From the NCBI RefSeq assembly GCF_019218755.1, contig NZ_JAHUWZ010000012.1, forward strand, positions 1 to 64,000: a stretch of DNA of 64,000 nt, read 5' to 3'. The position numbers and the translations under genes are program-made. Source of the DNA: Acidovorax sp. sif1233. GTDB lineage: Bacteria > Pseudomonadota > Gammaproteobacteria > Burkholderiales > Burkholderiaceae_C. Shown here piece by piece: positions 1 to 64,000 of this stretch. Within the stretch, counting starts at the first letter, position 1, and each line of letters starts with the position of its first letter. The notes below the pieces were generated by a model. That model worked only from the letters and a program-made list of their open reading frames with translations. It was not told the origin of the DNA and made no database searches.

Positions 1-110
1 TTCTTCTTCCACCTTCTCAGCCCCGGCAACAACAAGGCCTAGACCCCATCATCACCCAAACCTCCAGCGCCCCGCATCTCTGCAGCACCGCCTCAGTAGC
101 GAAGCCCTCG

Positions 111-120
111 ACTATAGCAT
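111..120 (-). promoter_or_regulatory. Candidate extended -10 promoter reading out of the window
   Basis: Read on the minus strand the bases are ATGCTATAGT, an extended -10 (TGn followed by TATAGT). It lies downstream of gshB and points left, so it would drive a gene beyond base 1. No convincing -35 is visible, as expected for an extended -10 promoter. Bases 1-163 otherwise show no coding region. Confidence 0.4.
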
Positions 121-163
121 GAGTTCGGAGGGCGAGAAAAGACTCCAGCCAAAAAATTGCCCT

Positions 164-1120
164 CTACCGGGGGGATGCCGCCATGGCGGCATCCAGTGCG
201 TCGATGAACAGGGCTGCGACATCACACCCTGTCTGATCGAAGATTTCCTGGAAGCACGTCGGGCTGGTCACATTGATTTCCGTGACGCAGTCCCCGATGA
301 CATCCACGCCCGCCAGCAACAGGCCGCGCTCTTGCAGTAGGGGCCCCAGGGTTTCGCCGATCTCCAGGTCGCGTGCCGTCAGGGGTCGTGCCACGCCCTT
401 GCCTCCCGCCGCAAGGTTGCCACGCACCTCCGTGCCTTGCGGAATGCGCGCCAGGCAATAAGGAACGGGCTTGCCGCCAATCACCAGCACGCGCTTGTCG
501 CCGTCCACGATCTCGGGCAGAAACTTCTGCACCATCACGCTCTGCGCGCCGTCGCGATTGAGCGTTTCGGTGATGCTGCCCAGGTTCAGGCCATCCGGTC
601 CCACGCGGAAGATGCCCATGCCCCCCATGCCGTCCAGCGGCTTGAGGATGATGTCCCGGTGCTCTGCGTGAAAACGCTGGATGTCCGATGCGCTGCGCGT
701 GACCAGGGTTGGCCCGATGAACTGGGGAAACTCCATGATCGCCAGCTTTTCCGGATGGTCGCGCAGTGCCCGGGGCTTGTTGAACACGCGGGCGCCATCT
801 CGCTCGGCCTGCTCCAGCAGATGGGTGGCGTAGAAATACTCGCTGTCGAAGGGCGGGTCCTTGCGCATCAGCACGGCGTCGAAGTCCACCAACGCGGCGA
901 CGCGTTCGGGCTGCGCCTCGAACCACGGGCTGGCATTCCCCGTCAGTCGGATGTCGCGCACCCGCGCACTCACCTTGCTTGCGCGCTGCCATGTGATGTG
1001 CCGTGGCTCGCACACCGCCAGCGTATGCCCGCGCCGATGGGCTTCGCGCATCATGGCGAAGGTGGTGTCCTTGTAGATCTTGAAGCTTTCCAGGGGATCG
1101 GCGATGAAGAGCAGTTTCAT
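164..1120 (-). CDS. gshB: Glutathione synthetase
   Basis: Cytosolic ATP-grasp enzyme that joins gamma-glutamylcysteine and glycine to make glutathione. At 318 residues it has the normal family length. Residues 83-92 (VLMRKDPPFD) belong to the substrate-binding N-terminal part, the glycine-rich ATP-grasp loop KPLDGMGGMGIF is at about 160-171, and a late NVTSPT stretch matches the magnesium/ATP site near the C terminus. The ATG at 1120 gives the typical start MKLLFIADP. It is the most downstream member of a minus-strand block with gshA, but benE and kup separate the two glutathione genes. The last codons contain a perfect 22-bp palindrome (173-194). Confidence 0.96.
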   Translation of the reverse strand: MKLLFIADPLESFKIYKDTTFAMMREAHRRGHTLAVCEPRHITWQRASKVSARVRDIRLTGNASPWFEAQPERVAALVDFDAVLMRKDPPFDSEYFYATHLLEQAERDGARVFNKPRALRDHPEKLAIMEFPQFIGPTLVTRSASDIQRFHAEHRDIILKPLDGMGGMGIFRVGPDGLNLGSITETLNRDGAQSVMVQKFLPEIVDGDKRVLVIGGKPVPYCLARIPQGTEVRGNLAAGGKGVARPLTARDLEIGETLGPLLQERGLLLAGVDVIGDCVTEINVTSPTCFQEIFDQTGCDVAALFIDALDAAMAASPR

Positions 1121-1255
1121 GGTGTCGGATCGAAAGTAGCAGGAGAGGCGCTGCCAGGCTGTCCAGCTAGCTCCTCTATATAGATATGGGCAAAGACGAT
1201 GGCCGCAACGCCCGGTTGGCCCGGCCGCCGCGCCAGCGGTTCACCCGGGCCCGCC

Positions 1256-2443
1256 TCACGCACCCCGGGCCGGCGAACGCCTGTACTGTTGCACAAATAG
1301 CGCAAAGCTGCCGGCGACCACGCCCCAGAAGGCCGACCCCACCCCGGCAATGACCACGCCGCTCAGGGTGACGAGGAACGTGACGAGCGCCGCTTCGCGG
1401 TGCGACTCCTCGCGCAAGGCGACCGCCAGGCCGTTGCCGATGGTGCCCAGCAGGGCCAGGCCTGCGATCGCCACCACCAGTTCGGAGGGAAATGCGGTCA
1501 GCAGGCCGGTGATGACCGCACCAAAGAGACCGATCGCCACATACAGTGCGCCGCAGCACACCGCTGCCGTGTAGCGCCGATGGCGGTCCTCATGGGCCTC
1601 GGGGCCCATGCACATCGCGGCCGTGATGGCGCTGAAGTTCAGCGCGAAGGCGCCAAAGGGCGCGAGCGCGAGCGTGGCGAGCCCCGTCAGCGTGATGAGG
1701 CGGGAGATGGGCAGGTCATAGCCCGAGGCCCGGATCACCGCAACGCCGGGAAGGTTTTGCGACGCCATGGTGACGACGAACAAGGGGATCGCCAGGCTGA
1801 TGGTCGCGGCAAGGCTGAACTGCGGCGCCGTGAAGACGGGCATTGCCAGTTCCAGCCGCACCCCCGACCATGCCATCTTCCCCTGCAGGGCCACGAAGAC
1901 CACGGCCACCGCCAGGGTGACGACCACGGCGTACCGCGCCGCGAACTTGCGGGAAAACAGGTACACGACCAGCATGGTCAGCACCAGCGGCAATGCCGTC
2001 TGGGCGGCGGCAAACGCCTGCAGGCCGAAACGCGCCAGCACGCCCGCCAGCAGGGCGGCGGCGATCTCCATGGGGATCCGCCCCATGGCCCGCTCGAACC
2101 AGCGCGTCACGCCGGCCAGCGTGATGAGGACGGCGCTGACCATGAAGGCGCCCACCGCCTCGCCCATGGTGAAGCCCCCGGCCAGGCCGGCCGTGGCCAG
2201 CACGGCCGCGCCAGGGGTGGACCAGGCCACCATCACGGGCTTGCGCAGGATGAGCGAGGGCACCAGGGAACACAGGCCCATGCCCAGGCCCAGCGCCCAC
2301 ATCCAGGACGTGACCTGGGCCGGCGTGGCACCAAACGCCTGCGCGGCCTGGAACACGATGGCCACCGAACTGGTGAAGCCCACCAGCACGGCCACGAACC
2401 CGGCAGTGAATGCCGACAGGCTCAGGTCTTTGAAAAATTGCAT
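1256..2443 (-). CDS. benE: BenE-family benzoate/proton symporter-like membrane protein
   Basis: A 395-residue hydrophobic protein with about 11-12 predicted membrane spans that resembles the BenE family throughout. The family is annotated as benzoate:H+ symporters and belongs to the wider nucleobase/anion transporter fold. I chose the ATG at 2443 (MQFFKDLSLSAF) because translation from further upstream is arginine- and serine-rich and reads through the repeat at 2511-2567. No aromatic-degradation genes are nearby, so benzoate as substrate is only a family-level inference. The gene sits between kup and gshB. Confidence 0.85.
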   Translation of the reverse strand: MQFFKDLSLSAFTAGFVAVLVGFTSSVAIVFQAAQAFGATPAQVTSWMWALGLGMGLCSLVPSLILRKPVMVAWSTPGAAVLATAGLAGGFTMGEAVGAFMVSAVLITLAGVTRWFERAMGRIPMEIAAALLAGVLARFGLQAFAAAQTALPLVLTMLVVYLFSRKFAARYAVVVTLAVAVVFVALQGKMAWSGVRLELAMPVFTAPQFSLAATISLAIPLFVVTMASQNLPGVAVIRASGYDLPISRLITLTGLATLALAPFGAFALNFSAITAAMCMGPEAHEDRHRRYTAAVCCGALYVAIGLFGAVITGLLTAFPSELVVAIAGLALLGTIGNGLAVALREESHREAALVTFLVTLSGVVIAGVGSAFWGVVAGSFALFVQQYRRSPARGA

Positions 2444-2510
2444 GGGCTGGATTCTGGCACCACGCATCCCCGCCGGCGGCCGCGCCACCGCAGAAAGGCG
2501 GGGGACACGA

Positions 2511-2567
2511 TTGCTATTATTTTTATAGCTATTGGCACTTGATGAGAAAGCGCTTGAAGCCCAAAAG
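2511..2567. repeat. Family 1 palindromic repeat, intergenic copy (benE-kup)
   Basis: Shows the family 1 signature: a TATAGCT-type left end, a core of GCACTT and AAGCGCTT separated by a short loop, then GAAGCCC. It lies between the start of benE and the stop of kup and is clearly more AT-rich than the flanking genes. Ten further copies with the same order of blocks occur in this window. Confidence 0.8.
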
Positions 2568-2579
2568 ACCCCAACCCGC

Positions 2580-4466
2580 TCAAATCTCGATCTTGGATCC
2601 GAGTTCGACGACCGCGTTGTTGGGCAGGTGCAGGAAGTCCGCCGCACCACTGGCGTTGTGGTGCATCTGCGCGAACAGTTTCTCGCGCCAGGGCGCCATG
2701 CCGCTGCCAATGGTGGGGATGACGGTATCGCGCGAGAGGAAGTAGCTGGTGGTCATCGACTCCAGCTCGCAGCCCCGCCCGCGCAGCAGCTCCAGCGCAC
2801 GCGGCACGTCCGGGTCGTTCTTGAAGCCGTAGTGGATCACCACCTGCCAGCAGTCGTGGCCCAGGGACTCCACCTGCAGGCGCTTGTCCAGCCCGATCCA
2901 GGGCGTCTCGTGGTTGTGCACGGTCACGAACAGGTTCTGCTGGTGCAGCACCTTGTTGTGCTTGAGGTTGTGCAACAGCGCATTGGGCACCGCACCGGTC
3001 TCGGCCGTGAGAAACACGGCGGTGCCCTCGACCCGCGTGGGCGGGCTGATGAACACCGACTCCAGGAAGTCCTTGAGGTCGATGGCGTCCGCACGCAGCT
3101 TGTCGTTGAGCAGCCGTCGCCCCTCCTTCCACGTCATCATGAGGGAGAACACGACGCCGCCGATCATCAGCGGGAACCAGCCGCCCTGGAACAGCTTGAG
3201 CAGGTTGGAGGCAAAGAACGCCAGGTCCACCACGAAGAAGCAGCCCGTGGCCGCGATGCACAGCGCCAGCGGGTAGCCCCAGCCGTACCGGATCACGAAG
3301 AAGGTCAGCGTGGTGGTGATCAGCATGTCCAGCGTCACGGCGATGCCGTAGGCGGCCGCCAGGTTGCTGGAGGAGCGGAACATCACCACGGCCAGCACGA
3401 TGGCGGCGAACAGCCCCCAGTTGACCAGCGGCATGTAGATCTGCCCGGTGTCCCGCACGCTGGTGTGCTGGATGTTCAGGCGCGGCAGGTACCCGAGCTG
3501 GATGACCTGCTTGGTCACGCTGAAGGCGCCGGTGATGAGCGCCTGCGATGCGATCACGGTGGCCATGGTGGCCAGAATCACCAGCGGGACCAGCGCCCAG
3601 TCGGGCGCCATCATGTAGAACGGGTTCTTCACGGCCTCGGGCTCGGCCAGCAGCAGCGCGCCCTGGCCGAAGTAGTTGAGCGTGAGCGCGGGCATGGCCA
3701 CGCCGAACCAGGCCATGCGGATGGGGCGCTTGCCAAAGTGGCCCAGGTCGGCGTACAGGGCCTCGGCCCCCGTCACGCACAGCACCACGGCCCCCAGGAT
3801 GATGAAGCTGGTGCCGGGATGGGCCCACATGAAGCCCAGCGCGTGGTGCGGGCTCAGCGCCCAGAGGATCTCGGGATGCCCCACGATGTGCGAGACGCCC
3901 AGCAGCGCAATGGTGATGAACCACACCAGGGTGATGGGCCCGAAAAACTTGCCGATGCCGCTGGTGCCGCGCTTTTGCACGGCAAACAGGCAAAAGAGCA
4001 CGACCAGGGTGATCGGAATCACGTACTGCTTGAAATGCGGCGAGACGACTTCCAGCCCTTCGACGGCCGACAGGACCGAGATGGCGGGCGTGATGACGCC
4101 GTCGCCATAGAAGAGCGAGGTGCCGAAGATGCCCACGGCCAGCAGCACGCCACGCAGCCGGGGCTTGTCCTTGACGGCCTGGGAGGCCAGCGCCAGCATG
4201 GCGATGAGCCCGCCCTCGCCGTGGTTGTCGGCGCGCAGCACCAGCACCACGTACTTCAGCGAAACAATGACGGTGAGCGTCCAGAAGAAGATCGAGAGGA
4301 TGCCGTAGATATTGGCTGGGGAGAACGGCACATGGCCGGACCCGAAGACCTCCTTGACGGCATACAGCACGCTGGTGCCGATATCGCCATACACAACACC
4401 GATGGCGCCCAGCGTAAGCGCTGCGAGCGATGATTTGGAGCTTTGCACTGACCGCACCCGGCACAC
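2580..4466 (-). CDS. kup: Low-affinity potassium uptake protein Kup (Trk/Kup type)
   Basis: Inner-membrane K+/H+ symporter of the KUP/HAK/KT family, 628 residues, the usual length. The N-terminal signature [18 protein letters not shown] is followed by about 12 membrane helices and a hydrophilic cytosolic C-terminal domain of about 170 residues. No ATG precedes the signature. In-frame GTG codons at 4466, 4457 and 4448 are all possible starts and none has a clear Shine-Dalgarno sequence, so the first residues are uncertain. It lies between gshA and benE, and a second potassium system (trkHA) is encoded just upstream. Confidence 0.95.
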
Positions 4467-4700
4467 AGGGGCTGCCGGGTTCCGTTACTTTTGGGAACGC
4501 TATTGTGCGCCTGAGGCAGATCAAGTGCCTGGGGGGAGCTCCCCATGTTGCAACGCAACAACTTGCCCTTGGCAGCCCGGCGCAGACATGGCAGGCCGCG
4601 CGGAATCCCCCGGCGAAACTGGCGCTGCCTGGTCGCAGGGGCGACCCCGCCCCCTCCGGGAGAACACGGAGAAGACACGCCGCTTCCCGGGGGCGCCGTT

Positions 4701-5996
4701 TCAGTCGTACACCTCGGCGTCCGGGTTGGTGGCTTCCAGCTCGTAGCTGGCCGCCAGCATGGCCAGGCGCGCGACCACGCCGTACATGTAAAAGCGGTTG
4801 GGGGCGCTCACGCCAGGGCGCACGCCGGGCTGGGGCATGTGCGTGCTGTGCTCGAACGCGAGCGGCACGAAGCTCGCGCCCGGGGCGTTGAGGTTCTCGT
4901 CCACGCCGCGCTCGGCATGCATGCGGTAGAAGCCGCCCACCACATAGCGGTCCATCATGTAGACCACCGGTTCGGCCACGGCCTCGTGCACGCGCTCCTG
5001 CGTGAGCACGCCTTCCTGGATGATGAGGTCGCTGACCGGCTGGCCGTCCTTGATGATGGCCATCTTGTTCTTGGTCTTGCGGTTCACCGCGTCCAGCTCC
5101 TTGGCGTCGCGCACGGTCATGATGCCCATGCCGTAGGTGCCGTTGTTGGCCTTGACGATGACGAACGGCTTCTCGTTGATGCCGTATTCCTTGTACTTGC
5201 GGCGCACCTTGGTCAGCAGCGCATCCACCGTGGTCTGCAGCTTGTCCATGCCTTTGTCCTCGGCAAAGTCCACGCCGTCGCACTGGCTGTACATGGGGTT
5301 GACGAGCCAGGGGTCGATGCCCAGCATCTTGCCGAAGCGCTTGGCCACCTCTTCATAGTTCTTGAAATGGGTGCTCTTTCGGCGCACGCTCCAGCCCGCA
5401 TGCAGCGGGGGCAGCAGGTACTGCTCGTGGATGTCTTCCAGGATGCCGGGCGGCCCGGCGGAGAGATCATTGTTCAGCAGAATGGTGCAGGGGTCGAAGT
5501 CCTTGAGGCCCAGGCGGCGCTTGGTGCGCACCACGGGCTCCAGCGTCACCGTGTCGCCATTGGGCAGCTCGATGAGCGTGGGCTTCTTGATCTCGGGACT
5601 GATGGAGCCCACGCGCACGTTCAGGCCCGCCATGTTGAAGATGCGCTGCAGCTGCACCACATTGGCCAGGTAGAAGGTGTTGCGCGTGTGGTTTTCCGGA
5701 ATGATCAGCAGGTTGCGCGCCTCGGGGCAGATCTTCTCGATGGCGGCCATGGCGGCCTGCACGGCCAGGGGCAGCATCTCCTTGGTGAGGTTGTTCCAGC
5801 CCCCGGGAAACAGGTTGGTGTCCACGGGCGCGAGCTTGAAGCCCGCATTGCGGATGTCCACCGAGGTATAGAACGGCGGCGTGTGCTCCATCCACTCCAG
5901 CCGGAACCAGCGCTCGATGGCGGGCATCGAGTCGAGAATGCGCTGTTCGAGTTCGTTGATCGGCCCGGTGAGGGCCGTGATGAGATGCGGAACCAT
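4701..5996 (-). CDS. gshA: Glutamate--cysteine ligase (proteobacterial ATP-grasp-like type)
   Basis: Makes gamma-glutamylcysteine, the first step of glutathione synthesis. The 431-residue protein matches the GshA type first described in acidithiobacilli and common in betaproteobacteria, which is unrelated in sequence to E. coli GshA. Recognisable stretches are the start MVPHLITALTGPINELEQ, a central FKNYEEVAKRFG and a C-terminal YGMGIMTVRDAKEL preceded by the lysine-rich VIVKANNG. The ATG at 5996 is the only start that fits the family. Together with gshB it completes the pathway, with kup and benE between them. Confidence 0.92.
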   Translation of the reverse strand: MVPHLITALTGPINELEQRILDSMPAIERWFRLEWMEHTPPFYTSVDIRNAGFKLAPVDTNLFPGGWNNLTKEMLPLAVQAAMAAIEKICPEARNLLIIPENHTRNTFYLANVVQLQRIFNMAGLNVRVGSISPEIKKPTLIELPNGDTVTLEPVVRTKRRLGLKDFDPCTILLNNDLSAGPPGILEDIHEQYLLPPLHAGWSVRRKSTHFKNYEEVAKRFGKMLGIDPWLVNPMYSQCDGVDFAEDKGMDKLQTTVDALLTKVRRKYKEYGINEKPFVIVKANNGTYGMGIMTVRDAKELDAVNRKTKNKMAIIKDGQPVSDLIIQEGVLTQERVHEAVAEPVVYMMDRYVVGGFYRMHAERGVDENLNAPGASFVPLAFEHSTHMPQPGVRPGVSAPNRFYMYGVVARLAMLAASYELEATNPDAEVYD

Positions 5997-6094
5997 GGAA
6001 AGCCCTCGGGAAGCGATTGCGATGAATTGTAGGGAGTTGGGGTCGGGCCGGAAATTCGCAAGCCGCCTGCGGCACGAGCCGTGGCGGGCGCTGG

Positions 6095-7561
6095 CTACCG
6101 GCGCCAGAAGGCGGGGGTGAGCAAGGCCATGAAGCTCAGGATCTCCAGCCGCCCCAGCAGCATCGCCAGCGAACACACCCAGATCTGGAAATCGGTCAGC
6201 ACGGCATAGGTGGACGCGGGGCCCACGCTGCCCAGCCCCGGGCCCGCGCAGTTCACGCTGGCCAGCACCACCGAGAACGCCGTGACCGGGTCCAGGTCGG
6301 TCAGCAGCATGACCATGCTGAGCCCGAAGACCGTGCCGCCATACACCAGCATGAACGCGAGCACCGAGAAGATCACGCGGTTGTCCACCACGGCCCCTCC
6401 CAGGCACACGGGCTGCACGGCGCGCGGGTGCACCAGGCGGTTCATCTCCCGGCGCGCCTGCTTGGCCAGGATAAGCATGCGCACCATCTTGATCCCCCCG
6501 CCGGTCGACCCCGCGCTGGTGGCCACGCCCGACAGCAGCAGCATGAACACGGGCGCAAACACGGGCCAGGCCAGGTAGTCCACGGTGGCATAGCCCGTGG
6601 TGGTGGCGAGCGAGATCACATTGAACATCGCGTGGCGCAGCGCATCCAGCGGGGCATAGACCCCCTTGGCCCACAGCAGCAGCGCCACCACCAGCCCCCC
6701 GCCCACCAGCGAGAAAAGCGTCGCGCGCAACTCCGGGTCGCGCCAGAAGCCACCCCAGTGGCCCTTGCGGAAGGCCACGAAGTACAGCGCGAAATTGCAG
6801 CTGGCCACCAGCATGAAGAAGACGCAGATCGCCTCCAGCAGCGGCGACTGGAAATACCCGAAGCTGGTGTCATGGGAAGACAGCCCGCCCAGGCTCACCG
6901 TGGTGAACATGTGCATCAGCGCATCCAGCGGCCCCATGCCGGCCGCCCAGTAGGCCAGGCCGCAGGTGACGGAAAACAGTGCATACACGCCCCACAGGCC
7001 CTTGGCGGTGCCCGTCATGCGCGGCGTGAGCTTGGCGTCCTTGAGCGGCCCGGCCGCTTCGGCCTTGAACAGCTGGCTGCCCCCGACCCCCAGCAGCGGC
7101 AGGACGGCCACCGCCAGGATGAGGATGCCCATCCCGCCCATCCACTGCAGAAAGGTGCGCCATACATTGACCGACACGGGCAGCGCGTCCAGGCCGCTGA
7201 GCACCGTGGAGCCGGTCGTGGTCAGGCCCGACACCGCCTCGAAGTACGCATGCGTGAAAGACATCGGCCGCCCGATGTGGTGGCCCGCCAGCATCAGGGG
7301 CACCGCGGCGGACAGCGGCAGCAGCATCCACACCAGCGACACCAGCATCACGCCGTGGCGCGGCTGCAATTCCTGGCGGAAAAGGCGCAGGCGCCACCAG
7401 AGCCACGCCCCCACCGCCATCGTGGCGCCCATGGCGATCGGGTACACGTGCCACACGCCATCGCGCGTCCACAGCGACACCACCAGCGGCAGCCCCATGG
7501 CCAGCGAAAAGATCATGACCAGGATGCCCAGCACGCGCAGGACGGGAAACATGTCTGTCAT
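6095..7561 (-). CDS. trkH: Trk potassium uptake system membrane subunit TrkH
   Basis: Channel-like K+ translocating subunit of the inner-membrane Trk system. The 488-residue protein shows the four pore-loop repeats of the family, visible in order as TTTGSTV, SLGGLSSHD, TTTGYATVD and NCAGPGLG, each with the filter glycine. The start MTDMFPVLRVLG is typical. Its regulatory partner trkA lies upstream in the same direction, with a 274-bp gap that holds a family 2 repeat, so the pair may not be strictly co-transcribed. Confidence 0.95.
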   Translation of the reverse strand: MTDMFPVLRVLGILVMIFSLAMGLPLVVSLWTRDGVWHVYPIAMGATMAVGAWLWWRLRLFRQELQPRHGVMLVSLVWMLLPLSAAVPLMLAGHHIGRPMSFTHAYFEAVSGLTTTGSTVLSGLDALPVSVNVWRTFLQWMGGMGILILAVAVLPLLGVGGSQLFKAEAAGPLKDAKLTPRMTGTAKGLWGVYALFSVTCGLAYWAAGMGPLDALMHMFTTVSLGGLSSHDTSFGYFQSPLLEAICVFFMLVASCNFALYFVAFRKGHWGGFWRDPELRATLFSLVGGGLVVALLLWAKGVYAPLDALRHAMFNVISLATTTGYATVDYLAWPVFAPVFMLLLSGVATSAGSTGGGIKMVRMLILAKQARREMNRLVHPRAVQPVCLGGAVVDNRVIFSVLAFMLVYGGTVFGLSMVMLLTDLDPVTAFSVVLASVNCAGPGLGSVGPASTYAVLTDFQIWVCSLAMLLGRLEILSFMALLTPAFWRR

Positions 7562-7629
7562 GACGGGCGTCCTTGGTCCATGGCAGCCGGCATCGCATGC
7601 AGCTGCCGATACTGGCGCAGCCCAGGCGA

Positions 7630-7738
7630 GGGCCGCCGCGCAAGGGCCGCCGCGCCGCAGAGGCGGCGCTTCGCTGGCGTGCGCTGGCGGCGTCCCCCTG
7701 CCCGCAGCGCGAAGCGCTGCGAGAGCGGGGGCTGGGGG
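7630..7738. repeat. Family 2 GC-rich intergenic repeat (trkH-trkA)
   Basis: A mosaic of blocks seen in five other gaps of this window: GCAAGGGCCGCC, CTGGCGGCGTCCCCCT and a late (G)GAAGCGCT-type block ending in a run of G. It lies between the trkA stop and the trkH start. The C-run and G-run can form a stem. Confidence 0.7.
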
Positions 7739-7835
7739 CCGGGGCTCCCAGCGTGCCTGCGCAGGCTGGGACGGCCCCGAAGAGCTGGTGCCTCTGGCAA
7801 CTGCACGGAGGCGCGAATCAACTCAGGGGAGGACA

Positions 7836-9290
7836 TCAAAAAAACGTCGCGCTCACGCGGAAGAGCTTTTCCACGTCGCGCACGAGCCGCTTGTTCGGCA
7901 GGAAGAACACCACGTGGTCGTTGCCCTCGATCACCGTGGAACTGCGCGGGATGATGACCTGCGGCTCGCGCAGATCCCCGGGCGGCGCATCGGGCGAATC
8001 CGGCAGGCCGCGCACGATCAGGCCCATGTGCACATCGCGCGGCAGCGCCAGTTCGCTGACCTTGCGGCCCACCACGCGCGAGCTTTTCCGGTCGCCGCGC
8101 GCCACGATCTCCAGCGCCTCCGCCACGCCCCGGCGCAGGCTGTGCACGGCCTGCACATCCCCCTGGCGCACGTAGGCGAGCAGCTCGCCCAGCATGGCCT
8201 GCGCGGGCGACAGCGCGATGTCGATCTGCGTGCCGTGCATCAGGTCGGCGTAGCTGCGGCGGTTGATGAGGGCGAGCACCCGCCTGGCGCCCATGCGCTT
8301 GGCCAGCAGGCAGGACATGATGTTGTCCTCGTCGTCGTCGGTGAGCGCCAGGAACAGGTCCACCTCCTCAATGCCCTCGTCGCCCAGCAGGTCCTCGTCG
8401 GTGGTGTCGCCCTGCAGCACCAGCACCTCGGAAGGCAGGGCCGAGGCCAGCTCGACGCAGCGGTCGGCGTGGTCCTCGATGATCTTGATGTTGAAGCGCC
8501 CCGGCGCCTGCGCCAGCTGGCGGGCCAGGCGCAGCCCCACCCGGCCGCCGCCGGCGATCATGATGCGGCGCACGGGCTGGGAAGGCTGCGACTGCGGCCG
8601 GTGCAGGGCCGCCAGCACCTTCGCGATGTGCTCCTGCGCGGCCAGCACGAAGACCTCGTCGCCCGGCTCGATGCGGGTGCGCCCGTCGCACGCGACGAAG
8701 CGGTCCGGCTCGTCCGGAAACCGCCGGTAGATGGCCACCATGCGCATGGCCATCTCGGGGTCGCTCTCGCGCAGCTGGCCGATGGTGTGGCCCGCCATGG
8801 GGGCACCCGCACGCGCGCGCACCGACACCAGACAGGCACGCCCCCCCGCGAACTCGCGCACCTGCATGGCCTCGGGGTATTCGATGAGCTTGCCGATGTA
8901 GCGCGTGAGGGATTCTTCGGGGCAGATGATGCGGTCCACCGCAAAGCCCTCAGGGCCGGTCAGCCGCGTGTCCAGGTCAAAGCCGGTGGAGCGCACCCGC
9001 GCGATGCGCTTGGGGATGTTGAACACCAGCTGCGCGATCTTGCAGCACACCAGGTTGGTCTCGTCCTGCGCGGCGCAGGCGATCAGCAGGTCGGTGTCCT
9101 GCGCGCCCGCCTCGGCCAGCACGGCGGGCTCGATGCCGTTGCCCACCACGCCGCGCAGGTCGAAGCGCGACTCCAGGTCGCGCAGGCGCGCGGCGTCCGT
9201 GTCGATCACGGTGATGTCGTTGCGCTCCGACACCAGGCTGTCGGCCACGCTCTGGCCCACGCGGCCCGCCCCGAGGATGATGATTTTCAT
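7836..9290 (-). CDS. trkA: Trk system potassium transporter regulatory subunit TrkA
   Basis: Cytosolic NAD(H)-binding gating subunit that attaches to TrkH. Two RCK_N Rossmann domains are visible through GAGRVGQSVADSL at the N terminus and GGGRVGLRLARQL in the second half, each followed by an RCK_C region. The protein has 484 residues, slightly longer than E. coli TrkA (about 458). The ATG at 9290 gives the canonical start MKIIILGAGRVG. trkH follows in the same direction. Confidence 0.96.
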   Translation of the reverse strand: MKIIILGAGRVGQSVADSLVSERNDITVIDTDAARLRDLESRFDLRGVVGNGIEPAVLAEAGAQDTDLLIACAAQDETNLVCCKIAQLVFNIPKRIARVRSTGFDLDTRLTGPEGFAVDRIICPEESLTRYIGKLIEYPEAMQVREFAGGRACLVSVRARAGAPMAGHTIGQLRESDPEMAMRMVAIYRRFPDEPDRFVACDGRTRIEPGDEVFVLAAQEHIAKVLAALHRPQSQPSQPVRRIMIAGGGRVGLRLARQLAQAPGRFNIKIIEDHADRCVELASALPSEVLVLQGDTTDEDLLGDEGIEEVDLFLALTDDDEDNIMSCLLAKRMGARRVLALINRRSYADLMHGTQIDIALSPAQAMLGELLAYVRQGDVQAVHSLRRGVAEALEIVARGDRKSSRVVGRKVSELALPRDVHMGLIVRGLPDSPDAPPGDLREPQVIIPRSSTVIEGNDHVVFFLPNKRLVRDVEKLFRVSATFF

Positions 9291-9303
9291 GTGGTATGGG
9301 CCG

Positions 9304-9350
9304 TCAGCGCACTACTGGCAAGCGCCACCAGCTATGAAAAATGGAGCAAA
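9304..9350. repeat. Family 1 palindromic repeat, intergenic copy (trkA-proA)
   Basis: Contains AGCGCACTA, then GGCAAGCGCCACCAGCTATG and an A-rich end, the family 1 block order in orientation B. It fills most of the gap between the trkA start and the proA stop and runs up to the proA stop codon. Confidence 0.75.
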
Positions 9351-10631
9351 TCAGGTCCGCACCTCGCCCTCGCCCAGCACCACGTACTTGAGCGAGGTCA
9401 GGCCTTCGAGCCCCACGGGCCCGCGCGCATGGAATTTGTCGGTGCTGATGCCGATCTCGGCGCCCAGCCCGTACTCAAAGCCATCGGCGAACCGCGTGCT
9501 GGTGTTCACCATCACACTGGCGGAATCCACCTCGCGCAGGAACCGCTGGGCATGCACATGGTTGGTGGTGAGGATGGCATCCGTGTGGTGGCTCGAATAC
9601 CGGTTGATGTGGGCGATGGCCTCGTCCACGCCATCCACCACCTTCACGCTGATGATCGGGGCCAGGTACTCCTCGCTCCAGTCCTGCTCGGTGGCGGGCA
9701 CCAGCTGGGCGCCTTGTACCGATTGCAGGATGGCCAGCGCCTGCGGGCAGCCCCGCATCTCCACGCCCTTGGCGGCGTACACGGCGCCTATCTTCGGCAA
9801 GAAGTCGGCCGCCACGCCCCGCGCCACCAGCAGGCCTTCGCTCGCGTTGCAGGGGCTGTACTTGTTCGTCTTGGCGTTGTCGGCCACCTTCACCGCCATG
9901 GCGATGTCGCAGGGGTCGTCCACATAGGTGTGGCAGTTGCCGTCCAGGTGCTTGATGACGGGCACCTTGGCGTCGCGGCTGATGCGCTCGATCAGGCCCT
10001 TGCCGCCACGCGGAATGATCACGTCCACGAACTGCGGCATGGCGATGAGCTGGCCCACGGCCTCGCGGTCGGTGGTCTGCACCAGCTGCACCGCGTCCTG
10101 CGGCAGGCCGGCCTCGGCCAGCGCCTGCTGCACCAGCTTGGCCAGAGCCTTGTTGGAATCGATGGCCTCGGAACCGCCGCGCAGGATGCAGGCGTTGCCG
10201 CTCTTGATGGACAGGCTCGCGGCCTCGATGGTCACGTTGGGCCGGCTCTCGTAGATCATGCCGAACACGCCGATCGGCACACGCATCTGGCCCACGCGGA
10301 TGCCGCTCCCCTGCTGCTTCATGCCCAGGATCTCGCCAATGATGTCGGGCATGGCGGCCAGCTGCTCGCAGCCTTCGGCGCAGGTCTCCAGCACCTTGGG
10401 GCCGAGCTTCAGGCGGTCCACCATGGGCTCGGCCAGGCCGGCGGTGCGGGCGCGGTCCAGGTCGCGGGCGTTGTCGATCTGCAGCGCCTCCACGTTCTCG
10501 CGCAGCAGGCGGGCCAGGGCCTTGAGTGCTTTGTTTTTGATAGCTGCTGGCGCTTTGGCCATCAGCGCAGAGGCCGTTTTGGCCTGCTGGCCGAGGGTGT
10601 GCGTGTATTCAGCGACGTTGAGGGCGTTCAT
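9351..10631 (-). CDS. proA: Gamma-glutamyl phosphate reductase
   Basis: NADPH-dependent second enzyme of proline synthesis; it reduces gamma-glutamyl phosphate to glutamate semialdehyde. At 426 residues it has the usual length. The signature [16 protein letters not shown] and the catalytic cysteine region [10 protein letters not shown] are present. Residues 17-34 ([18 protein letters not shown]) are encoded by a family 1 repeat, so part of the N-terminal helix derives from the mobile repeat while the frame is kept. The start [10 protein letters not shown] fits the family. proB is not adjacent. Confidence 0.95.
10531..10584. repeat. Family 1 repeat inside proA
   Basis: The plus strand reads TTTTTGATAGCTGCTGGCGC, a short loop, then CAGCGCAGAGGCCGTTTTGG, an almost ideal family 1 copy. 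It encodes ProA residues 17-34 in frame. In the sense strand the codon phase equals that of the copies in purK and exbB, giving the shared pattern A-L-x-x-x-A-x-A-A. Confidence 0.85.
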
Positions 10632-10724
10632 CCGGCGATTTTGCCGCAGATACCCTCTGTGCGGCCCACCGAGCGCCTGTTACCCTTGCCACCCCGCCGC
10701 CATCCCCCGCTTCCAGAGCCGCCC

Positions 10725-11003
10725 ATGACCCGCGCCCACCTGCTCCAACCTGTCCACGACGCCCTGCAGGCCTTCAGCCAGGGCACGCTATCGGCGTCCG
10801 CCCTGAGCACCACCGCCCGCGCCCAGACCGACCTGCTGGCCGCCCTGCCCCCGCGCTACGCCGAGGTGCTGCACGGCCTGCTGGACCGGCTCGAATCCAG
10901 CGCGCTGTTCTCGGAAGAAAGCTGCTCGTTCAGCCAGAAGGATCTTGTCGCCAACCTGGAGATGTGGGTGGACAAGGTACGCGGCGTGCTGGACGCCGCC
11001 TGA
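10725..11003 (+). CDS. Small conserved-looking protein of unknown function
   Basis: A 92-residue acidic soluble protein that starts MTRAHLLQPVHDALQ and ends VDKVRGVLDAA. It is mostly helical by composition and has a single cysteine, in SCSFSQKDL. There is no signal peptide or membrane segment. I chose the ATG at 10725 because the same frame stays open far upstream only as antisense to proA. It diverges from proA with a gap of about 90 bp. I do not recognise the family. Codon use (strong G/C third position) supports a real gene. Confidence 0.7.
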   Translation: MTRAHLLQPVHDALQAFSQGTLSASALSTTARAQTDLLAALPPRYAEVLHGLLDRLESSALFSEESCSFSQKDLVANLEMWVDKVRGVLDAA

Positions 11004-11013
11004 CCATCACTAC

Positions 11014-11067
11014 CATTTTGATAGCTTCCAGCGCTTGATGGACAAGCGGTAGCGGCTATTTTTATCT
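11014..11067. repeat. Family 1 palindromic repeat, intergenic copy before holA
   Basis: Reads ATTTTGATAGCTTCCAGCGC, then TTGATGGACAAGCGGTAGCG and a T-rich end. It lies in the convergent gap between the 92-residue gene and holA. The two half-palindromes AGCGCTT and AAGCGGT are separated by six bases. Confidence 0.85.
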
Positions 11068-11087
11068 GGAACCAGGCGCAGCGCGGC

Positions 11088-12143
11088 TCACCGCGCCGCC
11101 TGCGTCAGCCGGCACACCTGAAACGCCAGCCGCTGCAGCGCCTGCCAGCCGTTCTGCGGCCAGTCGGGTACCTTCAGGCCCTTGACGATGCCGTCCACCG
11201 TGTGGGCCGACTGCAGCAGGCGCGCCAGGGCGGCGTCGCTGGCCTTGGGCAGGATGCGCTCATACAGCTTTTCCTTGGCTCCCCAGATGCGGTTCTCGCG
11301 CAGGGCCATGGGCAGGGGGCGGCCGGCGTTCATGGCGTCCTTCACGCGCTTGAGGGCGCGGATGTCTTCGGCCAGCGCCCAGTGCACCAGCACCTCGGCC
11401 TCGCCTTCGGCCTGCAGGCCGTCGAGCATGCGCTGCACGCGCGCGGTCTGGCCGGACAGCACGGACTCGGACAGCTTGAACACGTCGTAGCGCGCCACGT
11501 TGAGCACGGCGGCCTCGACCTGGGCCTGCGTCAGCTCGCCCGCCGGGTGGAGCAGGGCCAGTTTCTGGATCTCCTGGTGCGCGGCCAGCAGGTTGCCTTC
11601 CACGCGGTCGGCAAAGAACTGCAGCGTGCGCTGCCCCTCCTCGCCCGCCACCACGCGCTGCCCCTGGGCGGCCAGGCGCTGTGCGATCCACTGCGGCAGC
11701 ATGCCGCGCTCGATGGGGTCGATCTGGAGCGAGGTGCCGCTCGATTCGAGCGCCGCGAACCACGCGCCGGTGCGTGTGGCCTTGTCCAGGCGCGGGAGCA
11801 TCACGAGCGTGAGCGTGCTGTCGTTGCCCCGGGCGGACTCGGCCACCTGCTGCAGCGCCACGCTGCCGTCCTTGCCGGGCTTGCCCGAGGGAATGCGGAT
11901 CTCCACGATCTGCTTGTCGGCGAACAGGCTGAGCGAGCCGCCCGCCGCCAGCACCGCGCTCCAATCGAAGTGCGCGCCCGCCACCGTGTAGGAACTGCGC
12001 TCGGTATAGCCCTGCGCACGGGCCGTGGCGCGGATGGCGTCGGCCGCCTCCTGCTGCAGCAGGGGCTCGTCGCCATGCAGCACGTAGAGCGGCGACAGGC
12101 CCCGTTGGAGATGCGTGGAGAGTTGGGCCAGGGCGACTTGCAT
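11088..12143 (-). CDS. holA: DNA polymerase III subunit delta
   Basis: Delta subunit of the clamp loader, which opens the beta sliding clamp. The 351 residues match the family from the N-terminal LSPLYVLHGDEPLLQQEAAD to a C-terminal helical collar domain. The ATG at 12143 (MQVALAQLSTHL) fits other HolA proteins. A TAAACT hexamer lies 7 nt before this ATG with no Shine-Dalgarno sequence, so the mRNA may be leaderless. In many betaproteobacteria holA follows leuS-lptE directly; here an arginase gene on the other strand separates them. Confidence 0.93.
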   Translation of the reverse strand: MQVALAQLSTHLQRGLSPLYVLHGDEPLLQQEAADAIRATARAQGYTERSSYTVAGAHFDWSAVLAAGGSLSLFADKQIVEIRIPSGKPGKDGSVALQQVAESARGNDSTLTLVMLPRLDKATRTGAWFAALESSGTSLQIDPIERGMLPQWIAQRLAAQGQRVVAGEEGQRTLQFFADRVEGNLLAAHQEIQKLALLHPAGELTQAQVEAAVLNVARYDVFKLSESVLSGQTARVQRMLDGLQAEGEAEVLVHWALAEDIRALKRVKDAMNAGRPLPMALRENRIWGAKEKLYERILPKASDAALARLLQSAHTVDGIVKGLKVPDWPQNGWQALQRLAFQVCRLTQAAR

Positions 12144-12150
12144 GCGGCAA

Positions 12151-12156
12151 AGTTTA
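12151..12156 (-). promoter_or_regulatory. -10-like hexamer 7 nt before holA start
   Basis: The minus strand reads TAAACT, then 7 nt, then the holA ATG. No purine-rich ribosome site lies in between. It is one of six such arrangements in this window and suggests a leaderless transcript. Confidence 0.4.
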
Positions 12157-12378
12157 TCCCCTTGCCCTGGCACCCTGGCGCACCAGGAGGCCAGGGGCAC
12201 AGAAAACCCCGCAGATCGCCAGCACAGGCCTGCAGATTGCACGGTACACGCACCCGATTGCGCAGCTGTCCTGCTTTTCATTGGCGCTCCCCGCCCCGAC
12301 AATCACCCCGCCACCACACGGGCACCCAGCACCCCGGGCGCGCCCGGCACCGTCCGTTCCCCACAAAGGCCTCGCACC

Positions 12379-13368
12379 ATGACCTCCACCCCGCCCCTCC
12401 CCGCACCATCCATTAGCCTCCTGGGCGCCCCCACCGACGTGGGAGCGGGCGCGCGCGGCGCCTCCATGGGCCCCGAGGCCCTGCGCGTGGCCGGGCTGCA
12501 GCCGGCGCTGGAAAGCCACGGCCTGCGGGTGTTCGACCGGGGCAACCTGAGCGGGCCGGCCAATCCCTGGCAGCCCCCGCAGCAAGGCTACCGCCACCTG
12601 CCCGAAGTCGTGGAGTGGAACCAGCGCGTGTTCGATGCGGTGTATGCCGAATTGCGGCGCGGCCACCTGCCCATCCTGATGGGCGGCGACCACTGCCTGG
12701 GCCTGGGCAGCATCAGCGCCGTGGCGCGGCATTGCGCGGAGACCGGCAGGAAGCTGCGCGTGCTGTGGCTTGATGCGCATGCCGACTTCAACACCAGCGC
12801 CCTCACGCCCAGCGGCAATGTGCACGGCATGCCCGTGGCCTGCCTGTGCGGCTTTGGGCCGAAGGAGCTGACACAGCTGGCCCGGATGCCCGGCGGAGGC
12901 CCCGCGCTGCACCCCGGCCAGATCCGCCAGATCGGCATCCGCAGCGTGGACGAAGGCGAAAAACGCTTCGTGCACGAGCAGGGCCTGGAAGTCTTCGACA
13001 TGCGCTACATCGACGAGGTGGGCATGCGCCAGACCATGCAGCAGGCGCTGGCCGGGCTGGATGCCGACACCCACCTGCACGTGAGCTTCGACGTGGATTT
13101 CCTGGACCCGGACATCGCGCCCGGCGTGGGCACCACGGTGCCCGGCGGCCCCACCTACCGCGAGGCCCAGCTGTGCATGGAGATGATCGCCGACAGCGGC
13201 CGCCTGGCGTCGCTGGACATCGTGGAGCTCAACCCCGCGCTGGACGTGCGCAACCGCACCGCCGTGCTGGCCGTGGACCTGGTGGAGTCGCTGTTCGGCA
13301 AAAGCACGCTGATGCGCGTGCCATCGGGCCTGCGCGCCCCCCAGGCGGCGCTCCGTAGCGCTTCCTGA
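12379..13368 (+). CDS. rocF: Arginase (ureohydrolase family)
   Basis: Hydrolyses arginine to ornithine and urea with a binuclear manganese centre. The 329 residues carry the family metal motifs GGDHCLGLGS, DAHADFNT and SFDVDFLDP, the last followed by APGVGTTVPGG, which is characteristic of arginase rather than agmatinase. I chose the ATG at 12379 (MTSTPPLPAPSISLLGAPTD) because the upstream frame is antisense to holA. The gene stands alone on the plus strand between holA and lptE, and no urease or ornithine genes are adjacent. Confidence 0.9.
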   Translation: MTSTPPLPAPSISLLGAPTDVGAGARGASMGPEALRVAGLQPALESHGLRVFDRGNLSGPANPWQPPQQGYRHLPEVVEWNQRVFDAVYAELRRGHLPILMGGDHCLGLGSISAVARHCAETGRKLRVLWLDAHADFNTSALTPSGNVHGMPVACLCGFGPKELTQLARMPGGGPALHPGQIRQIGIRSVDEGEKRFVHEQGLEVFDMRYIDEVGMRQTMQQALAGLDADTHLHVSFDVDFLDPDIAPGVGTTVPGGPTYREAQLCMEMIADSGRLASLDIVELNPALDVRNRTAVLAVDLVESLFGKSTLMRVPSGLRAPQAALRSAS

Positions 13369-13378
13369 AACGGGCGCG

Positions 13379-13439
13379 CTCCCCGCACGGGACGCCGTGG
13401 AGCGGGCCTGGCCCGGCCGCTGGCGTCGCCGCCCCCCGG
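13379..13439. repeat. Family 2 GC-rich intergenic repeat (arginase-lptE)
   Basis: Shares GACGCCGTGGA, GGCCGCTGGCGTCG and a C-run with the copy at 38560-38654. It fills the convergent gap between the arginase stop and the lptE stop, and its inverted blocks could help end transcription from both sides. Confidence 0.65.
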
Positions 13440-13937
13440 CTACCGCTTCACGGCGGCCAGCCGGCGCATCAGCTGCTGCACCAGGTCGGTCCGCATGTTG
13501 CGGTACAGCAGCGCCTCTTCGGCCTCCTTGGCCAGGGCGATGGTTTCGTTGTAGCTGATGTCGCGCTGCTGCAGCAGTTCGGTGTCAGGGATCAGTTCGG
13601 TGCCCGCCGGGGTCCGGAGCCTGAAGCGGATGCGCAGCCGCAACTGCAGCTCGCGCACCTGGCCCGAGGCGTTGAGCCCCACCACCACGCGCTCCTGCTG
13701 CTCCTGCAGCAGGTCCAGGATGGCCTCGGCGGTGGGCAGGGCCGCCGGGTCGCGCAGCACCTGCAGCTTGCTGCCCGACCCGTCCAGCGTGCGCTGCAGC
13801 TCCCGCGCCAGCGGCGAGCCCGCGGGGGCCGCGATGTAGAGCGAGTCGAACCCGAACTCCGGCACGCCCCGCAAGCGAAAACCGCAGGCCGACAGCAGGG
13901 CCGCGGGCGCGATGAAGAGCAGTGTGCGTCTTTGCAT
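13440..13937 (-). CDS. lptE: LPS-assembly lipoprotein LptE
   Basis: Outer-membrane lipoprotein that plugs the LptD barrel and helps insert lipopolysaccharide. The 165 residues begin MQRRTLLFIAPAALLSACGF, a signal peptide with lipobox LSAC, followed by the family hallmark GFRLRG. The ATG at 13937 gives a normal signal peptide; the upstream in-frame codons would spoil it. It follows leuS after 119 bp in the same direction, the classic leuS-lptE order. Confidence 0.93.
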   Translation of the reverse strand: MQRRTLLFIAPAALLSACGFRLRGVPEFGFDSLYIAAPAGSPLARELQRTLDGSGSKLQVLRDPAALPTAEAILDLLQEQQERVVVGLNASGQVRELQLRLRIRFRLRTPAGTELIPDTELLQQRDISYNETIALAKEAEEALLYRNMRTDLVQQLMRRLAAVKR

Positions 13938-14056
13938 TTCAGTTATCCATTGCGTTCGCGCCACCCACAACCCGTGGCACTGGCGCGGCCCAGGCCAGCA
14001 GACGCCGCACCAGGGCCGCCCCGGCGCGCAGCGCCTCAGGGAGGTGTCGCTTCATT

Positions 14057-16750
14057 TCACACCACCACGTTCACGAGGCGGCCAGGCACCACGATCACCC
14101 GCTTGGGCGCTGCGCCCGCGGCATGTGCCGTGAACGCTTCGCTGGCCAGGGCGATGCGCTCGATCGCTGCCTTGTCGGCCTGCGCCGGCACGTGGATGGA
14201 GCCGCGCAGCTTGCCATTGACCTGCAGCATGAGCTCGATCTCGTCCTGCACCAGCGCGTTCGCATCCACCTGGGGCCAGGGCGCATCCAGCAGATCGCCC
14301 AGGTGGCCCGCGTAGCCCAGGCTGCTCCACAGGCTGTGCGCGATGTGGGGCGTGGCCGGGTACAGCACGCGCAGCAGGATGCCAAAGCCTTCGATCAGCG
14401 CCACCTGGGCGCCGGCCGACTCCGTGGCCTTGAAGTCCTCGAGCGCGTTGATCATCTTCATCGCGCCCGACACCACGGTGTTGTACTGCATGCGCTGGTA
14501 GTCGTAGTCCACCTGCTTGAGCACGGTGTGGATCTCCAGCCGCAGGGCCTTGGCCTCCTTGCCGAACTCCACCTCCTTCAGGCTGCTGGCGCTTGCCACG
14601 CTGGCGCTGGCGGCTTGCATGTCCATGGCGGAGAGCTTGAAGCCGAAATTCCACACGCGGCGCAGGAAACGGTAGCTGCCTTCCACGGCCGCATCGTTCC
14701 ACTCCAGCGTGGCCTCGGGCGGGGCGGTGAACATGGTGTACAGGCGCGCGGTGTCGGCGCCGTACTTCTCGATGAGGTCCTGCGGGTCCACGCCGTTGTT
14801 CTTGGACTTGGACATGGTGCCCACGCCCTCGTAGTCGATGGGCGTGCCCGCCGGCAACAGGCCGTCACCGCTGGTGGCTTCGTTCTTGAGCCTGGCGCCA
14901 ACGATCTTGCCGCCTTCGTCCAGCACATGCTCCACATCGTGTGGCCAGAAGTAGTCCTTTCCGCCCTTGGCGGTGCGGCGGCTGTAGATGTGGTTGAGCA
15001 CCATGCCTTGCGTGAGCAGCTTGGTGAAGGGCTCGTCCACCTTGACCAGCCCCAGGTCGCGCATGACCTTGGTCCAGAAGCGCGCGTACAAGAGGTGCAG
15101 GATGGCGTGTTCGATACCACCGATGTACTGGTCCATCGGCATCCAGTAGTCGGCGCCGCCAGCGACCATGGCGTCGGCATTCTTGGGGTCGCAATACCGC
15201 ATGAAATACCAGGACGAGTCCACGAACGTGTCCATGGTGTCCGTCTCGCGCCGCGCGGCCTTGCCGCACACGGGGCAGACCACGCCAGCATGGAAACCTT
15301 CGTGCTTGTGCAGCGGGTTGCCCGAACCATCGGGCACGCAGTCGGTGGGCAGCACCACCGGCAGGTCCTTCTCGGGCACGGGCACGGCGCCGTGTTCATC
15401 GCAATGGATGATGGGAATGGGCGTGCCCCAGTAGCGCTGGCGGCTCACGCCCCAGTCGCGCAGGCGCCAGGTGGTCTTGGTCTCGCCCAGGCCCTTGGCC
15501 TGCAGCGCGTGGGCCACGGCGGTGACGGCTTCCTTGTAGCCCAGGCCGCTGAAGCTGTCGGAGTTGATGGTGACGCCGCGCTGCTTGTCGCCGTACCAGT
15601 CGTTCCACTGGTGGTAGTCGAAGTGCTCGCCATCGACCAGCACCACCTGCTTGATCTCCAGGTTGTACTTGAGGGCGAAGGCGAAATCGCGCTCGTCGTG
15701 CGCGGGCACGCCCATCACGGCGCCGTCGCCATAGCCCATGAGCACGTAGTTGCCGACCCAGACCTCGACCTTTTCCTCCGTCAGCGGGTGCGTGACGAAC
15801 AGGCCCGTGGGTTGGCCCTTCTTTTCCTGCGTGGCCAGCTCGGCCTCGGTGGTGCCGCCGCTCTTGCATTCCTCGATGAAGGCGGCGAGCTCCGGGTTCG
15901 TCCTGGCGGCGTGGGCGGCCAGCGGGTGCTCGGGCGCCACGGCGCAGAAGGTCACGCCCATGATGGTGTCGGCGCGCGTGGTGAAGACGTACATGCGGCC
16001 GTCGCCGATCAGCGTGCCGTCATCGGCCCGGATATCGTGCGGGAAGGCGAAGCGCACGCCTTCGCTCTTGCCGATCCAGTTCTCCTGCATGAGCTTCACG
16101 CGTTCGGGCCAGCCGGGCAGCTTGTCGCCGGTCACGAAGTCCAGCAGCTCTTCGGCGTAGTCGGTGATCTTCAGGTAGTAGCCCGGGATCTCGCGCTTTT
16201 CCACCGTGGCGCCGGTGCGCCAGCCCTTGCCGTCGATGACCTGCTCGTTGGCCAGCACGGTCTGGTCCACCGGGTCCCAGTTCACGACCTGGGTCTTGCG
16301 GTAGGCAATGCCCTTTTCCAGCATCTTGAGGAACAGCCACTGGTTCCACTTGTAGTACGTGGGGTCGCAGGTGGCCACTTCGCGGCTCCAGTCGATGGCC
16401 AGGCCCATGGCCTGCATCTGCTTCTTCATGTACGCGATGTTCTCGTACGTCCACTTGGCGGGGGGCACGCCGTTCTTGAGCGCGGCGTTCTCGGCCGGCA
16501 GGCCGAAGGCGTCCCAGCCCATGGGCATGAGCACGTTGTGGCCGTTCATGCGCAGCTGGCGCGTGAGCATGTCGTTGATGGTGTAGTTGCGCACATGGCC
16601 CATGTGCAGCTTGCCGCTGGGGTAGGGCAGCATCGAGCAGGCGTAGAACTTCTTCTTGCTGGTGTCCTCCGTCACGCGGTAGGCGTCGGTGGCGGTCCAG
16701 TGGTCGTGCGCGGCGCGCTCGACGTCTTGGGGAGAGTATTTGTCTTGCAT
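14057..16750 (-). CDS. leuS: Leucyl-tRNA synthetase
   Basis: Class Ia synthetase that charges tRNA-Leu. The 897 residues contain the HIGH-type motif LHMGHVRNY near the N terminus, a large editing insert in the middle, the KMSKS motif (TMSKSKNNG) and a C-terminal domain ending [15 protein letters not shown]. The ATG at 16750 gives [11 protein letters not shown], the usual start. An alanine/serine-rich patch ([12 protein letters not shown]) in the anticodon-binding region is encoded by GC-rich repeated triplets and may be a decayed family 1 repeat. The gene lies downstream of exbD and upstream of lptE. Confidence 0.97.
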
Positions 16751-16886
16751 GAGGGCTCGGGGATGAGAGAGGTGTGCGGCTGCGAGGCCGCGCTGCGCAG
16801 ATTTTAGGCTGTCAGGCCCTGCGTTCCGCGCCCGCCGCCGCCAGCGGCCTGCGCGGCCCCCCCTGGGACCCCGGCGCATGGCGGCT

Positions 16887-17336
16887 TCAAGGTGCCCTGG
16901 CAGGGGCCGTTGGCGCGCCAGTGGCCGGCGGCTCGGCCACGAAGCCGATGCGCTGCAGCCCGGCCAGGTGCGCCGCGCCCATGACCTCGACCACCCGCCC
17001 ATAGGGCACGGCCGCATCGGCGCGCAGCTGGATTTCGGTGTCGGGCCGTTCGGCGCCGATGCGGCGCAGGCGCTCGGCCAGCGCGGGCTGCGACAGGGGC
17101 TCGTCCTGAAGAAAGGCCTGGCCCGAGGCATCGACCACCAGGGTGACGAACTGCGGCACCGTGCCGGGCGTGGCGCCTTCGGTGCGCGGCAGGTCCAGCC
17201 GGATCGCGCTGGCCATGAGCGGCGCCGTGAGGATGAAGATGACCACGAGCACCAGCATCACATCCACCAGCGGCGTCATGTTGATGTCGCTCATGGGCTG
17301 GGGCCCGGCGGTGCGTTCAAGTCGTCCGAAGGCCAT
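16887..17336 (-). CDS. exbD: Biopolymer transport protein ExbD/TolR
   Basis: A 149-residue inner-membrane protein with one N-terminal membrane segment and a periplasmic domain. The segment [20 protein letters not shown] carries the conserved aspartate (VDVMLV) that takes part in proton-driven energisation of TonB or Tol. I chose the ATG at 17336 ([11 protein letters not shown]) rather than the longer reading from 17372. It follows exbB after 22 bp. No TonB or TolA gene is adjacent, so the choice between ExbD and TolR rests on similarity only. Confidence 0.88.
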
Positions 17337-17358
17337 GGTGAAAACGGACCTCCGGGAT

Positions 17359-18042
17359 TCAGGGCCGAGCACCGGCGGACGGCGCCGTGTCGATCAGCAG
17401 TTCGCGCAGGTCGCGCGCGAAGCCTTCCAGGTCGGCCTCGATGCGGCCGATCAGGCGGCCGAACACGTTGTAGGCCAGCACGGCCGGGATCGCCACCGCC
17501 AGCCCGGCCGCCGTCATGACCAGCGCCTCGCCCACGGGGCCGGAGACGCGGTCGATGGTGATCTGCCCCGCGCCCGCCATGGCCGTGAGCGCATGGTAGA
17601 TGCCCCAGACGGTGCCCAGCAGCCCCACGAACGGTGCCGTGGAGCCCACCGTGGCCAGCAGCACCTGGCCAAACTGCAGGCGCCCGAGCACGCCGTGCAA
17701 GGCGTCGCGCAGCACGCGGGTGAGCCGCTGCGACAGGCTGCCTGCCGCGGCCAGCGTGGGCTGGCCGGTGGGACCGGCATGATTTGCTATTGAATTCGCA
17801 GCAACAACCAAAGGCAGGACAAGCGCAGCGCGGTCAAAAGATTGCAGGCGCTGTGCAGCAACGTCCATGGACGGCGCCTGCCAGAACGCCGCCGTGCAGC
17901 GGGCCACGTCGGCGCTGGCCTGGCGCATGAGCCGCAGCTTCCAGACGATGACCACCCAGCTTGCCACGGACATGGCCAGGAGCACCAGCGCGGCACCCTG
18001 CGTGACGGCGTCGCCCTGGCGCCACCAGTGGAGAGCGTCCAT
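17359..18042 (-). CDS. exbB: MotA/TolQ/ExbB proton channel family protein
   Basis: A 227-residue inner-membrane proton channel with three predicted membrane segments. The signature is in the third quarter: GSTAPFVGLLGTVWGIYHAL, then GEALVMTAAGLAVAIPAVLAY. It pairs with exbD downstream. Residues 68-87 (SFDRAALVLPLVVAANSIAN) are encoded by a family 1 repeat read in the same phase as the purK copy; the two peptides share the pattern A-L-x-x-x-x-V-x-A-A. This lies in the cytosolic loop before the second membrane segment. Start MDALHWWRQGDA. Confidence 0.88.
   Translation of the reverse strand: MDALHWWRQGDAVTQGAALVLLAMSVASWVVIVWKLRLMRQASADVARCTAAFWQAPSMDVAAQRLQSFDRAALVLPLVVAANSIANHAGPTGQPTLAAAGSLSQRLTRVLRDALHGVLGRLQFGQVLLATVGSTAPFVGLLGTVWGIYHALTAMAGAGQITIDRVSGPVGEALVMTAAGLAVAIPAVLAYNVFGRLIGRIEADLEGFARDLRELLIDTAPSAGARP
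17781..17841. repeat. Family 1 repeat inside exbB (diverged)
   Basis: The plus strand reads GATTTGCTATTGAATTCGCA, then a more variable middle, CAAGCGCAGCGCGGTCAAAA. The outer blocks and spacing fit family 1, while the central palindrome is degraded. Local A+T content is well above the rest of exbB. It encodes residues 68-87 without a stop or frameshift. Confidence 0.65.
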
Positions 18043-18056
18043 GGCTGGCCCGATGG

Positions 18057-18917
18057 CTAGTTGTTGTTAAGGCCGAGCACATCGAACATGTCGAACATGC
18101 CCGTCTTGTGCCCGGCGAGAAAGCGCACCGCGCGCAGGCTGCCCTGCGCGTAGGTGGCGCGGCTGGAGGACTTGTGCGTGATCTCGATGCGCTCGCCGAT
18201 GCCCGCGAACAGCACGGTGTGGTCGCCCACGATGTCGCCGCCCCGGATGGTGGCAAAGCCGATGCTCGACGGGTCGCGCTCGCCCGTGACGCCCTCGCGC
18301 GCAAACACGCCGCACTCCTTGAGGTCGCGGCCCATGGCGCCGGCGATCACCTCGCCCATCTTGAGCGCGGTGCCCGAGGGCGCATCCACCTTGTGGCGGT
18401 GGTGGGCCTCGATGATCTCGATGTCGTAGCCGGTGGCCATGGCCTTGGCGGCCATCTCCAGCAGCTTGAGCGTGACGTTGACGCCCACGCTCATGTTGGG
18501 CGCCATGACGATGGCCGTGCGCTGGGCCAACGCCGCGATCTCGGCCTTCTGCGCATCGGTGAAGCCGGTGGTGCCGACGACGGCCTTCACCCCGAGCTGG
18601 CTGCACACGGCCAGGTGGGCCAGGGTGCCTTCGGGGCGCGTGAAATCGATCAGGACGTCGGCGTTTTTCAGGCCCGTGGCAATGTCGGCCGTGATGGCGA
18701 CGCCGCTGGCATGGCCGAGGAACGCGGTGGCATCCGAGCCGATGCCCGGGCTGGACGGCACGTCCAGCGCACCGGCCAGCACGCAGTCGTCACTGGCGCG
18801 AAGGGCCTCGATGAGCATGCGGCCCATGCGGCCCGATGCGCCGGCGATGGCGACACGGCAGGGGCCGGAGCCCGTGGAAGCGGTGGAAGGGGTGGCAGGC
18901 GAAGAAGTCCCTGTCAT
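18057..18917 (-). CDS. dapB: 4-hydroxy-tetrahydrodipicolinate reductase
   Basis: Lysine/diaminopimelate pathway enzyme that uses NAD(P)H. The 286 residues include the nucleotide-binding loop [13 protein letters not shown], the catalytic region [16 protein letters not shown] and the C-terminal LGLNNN. About 20 low-complexity Ser/Thr/Pro residues precede the Rossmann fold, which is longer than E. coli DapB; a shorter start cannot be excluded. It lies between bamE and exbB in the usual betaproteobacterial order, 14 bp from exbB. Confidence 0.95.
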
Positions 18918-18983
18918 GGGTGTCCTGTACGTTGTGGCTGAAGCACGGCGGGCCAGGCACGGCCCACCGCCAGCCCGCCGGCG

Positions 18984-19544
18984 TTACCGTGCGGGCGCTT
19001 CAAGCGGTGGATAGCTGATGGAAGCGGGCTCCAGCGGCGCCGCGGTGGGCGACGCGGGGGGCCGCTGGGAAGCGGGATACCGGGCCAGCTGCTCCGGCGT
19101 GGCCTCGAGCACGGGCACCTTGCCCTTGGAGCCGCGTGACCCCAGGGCCGCCACGAACTCCGTCTCGGTCGGCATCTCGTCGCCCTCGGAGCGCTCGAGC
19201 GCGTCCCCCTTGAAGTACACGGTCAGCTTGCGGGTCTGGGCATCTTCGCCGGGGCGCTTGAGCGTGAACACGTATTCCCAACGGTCGGCATGGAACAGGC
19301 TGGTGACCAGCGGGGTTCCCAGAATCTCTCGCACCTGCTGGCGGCTCATGCCAGGCTGGAGCGCCTCGACCTGCTCGCGCGAGACAAAATTGCCCTGCAC
19401 CACATCTATCTTGTAGGGGGTGACAATGTTGGCAATGCGGGTACTGGCGCCATCCAGGCTGCTGCAGCCGGCCAGGGCGGCCACGCTGGCACCGATCAAC
19501 AGGACCAGGCCCAGGCGGGCGCTGCAACGGGCTTTGACGGGCAT
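18984..19544 (-). CDS. bamE: Outer membrane protein assembly factor BamE (OmlA/SmpA)
   Basis: Lipoprotein of the beta-barrel assembly machine. The 186 residues start MPVKARCSARLG, with lipobox LAGC ahead of the mature protein. The family core follows: IDVVQGNFVSREQVEALQPG, MSRQQVREILGTP and RWEYVFTLKRPG. The C-terminal tail of about 60 residues is proline- and alanine-rich and longer than in E. coli BamE. The gene diverges from fur with 87 bp between starts, the classic fur-omlA arrangement. Confidence 0.93.
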   Translation of the reverse strand: MPVKARCSARLGLVLLIGASVAALAGCSSLDGASTRIANIVTPYKIDVVQGNFVSREQVEALQPGMSRQQVREILGTPLVTSLFHADRWEYVFTLKRPGEDAQTRKLTVYFKGDALERSEGDEMPTETEFVAALGSRGSKGKVPVLEATPEQLARYPASQRPPASPTAAPLEPASISYPPLEAPAR

Positions 19545-19574
19545 GGGTAAAAGGGCTGAGGATATGATCGCCCC

Positions 19575-19580
19575 ATTGTA
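19575..19580 (-). promoter_or_regulatory. Candidate -10 for bamE
   Basis: The minus strand reads TACAAT followed by GGGGCG, about 31 nt before the bamE start. No good -35 is visible. A TATGAT at 19562-19567 on the plus strand could serve fur, so the 87-bp gap may hold two overlapping divergent promoters. Confidence 0.35.
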
Positions 19581-19631
19581 GCGGCAGGCCCTCCGACCCC
19601 CAGGCGGGGCCGCATCCCGAAAGACCATGCC

Positions 19632-20048
19632 ATGACCAACATCGACGAACTCAAAAGCACGGGACTCAAGGCCACGCTGCCCCGCCTGAAGATTCTGGAA
19701 ATCTTCCAGAAGGGCGCGCAGCGCCACATGACGGCCGAGGACGTGTTTCGCGTGCTGCTGGAGGAGCGCTCGGACATCGGCCTGGCCACGGTCTACCGCG
19801 TGCTCACGCAGTTCGAGCAGGCCAGCATCCTGATCCGCAGCAATTTCGAGAGCGGCAAGGCGGTGTACGAGCTCAACGAAGGCCAGCACCACGACCACTT
19901 CGTGTGCACCTCGTGCGGCAAGGTGGAAGAGTTCTACGACCCCGAGATCGAAAAACGCCAGCAGGCCGTGGCCAAGGCCAAGGGCTGGCTGGTGCAGGAC
20001 CACACCATGGCGCTGTACGGGCAGTGCGCCGACTGCGCTAAGAAATGA
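19632..20048 (+). CDS. fur: Ferric uptake regulator Fur
   Basis: Iron-sensing dimeric repressor. The 138 residues have an N-terminal winged helix ([15 protein letters not shown]), the metal-binding stretch [20 protein letters not shown] and a second cysteine pair, CADCAKK, at the C terminus. All canonical ligands are present. The ATG at 19632 is the only sensible start. It diverges from bamE and is followed at once by a family 2 repeat that contains a stem of CCCCCT and AGGGGG, which may end transcription. Confidence 0.97.
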
Positions 20049-20124
20049 CTCCCCCCTGAGCCACCTTCGGCGTCTTCCCCCTAAGGGGGACGCTCCCGGC
20101 GCGGCGGGGCGGCCCTTGCGCGGG
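20049..20124. repeat. Family 2 GC-rich intergenic repeat (fur-hprK)
   Basis: Starts with CCCCCCTGAG directly after the fur stop, continues with CTTCCCCCTAAGGGGGACGC and ends with GCGGGGCGGCCCTTGCGCGG. It lies between two convergent genes and carries a short perfect C-run/G-run stem. Confidence 0.8.
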
Positions 20125-20167
20125 AGCCCTGGTATGGGCCGCGCCAGTTTCGGTGGCCTGAGCGCCG

Positions 20168-21124
20168 CTAGCCGCCCGTATCGCGCTCCATGGCGCGGCG
20201 ATGGCGTTCGACAAACTCTTGGTAAGTGTCGATGCCGCGCAATTGCAGGATGGTGTTGCGCACGGCGGCCTCGACCAGCACGGCGATGTTGCGGCCGGCG
20301 ACCACCTGGATCACGACCTTGAGCACGGGCACGCCCAGCACGTCCTGGGTGAGAGGCTCGTAGGGAAGGCGTTCGTAGTCGCGCTCCAGGGTTTCCTTGC
20401 GCACCAGGTGCACGATGAGCTTCAGCCGCATCTTGCGGCGCACGGCGGTCTCGCCAAAGATGGCGCGGATATCGAGCAGGCCGATGCCGCGCACTTCCAG
20501 CAGGTTCTGCAGCAGTTCGGGGCACTTGCCCTCGATGGTGGTCTGGTTGATGCGGAACAGGTCCACCGCATCGTCGGCCACCAGGCCGTTGCCGCGCGAG
20601 ATCAGCTCCAGGCCGAGCTCGCTCTTGCCCAGGCCCGATTCGCCGGTGATCATCACCCCCAGGCCCAGGATGTCCATGAACACGCCGTGCATGGTGGTGC
20701 GGTCGGCGAAGTGCTTGGACAGGTAGGCGCGCAGCACGTCGATGACAAACGCCGACGACTCGTGCGTGGAGAACATCGGGATCTGCGCCCGCTCGCACAT
20801 CGACACCAGGGCGTCGGGGGCGGTCTGGTTGTCGGCCAGCACCAGCACGGGCGGCTCCAGCGTCACGATGCGCGCGATGCGGCGCTTGCAATCATCGGGT
20901 GAAGCGCTGCCGAGATACGCGATCTCCCGCTCGCCCAGGATCTGGACGCGGTACGGATGGATGTAGTTGAGATAGCCGACCAGATCGGCCCCGGAACGTG
21001 CCGAGCGCACCGCCACTTCGTCAAAGCGGCGTTCGGAGGCGCCCAGCCCCGCCACCCACTCCCATTTCAGGAGGCCCCGGAATTCCTCGAAAAGGACATC
21101 GGCGCTGACGACATTGGGCTTCAC
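20168..21124 (-). CDS. hprK: HPr kinase/phosphorylase
   Basis: Phosphorylates HPr-type PTS proteins on serine and removes the phosphate. The 318 residues carry HGVFMDILG at about 146-154 and the Walker A loop GESGLGKS at 161-168, followed by the HprK signature [15 protein letters not shown]. In Gram-negative bacteria it acts in regulatory rather than sugar-uptake PTS. It lies just downstream of ptsN, but rapZ, often next in other betaproteobacteria, is absent and fur lies there instead. Confidence 0.95.
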
Positions 21125-21174
21125 GGTGGATCGGCGACGGTGCGAGCGTGCGTTCGTGCGCGGCGCCAGGCGGC

Positions 21175-21642
21175 TCAGGCCGTCTGCGTGGACTGCCAGC
21201 CCGCGATCATGCCGTGCAGCTCGGTGGCGTCGGTGCAGCCCTTGAGCCGTTCACGCAGCGCCGAATCGCTCAGCAGCTCGGCGATCTCGGACAGGATCTC
21301 CAGGTGCTTTTGCGTGGCCGCTTCGGGCACCAGCAGGAAAATGAGCAGCCCGACGGGCAATTCGTCCGGCGCATCGAACCCGATCGGATTGAGCAGCTGG
21401 AACACGGCGGCCATGGGCGCCTTCAGGCCCTTGATGCGACCGTGGGGAATGGCCACGCCATGGCCCAGGCCGGTGGAGCCCAGGCGCTCGCGCGCGAACA
21501 GGCTGTCGGTGATCAGCGCGCGCGACAGGCCGTGCTGGCTCTCGAAAAGGAGACCCGCTTCTTCAAAAGCACGCTTCTTGCTGGTGGCGTCCACGCACAC
21601 GAGCACTTGAGCGGAAGGCAGGATGGAGGCGAGTCGGTTCAT
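21175..21642 (-). CDS. ptsN: Nitrogen-regulatory PTS EIIA protein (EIIA-Ntr)
   Basis: EIIA component of the nitrogen PTS. The 155 residues contain the phosphorylated histidine in the motif [12 protein letters not shown] chose the ATG at 21642 ([15 protein letters not shown]), matching the family start, over an upstream TTG at 21657. It is separated from hpf by a terminator and from hprK by 50 bp, so ptsN-hprK may form a unit. Confidence 0.93.
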
Positions 21643-21703
21643 GGTCAAGGGTAACAATTATGCACACGTTGGCGAAAACCCTGAGCACAACGCATCGGGC
21701 AAC

Positions 21704-21725
21704 AAAAAAACCGCCCAGTGGGCGG
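21704..21725 (-). terminator. Rho-independent terminator after hpf
   Basis: On the minus strand the stem CCGCCC, a three-base loop region ACT and GGGCGG are followed by seven T. It lies about 30 bp after the hpf stop and before ptsN. Confidence 0.85.
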
Positions 21726-21753
21726 CTGCTGTGCCAGGCTCAGGGCTGCCGCA

Positions 21754-22089
21754 TCAGGCGTGCAGTTCGCGCTTGGCGGCATCGTGGTGATGGTCCTGCA
21801 GGCGATCCTTGTGGCGCACGACCTGGCGGTCCATCTTGTCGACCAGTTCATCCACGGCGGCATACAGGTCGGCGTGGGAGCTTTCGGCAAACAGGTCGTT
21901 GCCCTTGACGTGGATGTTGCATTCCGCTCGCTGCCTCTTTTCCTTCTCCTTTTGCTTCTCTACCGTCAGCAGTACCTTGACATCGACAACCTGGTCAAAA
22001 TGGCGGGTGATCCGGTCCAGCTTGGTGGTGACGTAGTTGCGCAAGGCTGGGGTAACTTCGAGGTGGTGACCGCTGATCGTCAAGTTCAT
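21754..22089 (-). CDS. hpf: Ribosome hibernation promoting factor (short HPF/RaiA family)
   Basis: Binds the 30S decoding region and promotes 100S dimers in stationary phase. The 111 residues are of the short type: [20 protein letters not shown] at the start, [19 protein letters not shown] in the middle and a histidine-rich tail. The ATG at 22089 follows AGGAG at good spacing. It has its own promoter (22185-22213) and terminator. The usual upstream neighbour rpoN is not here; an MFS gene lies upstream. Confidence 0.93.
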
Positions 22090-22184
22090 AAATAAGTCTC
22101 CTGTAACACTCTCGGTGGAAGAACGCCGCCCTGGATCAGAGGAGCGGCTCGGCGAACCTGGATGCATCCCGTTGACGTGAAGTC

Positions 22185-22213
22185 ACTATGCCCCCGCCCT
22201 CCCTGAAAAGCAA
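22185..22213 (-). promoter_or_regulatory. Sigma-70 type promoter of hpf
   Basis: The minus strand reads TTGCTT, 17 bp, CATAGT. A transcript starting just after this would have a leader of about 85-90 nt before the hpf ATG. Confidence 0.55.
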
Positions 22214-22336
22214 TCCCATACCGACCCTGTCCGCTGGGTTATGCCGACCAAGGTGCCAAGCCTCCGAAAAGCGCGCACAATGGGCAGGTTGCCGGGTGGG
22301 CAGTCCCGTACACCGCCGCCCCGCAGATGCGGCTCC

Positions 22337-23563
22337 TCACCGTGCCGCGGGCGCCGCGCCGTGCAGCGTGAGCCGCCCCACCACCACCATCGACAGCAGG
22401 CTCGCCGCAATGCCCACCACGGCAGCCATCCAGTAGTTCTGCACCAGCCCCTGCGCGTCGCGGCTGATCAGCACCCCGCCCACAAAGGACGCCACGCCCA
22501 TCGCCGCGGACTGCACCGACGCATTCAGCGTCATGAAGGTGCCGCGCAAGGGCGCCCGGGCCGCCGAGGAAATGATGGCCATGCCCGGAATCATGCGGCC
22601 GCTCATCAGCGCGAACATCAGCGTCGACACCACCAGCACGGCCACCAGCGGCACCCCGCGCACCAGCGTGATGCCCAGCAGGGGCAACGCGCCGGCCAGC
22701 GCCAGGCAGCGGAACATCACCACCTTGCCCCAGCGGTCCGTGAGCACGCCGAACAGGCGCGCGGTGAACAGCGTCACCACGCCGCCGCACAGGTACACCA
22801 GGGGAATCTGGTCGGGCCGCACCCCGGCGTTGGCCTGCATGTAGATGGTGATGTAGGGAATCACCGTGAAGCCGGCGAACATGATGAGCGCCGAGAACAG
22901 GAAGGCCCAGCGGTGGTTGGCGTCGGCCAGCACCTGGGCGATGCCGCCCAGCGCGGTGCGGCCGTCCGCGGCCCGCAAATGCCCCGTCATCACGGGCATG
23001 GTGCGTGCCGCCAGAACGGCCAGCACGCCCACCATCAGCGCAATGGCCAGGAATGGCAGGTTCCAGCCCCCGTATTCGGCCAGGATCAGCCCCAGGGGCA
23101 CACCGGCCACGGTGGACAGGGAAAACGACGTCATCACGATGCCCATCGCGCGCCCGCGCCGCTCGAAGGGGATCACGTCGGCCACGATGGTTTGCGACAG
23201 CGCCGACAGCACGCCCCCGAAGGCCCCCGCCAGGATGCGCGCGGCCATGAGCGTGCCGTAGGTGGGTGCCACGCCGCAGGCCAGCGTGGCCAGCCCGAAC
23301 AAGACGTACAGCGTCAGCAGCAGCCGCTTGCGGCCGAAACGGTCGATGTAGGTCGAGGCCAGCAGCCCGGATGCGCCCGCCGAGAGCGTGTAGGCCGAGA
23401 CCAGCAGGCCGAACTGCGCATCGCTGATGGCAAACAGCCGCGTGAACTGGGGCCCCAGCGGCATCATGATCATGAAGTCGAGGATGTGGGTGAACTGGAT
23501 GCCGGCCAGCGTGAGCAGCAGCCACAGTTCTCGGCGGGGGGTCAGGGTGGAATGGGAGGGCAC
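22337..23563 (-). CDS. MFS transporter (DHA1-like, drug/metabolite efflux)
   Basis: A polytopic inner-membrane protein with about 12 helices and the MFS loop motif [10 protein letters not shown] after the second helix. I set the start at the GTG at 23563 (V-P-S-H-S-T-L-T-P), giving 408 residues. The open frame continues to 23905, but that part is arginine-rich and would overlap purC, so it is unlikely to be translated. The substrate is unknown. It diverges from purC and is followed by hpf in the same direction after about 250 bp. Confidence 0.82.
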
Positions 23564-23715
23564 AGGAAGCGGCCAGGGCGGCCAGGTCGGACTCAGGGCC
23601 GCCAGTGTGCCGCAACGGCACGAAGCGCGCTGGCCCGTTCGCCGAAGGCGCGTTCCGGTGCGCTCCCGCGCGCCCTCGGGAACCCATGCCACGCGCACGC
23701 TTCGGGCCCCGCGCG

Positions 23716-23721
23716 TAAAAT
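23716..23721 (+). promoter_or_regulatory. Candidate -10 for purC
   Basis: TAAAAT in GCGTAAAATCC, about 100 bp before the purC ATG. The same GTAAAAT context precedes purE (25935-25941) and tkt (57423-57429). No clear -35 can be named. Confidence 0.35.
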
Positions 23722-23822
23722 CCACCGGTTGCGCGCCAGCAGGCATTTCCCATGCCCCCGCGCTCCATTCCCCACGTTCTTCGGCCTGCCTGCAGCGGAC
23801 ATTGACCGCCCACCCCGACACC

Positions 23823-24743
23823 ATGACCCAGCCCAGCTCCAACGCCCTGCACACTTCCGCCTTGACCTCGCTGCCCCTGCTGGCCCGTGGCAAGGTGCGC
23901 GACAACTACGCCGTGGGCGACGACCGCATCCTGATGGTGGCCAGCGACCGCCTGTCGGCCTTCGACGTGATCATGGGCGAACCCATCCCCGGCAAGGGCG
24001 AGCTGCTCACGCAGATGGCGCTGTTCTGGTTCGACAAGCTCGGATACATCTGCCCCAACCACCTGACGGGCGACGCGCCGGAAAGCGTGGTGTCCGCGCA
24101 GGAGGCCGCGCAGATCCGTGGACGGTCCATGCTCGTGCAGCGGCTGCAGCCCATCCCCGTCGAAGCCGTGGTGCGCGGCTACCTGGCCGGCAGCGGCTGG
24201 AAGGAGTACCAGGAATCGCGCTCGGTCTGCGGCGTGCCGCTGCCCGAAGGGCTGACCAATGCCGCCAAGCTGCCCGCGCCCATCTACACCCCCGCCGCCA
24301 AGGCCGCCATGGGCGAGCACGACGAGAACATCACCTTCGAGCGCACGGTGGAGATGATCGGCCTGGACCTGGCGACCCGCATCCGCGACCTCAGCATTGC
24401 GATCTACCAGGCCGCCGCCGAGATCGCGCTGACCAAAGGCATGATCATCGCCGACACCAAGTTCGAGTTTGGCCTGGCGCCCGATGGCACGCTGGTGCTG
24501 ATGGACGAGGTGCTCACGCCCGACAGCTCGCGCTACTGGCCCGTGGAAGGCTACGAAGCCGCCCTGGCCGCCGGCCAGAACCCGCCAAGCTACGACAAGC
24601 AGTTCGTGCGCGACTGGCTGGAGCAGGCCCAGGTGAACGGCAAGCCCTGGGACAAGACCGCGCCCGCCCCCCGCCTGCCGCGCGAAGTGATCGAAAAAAC
24701 CGCCGCCAAGTACCGCGAGGCGCTGGAGCGTTTGGTCGGTTAA
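23823..24743 (+). CDS. purC: Phosphoribosylaminoimidazole-succinocarboxamide synthase
   Basis: SAICAR synthase of purine synthesis, 306 residues, the longer Ade1-like form common in betaproteobacteria. Motifs include [20 protein letters not shown] at the N terminus and [18 protein letters not shown] in the second half. The ATG at 23823 is supported by family similarity; the frame upstream is antisense to the MFS gene. It ends in a strong terminator and is separated from purE by the opposite-strand ybbN gene. Confidence 0.96.
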
Positions 24744-24766
24744 ACGGCGACCTGCCTAAAAAACAC

Positions 24767-24800
24767 AAAAGGCTCCCAACCGGGAGCCTTTTCTTTTCTT
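24767..24800 (+). terminator. Rho-independent terminator after purC
   Basis: A stem of AAAGGCTCCC and GGGAGCCTTT with a four-base loop, followed by a T-rich run. It begins 24 bp after the purC stop. The A-run on the other side makes it usable from both directions. Confidence 0.9.
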
Positions 24801-24857
24801 TTCTACCCATCGCACGATGCCGTCGCAACGGGCACGGTACAGGCCAGCGGCCGCCGT

Positions 24858-24925
24858 GCAAGGGCCGCCCCGCCGCACTGGCGGCGTCCCCCTTCCAGGG
24901 GGAAGGCGCAAGGCGCCTCAGGGGG
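24858..24925. repeat. Family 2 GC-rich intergenic repeat (purC-ybbN)
   Basis: GCAAGGGCCGCCCC, CTGGCGGCGTCCCCCTTCC, AGGGGGAAGGCGC and CTCAGGGGG follow in order, one of the cleanest copies. It lies between the purC terminator and the ybbN stop and has a perfect CCCCCT-AGGGGG stem. Confidence 0.85.
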
Positions 24926-24934
24926 TAGCCTGTT

Positions 24935-25843
24935 CTAGCTCAGCACCACGCTCGACAGCCGGCGCCGGTAGGTCGCCACCACCGGGTCGTCGGGCGGGAT
25001 CTGGCCGTCGGCCACTTTCGCCTTGGGGGGTTCGATGATCTCGAGGATGGCCACGTAGGTCTTGCGGGCGATCTCTTCGCCCCAGGCCTTGTCGCGCATG
25101 AGGATTTCGAGCAGTTCGTCCATCGCGTCCGTCCAGCGCTGGCCGGCCAAGAGCCAGCGGGCGCGGGCGTAGCGGGTATCGAAATCGCGCTTGTTGGCGG
25201 CAATCTTGGCATCGAAATCGGCCTCAGCGCTTTCTCCATATGCGCCAGAAGCTACGAAATCAATAGCATCCATCCAGACTTTCAGCGCGCCGAGCTTGCG
25301 CGAGCCCGCGGCCTTGGCGATCACGGGGGCGAACGCGACCTTGGCATCGTCCTCGCGGTGCAGCTGCAGCAGGAGCTTGACGTAGTCGAAGCGCGCATCG
25401 TCGTTGGAGGGATCGGTCACCACCGCATGCTGCAGCTTCTCCAGCGCGGTGCTGGTGTCACCCTCGGCCAGGGCGTCCTGGGCTTCTTCCTCCTCCATTT
25501 CGGCCACCATTTCCTCGGCGGTGGGCACGTGCTTGTCGAGGAAGGCGCGCACCTGGCCCTCGGGCAGGGCCCCCATGAAGCCGTCCACGGGCTGGCCGTT
25601 CATGAGCAGCACACAGGTGGGGATGCTGCGGATGCCGAACATGCCCGCCAGCTGCTGCTCCTGGTCCGAGTCGATCTTGACGAGCTTGAAGCGGCCGGCG
25701 TATTCGGTCTCGAGCTTTTCCAGCACCGGCCCCAGCGACTTGCAGGGGCCGCACCAGGGCGCCCAGAAGTCCACCAGCACGGGCACGGTCATCGAGGCGG
25801 CAACGACCTCGGCTTCAAAGTTCTCTACGGTGACGTCAATCAT
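24935..25843 (-). CDS. ybbN: Thioredoxin-fold chaperone with TPR-like C-terminal region (YbbN/CnoX type)
   Basis: Residues 1-110 form a thioredoxin domain with an intact WCGPC site at 30-34. The remaining two thirds is a helical TPR-like region, as in E. coli YbbN/CnoX, a redox chaperone linked to GroEL. At 302 residues it is of family length. Residues 193-210 (around [13 protein letters not shown]) are encoded by a family 1 repeat, here in the orientation opposite to that in the other genes. The gene lies antisense between purC and purE. Start [13 protein letters not shown] at 25843. Confidence 0.9.
25215..25267. repeat. Family 1 repeat inside ybbN
   Basis: The plus strand reads AAATCGGCCTCAGCGCTTTC, a short loop, GCGCCAGAAGCTACGAAATC and AATAGC. 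The block order matches the intergenic copies. In the ybbN sense strand it runs opposite to the copies in proA, purK, exbB, mtnN and murU, and it is still read through without a stop. Confidence 0.75.
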
Positions 25844-25935
25844 GGTGGTGTACGGGCGGGGCCGGTCAAGCTGGTTGGTTCGCGCTATTTTGGCCCATCG
25901 ACATGCCCGGGTGCGGCGAAGGGAAGCGCAAAAAG

Positions 25936-25941
25936 TAAAAT
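25936..25941 (+). promoter_or_regulatory. Candidate -10 for purE
   Basis: TAAAAT in AAGTAAAATCGCGGG, about 60 bp before the purE ATG, in the divergent gap between ybbN and purE. Confidence 0.4.
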
Positions 25942-26002
25942 CGCGGGTTCCACCTACAGCCGTGCCGCGGGCGCAGCCCGCGGCCAAGGCACCTTCCACA
26001 CC

Positions 26003-26497
26003 ATGAAACCCATCCAGATCGGCGTGGTCATGGGTTCCAGCAGCGACTGGGACACCATGCAGCATGCAGTGCAGATTCTTGAGCAATTCGGCATCCCGCA
26101 CGAGGCCCGCGTGGTTTCGGCCCACCGCATGCCCGACGACATGTTCGCCTACGCCGAGGCGGCCGCCGGCCGGGGCCTGAAGGCCATCATTGCGGGTGCC
26201 GGTGGCGCCGCCCATCTGCCCGGCATGATTGCCGCCAAGACCACCGTGCCCGTGCTGGGCGTGCCCGTGGCCAGTCGCCACCTGCAGGGTGTGGATTCGC
26301 TGCACAGCATCGTGCAGATGCCCAAGGGCATCCCCGTGGCCACGTTCGCCATCGGCACGGCGGGCGCTGCCAATGCCGCCCTGTTTGCCGTCGCCCTGCT
26401 GGCCAACGAAAGCCCCGAACTGCGCCAGCGGCTCGAAGCCTTCCGCGCCGAGCAGACCGAGGTGGCCCGCAACATGACCTTGCCGCCCGCCGCATGA
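26003..26497 (+). CDS. purE: N5-carboxyaminoimidazole ribonucleotide mutase
   Basis: Class I PurE, which converts N5-CAIR (made by PurK) to CAIR. The 164 residues contain [18 protein letters not shown] and the loop [12 protein letters not shown]. The ATG at 26003 ([12 protein letters not shown]) is clear. The stop overlaps the purK start by 4 bp (ATGA), so the two enzymes of this coupled step are translationally linked. Confidence 0.97.
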
Positions 26498-27663
26498 GCG
26501 CCAGCAACAAACCCCTCCTGCCGGGATCGACGCTGGGCGTGCTCGGCGGCGGCCAGCTGGGCCGCATGTTTGTGCACCAGGCCCAGGCCATGGGCTATTT
26601 CACGGCCGTGCTCGACGCCGACCCCACCAGCCCCGCCGGGCTGGTGAGCCACCACCACATCCAGACGGGCTATGAAGATCCGCAGGGCCTGGCCGAGCTG
26701 GCCCGCCTGGCCGATGCGGTGACCACCGAGTTCGAAAACGTGCCCGCGGCCGCGCTGGCCGCCCTGGCAGCGCAGCGCCCCGTGTCGCCCGCCGCCAGCG
26801 CCGTGTCGGTGGCGCAGGACCGTGCACGGGAAAAAGCCCATTTCGTGGCCTGCGGCGTGCCCTGCGCGCCGTATGCGGTGATCGAAACGGCTGAGCAACT
26901 GGCTGCGGTTTCTTCTGATCTGTTGCCAGGCATCCTGAAAACGGCTCGCATGGGCTACGACGGCAAAGGCCAGGTGCGAGTGAAGACCGCTGCCGAACTC
27001 GCCGCTGCGTGGGACGCGGTCGGCAAGGTGCCCTGCGTGCTGGAGAAGATGCTGCCGCTGGCACTGGAATGCTCGGTGATCGTGGCGCGCGGCGCCGACG
27101 GGGCCACCGTGCACCTGCCCGTGCAGCGCAACCTGCACCGCGACGGCATCCTGGCCGTGACGGAGGTTTTTGAACAAAATCTGCCTCCAGCGCTTATTCA
27201 GCAAGCGGTAGCAGCTGCAATTTCGATAGCAAACGGCCTGCAGTACGTCGGCGTGCTCTGCGTGGAGTTCTTCGTGCTGCAGGACGGCGGCCTGGTGGTC
27301 AACGAGATCGCCCCGCGCCCGCACAACAGCGGCCACTACAGCCAGAACGCCTGCGACGTGTCGCAGTTCGAGCTGCAGGTGCGCACCATGGCCCGCCTGC
27401 CGCTCACGCAGCCGCGCCAGCACAGCCCCGCCGTGATGCTCAACCTGCTGGGCGATCTGTGGTTTGCGCAGGGCGGCACGGAGCAGACGCCCCCCTGGGC
27501 CGAGGTGCTGGCCCTGCCCGGCACGCACCTGCACCTGTATGGCAAGCGCGACGCCAAGCGCGGCCGCAAGATGGGCCACCTCAACATCACCGCCGCCACC
27601 CCCGACGCCGCGCGGGCCACCGCCCTGCGGGCTGCGGCCCTCCTGGGCATCGCGCCGTTCTGA
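26494..27663 (+). CDS. purK: N5-carboxyaminoimidazole ribonucleotide synthase
   Basis: ATP-grasp enzyme that carboxylates AIR with bicarbonate. The 389 residues carry [12 protein letters not shown] at the N terminus and [12 protein letters not shown] in the C-terminal half. Residues about 225-247 (including [18 protein letters not shown]) are encoded by a family 1 repeat. A lower-GC stretch around 26885-26945 is also out of character with the flanks but has no repeat signature. The gene is coupled to purE and followed by the sua5 gene two bases after its stop. Confidence 0.96.
27165..27233. repeat. Family 1 repeat inside purK
   Basis: Reads CCTCCAGCGCTTATTCAGC, AAGCGGTAGCAGCTGCAATT, then TCGATAGCAAA, a clear copy flanked by a T- and A-rich left end. 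It keeps the purK frame and adds an alanine-rich helix-like peptide between strands of the ATP-grasp domain. Confidence 0.85.
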
Positions 27664-27665
27664 CC

Positions 27666-28682
27666 ATGATTCTTGACGGCACCCAGCCCGCATCTATCGC
27701 CGCCGCAGCGCGGGCCGTGCGCAGCGGCGCGCTGCTGGGCCTGCCCACCGAAACCGTGTATGGCCTGGCCGCCGACGCCAGCAGCGATACCGCCGTGGCG
27801 CAGATCTTCGCCGCCAAGGGGCGCCCCAGCGATCACCCGCTGATCGTGCACGTGGCCAATGCCGAAGGCATTCGCCACTTCGCCAGCGCGGTGCCGGGCT
27901 TCGCGCAGAAGCTCGTCGATGCCTTCTGGCCCGGGCCGCTCACGCTCATCCTGCCGCGCCTGCCCGGCGTGGCCACGGCCGCCACGGGCGGCCAGGACAG
28001 CGTGGGGCTGCGCTGCCCCGCCCACCCCGTGGCGCACGCGCTGCTGCTGGCCTGCGCCACGCCCGGCGATGGCGATGCCCTGGGCGGCCCGCCCGTGTGG
28101 GGCGTGGCGGCCCCCAGCGCCAACCGCTTTGGCCGCGTGAGCCCCACCACCGCCCGGCACGTGCAGGACGAGCTGGGCGCCGGGCTGCTGGTACTCGACG
28201 GTGGCCCGTGCGAAGTGGGCATCGAAAGCACCATCGTGGACTGCACGCGCGGCGTGCCAGTGCTGCTGCGCCCGGGCGCCGTCACGCGCGAGCAGATTGA
28301 GGCCGCCTGCGGCACCGCGCCGCTGTCCAGGGACGACCTGCCCGCGCTCACGCCGCGCGCCTCCGGCACGCTCGAAGCCCACTACGCCCCCGCCGCCAAG
28401 GTGCGCCTGATGGACGCCAAGGCCCTGCAGACCGGCCTGGACCTGCTGGGCGCCGAGGCCGCCCACATCGCGGTCTATGCCCGTGCCGCGCTGCGCACCC
28501 AGTCCTCCAGGCTCGTCATGCGGCGTATGCCCGACGACGCGGCCGCCACGGCCCAGCAGCTGTTCGCCGTGCTGCGCGGCTTCGACGACGACGGCGTGAA
28601 ACTGATCTGGATCGAGACCCCGCCCGCCGAGCCCGAGTGGGAAGGCGTTCGTGACCGCCTGCAACGGGCATCTGCCGCATGA
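27666..28682 (+). CDS. sua5: L-threonylcarbamoyladenylate synthase (Sua5 type)
   Basis: Makes threonylcarbamoyl-AMP for the t6A modification of tRNAs that read ANN codons. The 338 residues comprise the catalytic YrdC domain (GLPTETVYGLAADA, KGRPSDHPLIVHV, APSANRFGRVSP) plus the C-terminal Sua5 domain (about residues 235-338), so it is Sua5 rather than the short TsaC. The ATG at 27666 follows the purK stop by two bases, placing it in the purEK operon. tsaB, from the same pathway, is encoded at 34.2 kb. Confidence 0.93.
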   Translation: MILDGTQPASIAAAARAVRSGALLGLPTETVYGLAADASSDTAVAQIFAAKGRPSDHPLIVHVANAEGIRHFASAVPGFAQKLVDAFWPGPLTLILPRLPGVATAATGGQDSVGLRCPAHPVAHALLLACATPGDGDALGGPPVWGVAAPSANRFGRVSPTTARHVQDELGAGLLVLDGGPCEVGIESTIVDCTRGVPVLLRPGAVTREQIEAACGTAPLSRDDLPALTPRASGTLEAHYAPAAKVRLMDAKALQTGLDLLGAEAAHIAVYARAALRTQSSRLVMRRMPDDAAATAQQLFAVLRGFDDDGVKLIWIETPPAEPEWEGVRDRLQRASAA

Positions 28683-28758
28683 TTCCAGCCGCACAAGGCG
28701 GCTTTACATGGGTTGACGTTGCACCGCTAAACTACCCCCCACTTTTCTGGAGAAATAC

Positions 28759-29712
28759 ATGGCAGCAAATTGGATGCGCCGCACCGTTCTGGTCGCCGCA
28801 TGTGCGTCGGCCGCGTTGCTTGCGGCCTGCGGTTCAAGCACCACCGAATCGGCCATCACGCCCGAGCGCTTCATCGCGTTCGGCGATGCCAACAGCGACG
28901 TGGGGCAAAAGGGAACGCGCTACACCGTCAATGACGGCAGCGTGAACAACTGGACCCTGCAGGTGGCCGCCAGCTACGGCAAGCCCCTCACGGCCGCCTC
29001 GGCGGGCGGCAAGAGCTACGCGGTGGGCAACGCCCGCGTCAAGGCCAAGCCCGACGCCGCGGGCAACGCCAGCACCCCCACCATCACCGAGCAGATCGAT
29101 ACTTTCCTGGCCAGCGGCAGCTTCGCGGCCAACGACGTGGTGATCCTGAGCGGCGGCATCAGCGACGTGATCGCCGGCATGGCCGCCGTGCAGGCAGGCA
29201 CCCAGACGGAAGCCGCCATGGTGGCCGCAGCCCGCCAGGCCGGTGAGGACATGGCCGCGCAGGTGCGCCGCCTCGTCGCCGCGGGCGCCAAGTACGTGGT
29301 GGTGACCGGCACCTATGACCTGAGCAAGACCCCCTGGGCCAAGGCCATCCGCCGCGAGGCGCTGCTGACCGACGCCAGCAGCCGCTTCAACGACGGCCTG
29401 CTCGTGGGCATCGTGGACCTCGGCGCCAACGTGCTGTACGTCGATTCCGCCTACTACGTGAACCTGTACACGAGCGTGCCCGCCAACTACGGTTTCAACA
29501 ACGCCACGACGCCCGTGTGCACCTCCGTGGACGCCGCCAACGGCATCGGCATCGGCGCGGGCCAGGTCAACTCGGCCCTGTGCACCCCCTCGACGCTGCT
29601 GGCGGGCGCCAACCAGGCCTCCTACGTGTTCGCCGACCCGGTGTACCTCACCCCTTCGGCACAACGCCAGTTCGGCACCTACGCCCATGACCGGCTGAAG
29701 GCGCGCTGGTAA
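28759..29712 (+). CDS. GDSL/SGNH-like lipoprotein lacking expected catalytic residues
   Basis: A 317-residue exported protein with signal peptide and lipobox LLAACGS (cysteine at about 24). The fold signature of GDSL esterases is visible but altered. Block I reads FGDANSDVG at 41-49 where active members have FGDSxSDxG, so alanine replaces the nucleophilic serine. Block V reads ADPVYLTP with tyrosine at 296 where the catalytic histidine of DxxH is expected. Both changes are read directly; loss of hydrolase activity is inferred. TCTGGAGAAA gives a good ribosome site before the ATG at 28759. It is convergent with a lipase-like gene and shares its terminator. Confidence 0.8.
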   Translation: MAANWMRRTVLVAACASAALLAACGSSTTESAITPERFIAFGDANSDVGQKGTRYTVNDGSVNNWTLQVAASYGKPLTAASAGGKSYAVGNARVKAKPDAAGNASTPTITEQIDTFLASGSFAANDVVILSGGISDVIAGMAAVQAGTQTEAAMVAAARQAGEDMAAQVRRLVAAGAKYVVVTGTYDLSKTPWAKAIRREALLTDASSRFNDGLLVGIVDLGANVLYVDSAYYVNLYTSVPANYGFNNATTPVCTSVDAANGIGIGAGQVNSALCTPSTLLAGANQASYVFADPVYLTPSAQRQFGTYAHDRLKARW

Positions 29713-29760
29713 CCCGCCTGCGGGGTGGCGGCGCTCGTGGAGCGCGCCACCGGGAGGCAC

Positions 29761-29787
29761 AAAAAGCCGACCCCAGGGTCGGCTTTT
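29761..29787. terminator. Bidirectional terminator between GDSL-like and lipase-like genes
   Basis: AAAAAGCCGACCC, a two-base loop and GGGTCGGCTTTTT form a perfect stem with a T-run on each strand. It lies between two convergent lipoprotein genes. Confidence 0.9.
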
Positions 29788-29830
29788 TGCTGTGCGCCCT
29801 GCCCTGGGCGGGCAGGGCGGATGCCTTTGC

Positions 29831-31129
29831 CTACTTGACGGTGTCAAACACTGCACGGGCCTGTGCATGGCAGAAGGGTGGCTCATACGTGCCGTGGTAG
29901 GCGGCGTAGTAGGTCGCGAATGCGGCCGATGCCGGATCGGTGGGGGCCTGGCCGCCCGGGCCGAAGGTGGCCTGGATCGCGGCATCGACGTCCACCGACG
30001 CCACGTTGGGCAGGCCCCGGCTGTCGAAGTCGGCCTTCATGATCCGCTGGTGGATGGCGGGCGGCACCGTGGGGTCGCCAGCGCCGCCGCACAGCAGCAC
30101 GCGGGCCTTGGGGTTCCAGCCCAGCAGGTCGTTCTTCTTGGCCGCCAGGTACAGGGGGTGGGTGGTGCTGGTCTGCGAGCCCGTGATGAAGGCGGGCTGG
30201 AACAGCGCATCACGCGCCTGGTTGGGCGTGCCCGCGGGCAGGGTGCCCGAGGTGACCAGCGTGGTGTAGGTCAGCGTGGGGTGGGGCAGCAGGGTCTCGA
30301 TGTAGCCCGAGTACGGCGCCTTGAAGACCTGCTTGACGTCCGTGTAGACATCGCCATAGACCTTCTGCCAGGCCGTCACCAGGTACGGAACGAAGAACTG
30401 CACGCCCGCGATGGCGTCCGGGATGCGCAGCGAACCCGACAGGTTGTAGGGGCCCGCCAGGTGGGCGCCGGCCACCACGTTGAATTCATTGCCGTAGTCG
30501 CGCTCCGCGGAGCGGTGCGCCGCCATCGACGAGTGCCCGCCCTGCGAGTAGCCCGTGAACATGACCTTGCCCGACAGATTGGCGCCCACGGTGCCCGCCG
30601 CGTTGCGGGCGGCGCGCACCGAGTCGATGACGGAGGTGGCTTCCGAGTCGGCGTGCAGGTAGGGGTGGTAGCTGTAGCCCGACTTGGCAAACCCCAGGTA
30701 GTCGGTGGCCACCACGGCATAGCCCTGGGCGGCGTACATGGCGGCGAGCAGGAAGGTTTCGCTGTCCTGCGGATTGGCCAGGGTGCGGGGCTTTTGCACG
30801 TCGGTGCCCTTGGCATAGGCGACCAGCGGCGCGGCGGTGCTGCAGCTGCCCGCGGGCACGAGCATCACGCCGGAGGCGTTGGTGCTCTCGCCCCCCTTGG
30901 CGCCCGCGGTGGCGTAATTGAGCGCAACCACCTTCACGTCGCATTTCGCCTTGCCGGTGATGGCCTGCAGGCCGCTGCTGGAAGTGCCTGCGTCGATCTG
31001 CGCGGCCGTCAGCGTGGTGAGCACCGCCGGGGGATCGATCAGCGCGCCGCGGGCGGGATCGTCGGAGCCACCGCAGGCAACAAGCAGGACCGCGGCGGCG
31101 GCGACACAGGTAAGGCGGAAATACGTCAT
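29831..31129 (-). CDS. Secreted alpha/beta-hydrolase (secretory lipase-like) lipoprotein
   Basis: A 432-residue exported protein that starts MTYFRLTCVAAAAVLLVACG, a signal peptide with lipobox LVAC. The nucleophile elbow is GYSQGGH with serine at about 195, and ATDYLGFAKSGYSYHPY precedes it as in fungal/bacterial secretory lipases. Other catalytic residues are plausible in LLCGGAGDPTVPP (aspartate) and a late histidine (YHGTYEPP). I chose the ATG at 31129 because it gives the signal peptide; the frame is open to 31189. Substrate unknown. Confidence 0.85.
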   Translation of the reverse strand: MTYFRLTCVAAAAVLLVACGGSDDPARGALIDPPAVLTTLTAAQIDAGTSSSGLQAITGKAKCDVKVVALNYATAGAKGGESTNASGVMLVPAGSCSTAAPLVAYAKGTDVQKPRTLANPQDSETFLLAAMYAAQGYAVVATDYLGFAKSGYSYHPYLHADSEATSVIDSVRAARNAAGTVGANLSGKVMFTGYSQGGHSSMAAHRSAERDYGNEFNVVAGAHLAGPYNLSGSLRIPDAIAGVQFFVPYLVTAWQKVYGDVYTDVKQVFKAPYSGYIETLLPHPTLTYTTLVTSGTLPAGTPNQARDALFQPAFITGSQTSTTHPLYLAAKKNDLLGWNPKARVLLCGGAGDPTVPPAIHQRIMKADFDSRGLPNVASVDVDAAIQATFGPGGQAPTDPASAAFATYYAAYHGTYEPPFCHAQARAVFDTVK

Positions 31130-31261
31130 GAATGGATACCTCAGGTCTGGAAGGAACGACGCATCGTGCGCGCACCTGCACTGCACCATCCATAGGGGAT
31201 AACGCGGACCGCACCGGGCGCGCAGACGCCTAGGCGACAGCGTGCCGCCACGGGCCGGCGG

Positions 31262-31531
31262 TCAGTGCCCGCCGCCTGCCCCGTAGGCCACCTTCATTCC
31301 CAGGATCGTCCCCGCCAGCGCGAGCGTGATGGCATTGGCCACCACGATGGGCCAGGCCGCCAGGGTCAGCCCATAGACCAGCCACAGCGCCACGCCCGCC
31401 GTGAACACGCTGTACATGCCCAGCGAAATGCCGCGGACATCCCGCGTGCGGAAGGTGTGCAGCGCCTGCGGCACGAAGCTGCAGGTGGTCATGGCGGCGG
31501 CAAGGTAGCCGATGAGCTCGGTCGTGGGCAT
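31262..31531 (-). CDS. SemiSWEET-type sugar transporter (PQ-loop protein)
   Basis: An 89-residue membrane protein with three helices, the size of bacterial SemiSWEETs, which work as dimers. The PQ motif is seen in TTCSFVPQALHTFRTRDVRG in helix 1, followed by ISLGMYSVFTAGVALWLVYG. I chose the ATG at 31531 because the preceding frame (25 residues rich in Pro/Arg) does not fit the family. It lies downstream of dacB in the same direction, 71 bp away. Substrate unknown. Confidence 0.87.
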   Translation of the reverse strand: MPTTELIGYLAAAMTTCSFVPQALHTFRTRDVRGISLGMYSVFTAGVALWLVYGLTLAAWPIVVANAITLALAGTILGMKVAYGAGGGH

Positions 31532-31602
31532 GGGGCGGTGGTTCCGGAAACCTGTTCGAAGCGAAGGCCCGGGCGCGCGGGGCCGGGGCAACGCCGGATT
31601 AT

Positions 31603-33075
31603 TCACTGGTCACGCGCCGCCCAGTCGACCAGGCTGTCCAGCACGGGCCGCGCTGCGCCGGCATTGGCATGGTTGACGACCGCCACCAGCACATAGCGCC
31701 GGCCGCTGGCCGCGTGCACGTAGCCCGCCACGGCCATCACGTCGCGCAGGCTGCCCGTCTTGAGGTGGGCCACGCCCGCGCGGCTCTGGCTGCGGCGCAG
31801 CGTGCCGTCCACGCCGGAGATGGGCAGCGAGGCCACGAGCTCCGGCATCACGGGCGAGGCCCAGGCCACCTGCAGCATGCGCGCCAGCGCCTGCGCGGTC
31901 AGGCGGGCGTCCCGGCTCAGGCCCGCGCCGTTGTCGGCCAGGGGCAGTTCCGCATCGCCCATGCGCGCGAGCCACCACTGGCGCAGGGCCTCGCGGGCAC
32001 CGTCGAAGGTGGCCACACCGTTCCTTTGCAATGCCAGCGTGAGGAAGACATGCTGCGCCATCACGTTGTTGCTGTATTTGTTCACATCGCGCACCACCTC
32101 GGCCAGGGGGGGCGAGGTGGCCACGAAGGCGGGCTTCAGGCCGGCCGGCACCTTGCCCTCGCGCACGCTGCCCGTGAGCTTGCCGCCCAGTTCGCGCCAC
32201 ATGCCTTCCACCGCGCGCGCCGCAAAGCCGCGCGGGTCGGCCGCCGCCACGGGCCACACGCGTTCGCCGCAGGCGGCCGGGTACACCCCCTGGAAGACCA
32301 CCTTGGCGGGGTCGGCCAGCTCCGCGCGCAGGGCGCCACGCCAGTCTCCGCACTCGGTGCCCGGCGCCGCCAGCGCCACGGTGGGCTGGCGCGACACGCC
32401 CGCCAGGGGCGGGTCGTACTGGATGCGGGCCAGCCCGCCGGCGGCGTCGGGCACGAAGGTCATCACCGAGGACTTGTAGTTGAGCAGCAGCGCGTCGGGC
32501 GCGGCGTTGTACGGGCGCAGGGGCTCGCCGTCAAAGCGCGCCGGGTCGTGGTCGGGCACATCGAAGGCGGTGCGGTCGAGCACGATGTCGCCCACGATGA
32601 CCTGGATGCCTTGGCCCTGCAGGCGCCGCATCAGCAGCCACAGGCGCTCCATGACGAGCTTGGGGTCGCCCTGGCCCTGGATGTAGACATTGCCGCGCAG
32701 GCTGCCCTCCTGCACCGTGCCCTGCACATAGACCGGGGTGTTCCACACATAGGCGGGGCCCAGCTGCTCCAGCGCCGCGTAAGTGGTCACCAGCTTCATC
32801 ACCGACGCCGGGTTGACCTGGGCCTGCGCGCGGTGCGAAAGGCGCGCCGCAGCGCGCCCGCCCTGGGCATCCACGACCACCACCGACAGCGCCTCGCGCG
32901 GCAGCCTGGCGCGCTGCAGGGCCGCCTCGACTTCCGGGGGCAACGAAACGGGTGCGGGGGTGGTGGACTGCGCCCCGGCGGCGCCGGCGCCCCCCGCCAG
33001 GACAAGCGATGCCGCGCAGCAGCGCACGGCATCCCGCAGCGCATTCCAGCGCCAGGCAACAGGAAGAGAAAACAT
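31603..33075 (-). CDS. dacB: D-alanyl-D-alanine carboxypeptidase/endopeptidase (PBP4)
   Basis: Periplasmic class C penicillin-binding protein that trims peptidoglycan cross-links. The 490 residues start with a signal peptide and carry SVMK at 91-94 (nucleophilic serine), SNN within KYSNNVMAQH and LKTGSLRD near the C terminus, the three active-site motifs. The large domain inserts typical of PBP4 lie between the first two. It diverges from the DMT transporter gene with 100 bp between starts. Start MFSLPVAWRWNAL at 33075. Confidence 0.93.
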   Translation of the reverse strand: MFSLPVAWRWNALRDAVRCCAASLVLAGGAGAAGAQSTTPAPVSLPPEVEAALQRARLPREALSVVVVDAQGGRAAARLSHRAQAQVNPASVMKLVTTYAALEQLGPAYVWNTPVYVQGTVQEGSLRGNVYIQGQGDPKLVMERLWLLMRRLQGQGIQVIVGDIVLDRTAFDVPDHDPARFDGEPLRPYNAAPDALLLNYKSSVMTFVPDAAGGLARIQYDPPLAGVSRQPTVALAAPGTECGDWRGALRAELADPAKVVFQGVYPAACGERVWPVAAADPRGFAARAVEGMWRELGGKLTGSVREGKVPAGLKPAFVATSPPLAEVVRDVNKYSNNVMAQHVFLTLALQRNGVATFDGAREALRQWWLARMGDAELPLADNGAGLSRDARLTAQALARMLQVAWASPVMPELVASLPISGVDGTLRRSQSRAGVAHLKTGSLRDVMAVAGYVHAASGRRYVLVAVVNHANAGAARPVLDSLVDWAARDQ

Positions 33076-33163
33076 GGCGGAAGTCTATCGCCCGGCGCCA
33101 GGGGCGGCCTCTGCCCCGGCCCCGCCGGCAAGCCAGGCGCCAGCGCTGGCGGCGGCAGGCACC

Positions 33164-33169
33164 GATAAT
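33164..33169 (+). promoter_or_regulatory. -10-like hexamer 6 nt before the DMT transporter start
   Basis: GATAAT, six bases, then ATG. There is no Shine-Dalgarno sequence. It fits a leaderless transcript; compare 47832, 47902, 51872, 56210 and 12151. Confidence 0.45.
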
Positions 33170-33175
33170 CCCCCG

Positions 33176-34174
33176 ATGCGCTTTTCTCCTCGTGCCATGG
33201 GCCTGCTGGCGGCGGTCGTGACCGTCACCATCTGGACAGGCTTCATCGTCATTGCCCGCGCCTCGGCCCAGCGCACGCTCACCCCGTTCGACATCGCGCT
33301 GCTGCGCATCACCGGCGCCAGCCTGGTGCTGCTGCCCTGGGGCTGGTGGATGGTGCGGCGGCGCACGGCGGCGCAGGGCGCGTCCGCCCCGCCCTCCAGC
33401 CTGGCGGGCGTCTCGCCCCTGCCGCTGCGCACCACGGCCCTGCTGGGCATCTTCGGCGGGCTGCTGTACGCCATGCTGGCCTACGCGGGGTTCTTCCATG
33501 CGCCCGCCACCCACGCGGCCGTGCTGATGCCGGGCAGCCTGCCGCTGTGGACGGCGCTGCTGGCCGCCGCGCTGCTGCGCGACCACATCACCCCGCTGCG
33601 TGCCGCGGGCCTGGCCTTCATCGTGGCGGGCGACCTGCTGGTGGGCGGCCGCAGCCTGCTGGCGGCCTTCTCGGGGGGCGACGTGTGGAAGGGCGACCTG
33701 CTCTTCATGATGGCGGCCGCGAGTTGGGCCACCTACAGCGTGCTGGCCCGGCGCCACGCGGTGGACGCCGTGCAGGCCACCATCGCGATCACGGCGTTTG
33801 CCTGCCTGGTCTATGTGCCCGGCTATGCCCTGCTGACCACGCTGGGCGCCGTCACCAGCCACCTGGCGCTGGCGCCCTGGAGCGAGATCGTCTTTCACAT
33901 GGTGTTCCAGGGCGGCGGCTCGGTGGTGATCTCGGGCATCGGCTTCACGCGCATGATCCAGCACTATGGGCCCGTGCGCTCCACCATGATCACGGCGCTG
34001 GTGCCTGGCCTCTCGGCCATCGGTGCCGTGGTGTTCCTGGACGAGCCGATGTACTGGAACCTCGTCGCCGGCCTGCTGCTGGTGACTGCCGGTATCCTGC
34101 TGGGCGTGCTGCGCAGGAGCCCGGCGGGCCCGGCCGCCACCGCCACGCCCGCCCCTGGCCACACCGCCTCCTGA
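33176..34174 (+). CDS. EamA/DMT-family transporter
   Basis: A 332-residue inner-membrane protein with about ten helices in two EamA repeats. Typical features are WTGFIVIARASAQRTLTPFD in the first repeat and VLIPxx-like GSLPLWTALLAA in the middle; the second repeat ends LGVLRRSP. Members export amino acids or related metabolites, and the substrate here is unknown. I prefer the ATG at 33176 (MRFSPRAMGLLAAV) over a longer frame opening at 33074, whose extra residues are Pro/Ala-rich. It precedes tsaB by about 30 bp. Confidence 0.85.
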   Translation: MRFSPRAMGLLAAVVTVTIWTGFIVIARASAQRTLTPFDIALLRITGASLVLLPWGWWMVRRRTAAQGASAPPSSLAGVSPLPLRTTALLGIFGGLLYAMLAYAGFFHAPATHAAVLMPGSLPLWTALLAAALLRDHITPLRAAGLAFIVAGDLLVGGRSLLAAFSGGDVWKGDLLFMMAAASWATYSVLARRHAVDAVQATIAITAFACLVYVPGYALLTTLGAVTSHLALAPWSEIVFHMVFQGGGSVVISGIGFTRMIQHYGPVRSTMITALVPGLSAIGAVVFLDEPMYWNLVAGLLLVTAGILLGVLRRSPAGPAATATPAPGHTAS

Positions 34175-34205
34175 CCTCCTTTTGCCGCGCAAACCCCCAG
34201 GCCCC

Positions 34206-34946
34206 ATGAATCTGCTTGCCTTCGACACCAGCACCGACACCCTCTCCATCGCGGTACAGCAGGGCGATGCCGTGTGGCATCACACGGGCCCCGGGGGCGC
34301 GCAGGCATCGGCCACCCTGATCCCGGCGGTGCGCAGCCTGATGGCGCAGGCCGGCGTGTCGTTCGACACGCTCGAGGCCATCGTGTTTGGCCGGGGGCCG
34401 GGTTCCTTCACCGGCCTGCGCACCGCCTGCGCCGTGGCCCAGGGGCTGGCGTTTGGCGCACGCGGGGGCCACGGCGTGCCGGTGCTGCCCGTGGACACCC
34501 TGCTCGCGGTGGCCGAGGAGGCGCGCCACGCGCAGGGCTGCACGCGCGTGGTGGCGGTGCTGGACGCGCGCATGGACGAGGTCTACCACGCGCGCTGCGA
34601 ATGGCGGGCCCCCGAGGCACGCTGGCAGGCCGACGCCGACTTTGGACTGGGCGCGCCGGAATCCGTGCTGCCGCCCCCGGGCTGGACGGTGGCGGGCAAT
34701 GCGCAGGCCCCCTACGGCGACCGGCTCGCGCCCGATGCCCCCCATGTGGCCGCGCTGCCCACGGCCGGTGCGCTGCTGCGCCTGGCCCCTGCGCTGCTGG
34801 CCGCCGGCCACGGCGTGCCAGCCCGCGATGCGCTGCCGCGCTATATCCGCGATAAAGTGGCGCAAACCACCGCCGAACGTGCCGCCCTGCGCGCCGCCCA
34901 GGCGGCAGCCAACCCGCAGGAACCCGGGGTTGGCGCGTCCCAGTGA
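34206..34946 (+). CDS. tsaB: tRNA threonylcarbamoyladenosine biosynthesis protein TsaB
   Basis: Non-catalytic partner of TsaD in t6A synthesis. The 246 residues start MNLLAFDTSTDTLSIAV and contain GRGPGSFTGLRTACAVAQGL, the family signature. The ATG at 34206 is supported by this conserved N terminus. It is followed by rimI after 22 bp and the UDG-like gene, a common betaproteobacterial cluster. sua5 of the same pathway is at 27.7 kb. Confidence 0.95.
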   Translation: MNLLAFDTSTDTLSIAVQQGDAVWHHTGPGGAQASATLIPAVRSLMAQAGVSFDTLEAIVFGRGPGSFTGLRTACAVAQGLAFGARGGHGVPVLPVDTLLAVAEEARHAQGCTRVVAVLDARMDEVYHARCEWRAPEARWQADADFGLGAPESVLPPPGWTVAGNAQAPYGDRLAPDAPHVAALPTAGALLRLAPALLAAGHGVPARDALPRYIRDKVAQTTAERAALRAAQAAANPQEPGVGASQ

Positions 34947-34968
34947 ACCTTGTCCTGGCCACCACCGC

Positions 34969-35448
34969 ATGAGCGCCCTGCCCACCCCGCCCGCCCGCGC
35001 CCTGGAAGCGCGCTTTGAAACCCTCACGCTCGCGCGGCTCGACGCCGTGCTGGCGGTGGAGCAACGCGCCTATTCGCACCCCTGGACGCGCGGCAACTTC
35101 ACCGATGCGCTGGCCTCGGGCTACCAGGCCCAGCTGCTCATGGCCGGCGACCATCTGCTGGGCTACTTCGTGGCGATGCTGGGCGTGGACGAAGTGCACC
35201 TGCTCAACATCACCGTCACGCCCGAATTCCAGCGCCAGGGCTGGGCGCGGGTGCTGCTCGATGCGCTGGCCCTGTGGGCACGCGGACGGGGCGCGCAGTG
35301 GCTGTGGCTGGAGGTGCGCGTGAGCAACCTGCGCGCGCAGCACATCTACCAGGCGCACGGATTTCGCCGCGTGGGCGAACGCAAGCGCTACTACCCCGCG
35401 GCCGAGGGCCAGCGCGAAGACGCCGTGGTCATGAGCCTGCCCCTGTAA
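34969..35448 (+). CDS. rimI: Ribosomal protein S18-alanine N-acetyltransferase
   Basis: GNAT-fold acetyltransferase of 159 residues. The acetyl-CoA loop is seen in VTPEFQRQGWARVLLDAL (Q-x-x-G-x-A pattern), preceded by LLNITV and followed by EVRVSNLRAQHIYQAHGF, all standard for RimI. The ATG at 34969 (MSALPTPPARALEARF) gives a slightly longer N terminus than E. coli RimI. It lies between tsaB and the UDG-like gene. Confidence 0.92.
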   Translation: MSALPTPPARALEARFETLTLARLDAVLAVEQRAYSHPWTRGNFTDALASGYQAQLLMAGDHLLGYFVAMLGVDEVHLLNITVTPEFQRQGWARVLLDALALWARGRGAQWLWLEVRVSNLRAQHIYQAHGFRRVGERKRYYPAAEGQREDAVVMSLPL

Positions 35449-35475
35449 CCCGCAAGAACCACCCACCCCGCCCGT

Positions 35476-36282
35476 ATGAGCCTCCACCTCGATGCGCGAC
35501 AGCGCGCCATGCTGCAAGAAATGGGCGTCACCGTGTGGGGCCCGCCACAGGCCGTGGCGGTGGCGGCGCCAGCCGCGCAAGCAGCGGGCGCCACAGCAGC
35601 CCCCGGCACCGATCGCCCACCGGCGCGGCCCGCCCTGGTGGCCGCCACGACAGCCCTGGCCGCCGCCCCCGACCGCGCGGCGCCCCCCACCCCGCCCCGG
35701 GTGCCCGCGCGCGCTGCACCGGCGCCAGCGCAGGACACGCCGCCCTCCACCCTCTCCACCGCGACGGCCCCCGTCGCCCCGGCCCTGAGGCTGCACGCGC
35801 CCCAGCCGCTGTACCCCCTGGCCGATCCGGCGCAGGCGCCCGCCGGGCTGGGCCCGGGCTGGCTGATCGTGGCCGAATGCCTCACCCCCGACGACCCGCT
35901 GGGCGGCGACGCAGGCCGCCTGCTCGACAACATGCTGCGCGCCATGCAACTGCACCGGCATCCCCGCGTGTTCCTGGCCGCGCTGGAGCGCCCCGCCCCC
36001 GGCACGCAGGCGAGCGCGGACATCCAGGCCACGCTGGCCGAGACCGTGGCATCGCTGCAGCCCGCCCTGGTGCTGGTGCTGGGCCATGTCGCGGCGCGCG
36101 TGGCGCTGGGCCGCACCGAACCGCTGGGCCGCCTGCGCGCGGGGCCACACGCGCTGGGCGGGTGCCCCGCCGTGGTGACCTACGACCCCGCCTTCCTGCT
36201 GCGCTCGCAGGAGACCAAGGCCGCCGCCTGGGCCGACCTGTGCCGGGCACTGGCCATCGTGCGCCAGGCTTCATCCACCTGA
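35476..36282 (+). CDS. Degenerate family-4-like uracil-DNA glycosylase homologue
   Basis: A 268-residue protein in the place where tsaB-rimI clusters usually carry an iron-sulfur uracil-DNA glycosylase. The C-terminal half keeps the outline (LDNMLRAM, LVLGHVAARVALG, LGRLRAGPHALGG, VVTYDPAFLLR). The GE-x-P motif with its acidic residues is reduced to VAECLTPDDP, the four cluster cysteines are not recognisable (only two cysteines remain), and the HP motif is DP at about 237. Residues 25-110 are a long Ala/Pro linker. It starts with MSLHLDARQRAMLQEMGV. Repair activity looks doubtful; it may be a structural or DNA-binding remnant. Confidence 0.75.
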   Translation: MSLHLDARQRAMLQEMGVTVWGPPQAVAVAAPAAQAAGATAAPGTDRPPARPALVAATTALAAAPDRAAPPTPPRVPARAAPAPAQDTPPSTLSTATAPVAPALRLHAPQPLYPLADPAQAPAGLGPGWLIVAECLTPDDPLGGDAGRLLDNMLRAMQLHRHPRVFLAALERPAPGTQASADIQATLAETVASLQPALVLVLGHVAARVALGRTEPLGRLRAGPHALGGCPAVVTYDPAFLLRSQETKAAAWADLCRALAIVRQASST

Positions 36283-36327
36283 CCACGGCGGGCGCGGGCT
36301 TTTGCCACGGGCCCGCCGCGGCGGCAG

Positions 36328-36336
36328 TGCCATAAT
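36328..36336 (+). promoter_or_regulatory. Extended -10 promoter of the corA transcript
   Basis: TGCCATAAT, a TGn extended -10. A start about 7 bp downstream would give a leader of some 135 nt that includes all the hairpins at 36359-36448. Confidence 0.5.
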
Positions 36337-36358
36337 CCGCCGCCTGTCCATTTTTTAC

Positions 36359-36448
36359 GGAGAAAGCTCCTTGGAAACCTACCCGAGTTGGTAGCTTTCA
36401 GCTCCCCGGCCTGCCTGCTGTGGGGTTGAAAGCACCCGATCCCCCACA
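36359..36448 (+). ncRNA. Structured corA leader, candidate metal-responsive RNA switch
   Basis: Three perfect hairpins follow one another. GGAG/CTCC spans 36359-36370. CTACC/GGTAG spans 36379-36394. CTTTCA...TGAAAG spans 36395-36432, with an inner CCCC/GGGG. The inner G-run lies in TGTGGGG (36419-36425), which is also complementary to CCCCACA at 36442-36448, so two mutually exclusive folds are possible. The ribosome site AAGGGAG (36467-36473) and the corA ATG follow. I could not match it to a named riboswitch class (M-box, yybP-ykoY and ykkC-type consensus patterns do not fit by eye). Confidence 0.55.
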
Positions 36449-36480
36449 CCGCAGATGCCACACAACAAGGGAGTGAGCCC

Positions 36481-37467
36481 ATGCTCAACATCTTCACGCT
36501 CGCCAATGGCCGGCTGTTCCAGGAAGAAATCGAGTCCCTGGAAGAGCTGACCCGCTTCCAGCCGATCTGGGTGGACCTGGAAGCCCCCACCCTCGAAGAA
36601 AAGCGCTGGATCAAGCAGCATTACGGCCTGTCCATCCCCGAGGATGCGATGGACGAGGACATCGAGGAATCCGCCCGCTTCTACGAAGAAGACAACGGCG
36701 AGCTGCACATCCGCAGCGACTTTCTGATCGACGACGACGAAGACCCGCGCTCGGTGCGGGTGGCCTTCATCCTGAACCAGCACAACGCCAACCTCAAGAG
36801 CCGGGGTGTGCTGTTCTCCATCCACGACGAGGACGTGCCGGTGTTCCGCCTGCTGCGCATGCGCGCGCGCCGGGCCCCTGGCCTCATCGAGGACGCCAAG
36901 GAAGTGCTGCTCAAGCTGTTCGACGCCGACGCCGAATACTCGGCCGACACGCTCGAAGGCATCTACGACGAGCTGGAAAAGGTGAGCACCCAGGTGCTGG
37001 CCGGCGACGTGACCGACGCCCGCGCGGGCGAGGTGCTGGCCGCCATCGCGCGCCAGGAAGACTTGAACGGACGCATCCGCCGCAACGTGATGGACACCCG
37101 CCGCGCCGTGAGCTTCATGATGCGCAGCAAGATGCTCAACTCCGAGCAGTTCGAGGAAGCCCGCCAGATCCTGCGCGACATCGAGTCGCTGGACAACCAC
37201 ACGGCGTTTTTGTTCGACAAGATCAACTTCCTGATGGACGCCACAGTCGGTTTCATCAACATCAACCAGAACAAGATCATCAAGATCTTCTCGGTGGCCA
37301 GCGTGGCGCTGCTGCCACCCACGCTGATCGCCAGCGTGTACGGCATGAACTTCAAGTTCATGCCCGAGCTGGAGTGGAGCTACGGGTATGCCTACGGCAT
37401 CCTGCTGATGATCGCCAGCGCGGTAGGGCCGATGTGGTACTTCCGCAAGCGGGGCTGGTTGAAGTAG
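36481..37467 (+). CDS. corA: Magnesium/cobalt transporter CorA
   Basis: Inner-membrane pentameric Mg2+ channel. The 328 residues form a large acidic cytosolic funnel, then two C-terminal helices, with the signature YGMNFKFMPEL at about 287-297 and a positively charged tail (RKRGWLK). The ATG at 36481 (MLNIFTLANGRLF) follows a strong AAGGGAG ribosome site. The gene stands alone behind the structured leader at 36359-36448 and is followed by family 2, REP-like and family 1 repeats in turn. Confidence 0.96.
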   Translation: MLNIFTLANGRLFQEEIESLEELTRFQPIWVDLEAPTLEEKRWIKQHYGLSIPEDAMDEDIEESARFYEEDNGELHIRSDFLIDDDEDPRSVRVAFILNQHNANLKSRGVLFSIHDEDVPVFRLLRMRARRAPGLIEDAKEVLLKLFDADAEYSADTLEGIYDELEKVSTQVLAGDVTDARAGEVLAAIARQEDLNGRIRRNVMDTRRAVSFMMRSKMLNSEQFEEARQILRDIESLDNHTAFLFDKINFLMDATVGFININQNKIIKIFSVASVALLPPTLIASVYGMNFKFMPELEWSYGYAYGILLMIASAVGPMWYFRKRGWLK

Positions 37468-37543
37468 CCCCCTGTGGCGCTGCGCGCCTTCCCCCCCGAG
37501 GGGGGACGCCTCCGGTGGACCGGCGAAGCCGGATCCACGGTGG
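37468..37543. repeat. Family 2 GC-rich intergenic repeat after corA
   Basis: Begins CCCCCTGTGGCG directly after the corA stop, then GCGCGCCTTCCCCCCCGAGG, GGGGACGCC and GGACCGGCGAAGCCGG. The C-run/G-run stem could end corA transcription. Confidence 0.75.
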
Positions 37544-37634
37544 CGCTGGTATTTGGGGTGCGCCGGTTTCACGGCGCAGCTGTCGAACTTGTAGCTGCTG
37601 GCGCTGCAGCAGATCCCATGAATCCGAGCCCCTG

Positions 37635-37667
37635 CCCATTCGGGCTGAGCTTGTCGACACCTGGGCC
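37635..37667. repeat. REP-like element
   Basis: CCATTCGGGCTGAGCTTGTC followed by GACACCTGGG resembles the widespread TTCGGGCTGAGC-x-TGTCGAA type repeat of beta- and gammaproteobacteria. I see a single copy in this window. Confidence 0.55.
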
Positions 37668-37705
37668 AGGCAGATGATGGGACTGGCGGTCACTTCAGCG
37701 CAGAA

Positions 37706-37771
37706 TATGATTTAAATTGGCCTCTAGCGCTTATTCACCAAGCGCTAGCAGCTATCAATTTCATAGTTTTT
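37706..37771. repeat. Family 1 repeat at the 3' end of mtnN
   Basis: The best-preserved copy: TTGGCCTCTAGCGCTTATTC, ACCAAGCGCTAGCAGCTATC, then AATTTCATAGTTTTTG. It overlaps the mtnN stop codon at 37761-37763 and so supplies the last four or so codons of that gene. Confidence 0.9.
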
Positions 37772-38528
37772 GCAAAAACGCCAGCACCATGTGTTCGGCG
37801 TAGCGGCTGGCCACGGTCGTGACGAAGAGGGGGAAGTCCGCGTGGGCGGTGTCGTCGGCACGGTCGGAGATGGTGCGCACGGCGGCGAAGGGGATGCCGT
37901 AGTCGTGGCACACCTGGGCGACGGCGGCGCCTTCCATTTCCACGGCCAGCACGTCGTGGCCGGCGTCGCGCAACGTGGTGCGCAGACGGTGGGCTTCATC
38001 GGCTGCGGAAACAAAGCGGTCCCCGCTGGCCACCAGGCCGTGGTGCGCGCGGTGCAAGACACCCTCCAACGCATCTGTTGCGTCAGTTTTCAAGCCAAAT
38101 TGGCCGCTGGCCCTTGATACACAAGCGCTGGCCGCTTCCAGAAGCAGAGCAGACAATACAGTGTCGCATGCCAGGCGGCTGCGCGTGTAACCCGGGATCT
38201 CCCAGCGGGGGAACAGGGGCGAGGCGTCCATGTCGTGCTGGAGGTAGTCCTGCGCCACCACCACGTCGCCCACGTTCACGCCATCGCCCACACCGCCCGC
38301 CACGCCGGTGAAGACGATGCGCGCCACGCCGAAGCGCTCGATGAGCGCCGTGGCCGTGGTGGCCGCCGCCACCTTGCCGATGCCCGAGAGCGCCAGCACC
38401 ACTGGCCGGCCGCACAGGTCGCCGCGCCAGAAGAAACGGCCGGCATGCACCAGGCGCTGGGGGTGCGACAGGTGCGGGACCAGCGAGCTTTGCTCTTCGG
38501 GCAAGGCGCTGAGGATGGCGGTGGTCAT
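37761..38528 (-). CDS. mtnN: 5'-methylthioadenosine/S-adenosylhomocysteine nucleosidase
   Basis: Cleaves adenine from MTA, SAH and related nucleosides. The 255 residues contain the N-terminal acid SALPEEQ, the core VAVEMEGAAVAQVC-type stretch (AVEMEGAAVAQVC) and RTISDRADD with the catalytic aspartate. It is about 20 residues longer than E. coli MTAN. Residues about 129-148 (LLEAASACVSRASGQFGLK) are encoded by a family 1 repeat, which explains the extra length. The stop codon lies inside a second copy. Start MTTAILSALPEE at 38528. Confidence 0.92.
   Translation of the reverse strand: MTTAILSALPEEQSSLVPHLSHPQRLVHAGRFFWRGDLCGRPVVLALSGIGKVAAATTATALIERFGVARIVFTGVAGGVGDGVNVGDVVVAQDYLQHDMDASPLFPRWEIPGYTRSRLACDTVLSALLLEAASACVSRASGQFGLKTDATDALEGVLHRAHHGLVASGDRFVSAADEAHRLRTTLRDAGHDVLAVEMEGAAVAQVCHDYGIPFAAVRTISDRADDTAHADFPLFVTTVASRYAEHMVLAFLQKL
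38086..38144. repeat. Family 1 repeat inside mtnN
   Basis: The plus strand reads TTTTCAAGCCAAATTGGCCG, CTGGCCCTTGATACACAAGC, then GCTGGCCGCTTCCAG. It is read in mtnN in a different phase from the purK and proA copies. Confidence 0.75.
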
Positions 38529-38559
38529 GGCCTACGAAACCGACACGTCCCATACCAGC

Positions 38560-38654
38560 GGACGCCGTGGAACTGGCTTCGCCAGGCCGCTGGCGTCGTC
38601 CCCCTTCCCGGCGCGAGCCGAGAGAAGGGGGAAGCCGCGAAGCGGCTCAGGGGG
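38560..38654. repeat. Family 2 GC-rich intergenic repeat (mtnN-fadD)
   Basis: GGACGCCGTGGAACTGGC, CAGGCCGCTGGCGTCGTC, CCCCTTCCCGGC, AGAAGGGGGAAGCC and GCGGCTCAGGGGG in order. It lies between the mtnN start and the fadD stop. Confidence 0.8.
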
Positions 38655-38658
38655 ATGG

Positions 38659-40338
38659 TCATTTCTTGTCGCGCAGCTCGCGGCGCAGGATCTTGCCCAC
38701 GGGCGTCTTGGGCAGCTCGGTGCGGAACTCGATGACCTTGGGCTGCTTGTAGCCGGTGAGTTCGGCGCGGCAGAACTCCTTGACCTGCGCTTCGGTGAGC
38801 GCGGGGTCCTTCTTGACGATCACAAGCTTGACGGCCTCGCCGGTCTTCTCGTCGGGCACGCCCACCACGGCGCATTCGAGCACGCCGGGGCAGTTGGCCA
38901 CGACTTCTTCGACCTCGTTGGGGTAGACGTTGAAGCCGCTGACCAGCACCATGTCCTTCTTGCGGTCCACGATCTTGAAGAAGCCGCGCTCGTCCATGAC
39001 GCCGATGTCGCCGGACTTGAAGAAGCCGTCGTCGGTCATGACTTTGGCGGTTTCATCGGGGCGCTGCCAGTAGCCGGCCATCACCTGCGGGCCCTTGATC
39101 GCGATTTCGCCGGGCTGGCCGAGGGTGGTCACCTCGCGGCCGTCGTCGTCGAGCAGCTTCATCAGGGTGCCGGGGAGCGGCACGCCAATGGTGCCGGTGA
39201 ACTCCTTGGCGGTCACGGGGTTGCAGCTGACCGAGGGGCTGGTCTCCGACAGGCCATAGCCCTCGCAGATGGGGCAGCCGGTCTTCTCCAGCCACAGCTT
39301 GGCCACGGCGCCCTGCACGGCCATGCCGCCGCCCACCGAGACCTTGAGGTTCTTCCAGTTGACGGTGTTGAAGTCGGGATGGTTGGCCAGGCCGTTGAAC
39401 AGCGTGTTCACGGCCGGGAAGCTGTGGAAGGTGTGCTTGGACAGTTCCTTGAGCACGGCAGGCAGGTCGCGCGGATTGGGGATCAGGATGGTCTTGCCGC
39501 CCGTGCGCATGCTCAGCATCATGTTCACGGTGAACGCGAAGATGTGGTACAGCGGCAGCGCGCAGATGCTGGTCTGCTGCTCGCCCGCGGGCACCTTCTT
39601 CATCACCGGGTCGTTCCATGCCTCGGACTGCAGCACGTTGGCGATCACATTGCGGTGCAGCAGCACCGCGCCCTTGCTCACGCCGGTGGTGCCGCCGGTG
39701 TATTGCAGCAGCGCGATGTCGTCGGGCCGGATGTCGGGCTTCTTGAGGGTGCCGCGCGTGCCCTGGGCCACCGCGTCATTGAAGCGCACGGCGCCCGGCA
39801 GGTTGTAGGCGGGCACCATCTTCTTGACGTTGCGCACCACGTAGTTGACGAGCGCGCCCTTGAGCAGGCCCAGCTGGTCGCCCATGGCGCACAGCACCAC
39901 GTGCTTGACGGGCGTGTTGGCAATGCAGCTTTGCAGCGTGGTGGCGAAGTTCTCGATGATGACAATGGCCTTGGCGCCCGAATCCTTGAGCTGGTGCTCC
40001 AGCTCGCGCGGGGTGTACAGCGGGTTCACGTTGACCACCACGAAGCCCGCGCGCAGGATGGCCGCCACCGTGACGGGGTACTGCGGCACGTTGGGCATCA
40101 TGATGGCCACGCGGTCGCCCTTGACCAGGCCCAGGCCCTGCAGGTAGGCCGCAAACGCACTGGAGAGCGAGTCTGTCTGGGCATAGGTCACTTCCTTGCC
40201 CATGAAGCTGTAGGCCACGCGGCCCGCGTACTTGGTGAACGCCTCGTCCATGAGGGCCACCAGCGACGGGTATTGCGCGGTGTCGATGTCTGCGGGGACG
40301 CCTTGCGGATAGGCAGCCAGCCAGGGGCGATTCGTCAT
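38659..40338 (-). CDS. fadD: Long-chain-fatty-acid--CoA ligase
   Basis: Acyl-CoA synthetase of the AMP-forming family, membrane-associated. The 559 residues include the P-loop-like YTGGTTGVSKGAVLLHRN, YGLSETSPSVSCNP and the FadD signature VDRKKDMVLVSGFNVYPNE. The ATG at 40338 (MTNRPWLAAYPQGV) follows AGGAG. It is alone in its transcription unit, downstream of pntB. Confidence 0.94.
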   Translation of the reverse strand: MTNRPWLAAYPQGVPADIDTAQYPSLVALMDEAFTKYAGRVAYSFMGKEVTYAQTDSLSSAFAAYLQGLGLVKGDRVAIMMPNVPQYPVTVAAILRAGFVVVNVNPLYTPRELEHQLKDSGAKAIVIIENFATTLQSCIANTPVKHVVLCAMGDQLGLLKGALVNYVVRNVKKMVPAYNLPGAVRFNDAVAQGTRGTLKKPDIRPDDIALLQYTGGTTGVSKGAVLLHRNVIANVLQSEAWNDPVMKKVPAGEQQTSICALPLYHIFAFTVNMMLSMRTGGKTILIPNPRDLPAVLKELSKHTFHSFPAVNTLFNGLANHPDFNTVNWKNLKVSVGGGMAVQGAVAKLWLEKTGCPICEGYGLSETSPSVSCNPVTAKEFTGTIGVPLPGTLMKLLDDDGREVTTLGQPGEIAIKGPQVMAGYWQRPDETAKVMTDDGFFKSGDIGVMDERGFFKIVDRKKDMVLVSGFNVYPNEVEEVVANCPGVLECAVVGVPDEKTGEAVKLVIVKKDPALTEAQVKEFCRAELTGYKQPKVIEFRTELPKTPVGKILRRELRDKK

Positions 40339-40429
40339 TTTTTGTCTCCTGATAAGTTTTATTGAGGCCGTGAGACCATGCTGATTTTTTCAGCACGGTC
40401 GTGCTTTTTTCGCGGTGGAATTATGCCCG

Positions 40430-41842
<1,413 letters not shown>

Positions 41843-41876
41843 GTTCTGTGCTCCTCGTGTTCTTGTTGTGATGGAG

Positions 41877-43478
41877 TTACTTGCGGAACATGGCCAGCAT
41901 GCGGCGCGTCACCGCAAAGCCGCCGAACATGTTGACGGCCGTGAGCACCAGCGCGGCAAACGCCAGCCACAGGATGAGCCCGTCCGGGCGCCCGTTGACA
42001 CCCGCATCGGGCGGCGCGATCTGCACCAGCGCGCCGATGGCGATGATGCTGGAGATGGCGTTGGTCACGCTCATCAGTGGCGTGTGCAGCGCGGGCGTGA
42101 CATTCCACACCACCATGTAGCCGATGAAGCAGGCCAGCACGAACACCGTGAAGTGCCCCAGGAAGGCCACGGGCGCATAGGCGCCGATGGCCCAGAACAG
42201 CACGGCCAGCACGGCAAAAACGATGGTCAGCGTCTTGGCGGACATCGGTGCGCCCGGGCCATGGCTGGATTTCTTGGCGGCCACAGGAGCCGCCGCGGCC
42301 TTGGGTGCCGGTGCAGGGGCCTGCTTGAGCGGCGGGGCAGGCCAGGTGATCGCCCCATCCTTGACCACGGTGAGGCCGCGGATCGCGTCGTCCTCCATGT
42401 TGACCACGGCCACGCCGTCCTTGGCCTTGCACAGCTCTTCCGTCAGGCGCAGCAGGTTGGTGGCGTACAGCGTGGACGACTGCTTGGCCAGGCGCGAGGC
42501 CAGGTCGGTGTAGCCGACGATGGTCACGCCATGGCGCACCACCGCCTGGCCGGGCACGGTCAGTTCGCAGTTGCCGCCCTGCTCGGCGGCCATGTCCACG
42601 ATCACGCTGCCGGGCTTCATGCTCTGCACCATCTCGGCCGTGATGAGCTTGGGCGCGGGCTTGCCGGGGATCAGCGCGGTGGTGATGATGATGTCCGCAT
42701 CCTTGGCCTGGTCGGCGTACATCTTGCGCTGCGCAGCCTGGAAGCCCTCGCTCATGACCTTGGCGTAACCGCCGCCGCCCGAGCCTTCTTCCTCGTAGTC
42801 CACCTTGACGAACTCACCGCCCAGCGACTTGACCTGGTCCGCCACCTCGGCACGTGTGTCGTTGGCGCGCACGATGGCGCCCAGGTTGGCCGCCGTGCCA
42901 ATGGCCGCAAGACCCGCCACGCCAGCGCCCGCGATGAACACCTTGGCCGGCGGCACCTTGCCCGCGGCCGTGATCTGGCCGTTGAAAAAGCGGCCGAAGG
43001 CATTGGCCGCCTCGATGACGGCGCGGTAGCCGCTGACGCCTGCGGTGGACGTGAGCGCATCCATCTTCTGGGCGCGCGACAGCGTGCGCGGCAGGCAGTC
43101 GATGGCCAGCACCGTGGCCTTGCGGGCCGCCAGCTGCTGCATGAGCTCGGGGTGCTGGGCGGGCCAGATGAAATCAATGAGCGTCGTGCCCTCGCGCATC
43201 AGCGCCACTTCCTCGCTGCTGGGCGGGCGCACCTTGAAGACGATGTCCGATGCAGCCCACAGCGCGGCAGCGTCGCCCACGACCTGGGCCCCGGCGGCAC
43301 GGTAGGCGTCGTCGCTGAAGTTGGCGGCCTCCCCTGCCCCCGACTCCACGGCAACCGCGAAGCCCAGCTTGATCAGCTTCTCCACCACATCGGGCACGGT
43401 GGCCACGCGCTTTTCGCCAGGGAAAGTTTCCCTTGGCACGCCAATGCGCTGCGGCTGCGGGACTGGGCTTGTCTGCAT
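41877..43478 (-). CDS. pntA: NAD(P) transhydrogenase subunit alpha (domains I and II fused)
   Basis: The 533 residues combine the NAD-binding domain I (start [36 protein letters not shown]) with a C-terminal segment of about four membrane helices (after an Ala/Pro/Lys linker around 380-415). Many alphaproteobacteria split these into pntAA and pntAB; here they are one gene, as in E. coli. GAGGAGA precedes the ATG at 43478. Together with PntB it uses the proton gradient to make NADPH. Confidence 0.95.
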
Positions 43479-43541
43479 CAGAGGTCTCCTCGAGTTTCGT
43501 AATCGTTATGCAAGGCCGCCAGGCAGGGGAGGGCTGGCGCG

Positions 43542-44267
43542 CTAGCGTCTGGAAGGGGGCGCGGGAAACGGGAACGGCGGAATGGCCAGGTGGCCATCCA
43601 TCATGCCGGCGCTCAGGCGCACGGCCTGGGCCAGGTCATGGGCCCACTGCTGGAGGGGCAGGCCCGCGGTCAGGAATTCTTCGTTGCTGCGCGGCCGGAC
43701 GCTGAGCAGCCGCTGGTCCACCAGGGCATCCACCGCCACCCAGACACCCGCTTCGGTGACGTAGCGGTAGCCCACATGCGCGTAGGGAGTGCTCATCGCG
43801 ATCTGGCGGCTGGCCATCCACTGGACCAGGTCGGGCCGGTTCTTTTCGAGCCACCTGGGACTGCTGGCCCAAAGCTTGAAGCGCAGGCAATCGGCGCGCA
43901 CGGGGCTGCCGTCCGCGGGATCCTTGACCACGACGTCCTGTTGCGGCGGGCAGTACCCCACCCCTTGCGGAGACCCACGCAGGTCGCCCGTGCGGTTGGT
44001 CTGCACCCGCAGCGCGGCCAGCCATTCACCTTGCGCACCCCGCAGCCCCACCGCACGGGTCTGGAGCGGGGTACGGCCTGCGGGACCGGACATGGCTTCT
44101 TCGGAAGTGCCCAGGTCTTGCCACGCCCCCGGCGGCAACACCAGACGGGCCCGGCCGACGGGATATTCGGACTTGGGGGGAACGGTCAGGGGCGCGCACG
44201 CCACCGTGAACACCGTCACAGCCAACACAGGCAACAGCCGCCGGAACTTTGAAATTGTCAGAGTCAT
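43542..44267 (-). CDS. Putative lipoprotein of unknown function
   Basis: A 241-residue exported protein. MTLTISKFRRLLPVLAVTVF leads into TVACAPL, a signal peptide with lipobox VACA. The mature part is soluble, with two cysteines (GYCPPQQ and ADCLRFKLW) that could pair, and it ends in a Pro/Phe tail. I chose the ATG at 44267, giving a proper signal peptide, over the frame from 44297. I do not recognise the family. It lies upstream of pntA (63 bp) in the same direction. Confidence 0.75.
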   Translation of the reverse strand: MTLTISKFRRLLPVLAVTVFTVACAPLTVPPKSEYPVGRARLVLPPGAWQDLGTSEEAMSGPAGRTPLQTRAVGLRGAQGEWLAALRVQTNRTGDLRGSPQGVGYCPPQQDVVVKDPADGSPVRADCLRFKLWASSPRWLEKNRPDLVQWMASRQIAMSTPYAHVGYRYVTEAGVWVAVDALVDQRLLSVRPRSNEEFLTAGLPLQQWAHDLAQAVRLSAGMMDGHLAIPPFPFPAPPSRR

Positions 44268-44584
44268 AGAGAAAGGTTCATACGAATTCGCCTTCAATCA
44301 TCCCACGGCACCCGAGTCCGTCCATCGACGGCTTCTGCCATGCAACAACCAACTCGGTGTAGCTGGTGAGAAATGTGTTGAACGCGCCCTGGTATCGGAC
44401 ACTTCTTGCGGCGCTGCCGGTGGGCAAGCTGACCGCGAGCTTACATGAAGAAGATCTTGTCGCTGTCACCTTTGTCTGCTGTAGAGGGAACTCCCCAGTC
44501 TCTGCATGCAGACAGGCAAAAAAAAGCCTGGCAGCACAACGCAACCAGGCTGGGCAGCGGCCCCGCAGGGCCTCGTGCCAACGA
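44268..44584. other. Gene-free stretch between the lipoprotein gene and fbaA
   Basis: 317 bases with visibly lower G+C than the surroundings. Only the fbaA terminator (44518-44551) can be named. No repeat of either family and no convincing coding frame is seen. Confidence 0.6.
44518..44551 (-). terminator. Rho-independent terminator after fbaA
   Basis: On the minus strand AGCCTGG, a 13-base loop and CCAGGCT are followed by eight T. It starts 34 bp after the fbaA stop. Confidence 0.85.
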
Positions 44585-45649
44585 TCAGTGCACCACTTGC
44601 GCCAGCGTACCCGCAGCGTACTGGGCCGCCACGGCCTGCAGGCTCAGGCCCTGGATCTTGCTGCCCTGGCCTTCGCAGCCGAACTCCAGATAGCGGGCCT
44701 TGCAGACCTGCTTGGCGGCCTCGCGGGCGGGCTTGAGCCATTCGCGGGCATCGAACTTGTCGGGGTTCTCGGCCAGGAACTTGCGCACCGCGCCGGTCAT
44801 GGCCAGGCGGATGTCGGTGTCGATGTTGATCTTGCGCACGCCGAACTTGATGGCTTCCTGGATCTCCTCGACCGGCACCCCGTAGGTTTCCTTCATCTTG
44901 CCGCCGTACTGGTTGATGATGGCCAGCAGTTCGGCGGGCACCGACGAGGAGCCATGCATCACCAGGTGGGTGTTGGGAATGCGCTTGTGGATTTCCTTGA
45001 CCCGGCTGATGGCCAGGATGTCGCCGGTGGGCTTGCGGCTGAACTTGTACGCGCCATGGCTGGTGCCGATGGCGATGGCCAGCGCGTCGAGCTGGGTGGC
45101 CTTGACGAACACGGCGGCTTCCTCGGGGTCGGTCAGCATCTGGCTGTGGTCCAGCTTGCCTTCGGCGCCGATGCCGTCTTCCTCGCCAGCCTCGCCGGTT
45201 TCCAGGTTGCCCAGGCAGCCCAGCTCGCCTTCGACCGTGACACCCACCTTGTGGGCCATCTCCACGACCTTGCGCGTCACGTCGACGTTGTACTCGAACG
45301 ATGCCGGCGTCTTGCCGTCTTCCATCAGGGATCCGTCCATCATGACCGAGCCAAAGCCCAGGTCGATGGCGCCGGCGCACACCTTGGGCGAGGTGCCGTG
45401 GTCCTGGTGCATCACCAGGGGGATGTGCGGGAAGGCCTCGACGGCGGCCTGGATCAGGTGCTTGATGAAAGGCTCGCCCGCGTACTTGCGCGCGCCAGCG
45501 CTGGCCTGCAGGATGACCGGCGCGCCCACTTCGTCGGCGGCGGCCATCACGGCCTGGACCTGTTCCAGGTTGTTGACGTTGAAGGCAGGGATGCCGTAGC
45601 TGTGGGCGGCGGCATGGTCGAGCAGTTCGCGCATCGAAACGAGGGGCAT
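44585..45649 (-). CDS. fbaA: Fructose-bisphosphate aldolase class II (Calvin-type subclass)
   Basis: Zinc-dependent aldolase, 354 residues. Metal-ligand regions are [30 protein letters not shown] and VMHGSSSVP; the phosphate-binding stretch is [11 protein letters not shown]. The sequence belongs to the class II subtype found in Calvin-cycle bacteria and Burkholderiales. The ATG at 45649 ([16 protein letters not shown]) is the family start. A direct repeat of GGTAAC with 11-bp period lies about 55-75 bp upstream. Confidence 0.96.
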
Positions 45650-45704
45650 GGTCGTAGGGTCCGTTGAAGGTTGGAGGAAGGCGCTGTCAGCCTGGCAGTG
45701 CGGT

Positions 45705-45722
45705 GGTAACCGCTTGGTAACC
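45705..45722. promoter_or_regulatory. Direct repeat GGTAAC-N5-GGTAAC upstream of fbaA
   Basis: Two GGTAAC half-sites one helical turn apart (11 bp). The embedded GTAACCGCTT also occurs in the inverted repeat upstream of pyk. The architecture is typical of OmpR-family or other dimeric regulators; the regulator is not known. Confidence 0.35.
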
Positions 45723-45729
45723 CGTGATT

Positions 45730-47121
45730 TTAACCGGGGGGCGCGGACGGCGGCAGGGGCAAATCCAACCGGAAACAGGTGGTAAAGGGCGCGGAGGCCG
45801 GTGCCGCGCCGAACTGGCCGCCGTGGATGTCCGCCACCCGCCGCAGGATCTCGTGGCCCAGGTGCAGGCTGTCGGAGGTGCCCCTCGCTCCCCCGGAGGC
45901 GGGAGCATCGCCAGGGCGCCGGGCGCCGTCGTCGCACACCTGCAGCCATGCACCCGCCCCGTCAGACGCCCCCACCTGCACCGCGATGTGCGTGCCTTGC
46001 GGCGTGTGCTTGAGCGCGTTTTCCACCAGATTGCGCGCGGCGATGTCCAGCAGCAGCACATGCCCGGACACCCAGAGCTCCGGCGGGGCCGACAGCGCCA
46101 TGTCGTCGCCCCGCTGCCACGCCGCCTGCGCGTAGTCGGCGCAGACCTGGCGGGCCACGGCGCACAGGTCCACCGGCGCCTTGGCCTCGTGCAGCTCAGC
46201 CCGGCTCGCGCGGGCCAGGGCCAGCAGCTGGTTGAGCACATGGCCGGCCCGCAGGGCATCCTGGCCGATGCGCGCGATGGCCTGCGCCCTGGCACCGGCC
46301 TCCAGGTCTCCGGCCAGGGCGCTGGCCTGCAGCGCGATGGAGGACAGCGGCGTGCGCAGCTCGTGGGCGACTTCGTTGGCCAGCCGCCGCTCGCGCACCA
46401 GCGCCGCCTGCTGGCGGTCCAGCAAGGTGTTGATGGAGGCGACCACCGACTCGAATTCGCTCCACGCATGGCGCGAGGCCAGGCGCGGCGCGCTGGCGGG
46501 GTCGAGGGCGGCCACGTCGGCCGACAGGGCATACAGCGGCCGCAAACCCCGCCACAGGGCCAGGCCCAGCGCGAGCGACACCACGGGAAGCAGCCAGAGG
46601 CCGGGCTCGATCATCTGCTCGGCGATGTCCTGCGCGAGTTCATCGCGCTCGCGCAGCTCCAGCAGCACCATGATCTTGCGCATCCGCGCGGCGTCCCATT
46701 GCGAGAAGCTGCGCCACACCGTCCCGTCCGGCCCGAGCGCCATGTTGGCGAATCCCTCGACCTCGCCAAAGGCCGGCGCCGGCGCGGTGCCGCTGTGATG
46801 GAGCATGCGGCCCTGCGCGTCCCACTGCACGACGCTGAGGGACTGCTGGTAGTCGTGCGACTTGAGCCAGGGCGTGGGGGCGCGCTGGGTGACCTGCGGC
46901 CCCTCGGCGGCCTCGGTCGCACGCAGGTTCAGCAGCAGGGCGGCCACGCTGGCCAGGTGCCCGTCGGTCAGTTCGTCCGCCTCGTGCACCCCCGTCTGGT
47001 AGCCGATGAACACGAAGCTGCCCCACACCAGCGCCAGCGCTCCAAGGCACCACAGCAGCAGCTGGCGCGTCAGGGACGGCCGGCGAACACGGGCCGCAGA
47101 GGCCGCAGGAGAATCACTCAT
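45730..47121 (-). CDS. Sensor histidine kinase of a PmrAB/QseBC-like two-component system
   Basis: The 463-residue kinase has a membrane helix at about 20-40, a periplasmic domain of about 130 residues, a second helix at about 174-190, HAMP-like and DHp regions with [13 protein letters not shown] (phospho-histidine at 253) and an ATPase domain with N-box [11 protein letters not shown]. The C-terminal glycine boxes are less regular than usual. The ATG at 47121 overlaps the regulator stop by 4 bp (ATGA), so the pair is translationally coupled. Confidence 0.9.
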
Positions 47122-47825
47122 TCCGCGGGCTCCTGGGGCATGAAATAGCCCACGCCGCGCATGGTCTGGATGCACGCGCTGCCCAGCTTGCGGCGCAGGT
47201 GGTGGATGTGGACCTCCACCGCGTTGCTCTCGATGGCCGCGTCCCAGCTGTACAGGCGCTCCTCGATCTGCTGGCGCGAGAGCACGCGCCCCCGCGCTTC
47301 CAGCAGCACCAGCAGCACCGAAAACTCCCGCGGCGACATCTCCACCGCCTTGCCGCCCTGGTGGACGGTCCGCGCAGCGGGGTCCATTTCGATGTCTGCG
47401 TAGCGGATGGTGGGGGACGCCCGGCCGGCGGCCCGGCGCAGCAGGGCCCGCAGGCGCGCGTCCAGCTCATCGATATCGAAGGGCTTGGCCAGGTAGTCGT
47501 CGGCGCCCTGGTCCAGCCCCGCGATGCGCTGGTGCACCTGGTCACGGGCGGTGACGATGAGCACGGGGGTGGACGGATCGGGCAGCCCCGGAGCCGCGGC
47601 GGCAGCGCCCGGGGCCGGGCTCAGCCGCAGCCGCCGGAGCAATTCGCCGCCGTCTCCGTCGGCCAGCCCCAGGTCCAGCAGCACGGCATCAAAGCGCTCG
47701 GCGCGCAGCGCGCTCCACGCACTGGCCACGCCATCGCACACGTCCACCGCGTAGCCGCGCTGGTGCAGGTTGGCACGCAGCCCGCTGGCGATGCCGGCAT
47801 CGTCTTCGACAACGAGTATTCGCAT
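47118..47825 (-). CDS. OmpR-family response regulator (PmrA/QseB-like)
   Basis: 235 residues. The receiver starts MRILVVEDDAGIASGLR, and VLLDLGLADGDG carries the phospho-acceptor aspartate. A Gly/Ala/Pro insert follows the receiver's fourth strand. The winged-helix C-terminal domain ends [15 protein letters not shown] and contains VEVHIHHLRRKLG. The ATG at 47825 is preceded 6 nt upstream by GACAAT with no ribosome site. It diverges from a PAP2 phosphatase gene whose promoter has a TTAAG-N6-TTAAG box. Confidence 0.92.
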   Translation of the reverse strand: MRILVVEDDAGIASGLRANLHQRGYAVDVCDGVASAWSALRAERFDAVLLDLGLADGDGGELLRRLRLSPAPGAAAAAPGLPDPSTPVLIVTARDQVHQRIAGLDQGADDYLAKPFDIDELDARLRALLRRAAGRASPTIRYADIEMDPAARTVHQGGKAVEMSPREFSVLLVLLEARGRVLSRQQIEERLYSWDAAIESNAVEVHIHHLRRKLGSACIQTMRGVGYFMPQEPAE

Positions 47826-47831
47826 GCGGCG

Positions 47832-47837
47832 ATTGTC
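47832..47837 (-). promoter_or_regulatory. -10-like hexamer 6 nt before the response regulator start
   Basis: The minus strand reads GACAAT, six bases, ATG, which suggests a leaderless mRNA for the two-component operon. Confidence 0.45.
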
Positions 47838-47875
47838 GCCGGGCCCGGCGCCCCCGGACCAGCCGCGGCCCGCCA

Positions 47876-47891
47876 TTAAGGCGGTGTTAAG
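47876..47891 (+). promoter_or_regulatory. PmrA/QseB-like box
   Basis: ATTAAG-N5-GTTAAG, two half-sites with 11-bp period, matches the YTTAAK-N5-YTTAAK layout of PmrA-type sites except at the first base of each half-site. It ends 10 bp before the PAP2 -10 hexamer, where a -35 would lie. Confidence 0.6.
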
Positions 47892-47901
47892 TGCGGCCTT
47901 C

Positions 47902-47907
47902 TATGGT
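47902..47907 (+). promoter_or_regulatory. -10-like hexamer 6 nt before the PAP2 start
   Basis: TATGGT, six bases, ATG, with no Shine-Dalgarno sequence. With the box at 47876-47891 it forms a plausible activator-dependent, leaderless promoter. Confidence 0.5.
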
Positions 47908-47913
47908 CCGGGC

Positions 47914-48666
47914 ATGCCATCTTCGCCTTCCCATCCCCATTCCTTCCCGGCCCGCCATCGATTCCTGCTCCTGTGGACACTCGGCCTGCTGGCCGCCGTG
48001 GTGGCCTGGGACGCGGGGGGGCAAGACATTCCGCTGGCCCGCGCATTTGGCTCGGCCACGGGATTCCCCCTGCGGGAGCAGTGGTTCTTCGTGCACGTGC
48101 TCCATGAAGGCGCACGCCGCCTGGCGTGGCTGCTGGTGCTGCTGCTCGTGGTGGGCGTGTGGTGGCCGCCGCGCGGGGTGCTGCGGCGCATCGATACCGG
48201 CGAGCGCCTGCAGATGGCCCTGAGCGCGCTGCTGGCGCTCGCGGTGGTGAGCATCGCCAAGAACCTGAGCGACACGAGCTGCCCCTGGGACCTCGCGGAG
48301 TTCGGCGGCGTGGCGCGCTATGCGTCCCACTGGGCGCTGGGCGTGGCCGACGGCGGCGGCGGGCGCTGCTTTCCGGCGGGCCATGCCTCGGCCGGGTTCG
48401 CCTTCATCGGCGGCTACTTTGCGCTGCGCCGCAAGGAACCCGCGGCGGCGCGCTGGTGGCTGGCCGCGGCCGTGGCGGCGGGCCTGGTCCTGGGCGGCGC
48501 CCAGCAGGTGCGCGGCGCGCACTTCATGAGCCACACGCTCTGGACGGGCTGGCTGTGCTGGGTGTCGGGCTGGCTGTGCGACCTGGGGTTTCAGAAACTG
48601 GCGCGGCCCCGCCCGGCCGATACCGGGGAGCAGGACCTGCCAGGGCACGGCGCCCCGTCCCAGTGA
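47914..48666 (+). CDS. PAP2-family membrane phosphatase
   Basis: A 250-residue inner-membrane protein with about six helices. The three phosphatase motifs are KNLSDTSCPWDL, CFPAGHASAG and RGAHFMSHTLW, with both histidines kept; the last acidic residue of the classical motif is replaced, as is usual in the COG3907-like branch. Such proteins act on lipid phosphates and lie next to PmrAB-type regulators involved in lipid A modification. The ATG at 47914 fits the leaderless promoter. Confidence 0.85.
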   Translation: MPSSPSHPHSFPARHRFLLLWTLGLLAAVVAWDAGGQDIPLARAFGSATGFPLREQWFFVHVLHEGARRLAWLLVLLLVVGVWWPPRGVLRRIDTGERLQMALSALLALAVVSIAKNLSDTSCPWDLAEFGGVARYASHWALGVADGGGGRCFPAGHASAGFAFIGGYFALRRKEPAAARWWLAAAVAAGLVLGGAQQVRGAHFMSHTLWTGWLCWVSGWLCDLGFQKLARPRPADTGEQDLPGHGAPSQ

Positions 48667-48711
48667 AGCCGGGTGCGGGGTGAGGCGGCGTCGCCGCTCC
48701 GGCGGCCGCGC

Positions 48712-50148
48712 TCAACTCGCCACGCAGATCTTCAGCATGTTGGTGCCGCCGGGGGCGCCCATGGGCTCGCCGCAGGTGATGGCGTAGACATCGCCCTTTT
48801 GCACGATGTTGCGGCTCTTGAGGTGGCGCTCGGCCTGCTCCAGCGCCGTGTCGCGGTCTGCGCTGGTGTCCATGAGCAAGGGGCGCACGTTGCGGTACAT
48901 GGCCATCTTGCGCTGCGTGGCGACCTTGGGCGTGAGCGCATAGATCGGAATGTCGATGCTGTGCCGGCTCATCCACAGTGCCGTCGCGCCGCTGTCGGTC
49001 ATGGCCACGATGGCCTTGGCGCCCAGGTGGTGGGCCGTGAACAGCGCGCCCATGGCGATGGACTGGTCGATCCGGCCGAAGGTCTGGCCGGTGAAGTCGG
49101 CGTCGAGCTGGTGGTCTTCGGCCGCCTCGGCCGCCGCGCAAATGGTGGCCATTTCTTCCACCGTCTCGAGCGGGTAGCGGCCGGCGGCTGTCTCGGCGCT
49201 CAGCATCACGGCGTCGGTGCCGTCCAGCACGGCGTTGGCCACGTCGCTCACCTCGGCGCGCGTGGGCACGGGGTTGGTGATCATGCTTTCCATCATCTGC
49301 GTGGCGGTGATCACGACCTTGTCCTGTTCGCGCGCCATGCGGATCATCTTCTTTTGCAAGGCGGGCACGGCCGCGTTGCCCACTTCCACGGCCAGGTCGC
49401 CGCGCGCCACCATGATGCCGTCGCTCACGCGCAGGATGGCTTCCAGGTGCGGGATGGCCTCGGCGCGTTCGATCTTGGCGATCAGGCCCGGCTTGTGGCG
49501 GTACTCGGACGCGGCCACGTTGCACAGCTGGCGCGCCATTTCCATGTCGGTCGCGTTCTTCGGAAAGCTCACCGCCACATAGTCGGCCTGGAAGCTCATG
49601 GCCGTGCGGATGTCTTCCATGTCCTTGGCGGTGAGGGCCGGTGCCGTGAGGCCCCCGCCCTTCTTGTTGATGCCCTTGTTGTTGGACAGCTCGCCGCCCA
49701 CCTTGACGGTGGTGTGCACCTCTTCGCCGCGCACCGCATCCACGGTGAGCACGATCAGCCCGTCGTTGAGCAGCAGCAGATCGCCCGCCTTCACGTCGCG
49801 CGGCAGTTCCTTGTAGTCCAGCCCCACGCCGTCGATGTCGCCCAGCTCCGTGCGCGAGGCGTCGAGCACGAACTTGGCGCCCGATTCCAGTTGCACCTTG
49901 CCCTCCGCGAACTTGCCCACGCGGATCTTGGGGCCCTGCAGGTCGGCCATGATGGCCACTTCGCGGCCCGCGCGCTGGGCCGCGGCGCGCACCGTGGCGG
50001 CGCGGTCGATGTGGTCCTGCGCCTTGCCGTGGCTGAAGTTCAGCCGCACCACGTTCACCCCCGCGCGGATCATGGCCTCCAGCAGTGCCGGGTCGCTCGA
50101 TGCGGGGCCCAGGGTGGCAACAATCTTGGTGGCGCGGCGGGTAGGCAT
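48712..50148 (-). CDS. pyk: Pyruvate kinase
   Basis: Last step of glycolysis. The 478 residues start MPTRRATKIVATLGPASSDP and contain IRAGVNVVRLNFSHG, the magnesium/substrate region and SAETAAGRYP. I chose the ATG at 50148 over a longer frame opening at 50187. It is convergent with the PAP2 gene (45 bp). An inverted repeat 20-64 bp upstream (50168-50212) may be an operator. Confidence 0.96.
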   Translation of the reverse strand: MPTRRATKIVATLGPASSDPALLEAMIRAGVNVVRLNFSHGKAQDHIDRAATVRAAAQRAGREVAIMADLQGPKIRVGKFAEGKVQLESGAKFVLDASRTELGDIDGVGLDYKELPRDVKAGDLLLLNDGLIVLTVDAVRGEEVHTTVKVGGELSNNKGINKKGGGLTAPALTAKDMEDIRTAMSFQADYVAVSFPKNATDMEMARQLCNVAASEYRHKPGLIAKIERAEAIPHLEAILRVSDGIMVARGDLAVEVGNAAVPALQKKMIRMAREQDKVVITATQMMESMITNPVPTRAEVSDVANAVLDGTDAVMLSAETAAGRYPLETVEEMATICAAAEAAEDHQLDADFTGQTFGRIDQSIAMGALFTAHHLGAKAIVAMTDSGATALWMSRHSIDIPIYALTPKVATQRKMAMYRNVRPLLMDTSADRDTALEQAERHLKSRNIVQKGDVYAITCGEPMGAPGGTNMLKICVAS

Positions 50149-50167
50149 GGGCTTGTCTCTTTCTGTG

Positions 50168-50212
50168 GGTATGTAATCGAATTTCAATTCTCACACGAAG
50201 CGGTTACATGCC
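50168..50212. promoter_or_regulatory. Inverted repeat upstream of pyk
   Basis: Arms GGTATGTAATCG and CGGTTACATGCC (10 of 12 complementary) are separated by 21 AT-rich bases. It sits where a promoter or operator of pyk would be and shares GTAACCGCTT with the region upstream of fbaA. Confidence 0.4.
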
Positions 50213-50227
50213 GATTACCAGCCGCCC

Positions 50228-51715
50228 TCAGCCGATGCCCGGAGGGCATCCTTGGCGCCTGCGCGCACGGCTGCCCAGCATGAGGGCCATGGCCCCCACC
50301 ATCAGCAGCGCGGCGGCCGTGAACGTGGCCCGCATGCCCGCCACCATGGGCATCCCTGAAGCCCCCACGGCATGCGCCAGCGCCGCGCCCATCGCGAACA
50401 CGGCCCCCATGGCGGAAGCTCCCGTGATGAGCCCCAGGTTGCGCGACAGGTTGAGCAACCCCGCCACGACACCCCGCGCGCCGGGTTCTGCGTGGGCCAT
50501 GACCGCGGTGTTGTTGGCCGCCTGGAACAGGGCATAGCCCGCCGTCAAGACCGCCAGCGGGACGACATAGCCCGGCACGCCCCACGCGAGCGGCGCCAGC
50601 GCCAGGCCGGCGCACCCGGCGAGCATGGCGGCGAGCCCGGCCAGCCCCATGGAATGCGCGCCCAGCCTGTCCACGGCCCTGCCCGCGGGAAGGCCCACCA
50701 GCGCGGACACCAGCGGGCCACACGACATGGCGAGCCCGACCTGCGCGGCACCGAGCCCCAGCGCCCCCGACAGATAGAACGGCCCCACCACCAGCGTCGC
50801 CATCACCACCGTGGCCACGAGGGTGGTGGTGGCCAGGCCCGCGCCCAAGCCGGGGAGGCGCAACACCGACAACCGGACCAGGGGCGCGGCCACGCGCGCC
50901 TGGGCCCACACGAACAGGCATGCCCCCAGCGCCGCAAGGCACAGCAGCGCCCCGTTCAGCAGGCCCCAGCCGCCCCGCCCCATCGTCATGGCCAGCGCGT
51001 AGGCCCCCAGCGCGAGGGCCAGCAGCACCGTGCCCAGGGGGTCGAACCCGGGCCTCTCCCCTGCGGCCAGGCGGTCCGCCGGCAGGTGGCGGCGCACCAG
51101 CAGCAGGCCCAGGGCGCCCAGCGGCAGGTTGATGAGAAAGATCATCGGCCAGCCGGCCTGGGCGATCAGCACACCGCCCAGCGTCGGCCCCAGGGCCGTG
51201 CCCACGGCGGACATGGTGCCCAGCAGGCCCATGGCGCTGCCCGCCCGGTCCTTGGAGACGGTCTCGCCCACGAAGGCCATCGTGAGCGCCATCATCGCGG
51301 CCGCGCCCAGCCCCTGCAGCGCCCTGGCGGCGACCAGGAGCCCCAGCGTGGGGGCCGCGGCGCACAGGGCCGAGGCCCCCGTGAACAGGGCCAGCCCCGC
51401 CAGCAGCAACCGCCGGCGGCCCACCACGTCGCCCAGCCGGCCCACGCCGACCACGGCCGTGGTGATGGCCAGCAGGTAGGCCAGCACCACCCATTGCACT
51501 TCCTGAAAGGGCACGTCCAGCGCCTGCGCCAGCGTGGGCAAGCCGACATTGACGATGCTGGTGCCCAGCGAGGACAGCAGCATGGACAGCGCAAGGCTCG
51601 CCAGCGCCCACCGGCTGTCCGAGGGGCCGGTGGCCTGCGGCCCGCCCGCGGCAGGCTGGGGCGGCAGGGAAAAAGTCGCTTGCGGGGGAATAGCGGTGCG
51701 GGTGGGGGGTGTCAT
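50228..51715 (-). CDS. MFS transporter, DHA2 (14-helix) drug efflux type
   Basis: A 495-residue inner-membrane protein with about 14 helices. Motif A is GRLGDVVGRRRLLLAG and motif C is GTALGPTLGGVLIAQAGW, typical of DHA2 exporters. I chose the ATG at 51715 (MTPPTRTAIPPQ) because the frame upstream is antisense to the LysR gene. The divergent LysR gene and shared intergenic box suggest local control. Substrate unknown. Confidence 0.9.
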   Translation of the reverse strand: MTPPTRTAIPPQATFSLPPQPAAGGPQATGPSDSRWALASLALSMLLSSLGTSIVNVGLPTLAQALDVPFQEVQWVVLAYLLAITTAVVGVGRLGDVVGRRRLLLAGLALFTGASALCAAAPTLGLLVAARALQGLGAAAMMALTMAFVGETVSKDRAGSAMGLLGTMSAVGTALGPTLGGVLIAQAGWPMIFLINLPLGALGLLLVRRHLPADRLAAGERPGFDPLGTVLLALALGAYALAMTMGRGGWGLLNGALLCLAALGACLFVWAQARVAAPLVRLSVLRLPGLGAGLATTTLVATVVMATLVVGPFYLSGALGLGAAQVGLAMSCGPLVSALVGLPAGRAVDRLGAHSMGLAGLAAMLAGCAGLALAPLAWGVPGYVVPLAVLTAGYALFQAANNTAVMAHAEPGARGVVAGLLNLSRNLGLITGASAMGAVFAMGAALAHAVGASGMPMVAGMRATFTAAALLMVGAMALMLGSRARRRQGCPPGIG

Positions 51716-51826
51716 GGCGGAGGGTCTCCTCGGGAGGCGATGGTTCGCGGGTGCCCGGTCGGCGCCCCTGGAAAACCAGCCACTCCAGCGTAGCCAGGCA
51801 CGTGGCCCGGCGGAAGACGCAGCATT

Positions 51827-51843
51827 TGCATTCCATACATGCA
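51827..51843. promoter_or_regulatory. Candidate LysR-type binding site
   Basis: TGCAT-N7-ATGCA inverted repeat. It contains two overlapping T-N11-A matches (51827/51839 and 51831/51843), the LysR-family core pattern, in the divergent gap between the MFS and LysR genes. Confidence 0.5.
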
Positions 51844-51871
51844 CCAGACGCCATGCCACGGACCGGCGTGC

Positions 51872-51877
51872 TATGGT
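51872..51877 (+). promoter_or_regulatory. -10-like hexamer 6 nt before the LysR start
   Basis: TATGGT, six bases, ATG, the same arrangement as upstream of the PAP2 gene. Confidence 0.45.
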
Positions 51878-51883
51878 CCCGCC

Positions 51884-52780
51884 ATGCCGCGGCCTGATCT
51901 CAACCTGCTGGTCACCCTGGATGTGCTGCTTGCGGAAGGCAACGTGGCGCGGGCCGCCGAGCGCCTGCACCTGAGTCCTTCCGCGATGAGCCGGGCGCTC
52001 GCCCGGCTGCGCGACACCACCGGCGACCCGCTGCTCGTCAGGGCCGGGCGCGGACTGGTGCCGACGCCACGCGCACTGGAGCTGCGCGACAAGGTCAGCC
52101 AGCTCGTGCAGGACACCGAGGCCGTCCTGCGCCCCGCATCGGCGTCCGACCCCGCCCAATGGGCCCGGTCTTTCACGCTGCGCTGCAGCGACGGCTTTGC
52201 GGAGAACTTTGGCCCCGGCCTCCTCGCCCGCGTGGGCGAGGCCGCCCCCGGGGTGCGGCTGCGCTTCGTGCAGAAGACCGACAGGCACAGCGCCCCGCTG
52301 CGCGATGGAACCGTCGACCTGGAGACCGGCGTGGTGGGCGACGCCATGGGCCCCGAGGTGCGGGCGCAGGCCCTGTTCCGCGACCGCTTCGTGGGGGTCG
52401 TGCGCGCGGGGCACCCGCTGTGCGCGGGCGAGATCACGCCGGCCCGCTATGCGGCCGGCAGGCATGTGCTCGTGTCGCGGAAGGGGCGGGACCGGGGGCC
52501 CGTGGACGATGCCCTCGCGCCCCTGGGCCTGGCGCGGCAGATCGCCACCGTGGTGGGCGGCTTTTCCACCGCGCTGGCGCTGGCGCGCGGCTCCGACCTG
52601 GTTGCCACGGTTCCCGAACACCACACCGGCAACCTGCGCGCCGGCATGTCCAGCTTTGCACTGCCCGTCCCGGTGCCGCAGATCACGGTGTCGCTGCTGT
52701 GGCACCCCCGGCTGCAAGCCGATCCCGCGCACCAGTGGCTGCGCGGGCTGGTCCGGGAGGTGTGCGCCGAGCTTCGCTGA
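51884..52780 (+). CDS. LysR-family transcriptional regulator
   Basis: 298 residues. The N-terminal helix-turn-helix is visible in GNVARAAERLHLSPSAMSRA (17-36 or so), followed by the long dimer helix and a periplasmic-binding-protein-like effector domain. I chose the ATG at 51884 (MPRPDLNLLVTLDVLL) over 51839. It likely controls the divergent DHA2 exporter, given the T-N11-A box between them. The effector is unknown. Confidence 0.92.
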   Translation: MPRPDLNLLVTLDVLLAEGNVARAAERLHLSPSAMSRALARLRDTTGDPLLVRAGRGLVPTPRALELRDKVSQLVQDTEAVLRPASASDPAQWARSFTLRCSDGFAENFGPGLLARVGEAAPGVRLRFVQKTDRHSAPLRDGTVDLETGVVGDAMGPEVRAQALFRDRFVGVVRAGHPLCAGEITPARYAAGRHVLVSRKGRDRGPVDDALAPLGLARQIATVVGGFSTALALARGSDLVATVPEHHTGNLRAGMSSFALPVPVPQITVSLLWHPRLQADPAHQWLRGLVREVCAELR

Positions 52781-52810
52781 CGCGCGCCCCCGCACGGCCG
52801 CACGCAGCGG

Positions 52811-53599
52811 TCAGACGAAGGGATGCGACAGGGCGTGCGCCAGCACATGGGCCAGGATGGCGGCCTCCAGCCCATGCCGGGCATAGAGCCATCCCGCCAC
52901 CAGCCCGAAGGCGGTGTTGCCCACCAGCACGAACGCCACCACGGAGGGGGTGAGCACCCCGGCCATGGCCTGCGCGGCCGGCAGATGCCCCAGCGCAAAC
53001 AGCAGGGCGCTGGCCACCACGGCGGCCGCCACGATGCCACGGCCCGGCGTGCCCTGGCCGCGCTGCACGAAGCGCCAGCCCAGCCACAGCAGCAGGCTCA
53101 TCACGCCCCAGCGCACCAGCAGTTCCTCGGAAATCCCGCCATAGAGCAGCTTGACCCCCAGGGATGCGGCACCGGCCGGGTCGGAGGGCCTGAGCGCCTG
53201 CGGCGCCACCAGCGAGAGGCCCCACAGCCACAGTGCGCCCGCGAGCCCGCCCACAAGCCCCGGCGCCCACTGGCGCCGGAAGGGCCCGGCCACCGGCTGG
53301 CCCTGCAGCCAGGCCGACACGGCAGGCGCCGCCAGCCCCACGCGGGGCGCCAGCGCCACACCCAGTGCCACGCACAGGGCCAGCAGGACCGCGGTCTGCA
53401 GGCCGCTGAGCAGCACCATGGCCCACAGCGGCAGCGGCAACAAGGCCTGGTGGGCGGCCAGGGGCGGGACCAGCGCCCACACCACGGCCACGACGCCCGG
53501 CAGGCCCAGCAGCCACAGCGCGGCACCCAGGCGCCACTTCTGCGCGCGGGGGGAGCGCGTGGCAAGGTGCGCGGGCACGGCGGTATCAGAAGCCATCAT
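52811..53599 (-). CDS. CPBP-family intramembrane metalloprotease
   Basis: A 262-residue protein with about eight membrane helices. The CPBP (Abi/Rce1-like) motifs are EELLVRWG, then GHLPAA and HVLAHALSH, which give the metal-binding glutamates and histidines. It is the last gene of the speD-murU-pepP direction, 22 bp after pepP. The first two codons are both ATG; either could be used. Target proteins are unknown. Confidence 0.85.
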   Translation of the reverse strand: MMASDTAVPAHLATRSPRAQKWRLGAALWLLGLPGVVAVVWALVPPLAAHQALLPLPLWAMVLLSGLQTAVLLALCVALGVALAPRVGLAAPAVSAWLQGQPVAGPFRRQWAPGLVGGLAGALWLWGLSLVAPQALRPSDPAGAASLGVKLLYGGISEELLVRWGVMSLLLWLGWRFVQRGQGTPGRGIVAAAVVASALLFALGHLPAAQAMAGVLTPSVVAFVLVGNTAFGLVAGWLYARHGLEAAILAHVLAHALSHPFV

Positions 53600-53621
53600 G
53601 GACCCTGGCCATCCCTCGGCC

Positions 53622-55019
53622 TCAGCCGCGCATCAGCGCTTCGATCTCGTCGGCCTTCACCGGCACGCCGCGCGTGATCAGCTCGCAGCCCGTCTCGGTG
53701 ACGATGGCGTCGTCCTCGATGCGGATGCCGATGTGGTGGAACTGCTCGGGCACCCCGTCGGCCGGCCGCACGTAGATGCCGGGCTCGATGGTGAGCACCA
53801 TGCCCGGGCGCAGCACGCGGCTGGGGCGGTTGGTGATGGTCTCGCCCGACAGCGGGTCCTTGCGCTCGCTCACCGCCCCGACCTCATCGGGTTCCACGTA
53901 GCTGCCGCAGTCATGCACGTCCATGCCCAGCCAGTGGCCCGTGCGGTGCATGTAGAACTGGAAGTAGGCGCGCGTGTCGATCACGTCCTGCGCGGTGCCC
54001 ACCTTGTTCCTGTCGAGCAGGCCCAGGTCCAGCATGCCCTGCGCCAGCACGGCCACGGTGGCGTCGTGCGGGTCGTTGAAGCGCGCGCCGGCCTTGGTGG
54101 CCGCCACCGCCGCGTCCTGGCTGGCCAGCACCAGGTCGTACAGCGCGCGCTGCGGCCCGGTGAAGCGGCCGTTGGCCGGGAAGGTGCGGGTGATGTCGCT
54201 GGCGTAGCCGTCAAGCTCGCAGCCGGCGTCGATGAGCACCAGCTCGCCGTCGCGCACCGGGGCGGCGTCCGCGCGGTAGTGCAGCACGCAGGCGTTGGCC
54301 CCGGCCGCCACGATGGAGCTGTAGGCCGGGTACTGCGAGCCCTCGTCGCGAAACGCGTGCAGCAGCTCGGCATCCAGGTGGTACTCGCGCACGTCCTGGC
54401 CGGCGCGCAGCATGCGGGCCGAGCGCTGCATGGCGCGGATGTGCGCCCTGGCGCTGATGTCGCTGGCGCGGCGCATGATGTCCTGCTCGTGCGCGTCCTT
54501 GATGAGCCGCATCTCGTCGAGCAGCGTGCACACATCGTTCTGCTCCGCCGGGCACAGCGCGCCGTAGCGCACGCGCGCGCGCACCGCGTTCAGCCACCCT
54601 TCCACCCGCGCTGCCAGGCCGCTGTGGATGGCAAACGGGTACCACACGCGGTGGCGGTTCTCCAGCAGGCGGGGCAGCTTGGCGTCCAGCTCGGCGATGG
54701 AATGGGCGGCTTGCACGCCCAGCGCCCCGGGCGCCGCAGCAGGGCCCAGCCGGTAGCCGTCCCAGATCTCGCGCTCCAGGTCCTTGGGCTGGCAGAACAG
54801 GGTGCTGCACCCGTCCTGCGCGACCACAAGGCATGCCCCCGGCTCGATGAAGCCGGTCAGGTAGTAGAAGTAGCTGTCGTGGCGGAACAGGAAGTCGGTG
54901 TCCCGGTTGCGCGGGCGCTCCGGCGCCGTGGGAATGATGGCGATGCCCCCCGCGCCCAGCTGGGCAGCAAGCCGCGCGCGGCGTTGGGCGTAGATGGAGG
55001 CAGGCACGGTGGTGTTCAT
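53622..55019 (-). CDS. pepP: Xaa-Pro aminopeptidase (aminopeptidase P)
   Basis: Removes N-terminal residues ahead of proline. The 465 residues comprise an AMP_N domain (start YAQRRARLAAQLG) and a creatinase-fold catalytic domain with metal ligands in DAGCELDGYASDITRTFP, HRTGHWLGMDVHDCG, TIEPGIY and RIEDDAIVTETG, all intact. Its ATG overlaps the murU stop by 4 bp. Confidence 0.95.
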   Translation of the reverse strand: MNTTVPASIYAQRRARLAAQLGAGGIAIIPTAPERPRNRDTDFLFRHDSYFYYLTGFIEPGACLVVAQDGCSTLFCQPKDLEREIWDGYRLGPAAAPGALGVQAAHSIAELDAKLPRLLENRHRVWYPFAIHSGLAARVEGWLNAVRARVRYGALCPAEQNDVCTLLDEMRLIKDAHEQDIMRRASDISARAHIRAMQRSARMLRAGQDVREYHLDAELLHAFRDEGSQYPAYSSIVAAGANACVLHYRADAAPVRDGELVLIDAGCELDGYASDITRTFPANGRFTGPQRALYDLVLASQDAAVAATKAGARFNDPHDATVAVLAQGMLDLGLLDRNKVGTAQDVIDTRAYFQFYMHRTGHWLGMDVHDCGSYVEPDEVGAVSERKDPLSGETITNRPSRVLRPGMVLTIEPGIYVRPADGVPEQFHHIGIRIEDDAIVTETGCELITRGVPVKADEIEALMRG

Positions 55020-55816
55020 GGACGGGCAGCAGAGAGAGAATTGAGTTCAGCCAGGCGCTCGGGGGTCCCCACATCGGTCCAGCGTCCGGTGTAGAGCTGT
55101 GCGCTGACCCGGCCATTGTCCATCGCGCGGCGAAGCAGCGGCGCCAGCGGGGCTTTGATGCCATCCGGGTTGCCGGCCGGAATGTCGCACCAGGGCGCCG
55201 CGAACAGCCCGGCGCGCAGCAGGGCGATGGTGCTGTAGGTGTAGCGCGGCGCGGGGTCGGCGGCGGGCAGGTTCAGTGCCAATCCGTCCGCCGACAGCCC
55301 GAAGTCGCCGCGCAGGTTGTGGGCCGGGTTGGGCACCAGCCACAGGTGGGCCAGGTGGCCGCTGGCCTCGAAGGCCGACACGGCGGCGCTGCCGAACACG
55401 AAGTCGGGCGCAAACACATCGCCCGCCGCCAGCCAGAACACGGGGCCCAACCGGGGCAGGGCGCGGGCGATGCCGCCGGCGGTTTCCAGTGCGCCGCCAA
55501 AGTCCACGCCTTCGTGCGAGTATGAAATGGATAGCTGCTTGCGCTTGTCCACCCGGCGCTGGAGGCCAAAAACATCGGAAAAGTGGTGGCTGATCTGCCC
55601 ACCCAGCCATGCGGTGTTGATCACCACCTGCTCCACACCCGCTTCCTGCAGCGCCGCCAGGTGCCACTGCAGCAGCGGCTGGCCCTGCACCTGCAGCAGG
55701 GGTTTGGGGATGGTGTCGGTCAGCGGGCGCATGCGCTCGCCACGGCCTGCGGCCAGCAGCATGGCGGGGACCTGCCCCCCGGTGGCGGCGGCCGGCGCCG
55801 CGGCACCCGCGCTCAC
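55016..55816 (-). CDS. murU: N-acetylmuramate alpha-1-phosphate uridylyltransferase-like nucleotidyltransferase
   Basis: Sugar-phosphate nucleotidyltransferase of 266 residues; MurU works in peptidoglycan recycling that bypasses de novo UDP-MurNAc synthesis. The signature AMLLAAGRGERMRPLTDTIP is followed by PKPLLQVQGQPLLQWHL and LAAGDVFAPDF. I chose the GTG at 55816, whose GTGA overlaps the speD stop; an ATG at 55762 is the alternative. Residues 82-98 (VFGLQRRVDKRKQLSIS) are encoded by a family 1 repeat. The usual partner kinase gene amgK is not adjacent; speD is there instead. Confidence 0.85.
   Translation of the reverse strand: MSAGAAAPAAATGGQVPAMLLAAGRGERMRPLTDTIPKPLLQVQGQPLLQWHLAALQEAGVEQVVINTAWLGGQISHHFSDVFGLQRRVDKRKQLSISYSHEGVDFGGALETAGGIARALPRLGPVFWLAAGDVFAPDFVFGSAAVSAFEASGHLAHLWLVPNPAHNLRGDFGLSADGLALNLPAADPAPRYTYSTIALLRAGLFAAPWCDIPAGNPDGIKAPLAPLLRRAMDNGRVSAQLYTGRWTDVGTPERLAELNSLSAARP
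55521..55575. repeat. Family 1 repeat inside murU
   Basis: The plus strand reads GAAATGGATAGCTGCTTGCG, CTTGTCCACCCGGCGCTGG, then AGGCCAAAAACAT. In the murU sense strand it is read in a third phase, giving a basic peptide (QRRVDKRKQ) instead of the alanine-rich ones in proA and purK. Confidence 0.85.
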
Positions 55817-56202
55817 GCCACGGCCTCCTGCAGGGCGCCCCGCTGCAGCGCGTGGCGCTGCACGGCCGTGGGCGCGAACAGGGCCACGAGCGCCTCCAGG
55901 AGCGCGCGTGCCTTGCCCGAATGGTCCGCACCGAAGTTGCACACATAGACGTCGAGCGTGACGGCCTGCTGTTCGGGCCAGGTGTGCACGCACAGGTGCG
56001 ACTCGGCCAGCAGCACGGTGGCGGTCACCCCGCCAGGTCCGTGGGCGGTGGCGGGAAATCCGTGGAACAGCTGGCCCACGGGCTGCAGCCCGGCGGCGCG
56101 CACGGCGTCGCCGCAGGCCTGGCCCAGGGCGGCGGCATCGAGCAGCCACACGGGGGCGCAGCGGCAGCCATGGAGATCGGCGGTGAGGTGCAGTCCTTGC
56201 AT
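55813..56202 (-). CDS. speD: S-adenosylmethionine decarboxylase proenzyme (SpeD, class 1B-like)
   Basis: Pyruvoyl enzyme that supplies decarboxylated SAM for spermidine synthesis. The 129 residues contain the self-cleavage site ESHLCVHTWPE with serine 68, histidine 73 and, 15 residues later, cysteine 88, matching the catalytic Ser63/His68/Cys83 spacing of Thermotoga AdoMetDC. It lacks speE beside it and is instead coupled to murU and pepP. I chose the ATG at 56202 (MQGLHLTADLHGC); TACAGT lies 7 nt upstream. Confidence 0.88.
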   Translation of the reverse strand: MQGLHLTADLHGCRCAPVWLLDAAALGQACGDAVRAAGLQPVGQLFHGFPATAHGPGGVTATVLLAESHLCVHTWPEQQAVTLDVYVCNFGADHSGKARALLEALVALFAPTAVQRHALQRGALQEAVA

Positions 56203-56209
56203 GGCCCGC

Positions 56210-56215
56210 ACTGTA
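56210..56215 (-). promoter_or_regulatory. -10-like hexamer 7 nt before speD start
   Basis: The minus strand reads TACAGT, seven bases, ATG, with no ribosome site. It would start the speD-murU-pepP-CPBP transcript without a leader. Confidence 0.45.
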
Positions 56216-56522
56216 GTGCATCACGGGGGCGGGCGGCGCCGGGCTTTCGGGCCCACATCGCGGCCGGGCTGGCGCCACCCCGGCCGGTCCCGGCGGTCCA
56301 GCGCCCAGGCGGTGGTCGCGCGCGCGGCGCCACGGACTATCCCGCCGGGGTAGGGCGATGCGCCGGGCGCTCGGGTAGCCTGCGCGGCCCATGACAGCCC
56401 CTGCCCCGCAACCCCGGCCCGGCCACCCGAAGCCGCTTGTGCCAACTATTACCGGATCACGCCTGCGCGCGATCGTGGGCCGCCGTTTCGCGGGCACCGA
56501 CACCCCCCATAGTGTCGCCACC
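56216..56522. other. Divergent gap between speD and the LuxR-type regulator
   Basis: About 310 very GC-rich bases. A CATAGT hexamer at 56508-56513, nine bases before the regulator ATG, is the only promoter-like signal. amgK, expected next to murU, is not present here, and no repeat of either family is seen. Confidence 0.5.
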
Positions 56523-57152
56523 ATGAAGATCATCCTTGCCGACGACCACACGCTGTTCCGCGAAGGACTGCAGCACCTGCTGTCGGCACTGGACCCTCAG
56601 GCCCAGGTGCTGGAGGCGAACGACTACGCCAGCGCGGCGTCGCTGGTGGTGGAGCATCCCGATGCCGCCCTCGCCCTGGTGGACCTGGACATGCCGGGCC
56701 GCGACGCCAGCGCGCCGGGTGGCGGCGGCCTGGAACGCCTGCTGGCGCTGGCGCCCGGCGTGCCGGTGGTGGTGCTCTCCGCCCGCGAAGACCCCGCCGT
56801 GGTCCGCGACGTGCTGGACGCGGGCGCCATGGGGTTCATCTCCAAGCGCGAACGCGCCGCCGTGATGCTCAACGCCCTGCATCTGGTGCTGGCCGGCGGC
56901 ATCTACCTGCCGCCCATGCTCCTGGGCACGGCGGCCCGGGCGTCCGCCTGCGCCGCCCTGACCCCCCGGCAGGTCGAGGTGTTGCACGGCCTGGCGAACG
57001 GGCATGCCAACAAGGTGATCGCGCGCCAGCTCGGCATGAGCGAGGCGACCGTGAAGGCGCACACGGGTGCCATCTTCCGCAGCCTGGAGGTCAGCAACCG
57101 CGTGCAGGCCGTGCGCATGGCCCGGCGGCTGGGCCTGCTGGCGCCCGACTGA
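56523..57152 (+). CDS. NarL/LuxR-family response regulator, orphan
   Basis: 209 residues. The receiver is MKIILADDHTLFREGLQ with phospho-aspartate 54 in ALVDLDMPG. The C-terminal LuxR helix-turn-helix reads LTPRQVEVLHGLANGHANKV and continues MSEATVKAHTGAIFRSLEV. An Asp/Gly-rich insert (DASAPGGGG) follows the phosphorylation site. I chose the ATG at 56523 over the frame opening at 56391. No kinase gene is adjacent. Confidence 0.9.
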   Translation: MKIILADDHTLFREGLQHLLSALDPQAQVLEANDYASAASLVVEHPDAALALVDLDMPGRDASAPGGGGLERLLALAPGVPVVVLSAREDPAVVRDVLDAGAMGFISKRERAAVMLNALHLVLAGGIYLPPMLLGTAARASACAALTPRQVEVLHGLANGHANKVIARQLGMSEATVKAHTGAIFRSLEVSNRVQAVRMARRLGLLAPD

Positions 57153-57164
57153 GCCCAAGGAAGC

Positions 57165-57226
57165 TCCTGATTTGATAGCTGCCAGCGCTTTATAGACAAG
57201 CGCTTGTGCCCTGTTTGATTCAAAAT
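57165..57226. repeat. Family 1 repeat, intergenic copy before tkt
   Basis: Reads CTGATTTGATAGCTGCCAGC, GCTTTATAGACAAGCGCTTG, then TGCCCTGTTTGATTCAAAAT. It lies just after the orphan regulator in the 317-bp gap before tkt. The rest of that gap is GC-rich without other features except the promoter at 57424. Confidence 0.9.
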
Positions 57227-57423
57227 TGAAGGTCCGGCAGGCCGCGGTGCGACGGCCGCGCAATGCGCCCGCCTCCGAGACTCGGAACGGCCGATCACTG
57301 AGCGCAGATGTGCCGCGGGCTGCGCGCGGGCCGTGCGGCATCCGCCGGGGCAAAAGCCGCCAGCGCGGGGGACCGCGCTCCGGGCTCCAGGCCGCCGGTG
57401 GAGGGGCGGGGGCGCCGCCCCGG

Positions 57424-57429
57424 TAAAAT
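57424..57429 (+). promoter_or_regulatory. Candidate -10 for tkt-gap
   Basis: TAAAAT in CGGTAAAATGCC, 40 bp before the tkt ATG. The same GTAAAAT block precedes purC and purE. Confidence 0.4.
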
Positions 57430-57469
57430 GCCGGGTTTCCCCTGAACCTCCCACCCTGAACCCTCCCCC

Positions 57470-60648
<3,179 letters not shown>

Positions 60649-60695
60649 GCGTTACCCTTGAGAATGAAGAAGCATTAGAAGCAACTACCCTGTTC

Positions 60696-60731
60696 AAGCC
60701 GGCCGCCTGCAAAGGCTGCCGGCTTTTTTTT
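60696..60731 (+). terminator. Rho-independent terminator after gap
   Basis: AAGCCGGC, a 14-base loop and GCCGGCTT are followed by a T-run of about eight. It begins 48 bp after the gap stop, which is convergent with mscS. Confidence 0.9.
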
Positions 60732-60770
60732 GCCCCCCGCCCGCCCCGCGGTGCGCGGCAGGCCGCCGCC

Positions 60771-61916
60771 TCAACGCGCGGCCACGGACGCGGCGGCGGC
60801 CGCCGCAGCACCAGCCAGCGGCGCCGGGCCCTGGGACTGCGCAGGCGCGCTGGCGATGTGCACCGTGCTGGTGGGAAAGGCAAACTCCACCCCCATGGCC
60901 TTGAACTCGCGCATGAGGCCCAGATTGATGGACTGCTGCAGGTCCATGTAGAGGTTGAACGCCGGGTCCTGGACGATGTAGACCACCTCGTAGTCCAGCG
61001 AACTCGCGCCAAACGCCTTGAAGTGCGCGCGGTCGAAGCGCAGCTCCGGATGGGCGTCGATGAGCTTGCGCACCACGCCCGGGATCGCCTCGGCCTGCTC
61101 GGGCGTGGTGTTGTACGACACACCGAAGCCGAACACGATGCGCCGCTTCTCCAGCATGCGGTAGTTGCTGATGGTCTGCTTGAGCAGGTCGGTGTTGGAC
61201 ATCACGATCTGCTCGCCCTGCAGGCTGCGGATGCGCGTGGTCTTCAGCCCGATCACCTGCACCGTGCCCGAGACGCTGCCGACCACGATGAAATCGCCCA
61301 CCTCGAAGGGCTTGTCCACCGCGATCGCGAGCGAGGCGAACAGGTCGCCCAGGATGTTCTGCACCGCCAGCGCCACGGCGATGCCCCCCACCCCCAGGCT
61401 GGCGATGAAGGCCGTGATGTTCACGCCCACGTTGGACAGGATGGCCAGCAGCACCACGCTCCACAGCAGCGTGCGCAGCCCCCAGGACAACAGCGTGGCG
61501 GAGGCGCTGACCTGGGTCATGCCCGTGGACGAATGGCGTTCCACATACCGCCGCACGCCCATGCCGATGGCCCGCATGCCCCACAGGCCCATCTGCAGCG
61601 CAAGGGCGACAAACCACAGCTGGCTGAGCCGGCTTTCCCAGCGGCCCGGCAGCTCCAGCAGGCTCGCGCCCACCAGCAGGGCCACGACCACCATGAGCAG
61701 GCGGCTCGTGCCCTCCAGCACCTCCACCACGGTGTGCGCCGCCGCGCTGCCGGACTGCGTGGCCCACACCCTGGCACGGCCCGTGAGCAGATGCAGCACC
61801 AGCAGGATGCCCACATAGGTCGTGGCGGCGGCGGCCAGCGCCACCATCAGGCTCCACAGCGGAACGCCCACGAAGGTCGTCTCGCGGATCCAGGTTGAGA
61901 AGGTCGATGGCGGCAT
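60771..61916 (-). CDS. mscS: Small-conductance mechanosensitive channel (MscS family)
   Basis: 381 residues with about five membrane helices. The pore helix and beta domain are recognised by FIASLGVGGIAVALAVQNIL, GDLFASLAIAVDKPFEVGDF and ITNYR-like ISNYRMLEKRR. The C terminus is Ala-rich (after FPTSTVHIAS). AAGGAGAAA precedes the ATG at 61916. It releases solutes on hypo-osmotic shock. Upstream lies a perfect heptamer palindrome. Confidence 0.93.
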   Translation of the reverse strand: MPPSTFSTWIRETTFVGVPLWSLMVALAAAATTYVGILLVLHLLTGRARVWATQSGSAAAHTVVEVLEGTSRLLMVVVALLVGASLLELPGRWESRLSQLWFVALALQMGLWGMRAIGMGVRRYVERHSSTGMTQVSASATLLSWGLRTLLWSVVLLAILSNVGVNITAFIASLGVGGIAVALAVQNILGDLFASLAIAVDKPFEVGDFIVVGSVSGTVQVIGLKTTRIRSLQGEQIVMSNTDLLKQTISNYRMLEKRRIVFGFGVSYNTTPEQAEAIPGVVRKLIDAHPELRFDRAHFKAFGASSLDYEVVYIVQDPAFNLYMDLQQSINLGLMREFKAMGVEFAFPTSTVHIASAPAQSQGPAPLAGAAAAAAASVAAR

Positions 61917-61997
61917 GGTTGTTTCTCCTTGGTGGGGCGGCACGCGCGCCGGGCTGCGGCGTGTGGCCCGCTTGCAGGCCTGCGTGGGCGCGGGTGC

Positions 61998-62046
61998 GGC
62001 CACCGGCCACCGGCCACCGGTGGCCGGTGGCCGGTGGCCGGTGGCC
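61998..62046. repeat. Perfect palindrome of GGCCACC/GGTGGCC heptamers
   Basis: Three direct copies of GGCCACC meet four copies of GGTGGCC with no spacer. Bases 61998-62039 form a perfect 21 + 21 inverted repeat, followed by one extra heptamer. It lies about 80 bp upstream of mscS. The rest of the 477-bp gap 61917-62393 shows no gene. Confidence 0.85.
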
Positions 62047-62393
62047 GATGGCAGTGGCGCGCGGTGGACTGATTGATCGACAGCCATCGCCGCGCAGAGT
62101 TCCCGCACCCTTGCTCGGCAAGGCCGCCAGCACCTGAGCGAGGGACGGGTGAAGCGGTGGACGACACCCGGCACAGGCCCGGCCACGCCCCACGCAAATT
62201 GCAAGCGTTCGTAAGACATGGCCCACAGGAATACAGAGGCAGTGCCTACGCGGGCGGCGGGCCGCGCGGCGAACAATGCATTCATCAAAAAGCTGGCATG
62301 CATTGCCTGGCGCCGCGCCCCCTGCCCAGTGAGGCGCGCAACGCGCCGGGGCCTGCCCACCAACAATCCACCCGCTCAGGAGGTCTCCACACC

Positions 62394-62771
62394 ATGCACC
62401 CATCCATCCCCCTCCGTCTCACGGCCGCAGCCCTCGCGCTGGGCGCCCTGGCAGCGTGCTCGTCCACGCCCCCGCCCGCCGAACAGATGGCCGTCACCCG
62501 CACCACGGTGAACCGCGTGGCGGCGGCGCCGGCGACGGCCACCAGCGCCCCCGTGGACCTGCAGCGTGCGCAGGAAAAACTCATCCTCGCCGAGAAGGCC
62601 ATGGCCCAGCAGGACTACAAGAACGCCCGGCGCCTGGCGGCCGAGGCCGAGGTCGACGCCCGCGTGGCCGAGACCCGTGCCGACGCGGCACGCAATGCGA
62701 CCAACCTTGCCCAGGTCCAGGACAGCATCCGCGCGCTGCAGGAAGAAATCAACCGCCGGTCCCCCCGCTGA
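62394..62771 (+). CDS. DUF4398-type lipoprotein
   Basis: 125 residues: signal peptide with lipobox LAACSST, a Thr/Ala-rich linker, then a helical domain (RAQEKLILAEKAMAQQDY, RRLAAEAEVDARVAETRAD) as in DUF4398 proteins. An AGGAGGT ribosome site lies 12 bp before the ATG. It is followed after 68 bp by an OmpA-like lipoprotein gene whose N-terminal part looks similar (a helical domain after a lipobox), which suggests a two-gene envelope unit. Confidence 0.85.
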   Translation: MHPSIPLRLTAAALALGALAACSSTPPPAEQMAVTRTTVNRVAAAPATATSAPVDLQRAQEKLILAEKAMAQQDYKNARRLAAEAEVDARVAETRADAARNATNLAQVQDSIRALQEEINRRSPR

Positions 62772-62839
62772 GGGCCGAGCGCTCCTGACCACGCCGCCCG
62801 CACCGCGGGCCGCTCTTGACCTTTGAAGGACACCACACC

Positions 62840-63760
62840 ATGCACCGATTGATCCAACGTACCACCGCCCTGTGCACCAGCCTCATCGCCGTGGGGCTGC
62901 TCGCGGCCTGTGCCAGCACCGCGCCGTTCCCGGCGCTGGAGCAGGCCCGCTCCGCCGTGAGCGCCGTCGCCGGCGATCCCATCGTGAACCAGTACGCCCC
63001 CGTGGAACTGAAGGAAGCGACCGACGCTCTGGCCCGCGCCGACCGCGAATGGGCCGACGACCACGACGAATCGGAAACCAACCACCTGGCCTACATCGCA
63101 CGCCAGCGCGCCGAGATCGCCACGAACGCGGCACGCTCACGCCAGCTGGACGCCAGCATCCAGCAAGCCAGCGGCGATGCCGACCGCATCCGCCTGCAGG
63201 CCCGCACACAGGAGGCCGACCAGGCCCGCCTGCGCGCCCAGCAGGCCCAGGCCCAGGCCCTGAACGCCGAGCAGCGCGCCGCCCAGCAGCAGGCCAATGC
63301 CAGCGTCGCGATGGCCCAGGCCAGCGCCGCACAGGACCGCGTGCGCGCACTGGAAGCCCAGCTGCGCGACATGGAAGCCCAGCAGACCGAGCGCGGGCTG
63401 CTCGTGACGCTGGGCGACGTGCTGTTTGCCTTCAACAAGGCGGAGCTGTCGGCCCAGGCCGGCCCCCGCCTGGACAAGCTGGCCAGCTTCCTCAAGCAGT
63501 TCCCGGACCGCAAGCTGCTCATCGAGGGCTACACCGACAGCGTGGGCTCCGACGGCTACAACCAGGACCTGTCGGACCGCCGCGCCCAGTCCGTGCGCGA
63601 CGCACTGGTGCAGCGCGGCGTGGACAGCAGCCGCATCACCGCGCGCGGCTACGGCAAGGCCCACCCCGTGGCCGACAACGCATCGCCGGAAGGCCGCGCC
63701 ATGAACCGCCGCGTGGAGATCGTGATCGCCGACGACAAGGGCACCCTGCGCGGCCGTTGA
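62840..63760 (+). CDS. OmpA-family lipoprotein with helical N-terminal domain
   Basis: 306 residues: signal peptide with lipobox LLAACAS, a DUF4398-like helical region (about 30-110), a Gln/Ala-rich coiled coil (about 110-185) and a C-terminal OmpA peptidoglycan-binding domain (LLVTLGDVLFAFNKAELSAQ, IEGYTDSVGSDGYNQDLSDR, RARGYGKAHPV-like ITARGYGKAHPV, NRRVEIVI). It probably tethers the outer membrane to peptidoglycan. GAAGGA precedes the ATG at 62840. Confidence 0.9.
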   Translation: MHRLIQRTTALCTSLIAVGLLAACASTAPFPALEQARSAVSAVAGDPIVNQYAPVELKEATDALARADREWADDHDESETNHLAYIARQRAEIATNAARSRQLDASIQQASGDADRIRLQARTQEADQARLRAQQAQAQALNAEQRAAQQQANASVAMAQASAAQDRVRALEAQLRDMEAQQTERGLLVTLGDVLFAFNKAELSAQAGPRLDKLASFLKQFPDRKLLIEGYTDSVGSDGYNQDLSDRRAQSVRDALVQRGVDSSRITARGYGKAHPVADNASPEGRAMNRRVEIVIADDKGTLRGR

Positions 63761-63840
63761 GCCCCTGGGGCGCCCGATCCCTCGGCGGACAGGCCGGGGG
63801 ACGGCAAGGTCACCAGATCCCGCCAGCGTGCCGAACGAAC

Positions 63841-63878
63841 AAGCCCTGGAGCAGTGATGCTCCAGGGCTTTTTCCTTT
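63841..63878 (+). terminator. Rho-independent terminator after the OmpA-like gene
   Basis: AAGCCCTGGAGC, a six-base loop and GCTCCAGGGCTT, a perfect 12-bp stem, followed by a T-rich run. Nothing further is recognised in 63879-64000. Confidence 0.95.
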
Positions 63879-64000
63879 CAGAAAGCGCAGCCTTTGAACG
63901 TGGGCGCGAGCGGAGGTCTGCGAGGTGTTTGTGACCGCGGAATGCCGCAGCCCGCCTGGTGAGATGGGCGAGAGCCCTCGTGCCTGTGCCTGGCTTAGCC

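Follow-up and report, generated by a model that had tools for sequence, protein, structure and literature searches.

A two-dyad DNA repeat of the Comamonadaceae is probably a genome-wide recognition site and for the most part not an insertion element

Self-recognition tags for DNA uptake have been described for two bacterial families, as the USS of the Pasteurellaceae and the DUS of the Neisseriaceae, and USS are reported to arise by substitution and not by insertion (PMC1626085, PMC7811141, in the sections that treat these tags). Rickettsia palindromic elements (RPEs) are ~150 bp in length, insert themselves into genes and alter the gene product, according to the part of PMC10969869 that introduces them. 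A third family, BRE, is dispersed in Betaproteobacteria, including Comamonadaceae, and has some copies in coding sequences; the passages of PMC3110155 that describe it give a length of ~90 bp, a mean GC content in Bordetella of 69%, no more than 29 copies and some tandem arrays. Finally, a 2017 listing included the motif pairs GCTTAT(N)5AAGCG in Acidovorax ebreus and ATAGCT(N)22CAAAAG in Polaromonas naphthalenivorans, with 114 and 125 copies, respectively, which were mostly intergenic, 5 and 18 being in genes. In the parts of that paper that deal with them, these pairs were termed potential novel motifs and a role in transcription initiation was argued against (PMC5217627).

Here, we analysed a 64,000-nucleotide stretch of the genome of Acidovorax sp. 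sif1233, referred to below as the window, in which the initial annotation had noted a palindromic repeat family of 11 copies, six of them in genes. A covariance model, R1, was trained on 22 genome copies, all outside the window, and applied to the window itself with filters disabled. Nine of the 11 noted copies were detected at E < 1e-5, one at E 0.006 and one was not significant (Table 1). The model thus confirmed the family and its order of blocks. The described length had to be revised to ~64 bp: an extra left dyad, GCTAT-N7-ATAGC, is followed by the dyad AGCGCTT-N7-AAGCGCT and then GAGGCC, with AT-rich patches in addition. The placement of copies in genes was upheld for proA, ybbN, purK and mtnN, was marginal for murU, and was not significant with R1 for exbB. 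Pfam backed the identities of proA (aldehyde dehydrogenase family), exbB, purK and mtnN and the YbbN-type TPR domain, and a solved-structure search backed murU and ybbN.

Table 1. Positions and R1 scores of the copies in the window, with the state of the corresponding sites in related genomes.
Feature	Position	Strand	R1 score (bits)	E value	Remarks
Intergenic copy	2510..2578	+	46.2	2e-11	Diverged counterparts in G006, G003
Copy between proA stop and TrkA-domain gene start	9282..9350	-	36.5		Overlaps start of TrkA-domain gene by 9 bp; copies at same place in G006, G003, letters different
Copy inside proA (9351-10631, -)	10525..10592	+	28.4		
Intergenic copy	11006..11074	+	57.0		
Possible weak copy inside exbB (17359-18042, -)	17783..17842	+	8.4	4.1	Similar letters in G006, G003, G020; not in G021, G004
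Copy inside ybbN (24935-25843, -)	25202..25270	-	29.3		Element-like in G006, G020, partly G003; not in G001, G004, G021
Copy inside purK (26494-27663, +)	27165..27233	-	59.1		
Copy at mtnN stop codon, 10 bp overlap	37702..37770	-	72.8		
Copy inside mtnN (37761-38528, -)	38085..38153	-	33.1		
Marginal copy inside murU (55016-55816, -)	55516..55584	+	17.8	0.006	Counterparts in G003 and G021
Intergenic copy	57160..57228	+	59.1		No counterpart obtained among relatives aligned

The pattern AGCGCTT-N{3,12}-AAGCGCT occurred 82 times in the genome as compared to once for the pattern read backwards. The repeat is therefore not a product of chance, and the refuting condition that its copy number be no higher than expected was not borne out. 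At 0, 1 and 2 mismatches, the dyad numbered 13, 27 and 26, versus 0, 0 and 1 for the reversed pattern; perfect dyads accordingly did not outnumber singly mismatched ones. The loop was 7 bases long in all 50 listed places among the 82 dyads. A profile search of the genome and the family had been suggested; R1 detected at least 150 copies in the genome, from which ~670 were extrapolated, and the repeat was matched in 56 of the 141 genera sampled from the family. Over-representation was strong, the consensus was sharp and good matches occurred in several genera. The density was ~1 per 8.6 kb in genome G000. Two element-poor relatives yielded no match of ≥20 bits in 235 kb, and the element-poor genome G001 has three weak copies. 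The CV showed no departure from random spacing of the copies in five stretches, small samples with 6-21 copies each. A 66-nt consensus matched 9 of 72,556 plasmid records and none of 50,697 phage records in a low-sensitivity search; because the same search at that score recovers just 0-2.5 copies per 100 kb even on an element-rich chromosome, these counts are uninformative with respect to depletion.

The motif reported from A. ebreus fits letter for letter inside AGCGCTTATCCATCAAGCGCT of the repeat and, compared by published motif, the two 2017 pairs most likely represent portions of this repeat. As described in the relevant parts of PMC5217627, they are statistical motif pairs, with no full element and no account of evolution inside genes. 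The initial annotation knew of no description for this group, which holds in that the open-licence PMC literature offered no mechanism for the repeat and does not hold in that the motif was listed in 2017. BRE resembles the repeat in being dispersed in the same group with some copies in coding sequences and is set apart from it by description (length, GC).

Based on calls from a home-made gene finder, 29 of 87 copies lie in genes, against a coding fraction of 0.83, indicating a preference for non-coding DNA. The 29 in-gene copies represent 15 gene families, and they are not all independent as the same gene in several genomes was counted separately. Thirteen are in the sense orientation and 16 antisense. 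Within the fetched stretches, 22 of the 29 used two of the six reading frames; the frames are thus not free, contrary to the proposal that the element is neutral in nearly any frame.

The repeat in purK was found at the same codons across genera with no change in length. This site was positive (R1 E ≤ 0.01) in 21 of 23 same-genus loci. Among other genera, 17 of the 20 element-rich genomes were positive, and the site was negative in all 10 element-free genomes that gave the locus among 13 searched. Of the 80 loci of the named collection, 79 had exactly 23 residues at the site, and this equality of length held with or without the repeat, which 20 loci carried. In PurK of G005 and G011, the same alignments did reveal an insert of 20-21 residues with a different sequence. 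In 21 genomes of the genus, the mean GC3 of the purK segment was 0.32 as compared to 0.87 outside it, and none of 216 overlapping control windows along the gene had a GC3 below 0.70. Four-fold third-base identity within copies was not raised. On a quick tree of 132 rows, from which L168 was left out, the site underwent at least 24 changes of state.

We also compared ten host proteins with solved homologues. PurK, ProA, FolP and LpxB were gapless at the site against distant solved homologues, the other six showed some length difference, and no clean insertion of 21-23 residues was found in any of the ten. Selfish insertion is rejected for the four gapless proteins by these tests. The initial annotation had likened the repeat to RPEs, with which it shares being a palindromic family that has in-frame copies in unrelated genes (PMC10969869, in its general description), and had proposed that in-frame insertion adds new peptide segments. 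Both the likeness and the proposal fail for these four proteins, in which distant orthologues have residues at the same positions. GC3 was lower inside than outside in all 29 in-gene copies (mean 0.42 versus 0.86), and at the tested gene sites carriers have AT-rich, element-matching codons whereas element-free relatives have ordinary GC-rich ones. At the proA site, inspection by eye showed element-like codons in 17 of the 19 other genomes rich in the element, with length unchanged. In-gene copies are mosaics in which element-like letters are mixed with host residues. In leuS, also by eye, the letters were ordinary in G003, G021 and G004, some were element-like in G000 and most were in G006 and G020; among these graded states, only G020 passes R1. 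We conclude with high confidence that the copies in the best-tested genes are not insertions.

The repeat is very likely maintained at the DNA level and, as it appears to be written into core genes without lengthening the best-tested proteins, it is probably a recognized tag distributed genome-wide and not mainly a jumping element. We favour a site resembling an uptake signal, the main rival being the site of a putative chromosomal DNA-binding protein. In the proposed mechanism, the ~64 bp would be recognized as a sequence by a cellular machine, and DNA with a better match would be handled preferentially, such that copies would be gained and kept by substitution. The likeliest machine would be the DNA-uptake apparatus of natural transformation: uptake and homologous recombination would push matches up, as modelled for the USS of Pasteurellaceae and the DUS of Neisseriaceae, and copies would decay where uptake pressure ends. 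Drawn by analogy with these systems, the attribution to natural transformation is tentative, a leading candidate that falls somewhat short of probable.

The distribution of competence genes did not establish this link. Loss or breakage of comEC was recorded in 4 of the 26 low-copy genomes, in 4 of the 66 rich ones and in none of the 16 that are element-free (Fisher P = 0.22), where the low-copy class comprised genomes with ≤7 repeat matches plus G001 and G004, a split chosen after the counts were known. Loss of comEC thus does not track low copy number, which counts against the uptake reading, as do the failure to identify a receptor for the repeat, the unraised four-fold third-base identity, the random spacing, the greater length and sparseness of the motif relative to USS or DUS, and the length differences in six of the ten host proteins. 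Discordant with it too, G001 keeps comEC and dprA. Both genes were present in all 16 element-free genomes tested, and dprA, which all of 44 genomes have, provided no discrimination. Most element-free genomes are more remote relatives, so phylogeny confounds comparisons with them. Genome G042 had a comEC match in three pieces, an erased purK copy and 5 weak matches in the 100 kb around purK. Nevertheless, its match to proA likewise stops early, at residue 334 of 426. The fragmented comEC may therefore be an artefact of assembly indels, and good copies occur elsewhere in the genome (at least 25 matches, best E 6.0e-15). We therefore discounted G042 as support for uptake.

The unproven competence link leaves room for the main rival, in which the repeat is selected in place at the DNA level as the binding site of a putative chromosomal protein acting in nucleoid organisation, segregation, replication or recombination. 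The conserved length of in-gene copies is consistent with such a site, as are dyads that act as sequence, without covariation, the use of both strands and a consensus recognizable in many genera. By contrast, hundreds of copies of very uneven match quality, together with patchy loss, are unusual for an essential architecture site; the spacing is random and no candidate protein was found. We consider this explanation unlikely, though a real competitor.

In-frame insertion of a selfish RPE- or MITE-like palindromic element into genes and spacers is improbable as a general explanation. It draws on the spacers, which were longer where they carried a copy (median +76 bp in 21 comparisons and +54 bp in 13, the comparisons being non-independent and subject to a selection effect), and on a G004 spacer 72-87 bp shorter than that holding the copy at 11006..11074. 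Intergenic copies may accordingly include insertions. It also draws on three proteins with copies at places where homologues are shorter by 8-20 residues: MurU has 8 extra residues inside the segment relative to the solved homologue 4y7t, the SrkA copy lies where homologues are 8-10 residues shorter, and MtnN is ~20 residues longer at the segment than solved MtnN 3eei. The mtnN segment was gapless in G003, G021 and G004, with length differences beside it. Moreover, no orthologue was available for comparison for 6 of the 15 host gene families, and two of these carry copies of ≥60 bits (G006|0 86630, G021|2 23262). Because of these length differences and uncompared families, insertion may apply to the MurU, SrkA and MtnN copies and to the six families. 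Against it as the general case stand the gapless proteins and the constant length of PurK, in alignments that did expose a foreign insertion, and the want of any clean insertion of element size. Target-site duplications, which the initial annotation had proposed to look for, were not seen by eye in 10 window copies with a counterpart and 7 spacers, divergence limiting the intergenic test.

Ectopic gene conversion or template switching, by which copies would overwrite weakly similar stretches of equal length, has a similarly small chance. It would account for equal-length replacement, for the copies at the orthologous intergenic site 9282, which differ much among three species while all being consensus-like, and for the occurrence of the core loop in either direction (15 forward, 12 reverse and 51 other among 78 copies). 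By contrast, the in-gene copies are mosaic and the LeuS states graded.

That the repeat acts as RNA, as a terminator, attenuator or processed hairpin, is very improbable. The dyads can form hairpins, and the A. ebreus and P. naphthalenivorans motif was often found between convergent genes and close to the ends of genes (PMC5217627, in its account of motif positions). Nevertheless, there was no excess of compensatory changes in the dyads: 21 of 51 double-changed pairs were Watson-Crick as compared to 28.6 of 50 in shuffles, in an analysis of 78 copies from which 9 of 87, not 69 bases long, were left out. The R1 training alignment, whose cores were exact, is uninformative on pairing in the core. 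In-gene copies occurred in both the sense and the antisense orientation, and no part of the window matched an Rfam family at gathering score.

The remotest of these explanations makes the repeat a REP sequence mobilised by a RAYT (Y1_Tnp) transposase, which was rejected as the general carrier: although at least one RAYT-like gene occurs in 23 of 24 genomes of the genus (none was found in G018, whose genome is 82% complete) and a copy lies just downstream of one in G020 and G010, only 2 of 13 fetched RAYT neighbourhoods contained a copy, element-poor G001 also has such a gene, and the best-tested in-gene copies are not insertions.

Returning to the uptake-signal-like site, the fuller claim is that the Comamonadaceae possess a third DNA-uptake signal system that evolved independently, whose long two-dyad motif is written into the codons of core genes such as purK and proA and has been kept, with repeated losses or gains, over the diversification of many genera. 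This claim is more tentative still than the attribution to transformation. If true, it would add a third case of uptake tags, in a large environmental family and with a motif several times longer, would provide an independent test of molecular drive in tag evolution, and would suggest a DNA receptor not yet described. If another machine is responsible, a DNA site that shapes synonymous codons of purK and proA across genera still needs explaining. In either case, in-frame repeats inside genes need not be insertions, which corrects a tempting misreading.

Set beside USS and DUS, the repeat differs in several respects. It occurs in another family; it is ~64 bp with two dyads as compared to a core of ~10 bp plus flanks, and its density in G000 is well below the USS/DUS value of close to 1 per kb. 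Its spacing is random, whereas that of USS/DUS is somewhat more regular than random, and its perfect dyads are not the commonest form, unlike USS/DUS cores (PMC1626085, in the part on core variants). The right arm, ACAAGCGCT, is one letter off the Apl-type USS, ACAAGCGGT, possibly by chance. Like USS, the repeat has AT-rich patches beside its core. Like both USS and DUS, it is present in many chromosomal copies within one family, occurs on both strands, and is enriched outside genes with many copies inside them (PMC1626085, PMC7811141, as far as these describe genomic distribution).

We built a covariance model, R1, from a gap-free alignment of 22 exact-core copies of the repeat taken from elsewhere in the same genome (G000; 5.76 Mb in total, with the window in contig C3). 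In a search of the window, R1 regained nine of the 11 copies listed in the initial annotation at E<1e-5 and the murU copy at E 0.006; the exbB copy scored no better than E 4.1, which is not significant. The consensus is approximately TGCTAT-N7-ATAGCTGCC-AGCGCTT-N7-AAGCGCT-GGAGGCCAATTT-NN-CTC-N-AAA. The dyad AGCGCTT-N{3,12}-AAGCGCT occurs 82 times in the genome versus once for the backwards-read pattern, confirming a copy number above chance. With 0, 1 and 2 mismatches, the N7 dyad was found 13, 27 and 26 times in 764 kb of element-rich sequence (control: 0, 0 and 1) and 0, 0 and 5 times in 235 kb of element-poor sequence (control: 0, 0 and 1). R1 detected at least 150 copies in G000 at E≤1.3e-7, training copies included, and 19 copies of at least 20 bits in 164 kb of G000 extrapolate to ∼670 for this genome.

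All 24 same-genus genomes had a match at E≤0.01, most of them at least 127. The element-poor relatives G001 and G004 had three (best E 0.005) and six (best E 1.6e-12), respectively, with no copy of at least 20 bits in their fetched stretches (235 kb). None of 16 genomes of other families matched. Within the family, a match at E≤0.001 was present in 71 of the 200 genomes, representing 56 of the 141 genera. Six plasmid records from enterics and Acinetobacter (H4–H9) matched 38–40 nt of the repeat; in four of these, the match lies under a gene with a DUF1010 annotation. A RAYT-like (Y1_Tnp) gene, usually single-copy, is present in 23 of the 24 same-genus genomes, and its downstream spacer is similar in element-rich and element-poor genomes.

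The repeat appears to be kept as sequence, not as a hairpin. Among 78 ungapped copies, variation was lowest at GCGC in each arm and at the CT/AG letters of the left-hand dyad, and Watson-Crick pairs made up 21 of 51 double-changed dyad pairs, below the shuffle expectation of 28.6 of 50. The core loop (positions 32–38 of the 69-base model) read GATGGAT in 15 of 78 copies and its reverse complement about equally often (12/78); the flanks keep one orientation. The consensus was nearly identical for in-gene and intergenic copies. Judged by their letters, two motif pairs presented as potential novel motifs in PMC5217627 (2017) most likely belong to this element: GCTTAT(N)5AAGCG, with 5 of its 114 copies in A. 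ebreus lying within genes, and ATAGCT(N)22CAAAAG, with 18 of 125 so placed in P. naphthalenivorans. We found no description of the full element, its in-gene evolution or its mechanism in the open-licence literature.

The proposal that the element is neutral in nearly any frame is contradicted by its placement. According to a home-made gene finder (coding fraction 0.83), the fetched stretches of five element-rich genomes contained 87 copies, of which 29 were in genes, 35 intergenic and 23 at the edges of genes. The in-gene copies, 16 antisense and 13 sense, fell in 15 gene families, and one frame each served 12 of the antisense and 10 of the sense copies. Both preferred frames have one stop in the consensus; because a further sense frame has equally few, stop count alone does not explain the choice.

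The initial annotation had also read the repeat as a selfish insertion resembling the Rickettsia palindromic elements (RPE) and adding peptide segments. Protein lengths argue against this for PurK, ProA, FolP and LpxB. The segments in PurK, ProA, FolP, a TrmH-type methylase, LpxB and LeuS equalled in length those of G004 or G001. The YbbN segment matched G001 in length and was one residue shorter in G004; that of MtnN was gapless, with an 8-residue gap directly beside it; and that of SrkA lacked 10 residues in G004, 8 in seven other-family genomes and none in G001. Six of the 15 host gene families, including those with copies of 66.8 and 60.2 bits, had no orthologue within the fetched stretches. 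Against distant solved homologues, four of ten proteins (PurK, ProA, FolP and LpxB) were gapless. MurU had 8 additional residues within the segment, MtnN was ∼20 residues longer with several gaps, SrkA was ∼10 residues longer, YbbN aligned poorly with small gaps, and the methylase and LeuS differed by a few residues. A clean insertion of 21–23 residues occurred in none of the ten. A real insertion would show in the PurK comparison, since one was detected there: a 20–21 residue in-frame insertion in G005 and G011 (L042, L043). It is of the sort that had been envisaged, formed from a different, GC-rich sequence. GC-rich inverted repeats also occur in the window (Table).

Coordinates of features noted in the window and in related genomes
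Feature	Location	Coordinates	Remark
GC-rich inverted repeat	window	20041-20128 / 24849-24936	
GC-rich inverted repeat	window	37468-37530	
GC-rich inverted repeat	window	7606-7658	
Spacer	window	after 20044	holds one GC-rich inverted repeat; similar sequence in G004, G020, G021
RAYT-like gene (L099)	G000, C11	463445-463726	
comEC match	G042, C1	1836740-1837544	real decay or assembly indels
proA match	G042, C1	3631300-3632301	real decay or assembly indels

We then considered maintenance at individual sites, scored positive at R1 E≤0.01. At purK, 21 of 23 same-genus loci were positive; G004 was negative and G001 had a relict of 16.7 bits (E 0.05). In other genera, the site was positive in 17 of 20 element-rich genomes and in none of ten loci obtained from 13 element-free genomes searched. 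At proA, 13 of 19 element-rich genomes plus G042 were positive, as were none of ten element-poor or element-free genomes; these purK and proA counts ignore phylogeny, and the element-free genomes are mostly more distant. The proA codons were element-like in 17 of the 19, and LeuS, by eye, had graded element states across species. In a named collection, 20 of 80 purK loci were positive, including Acidovorax, Giesbergeria, Simplicispira, Comamonas, Rhodoferax and Polaromonas; the loci nearest to the window's purK were those of Acidovorax (92–93% identity), and the segment is exactly 23 residues long in 79 of the 80. We also built a quick tree from 132 PurK sequences without the segment, 58 of which carry the element; it implies no fewer than 24 state changes, and good support was limited to 38 of its 126 inner branches.

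In 21 genus genomes, purK GC3 was 0.32 inside the segment versus 0.87 outside, and all 216 overlapping control windows were at 0.70 or above; for SrkA, the values were 0.42 and 0.88. In G064, called element-free, purK GC3 is low (0.35) and R1 still finds a weak relict with E 0.049. Four-fold third-base identity was not raised inside (PurK, 0.743 vs 0.711 outside; SrkA, 0.651 vs 0.715). The claim of maintenance is therefore based on kept composition and consensus match, not on raised conservation.

Overall, the traits of the element are compatible with a recognised DNA site that arises and persists mainly through substitution. Competence genes lend an uptake reading no clear support. Of 26 low-copy genomes, four lacked comEC or had it split (G004, G055, G075, G081); the same held for four of 66 rich genomes (G042, split; G002, G019 and G201, whose assemblies are fragmented or incomplete) and for none of 16 element-free genomes (P=0.22). 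dprA, present in 44 of 44 genomes, does not discriminate, and G001 speaks against a simple link between element and competence. In G042, a single-contig genome, the comEC match is in three pieces, the purK copy is erased (GC3 1.00) and 100 kb yielded five hits, none above 37.7 bits; in three genomes whose comEC match is a single unbroken one, there were 13, 13 and 16 hits (best 54.5, 75.4 and 55.9). We discounted this case because the proA match is also broken, ending at residue 334 of 426, and good copies persist genome-wide (at least 25 matches, best E 6.0e-15). The shortened proA match suggests assembly indels, which may also explain the split comEC.

Given these unclear data, uptake is preferred over another DNA-binding machine on the analogy of how copies evolve: the published kind of site that behaves in this way is the uptake signal (PMC1626085, PMC7811141). 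That the element is such a signal is our best single guess, a tentative one; that it is a recognised site, produced mainly by substitution, is far better supported than the identity of the machine reading it. In the gap test of Redfield et al. (PMC1626085), uptake signal sequences (USS) of Pasteurellaceae proved not to be insertions, with gaps in 24% of alignments. Because the gapped proportion is higher among the element's host proteins, insertion or indel-prone loops may have had a part in some copies. The element is real, and a family-level DNA tag that shapes the codons of core genes is more surprising than an RPE-like insertion.
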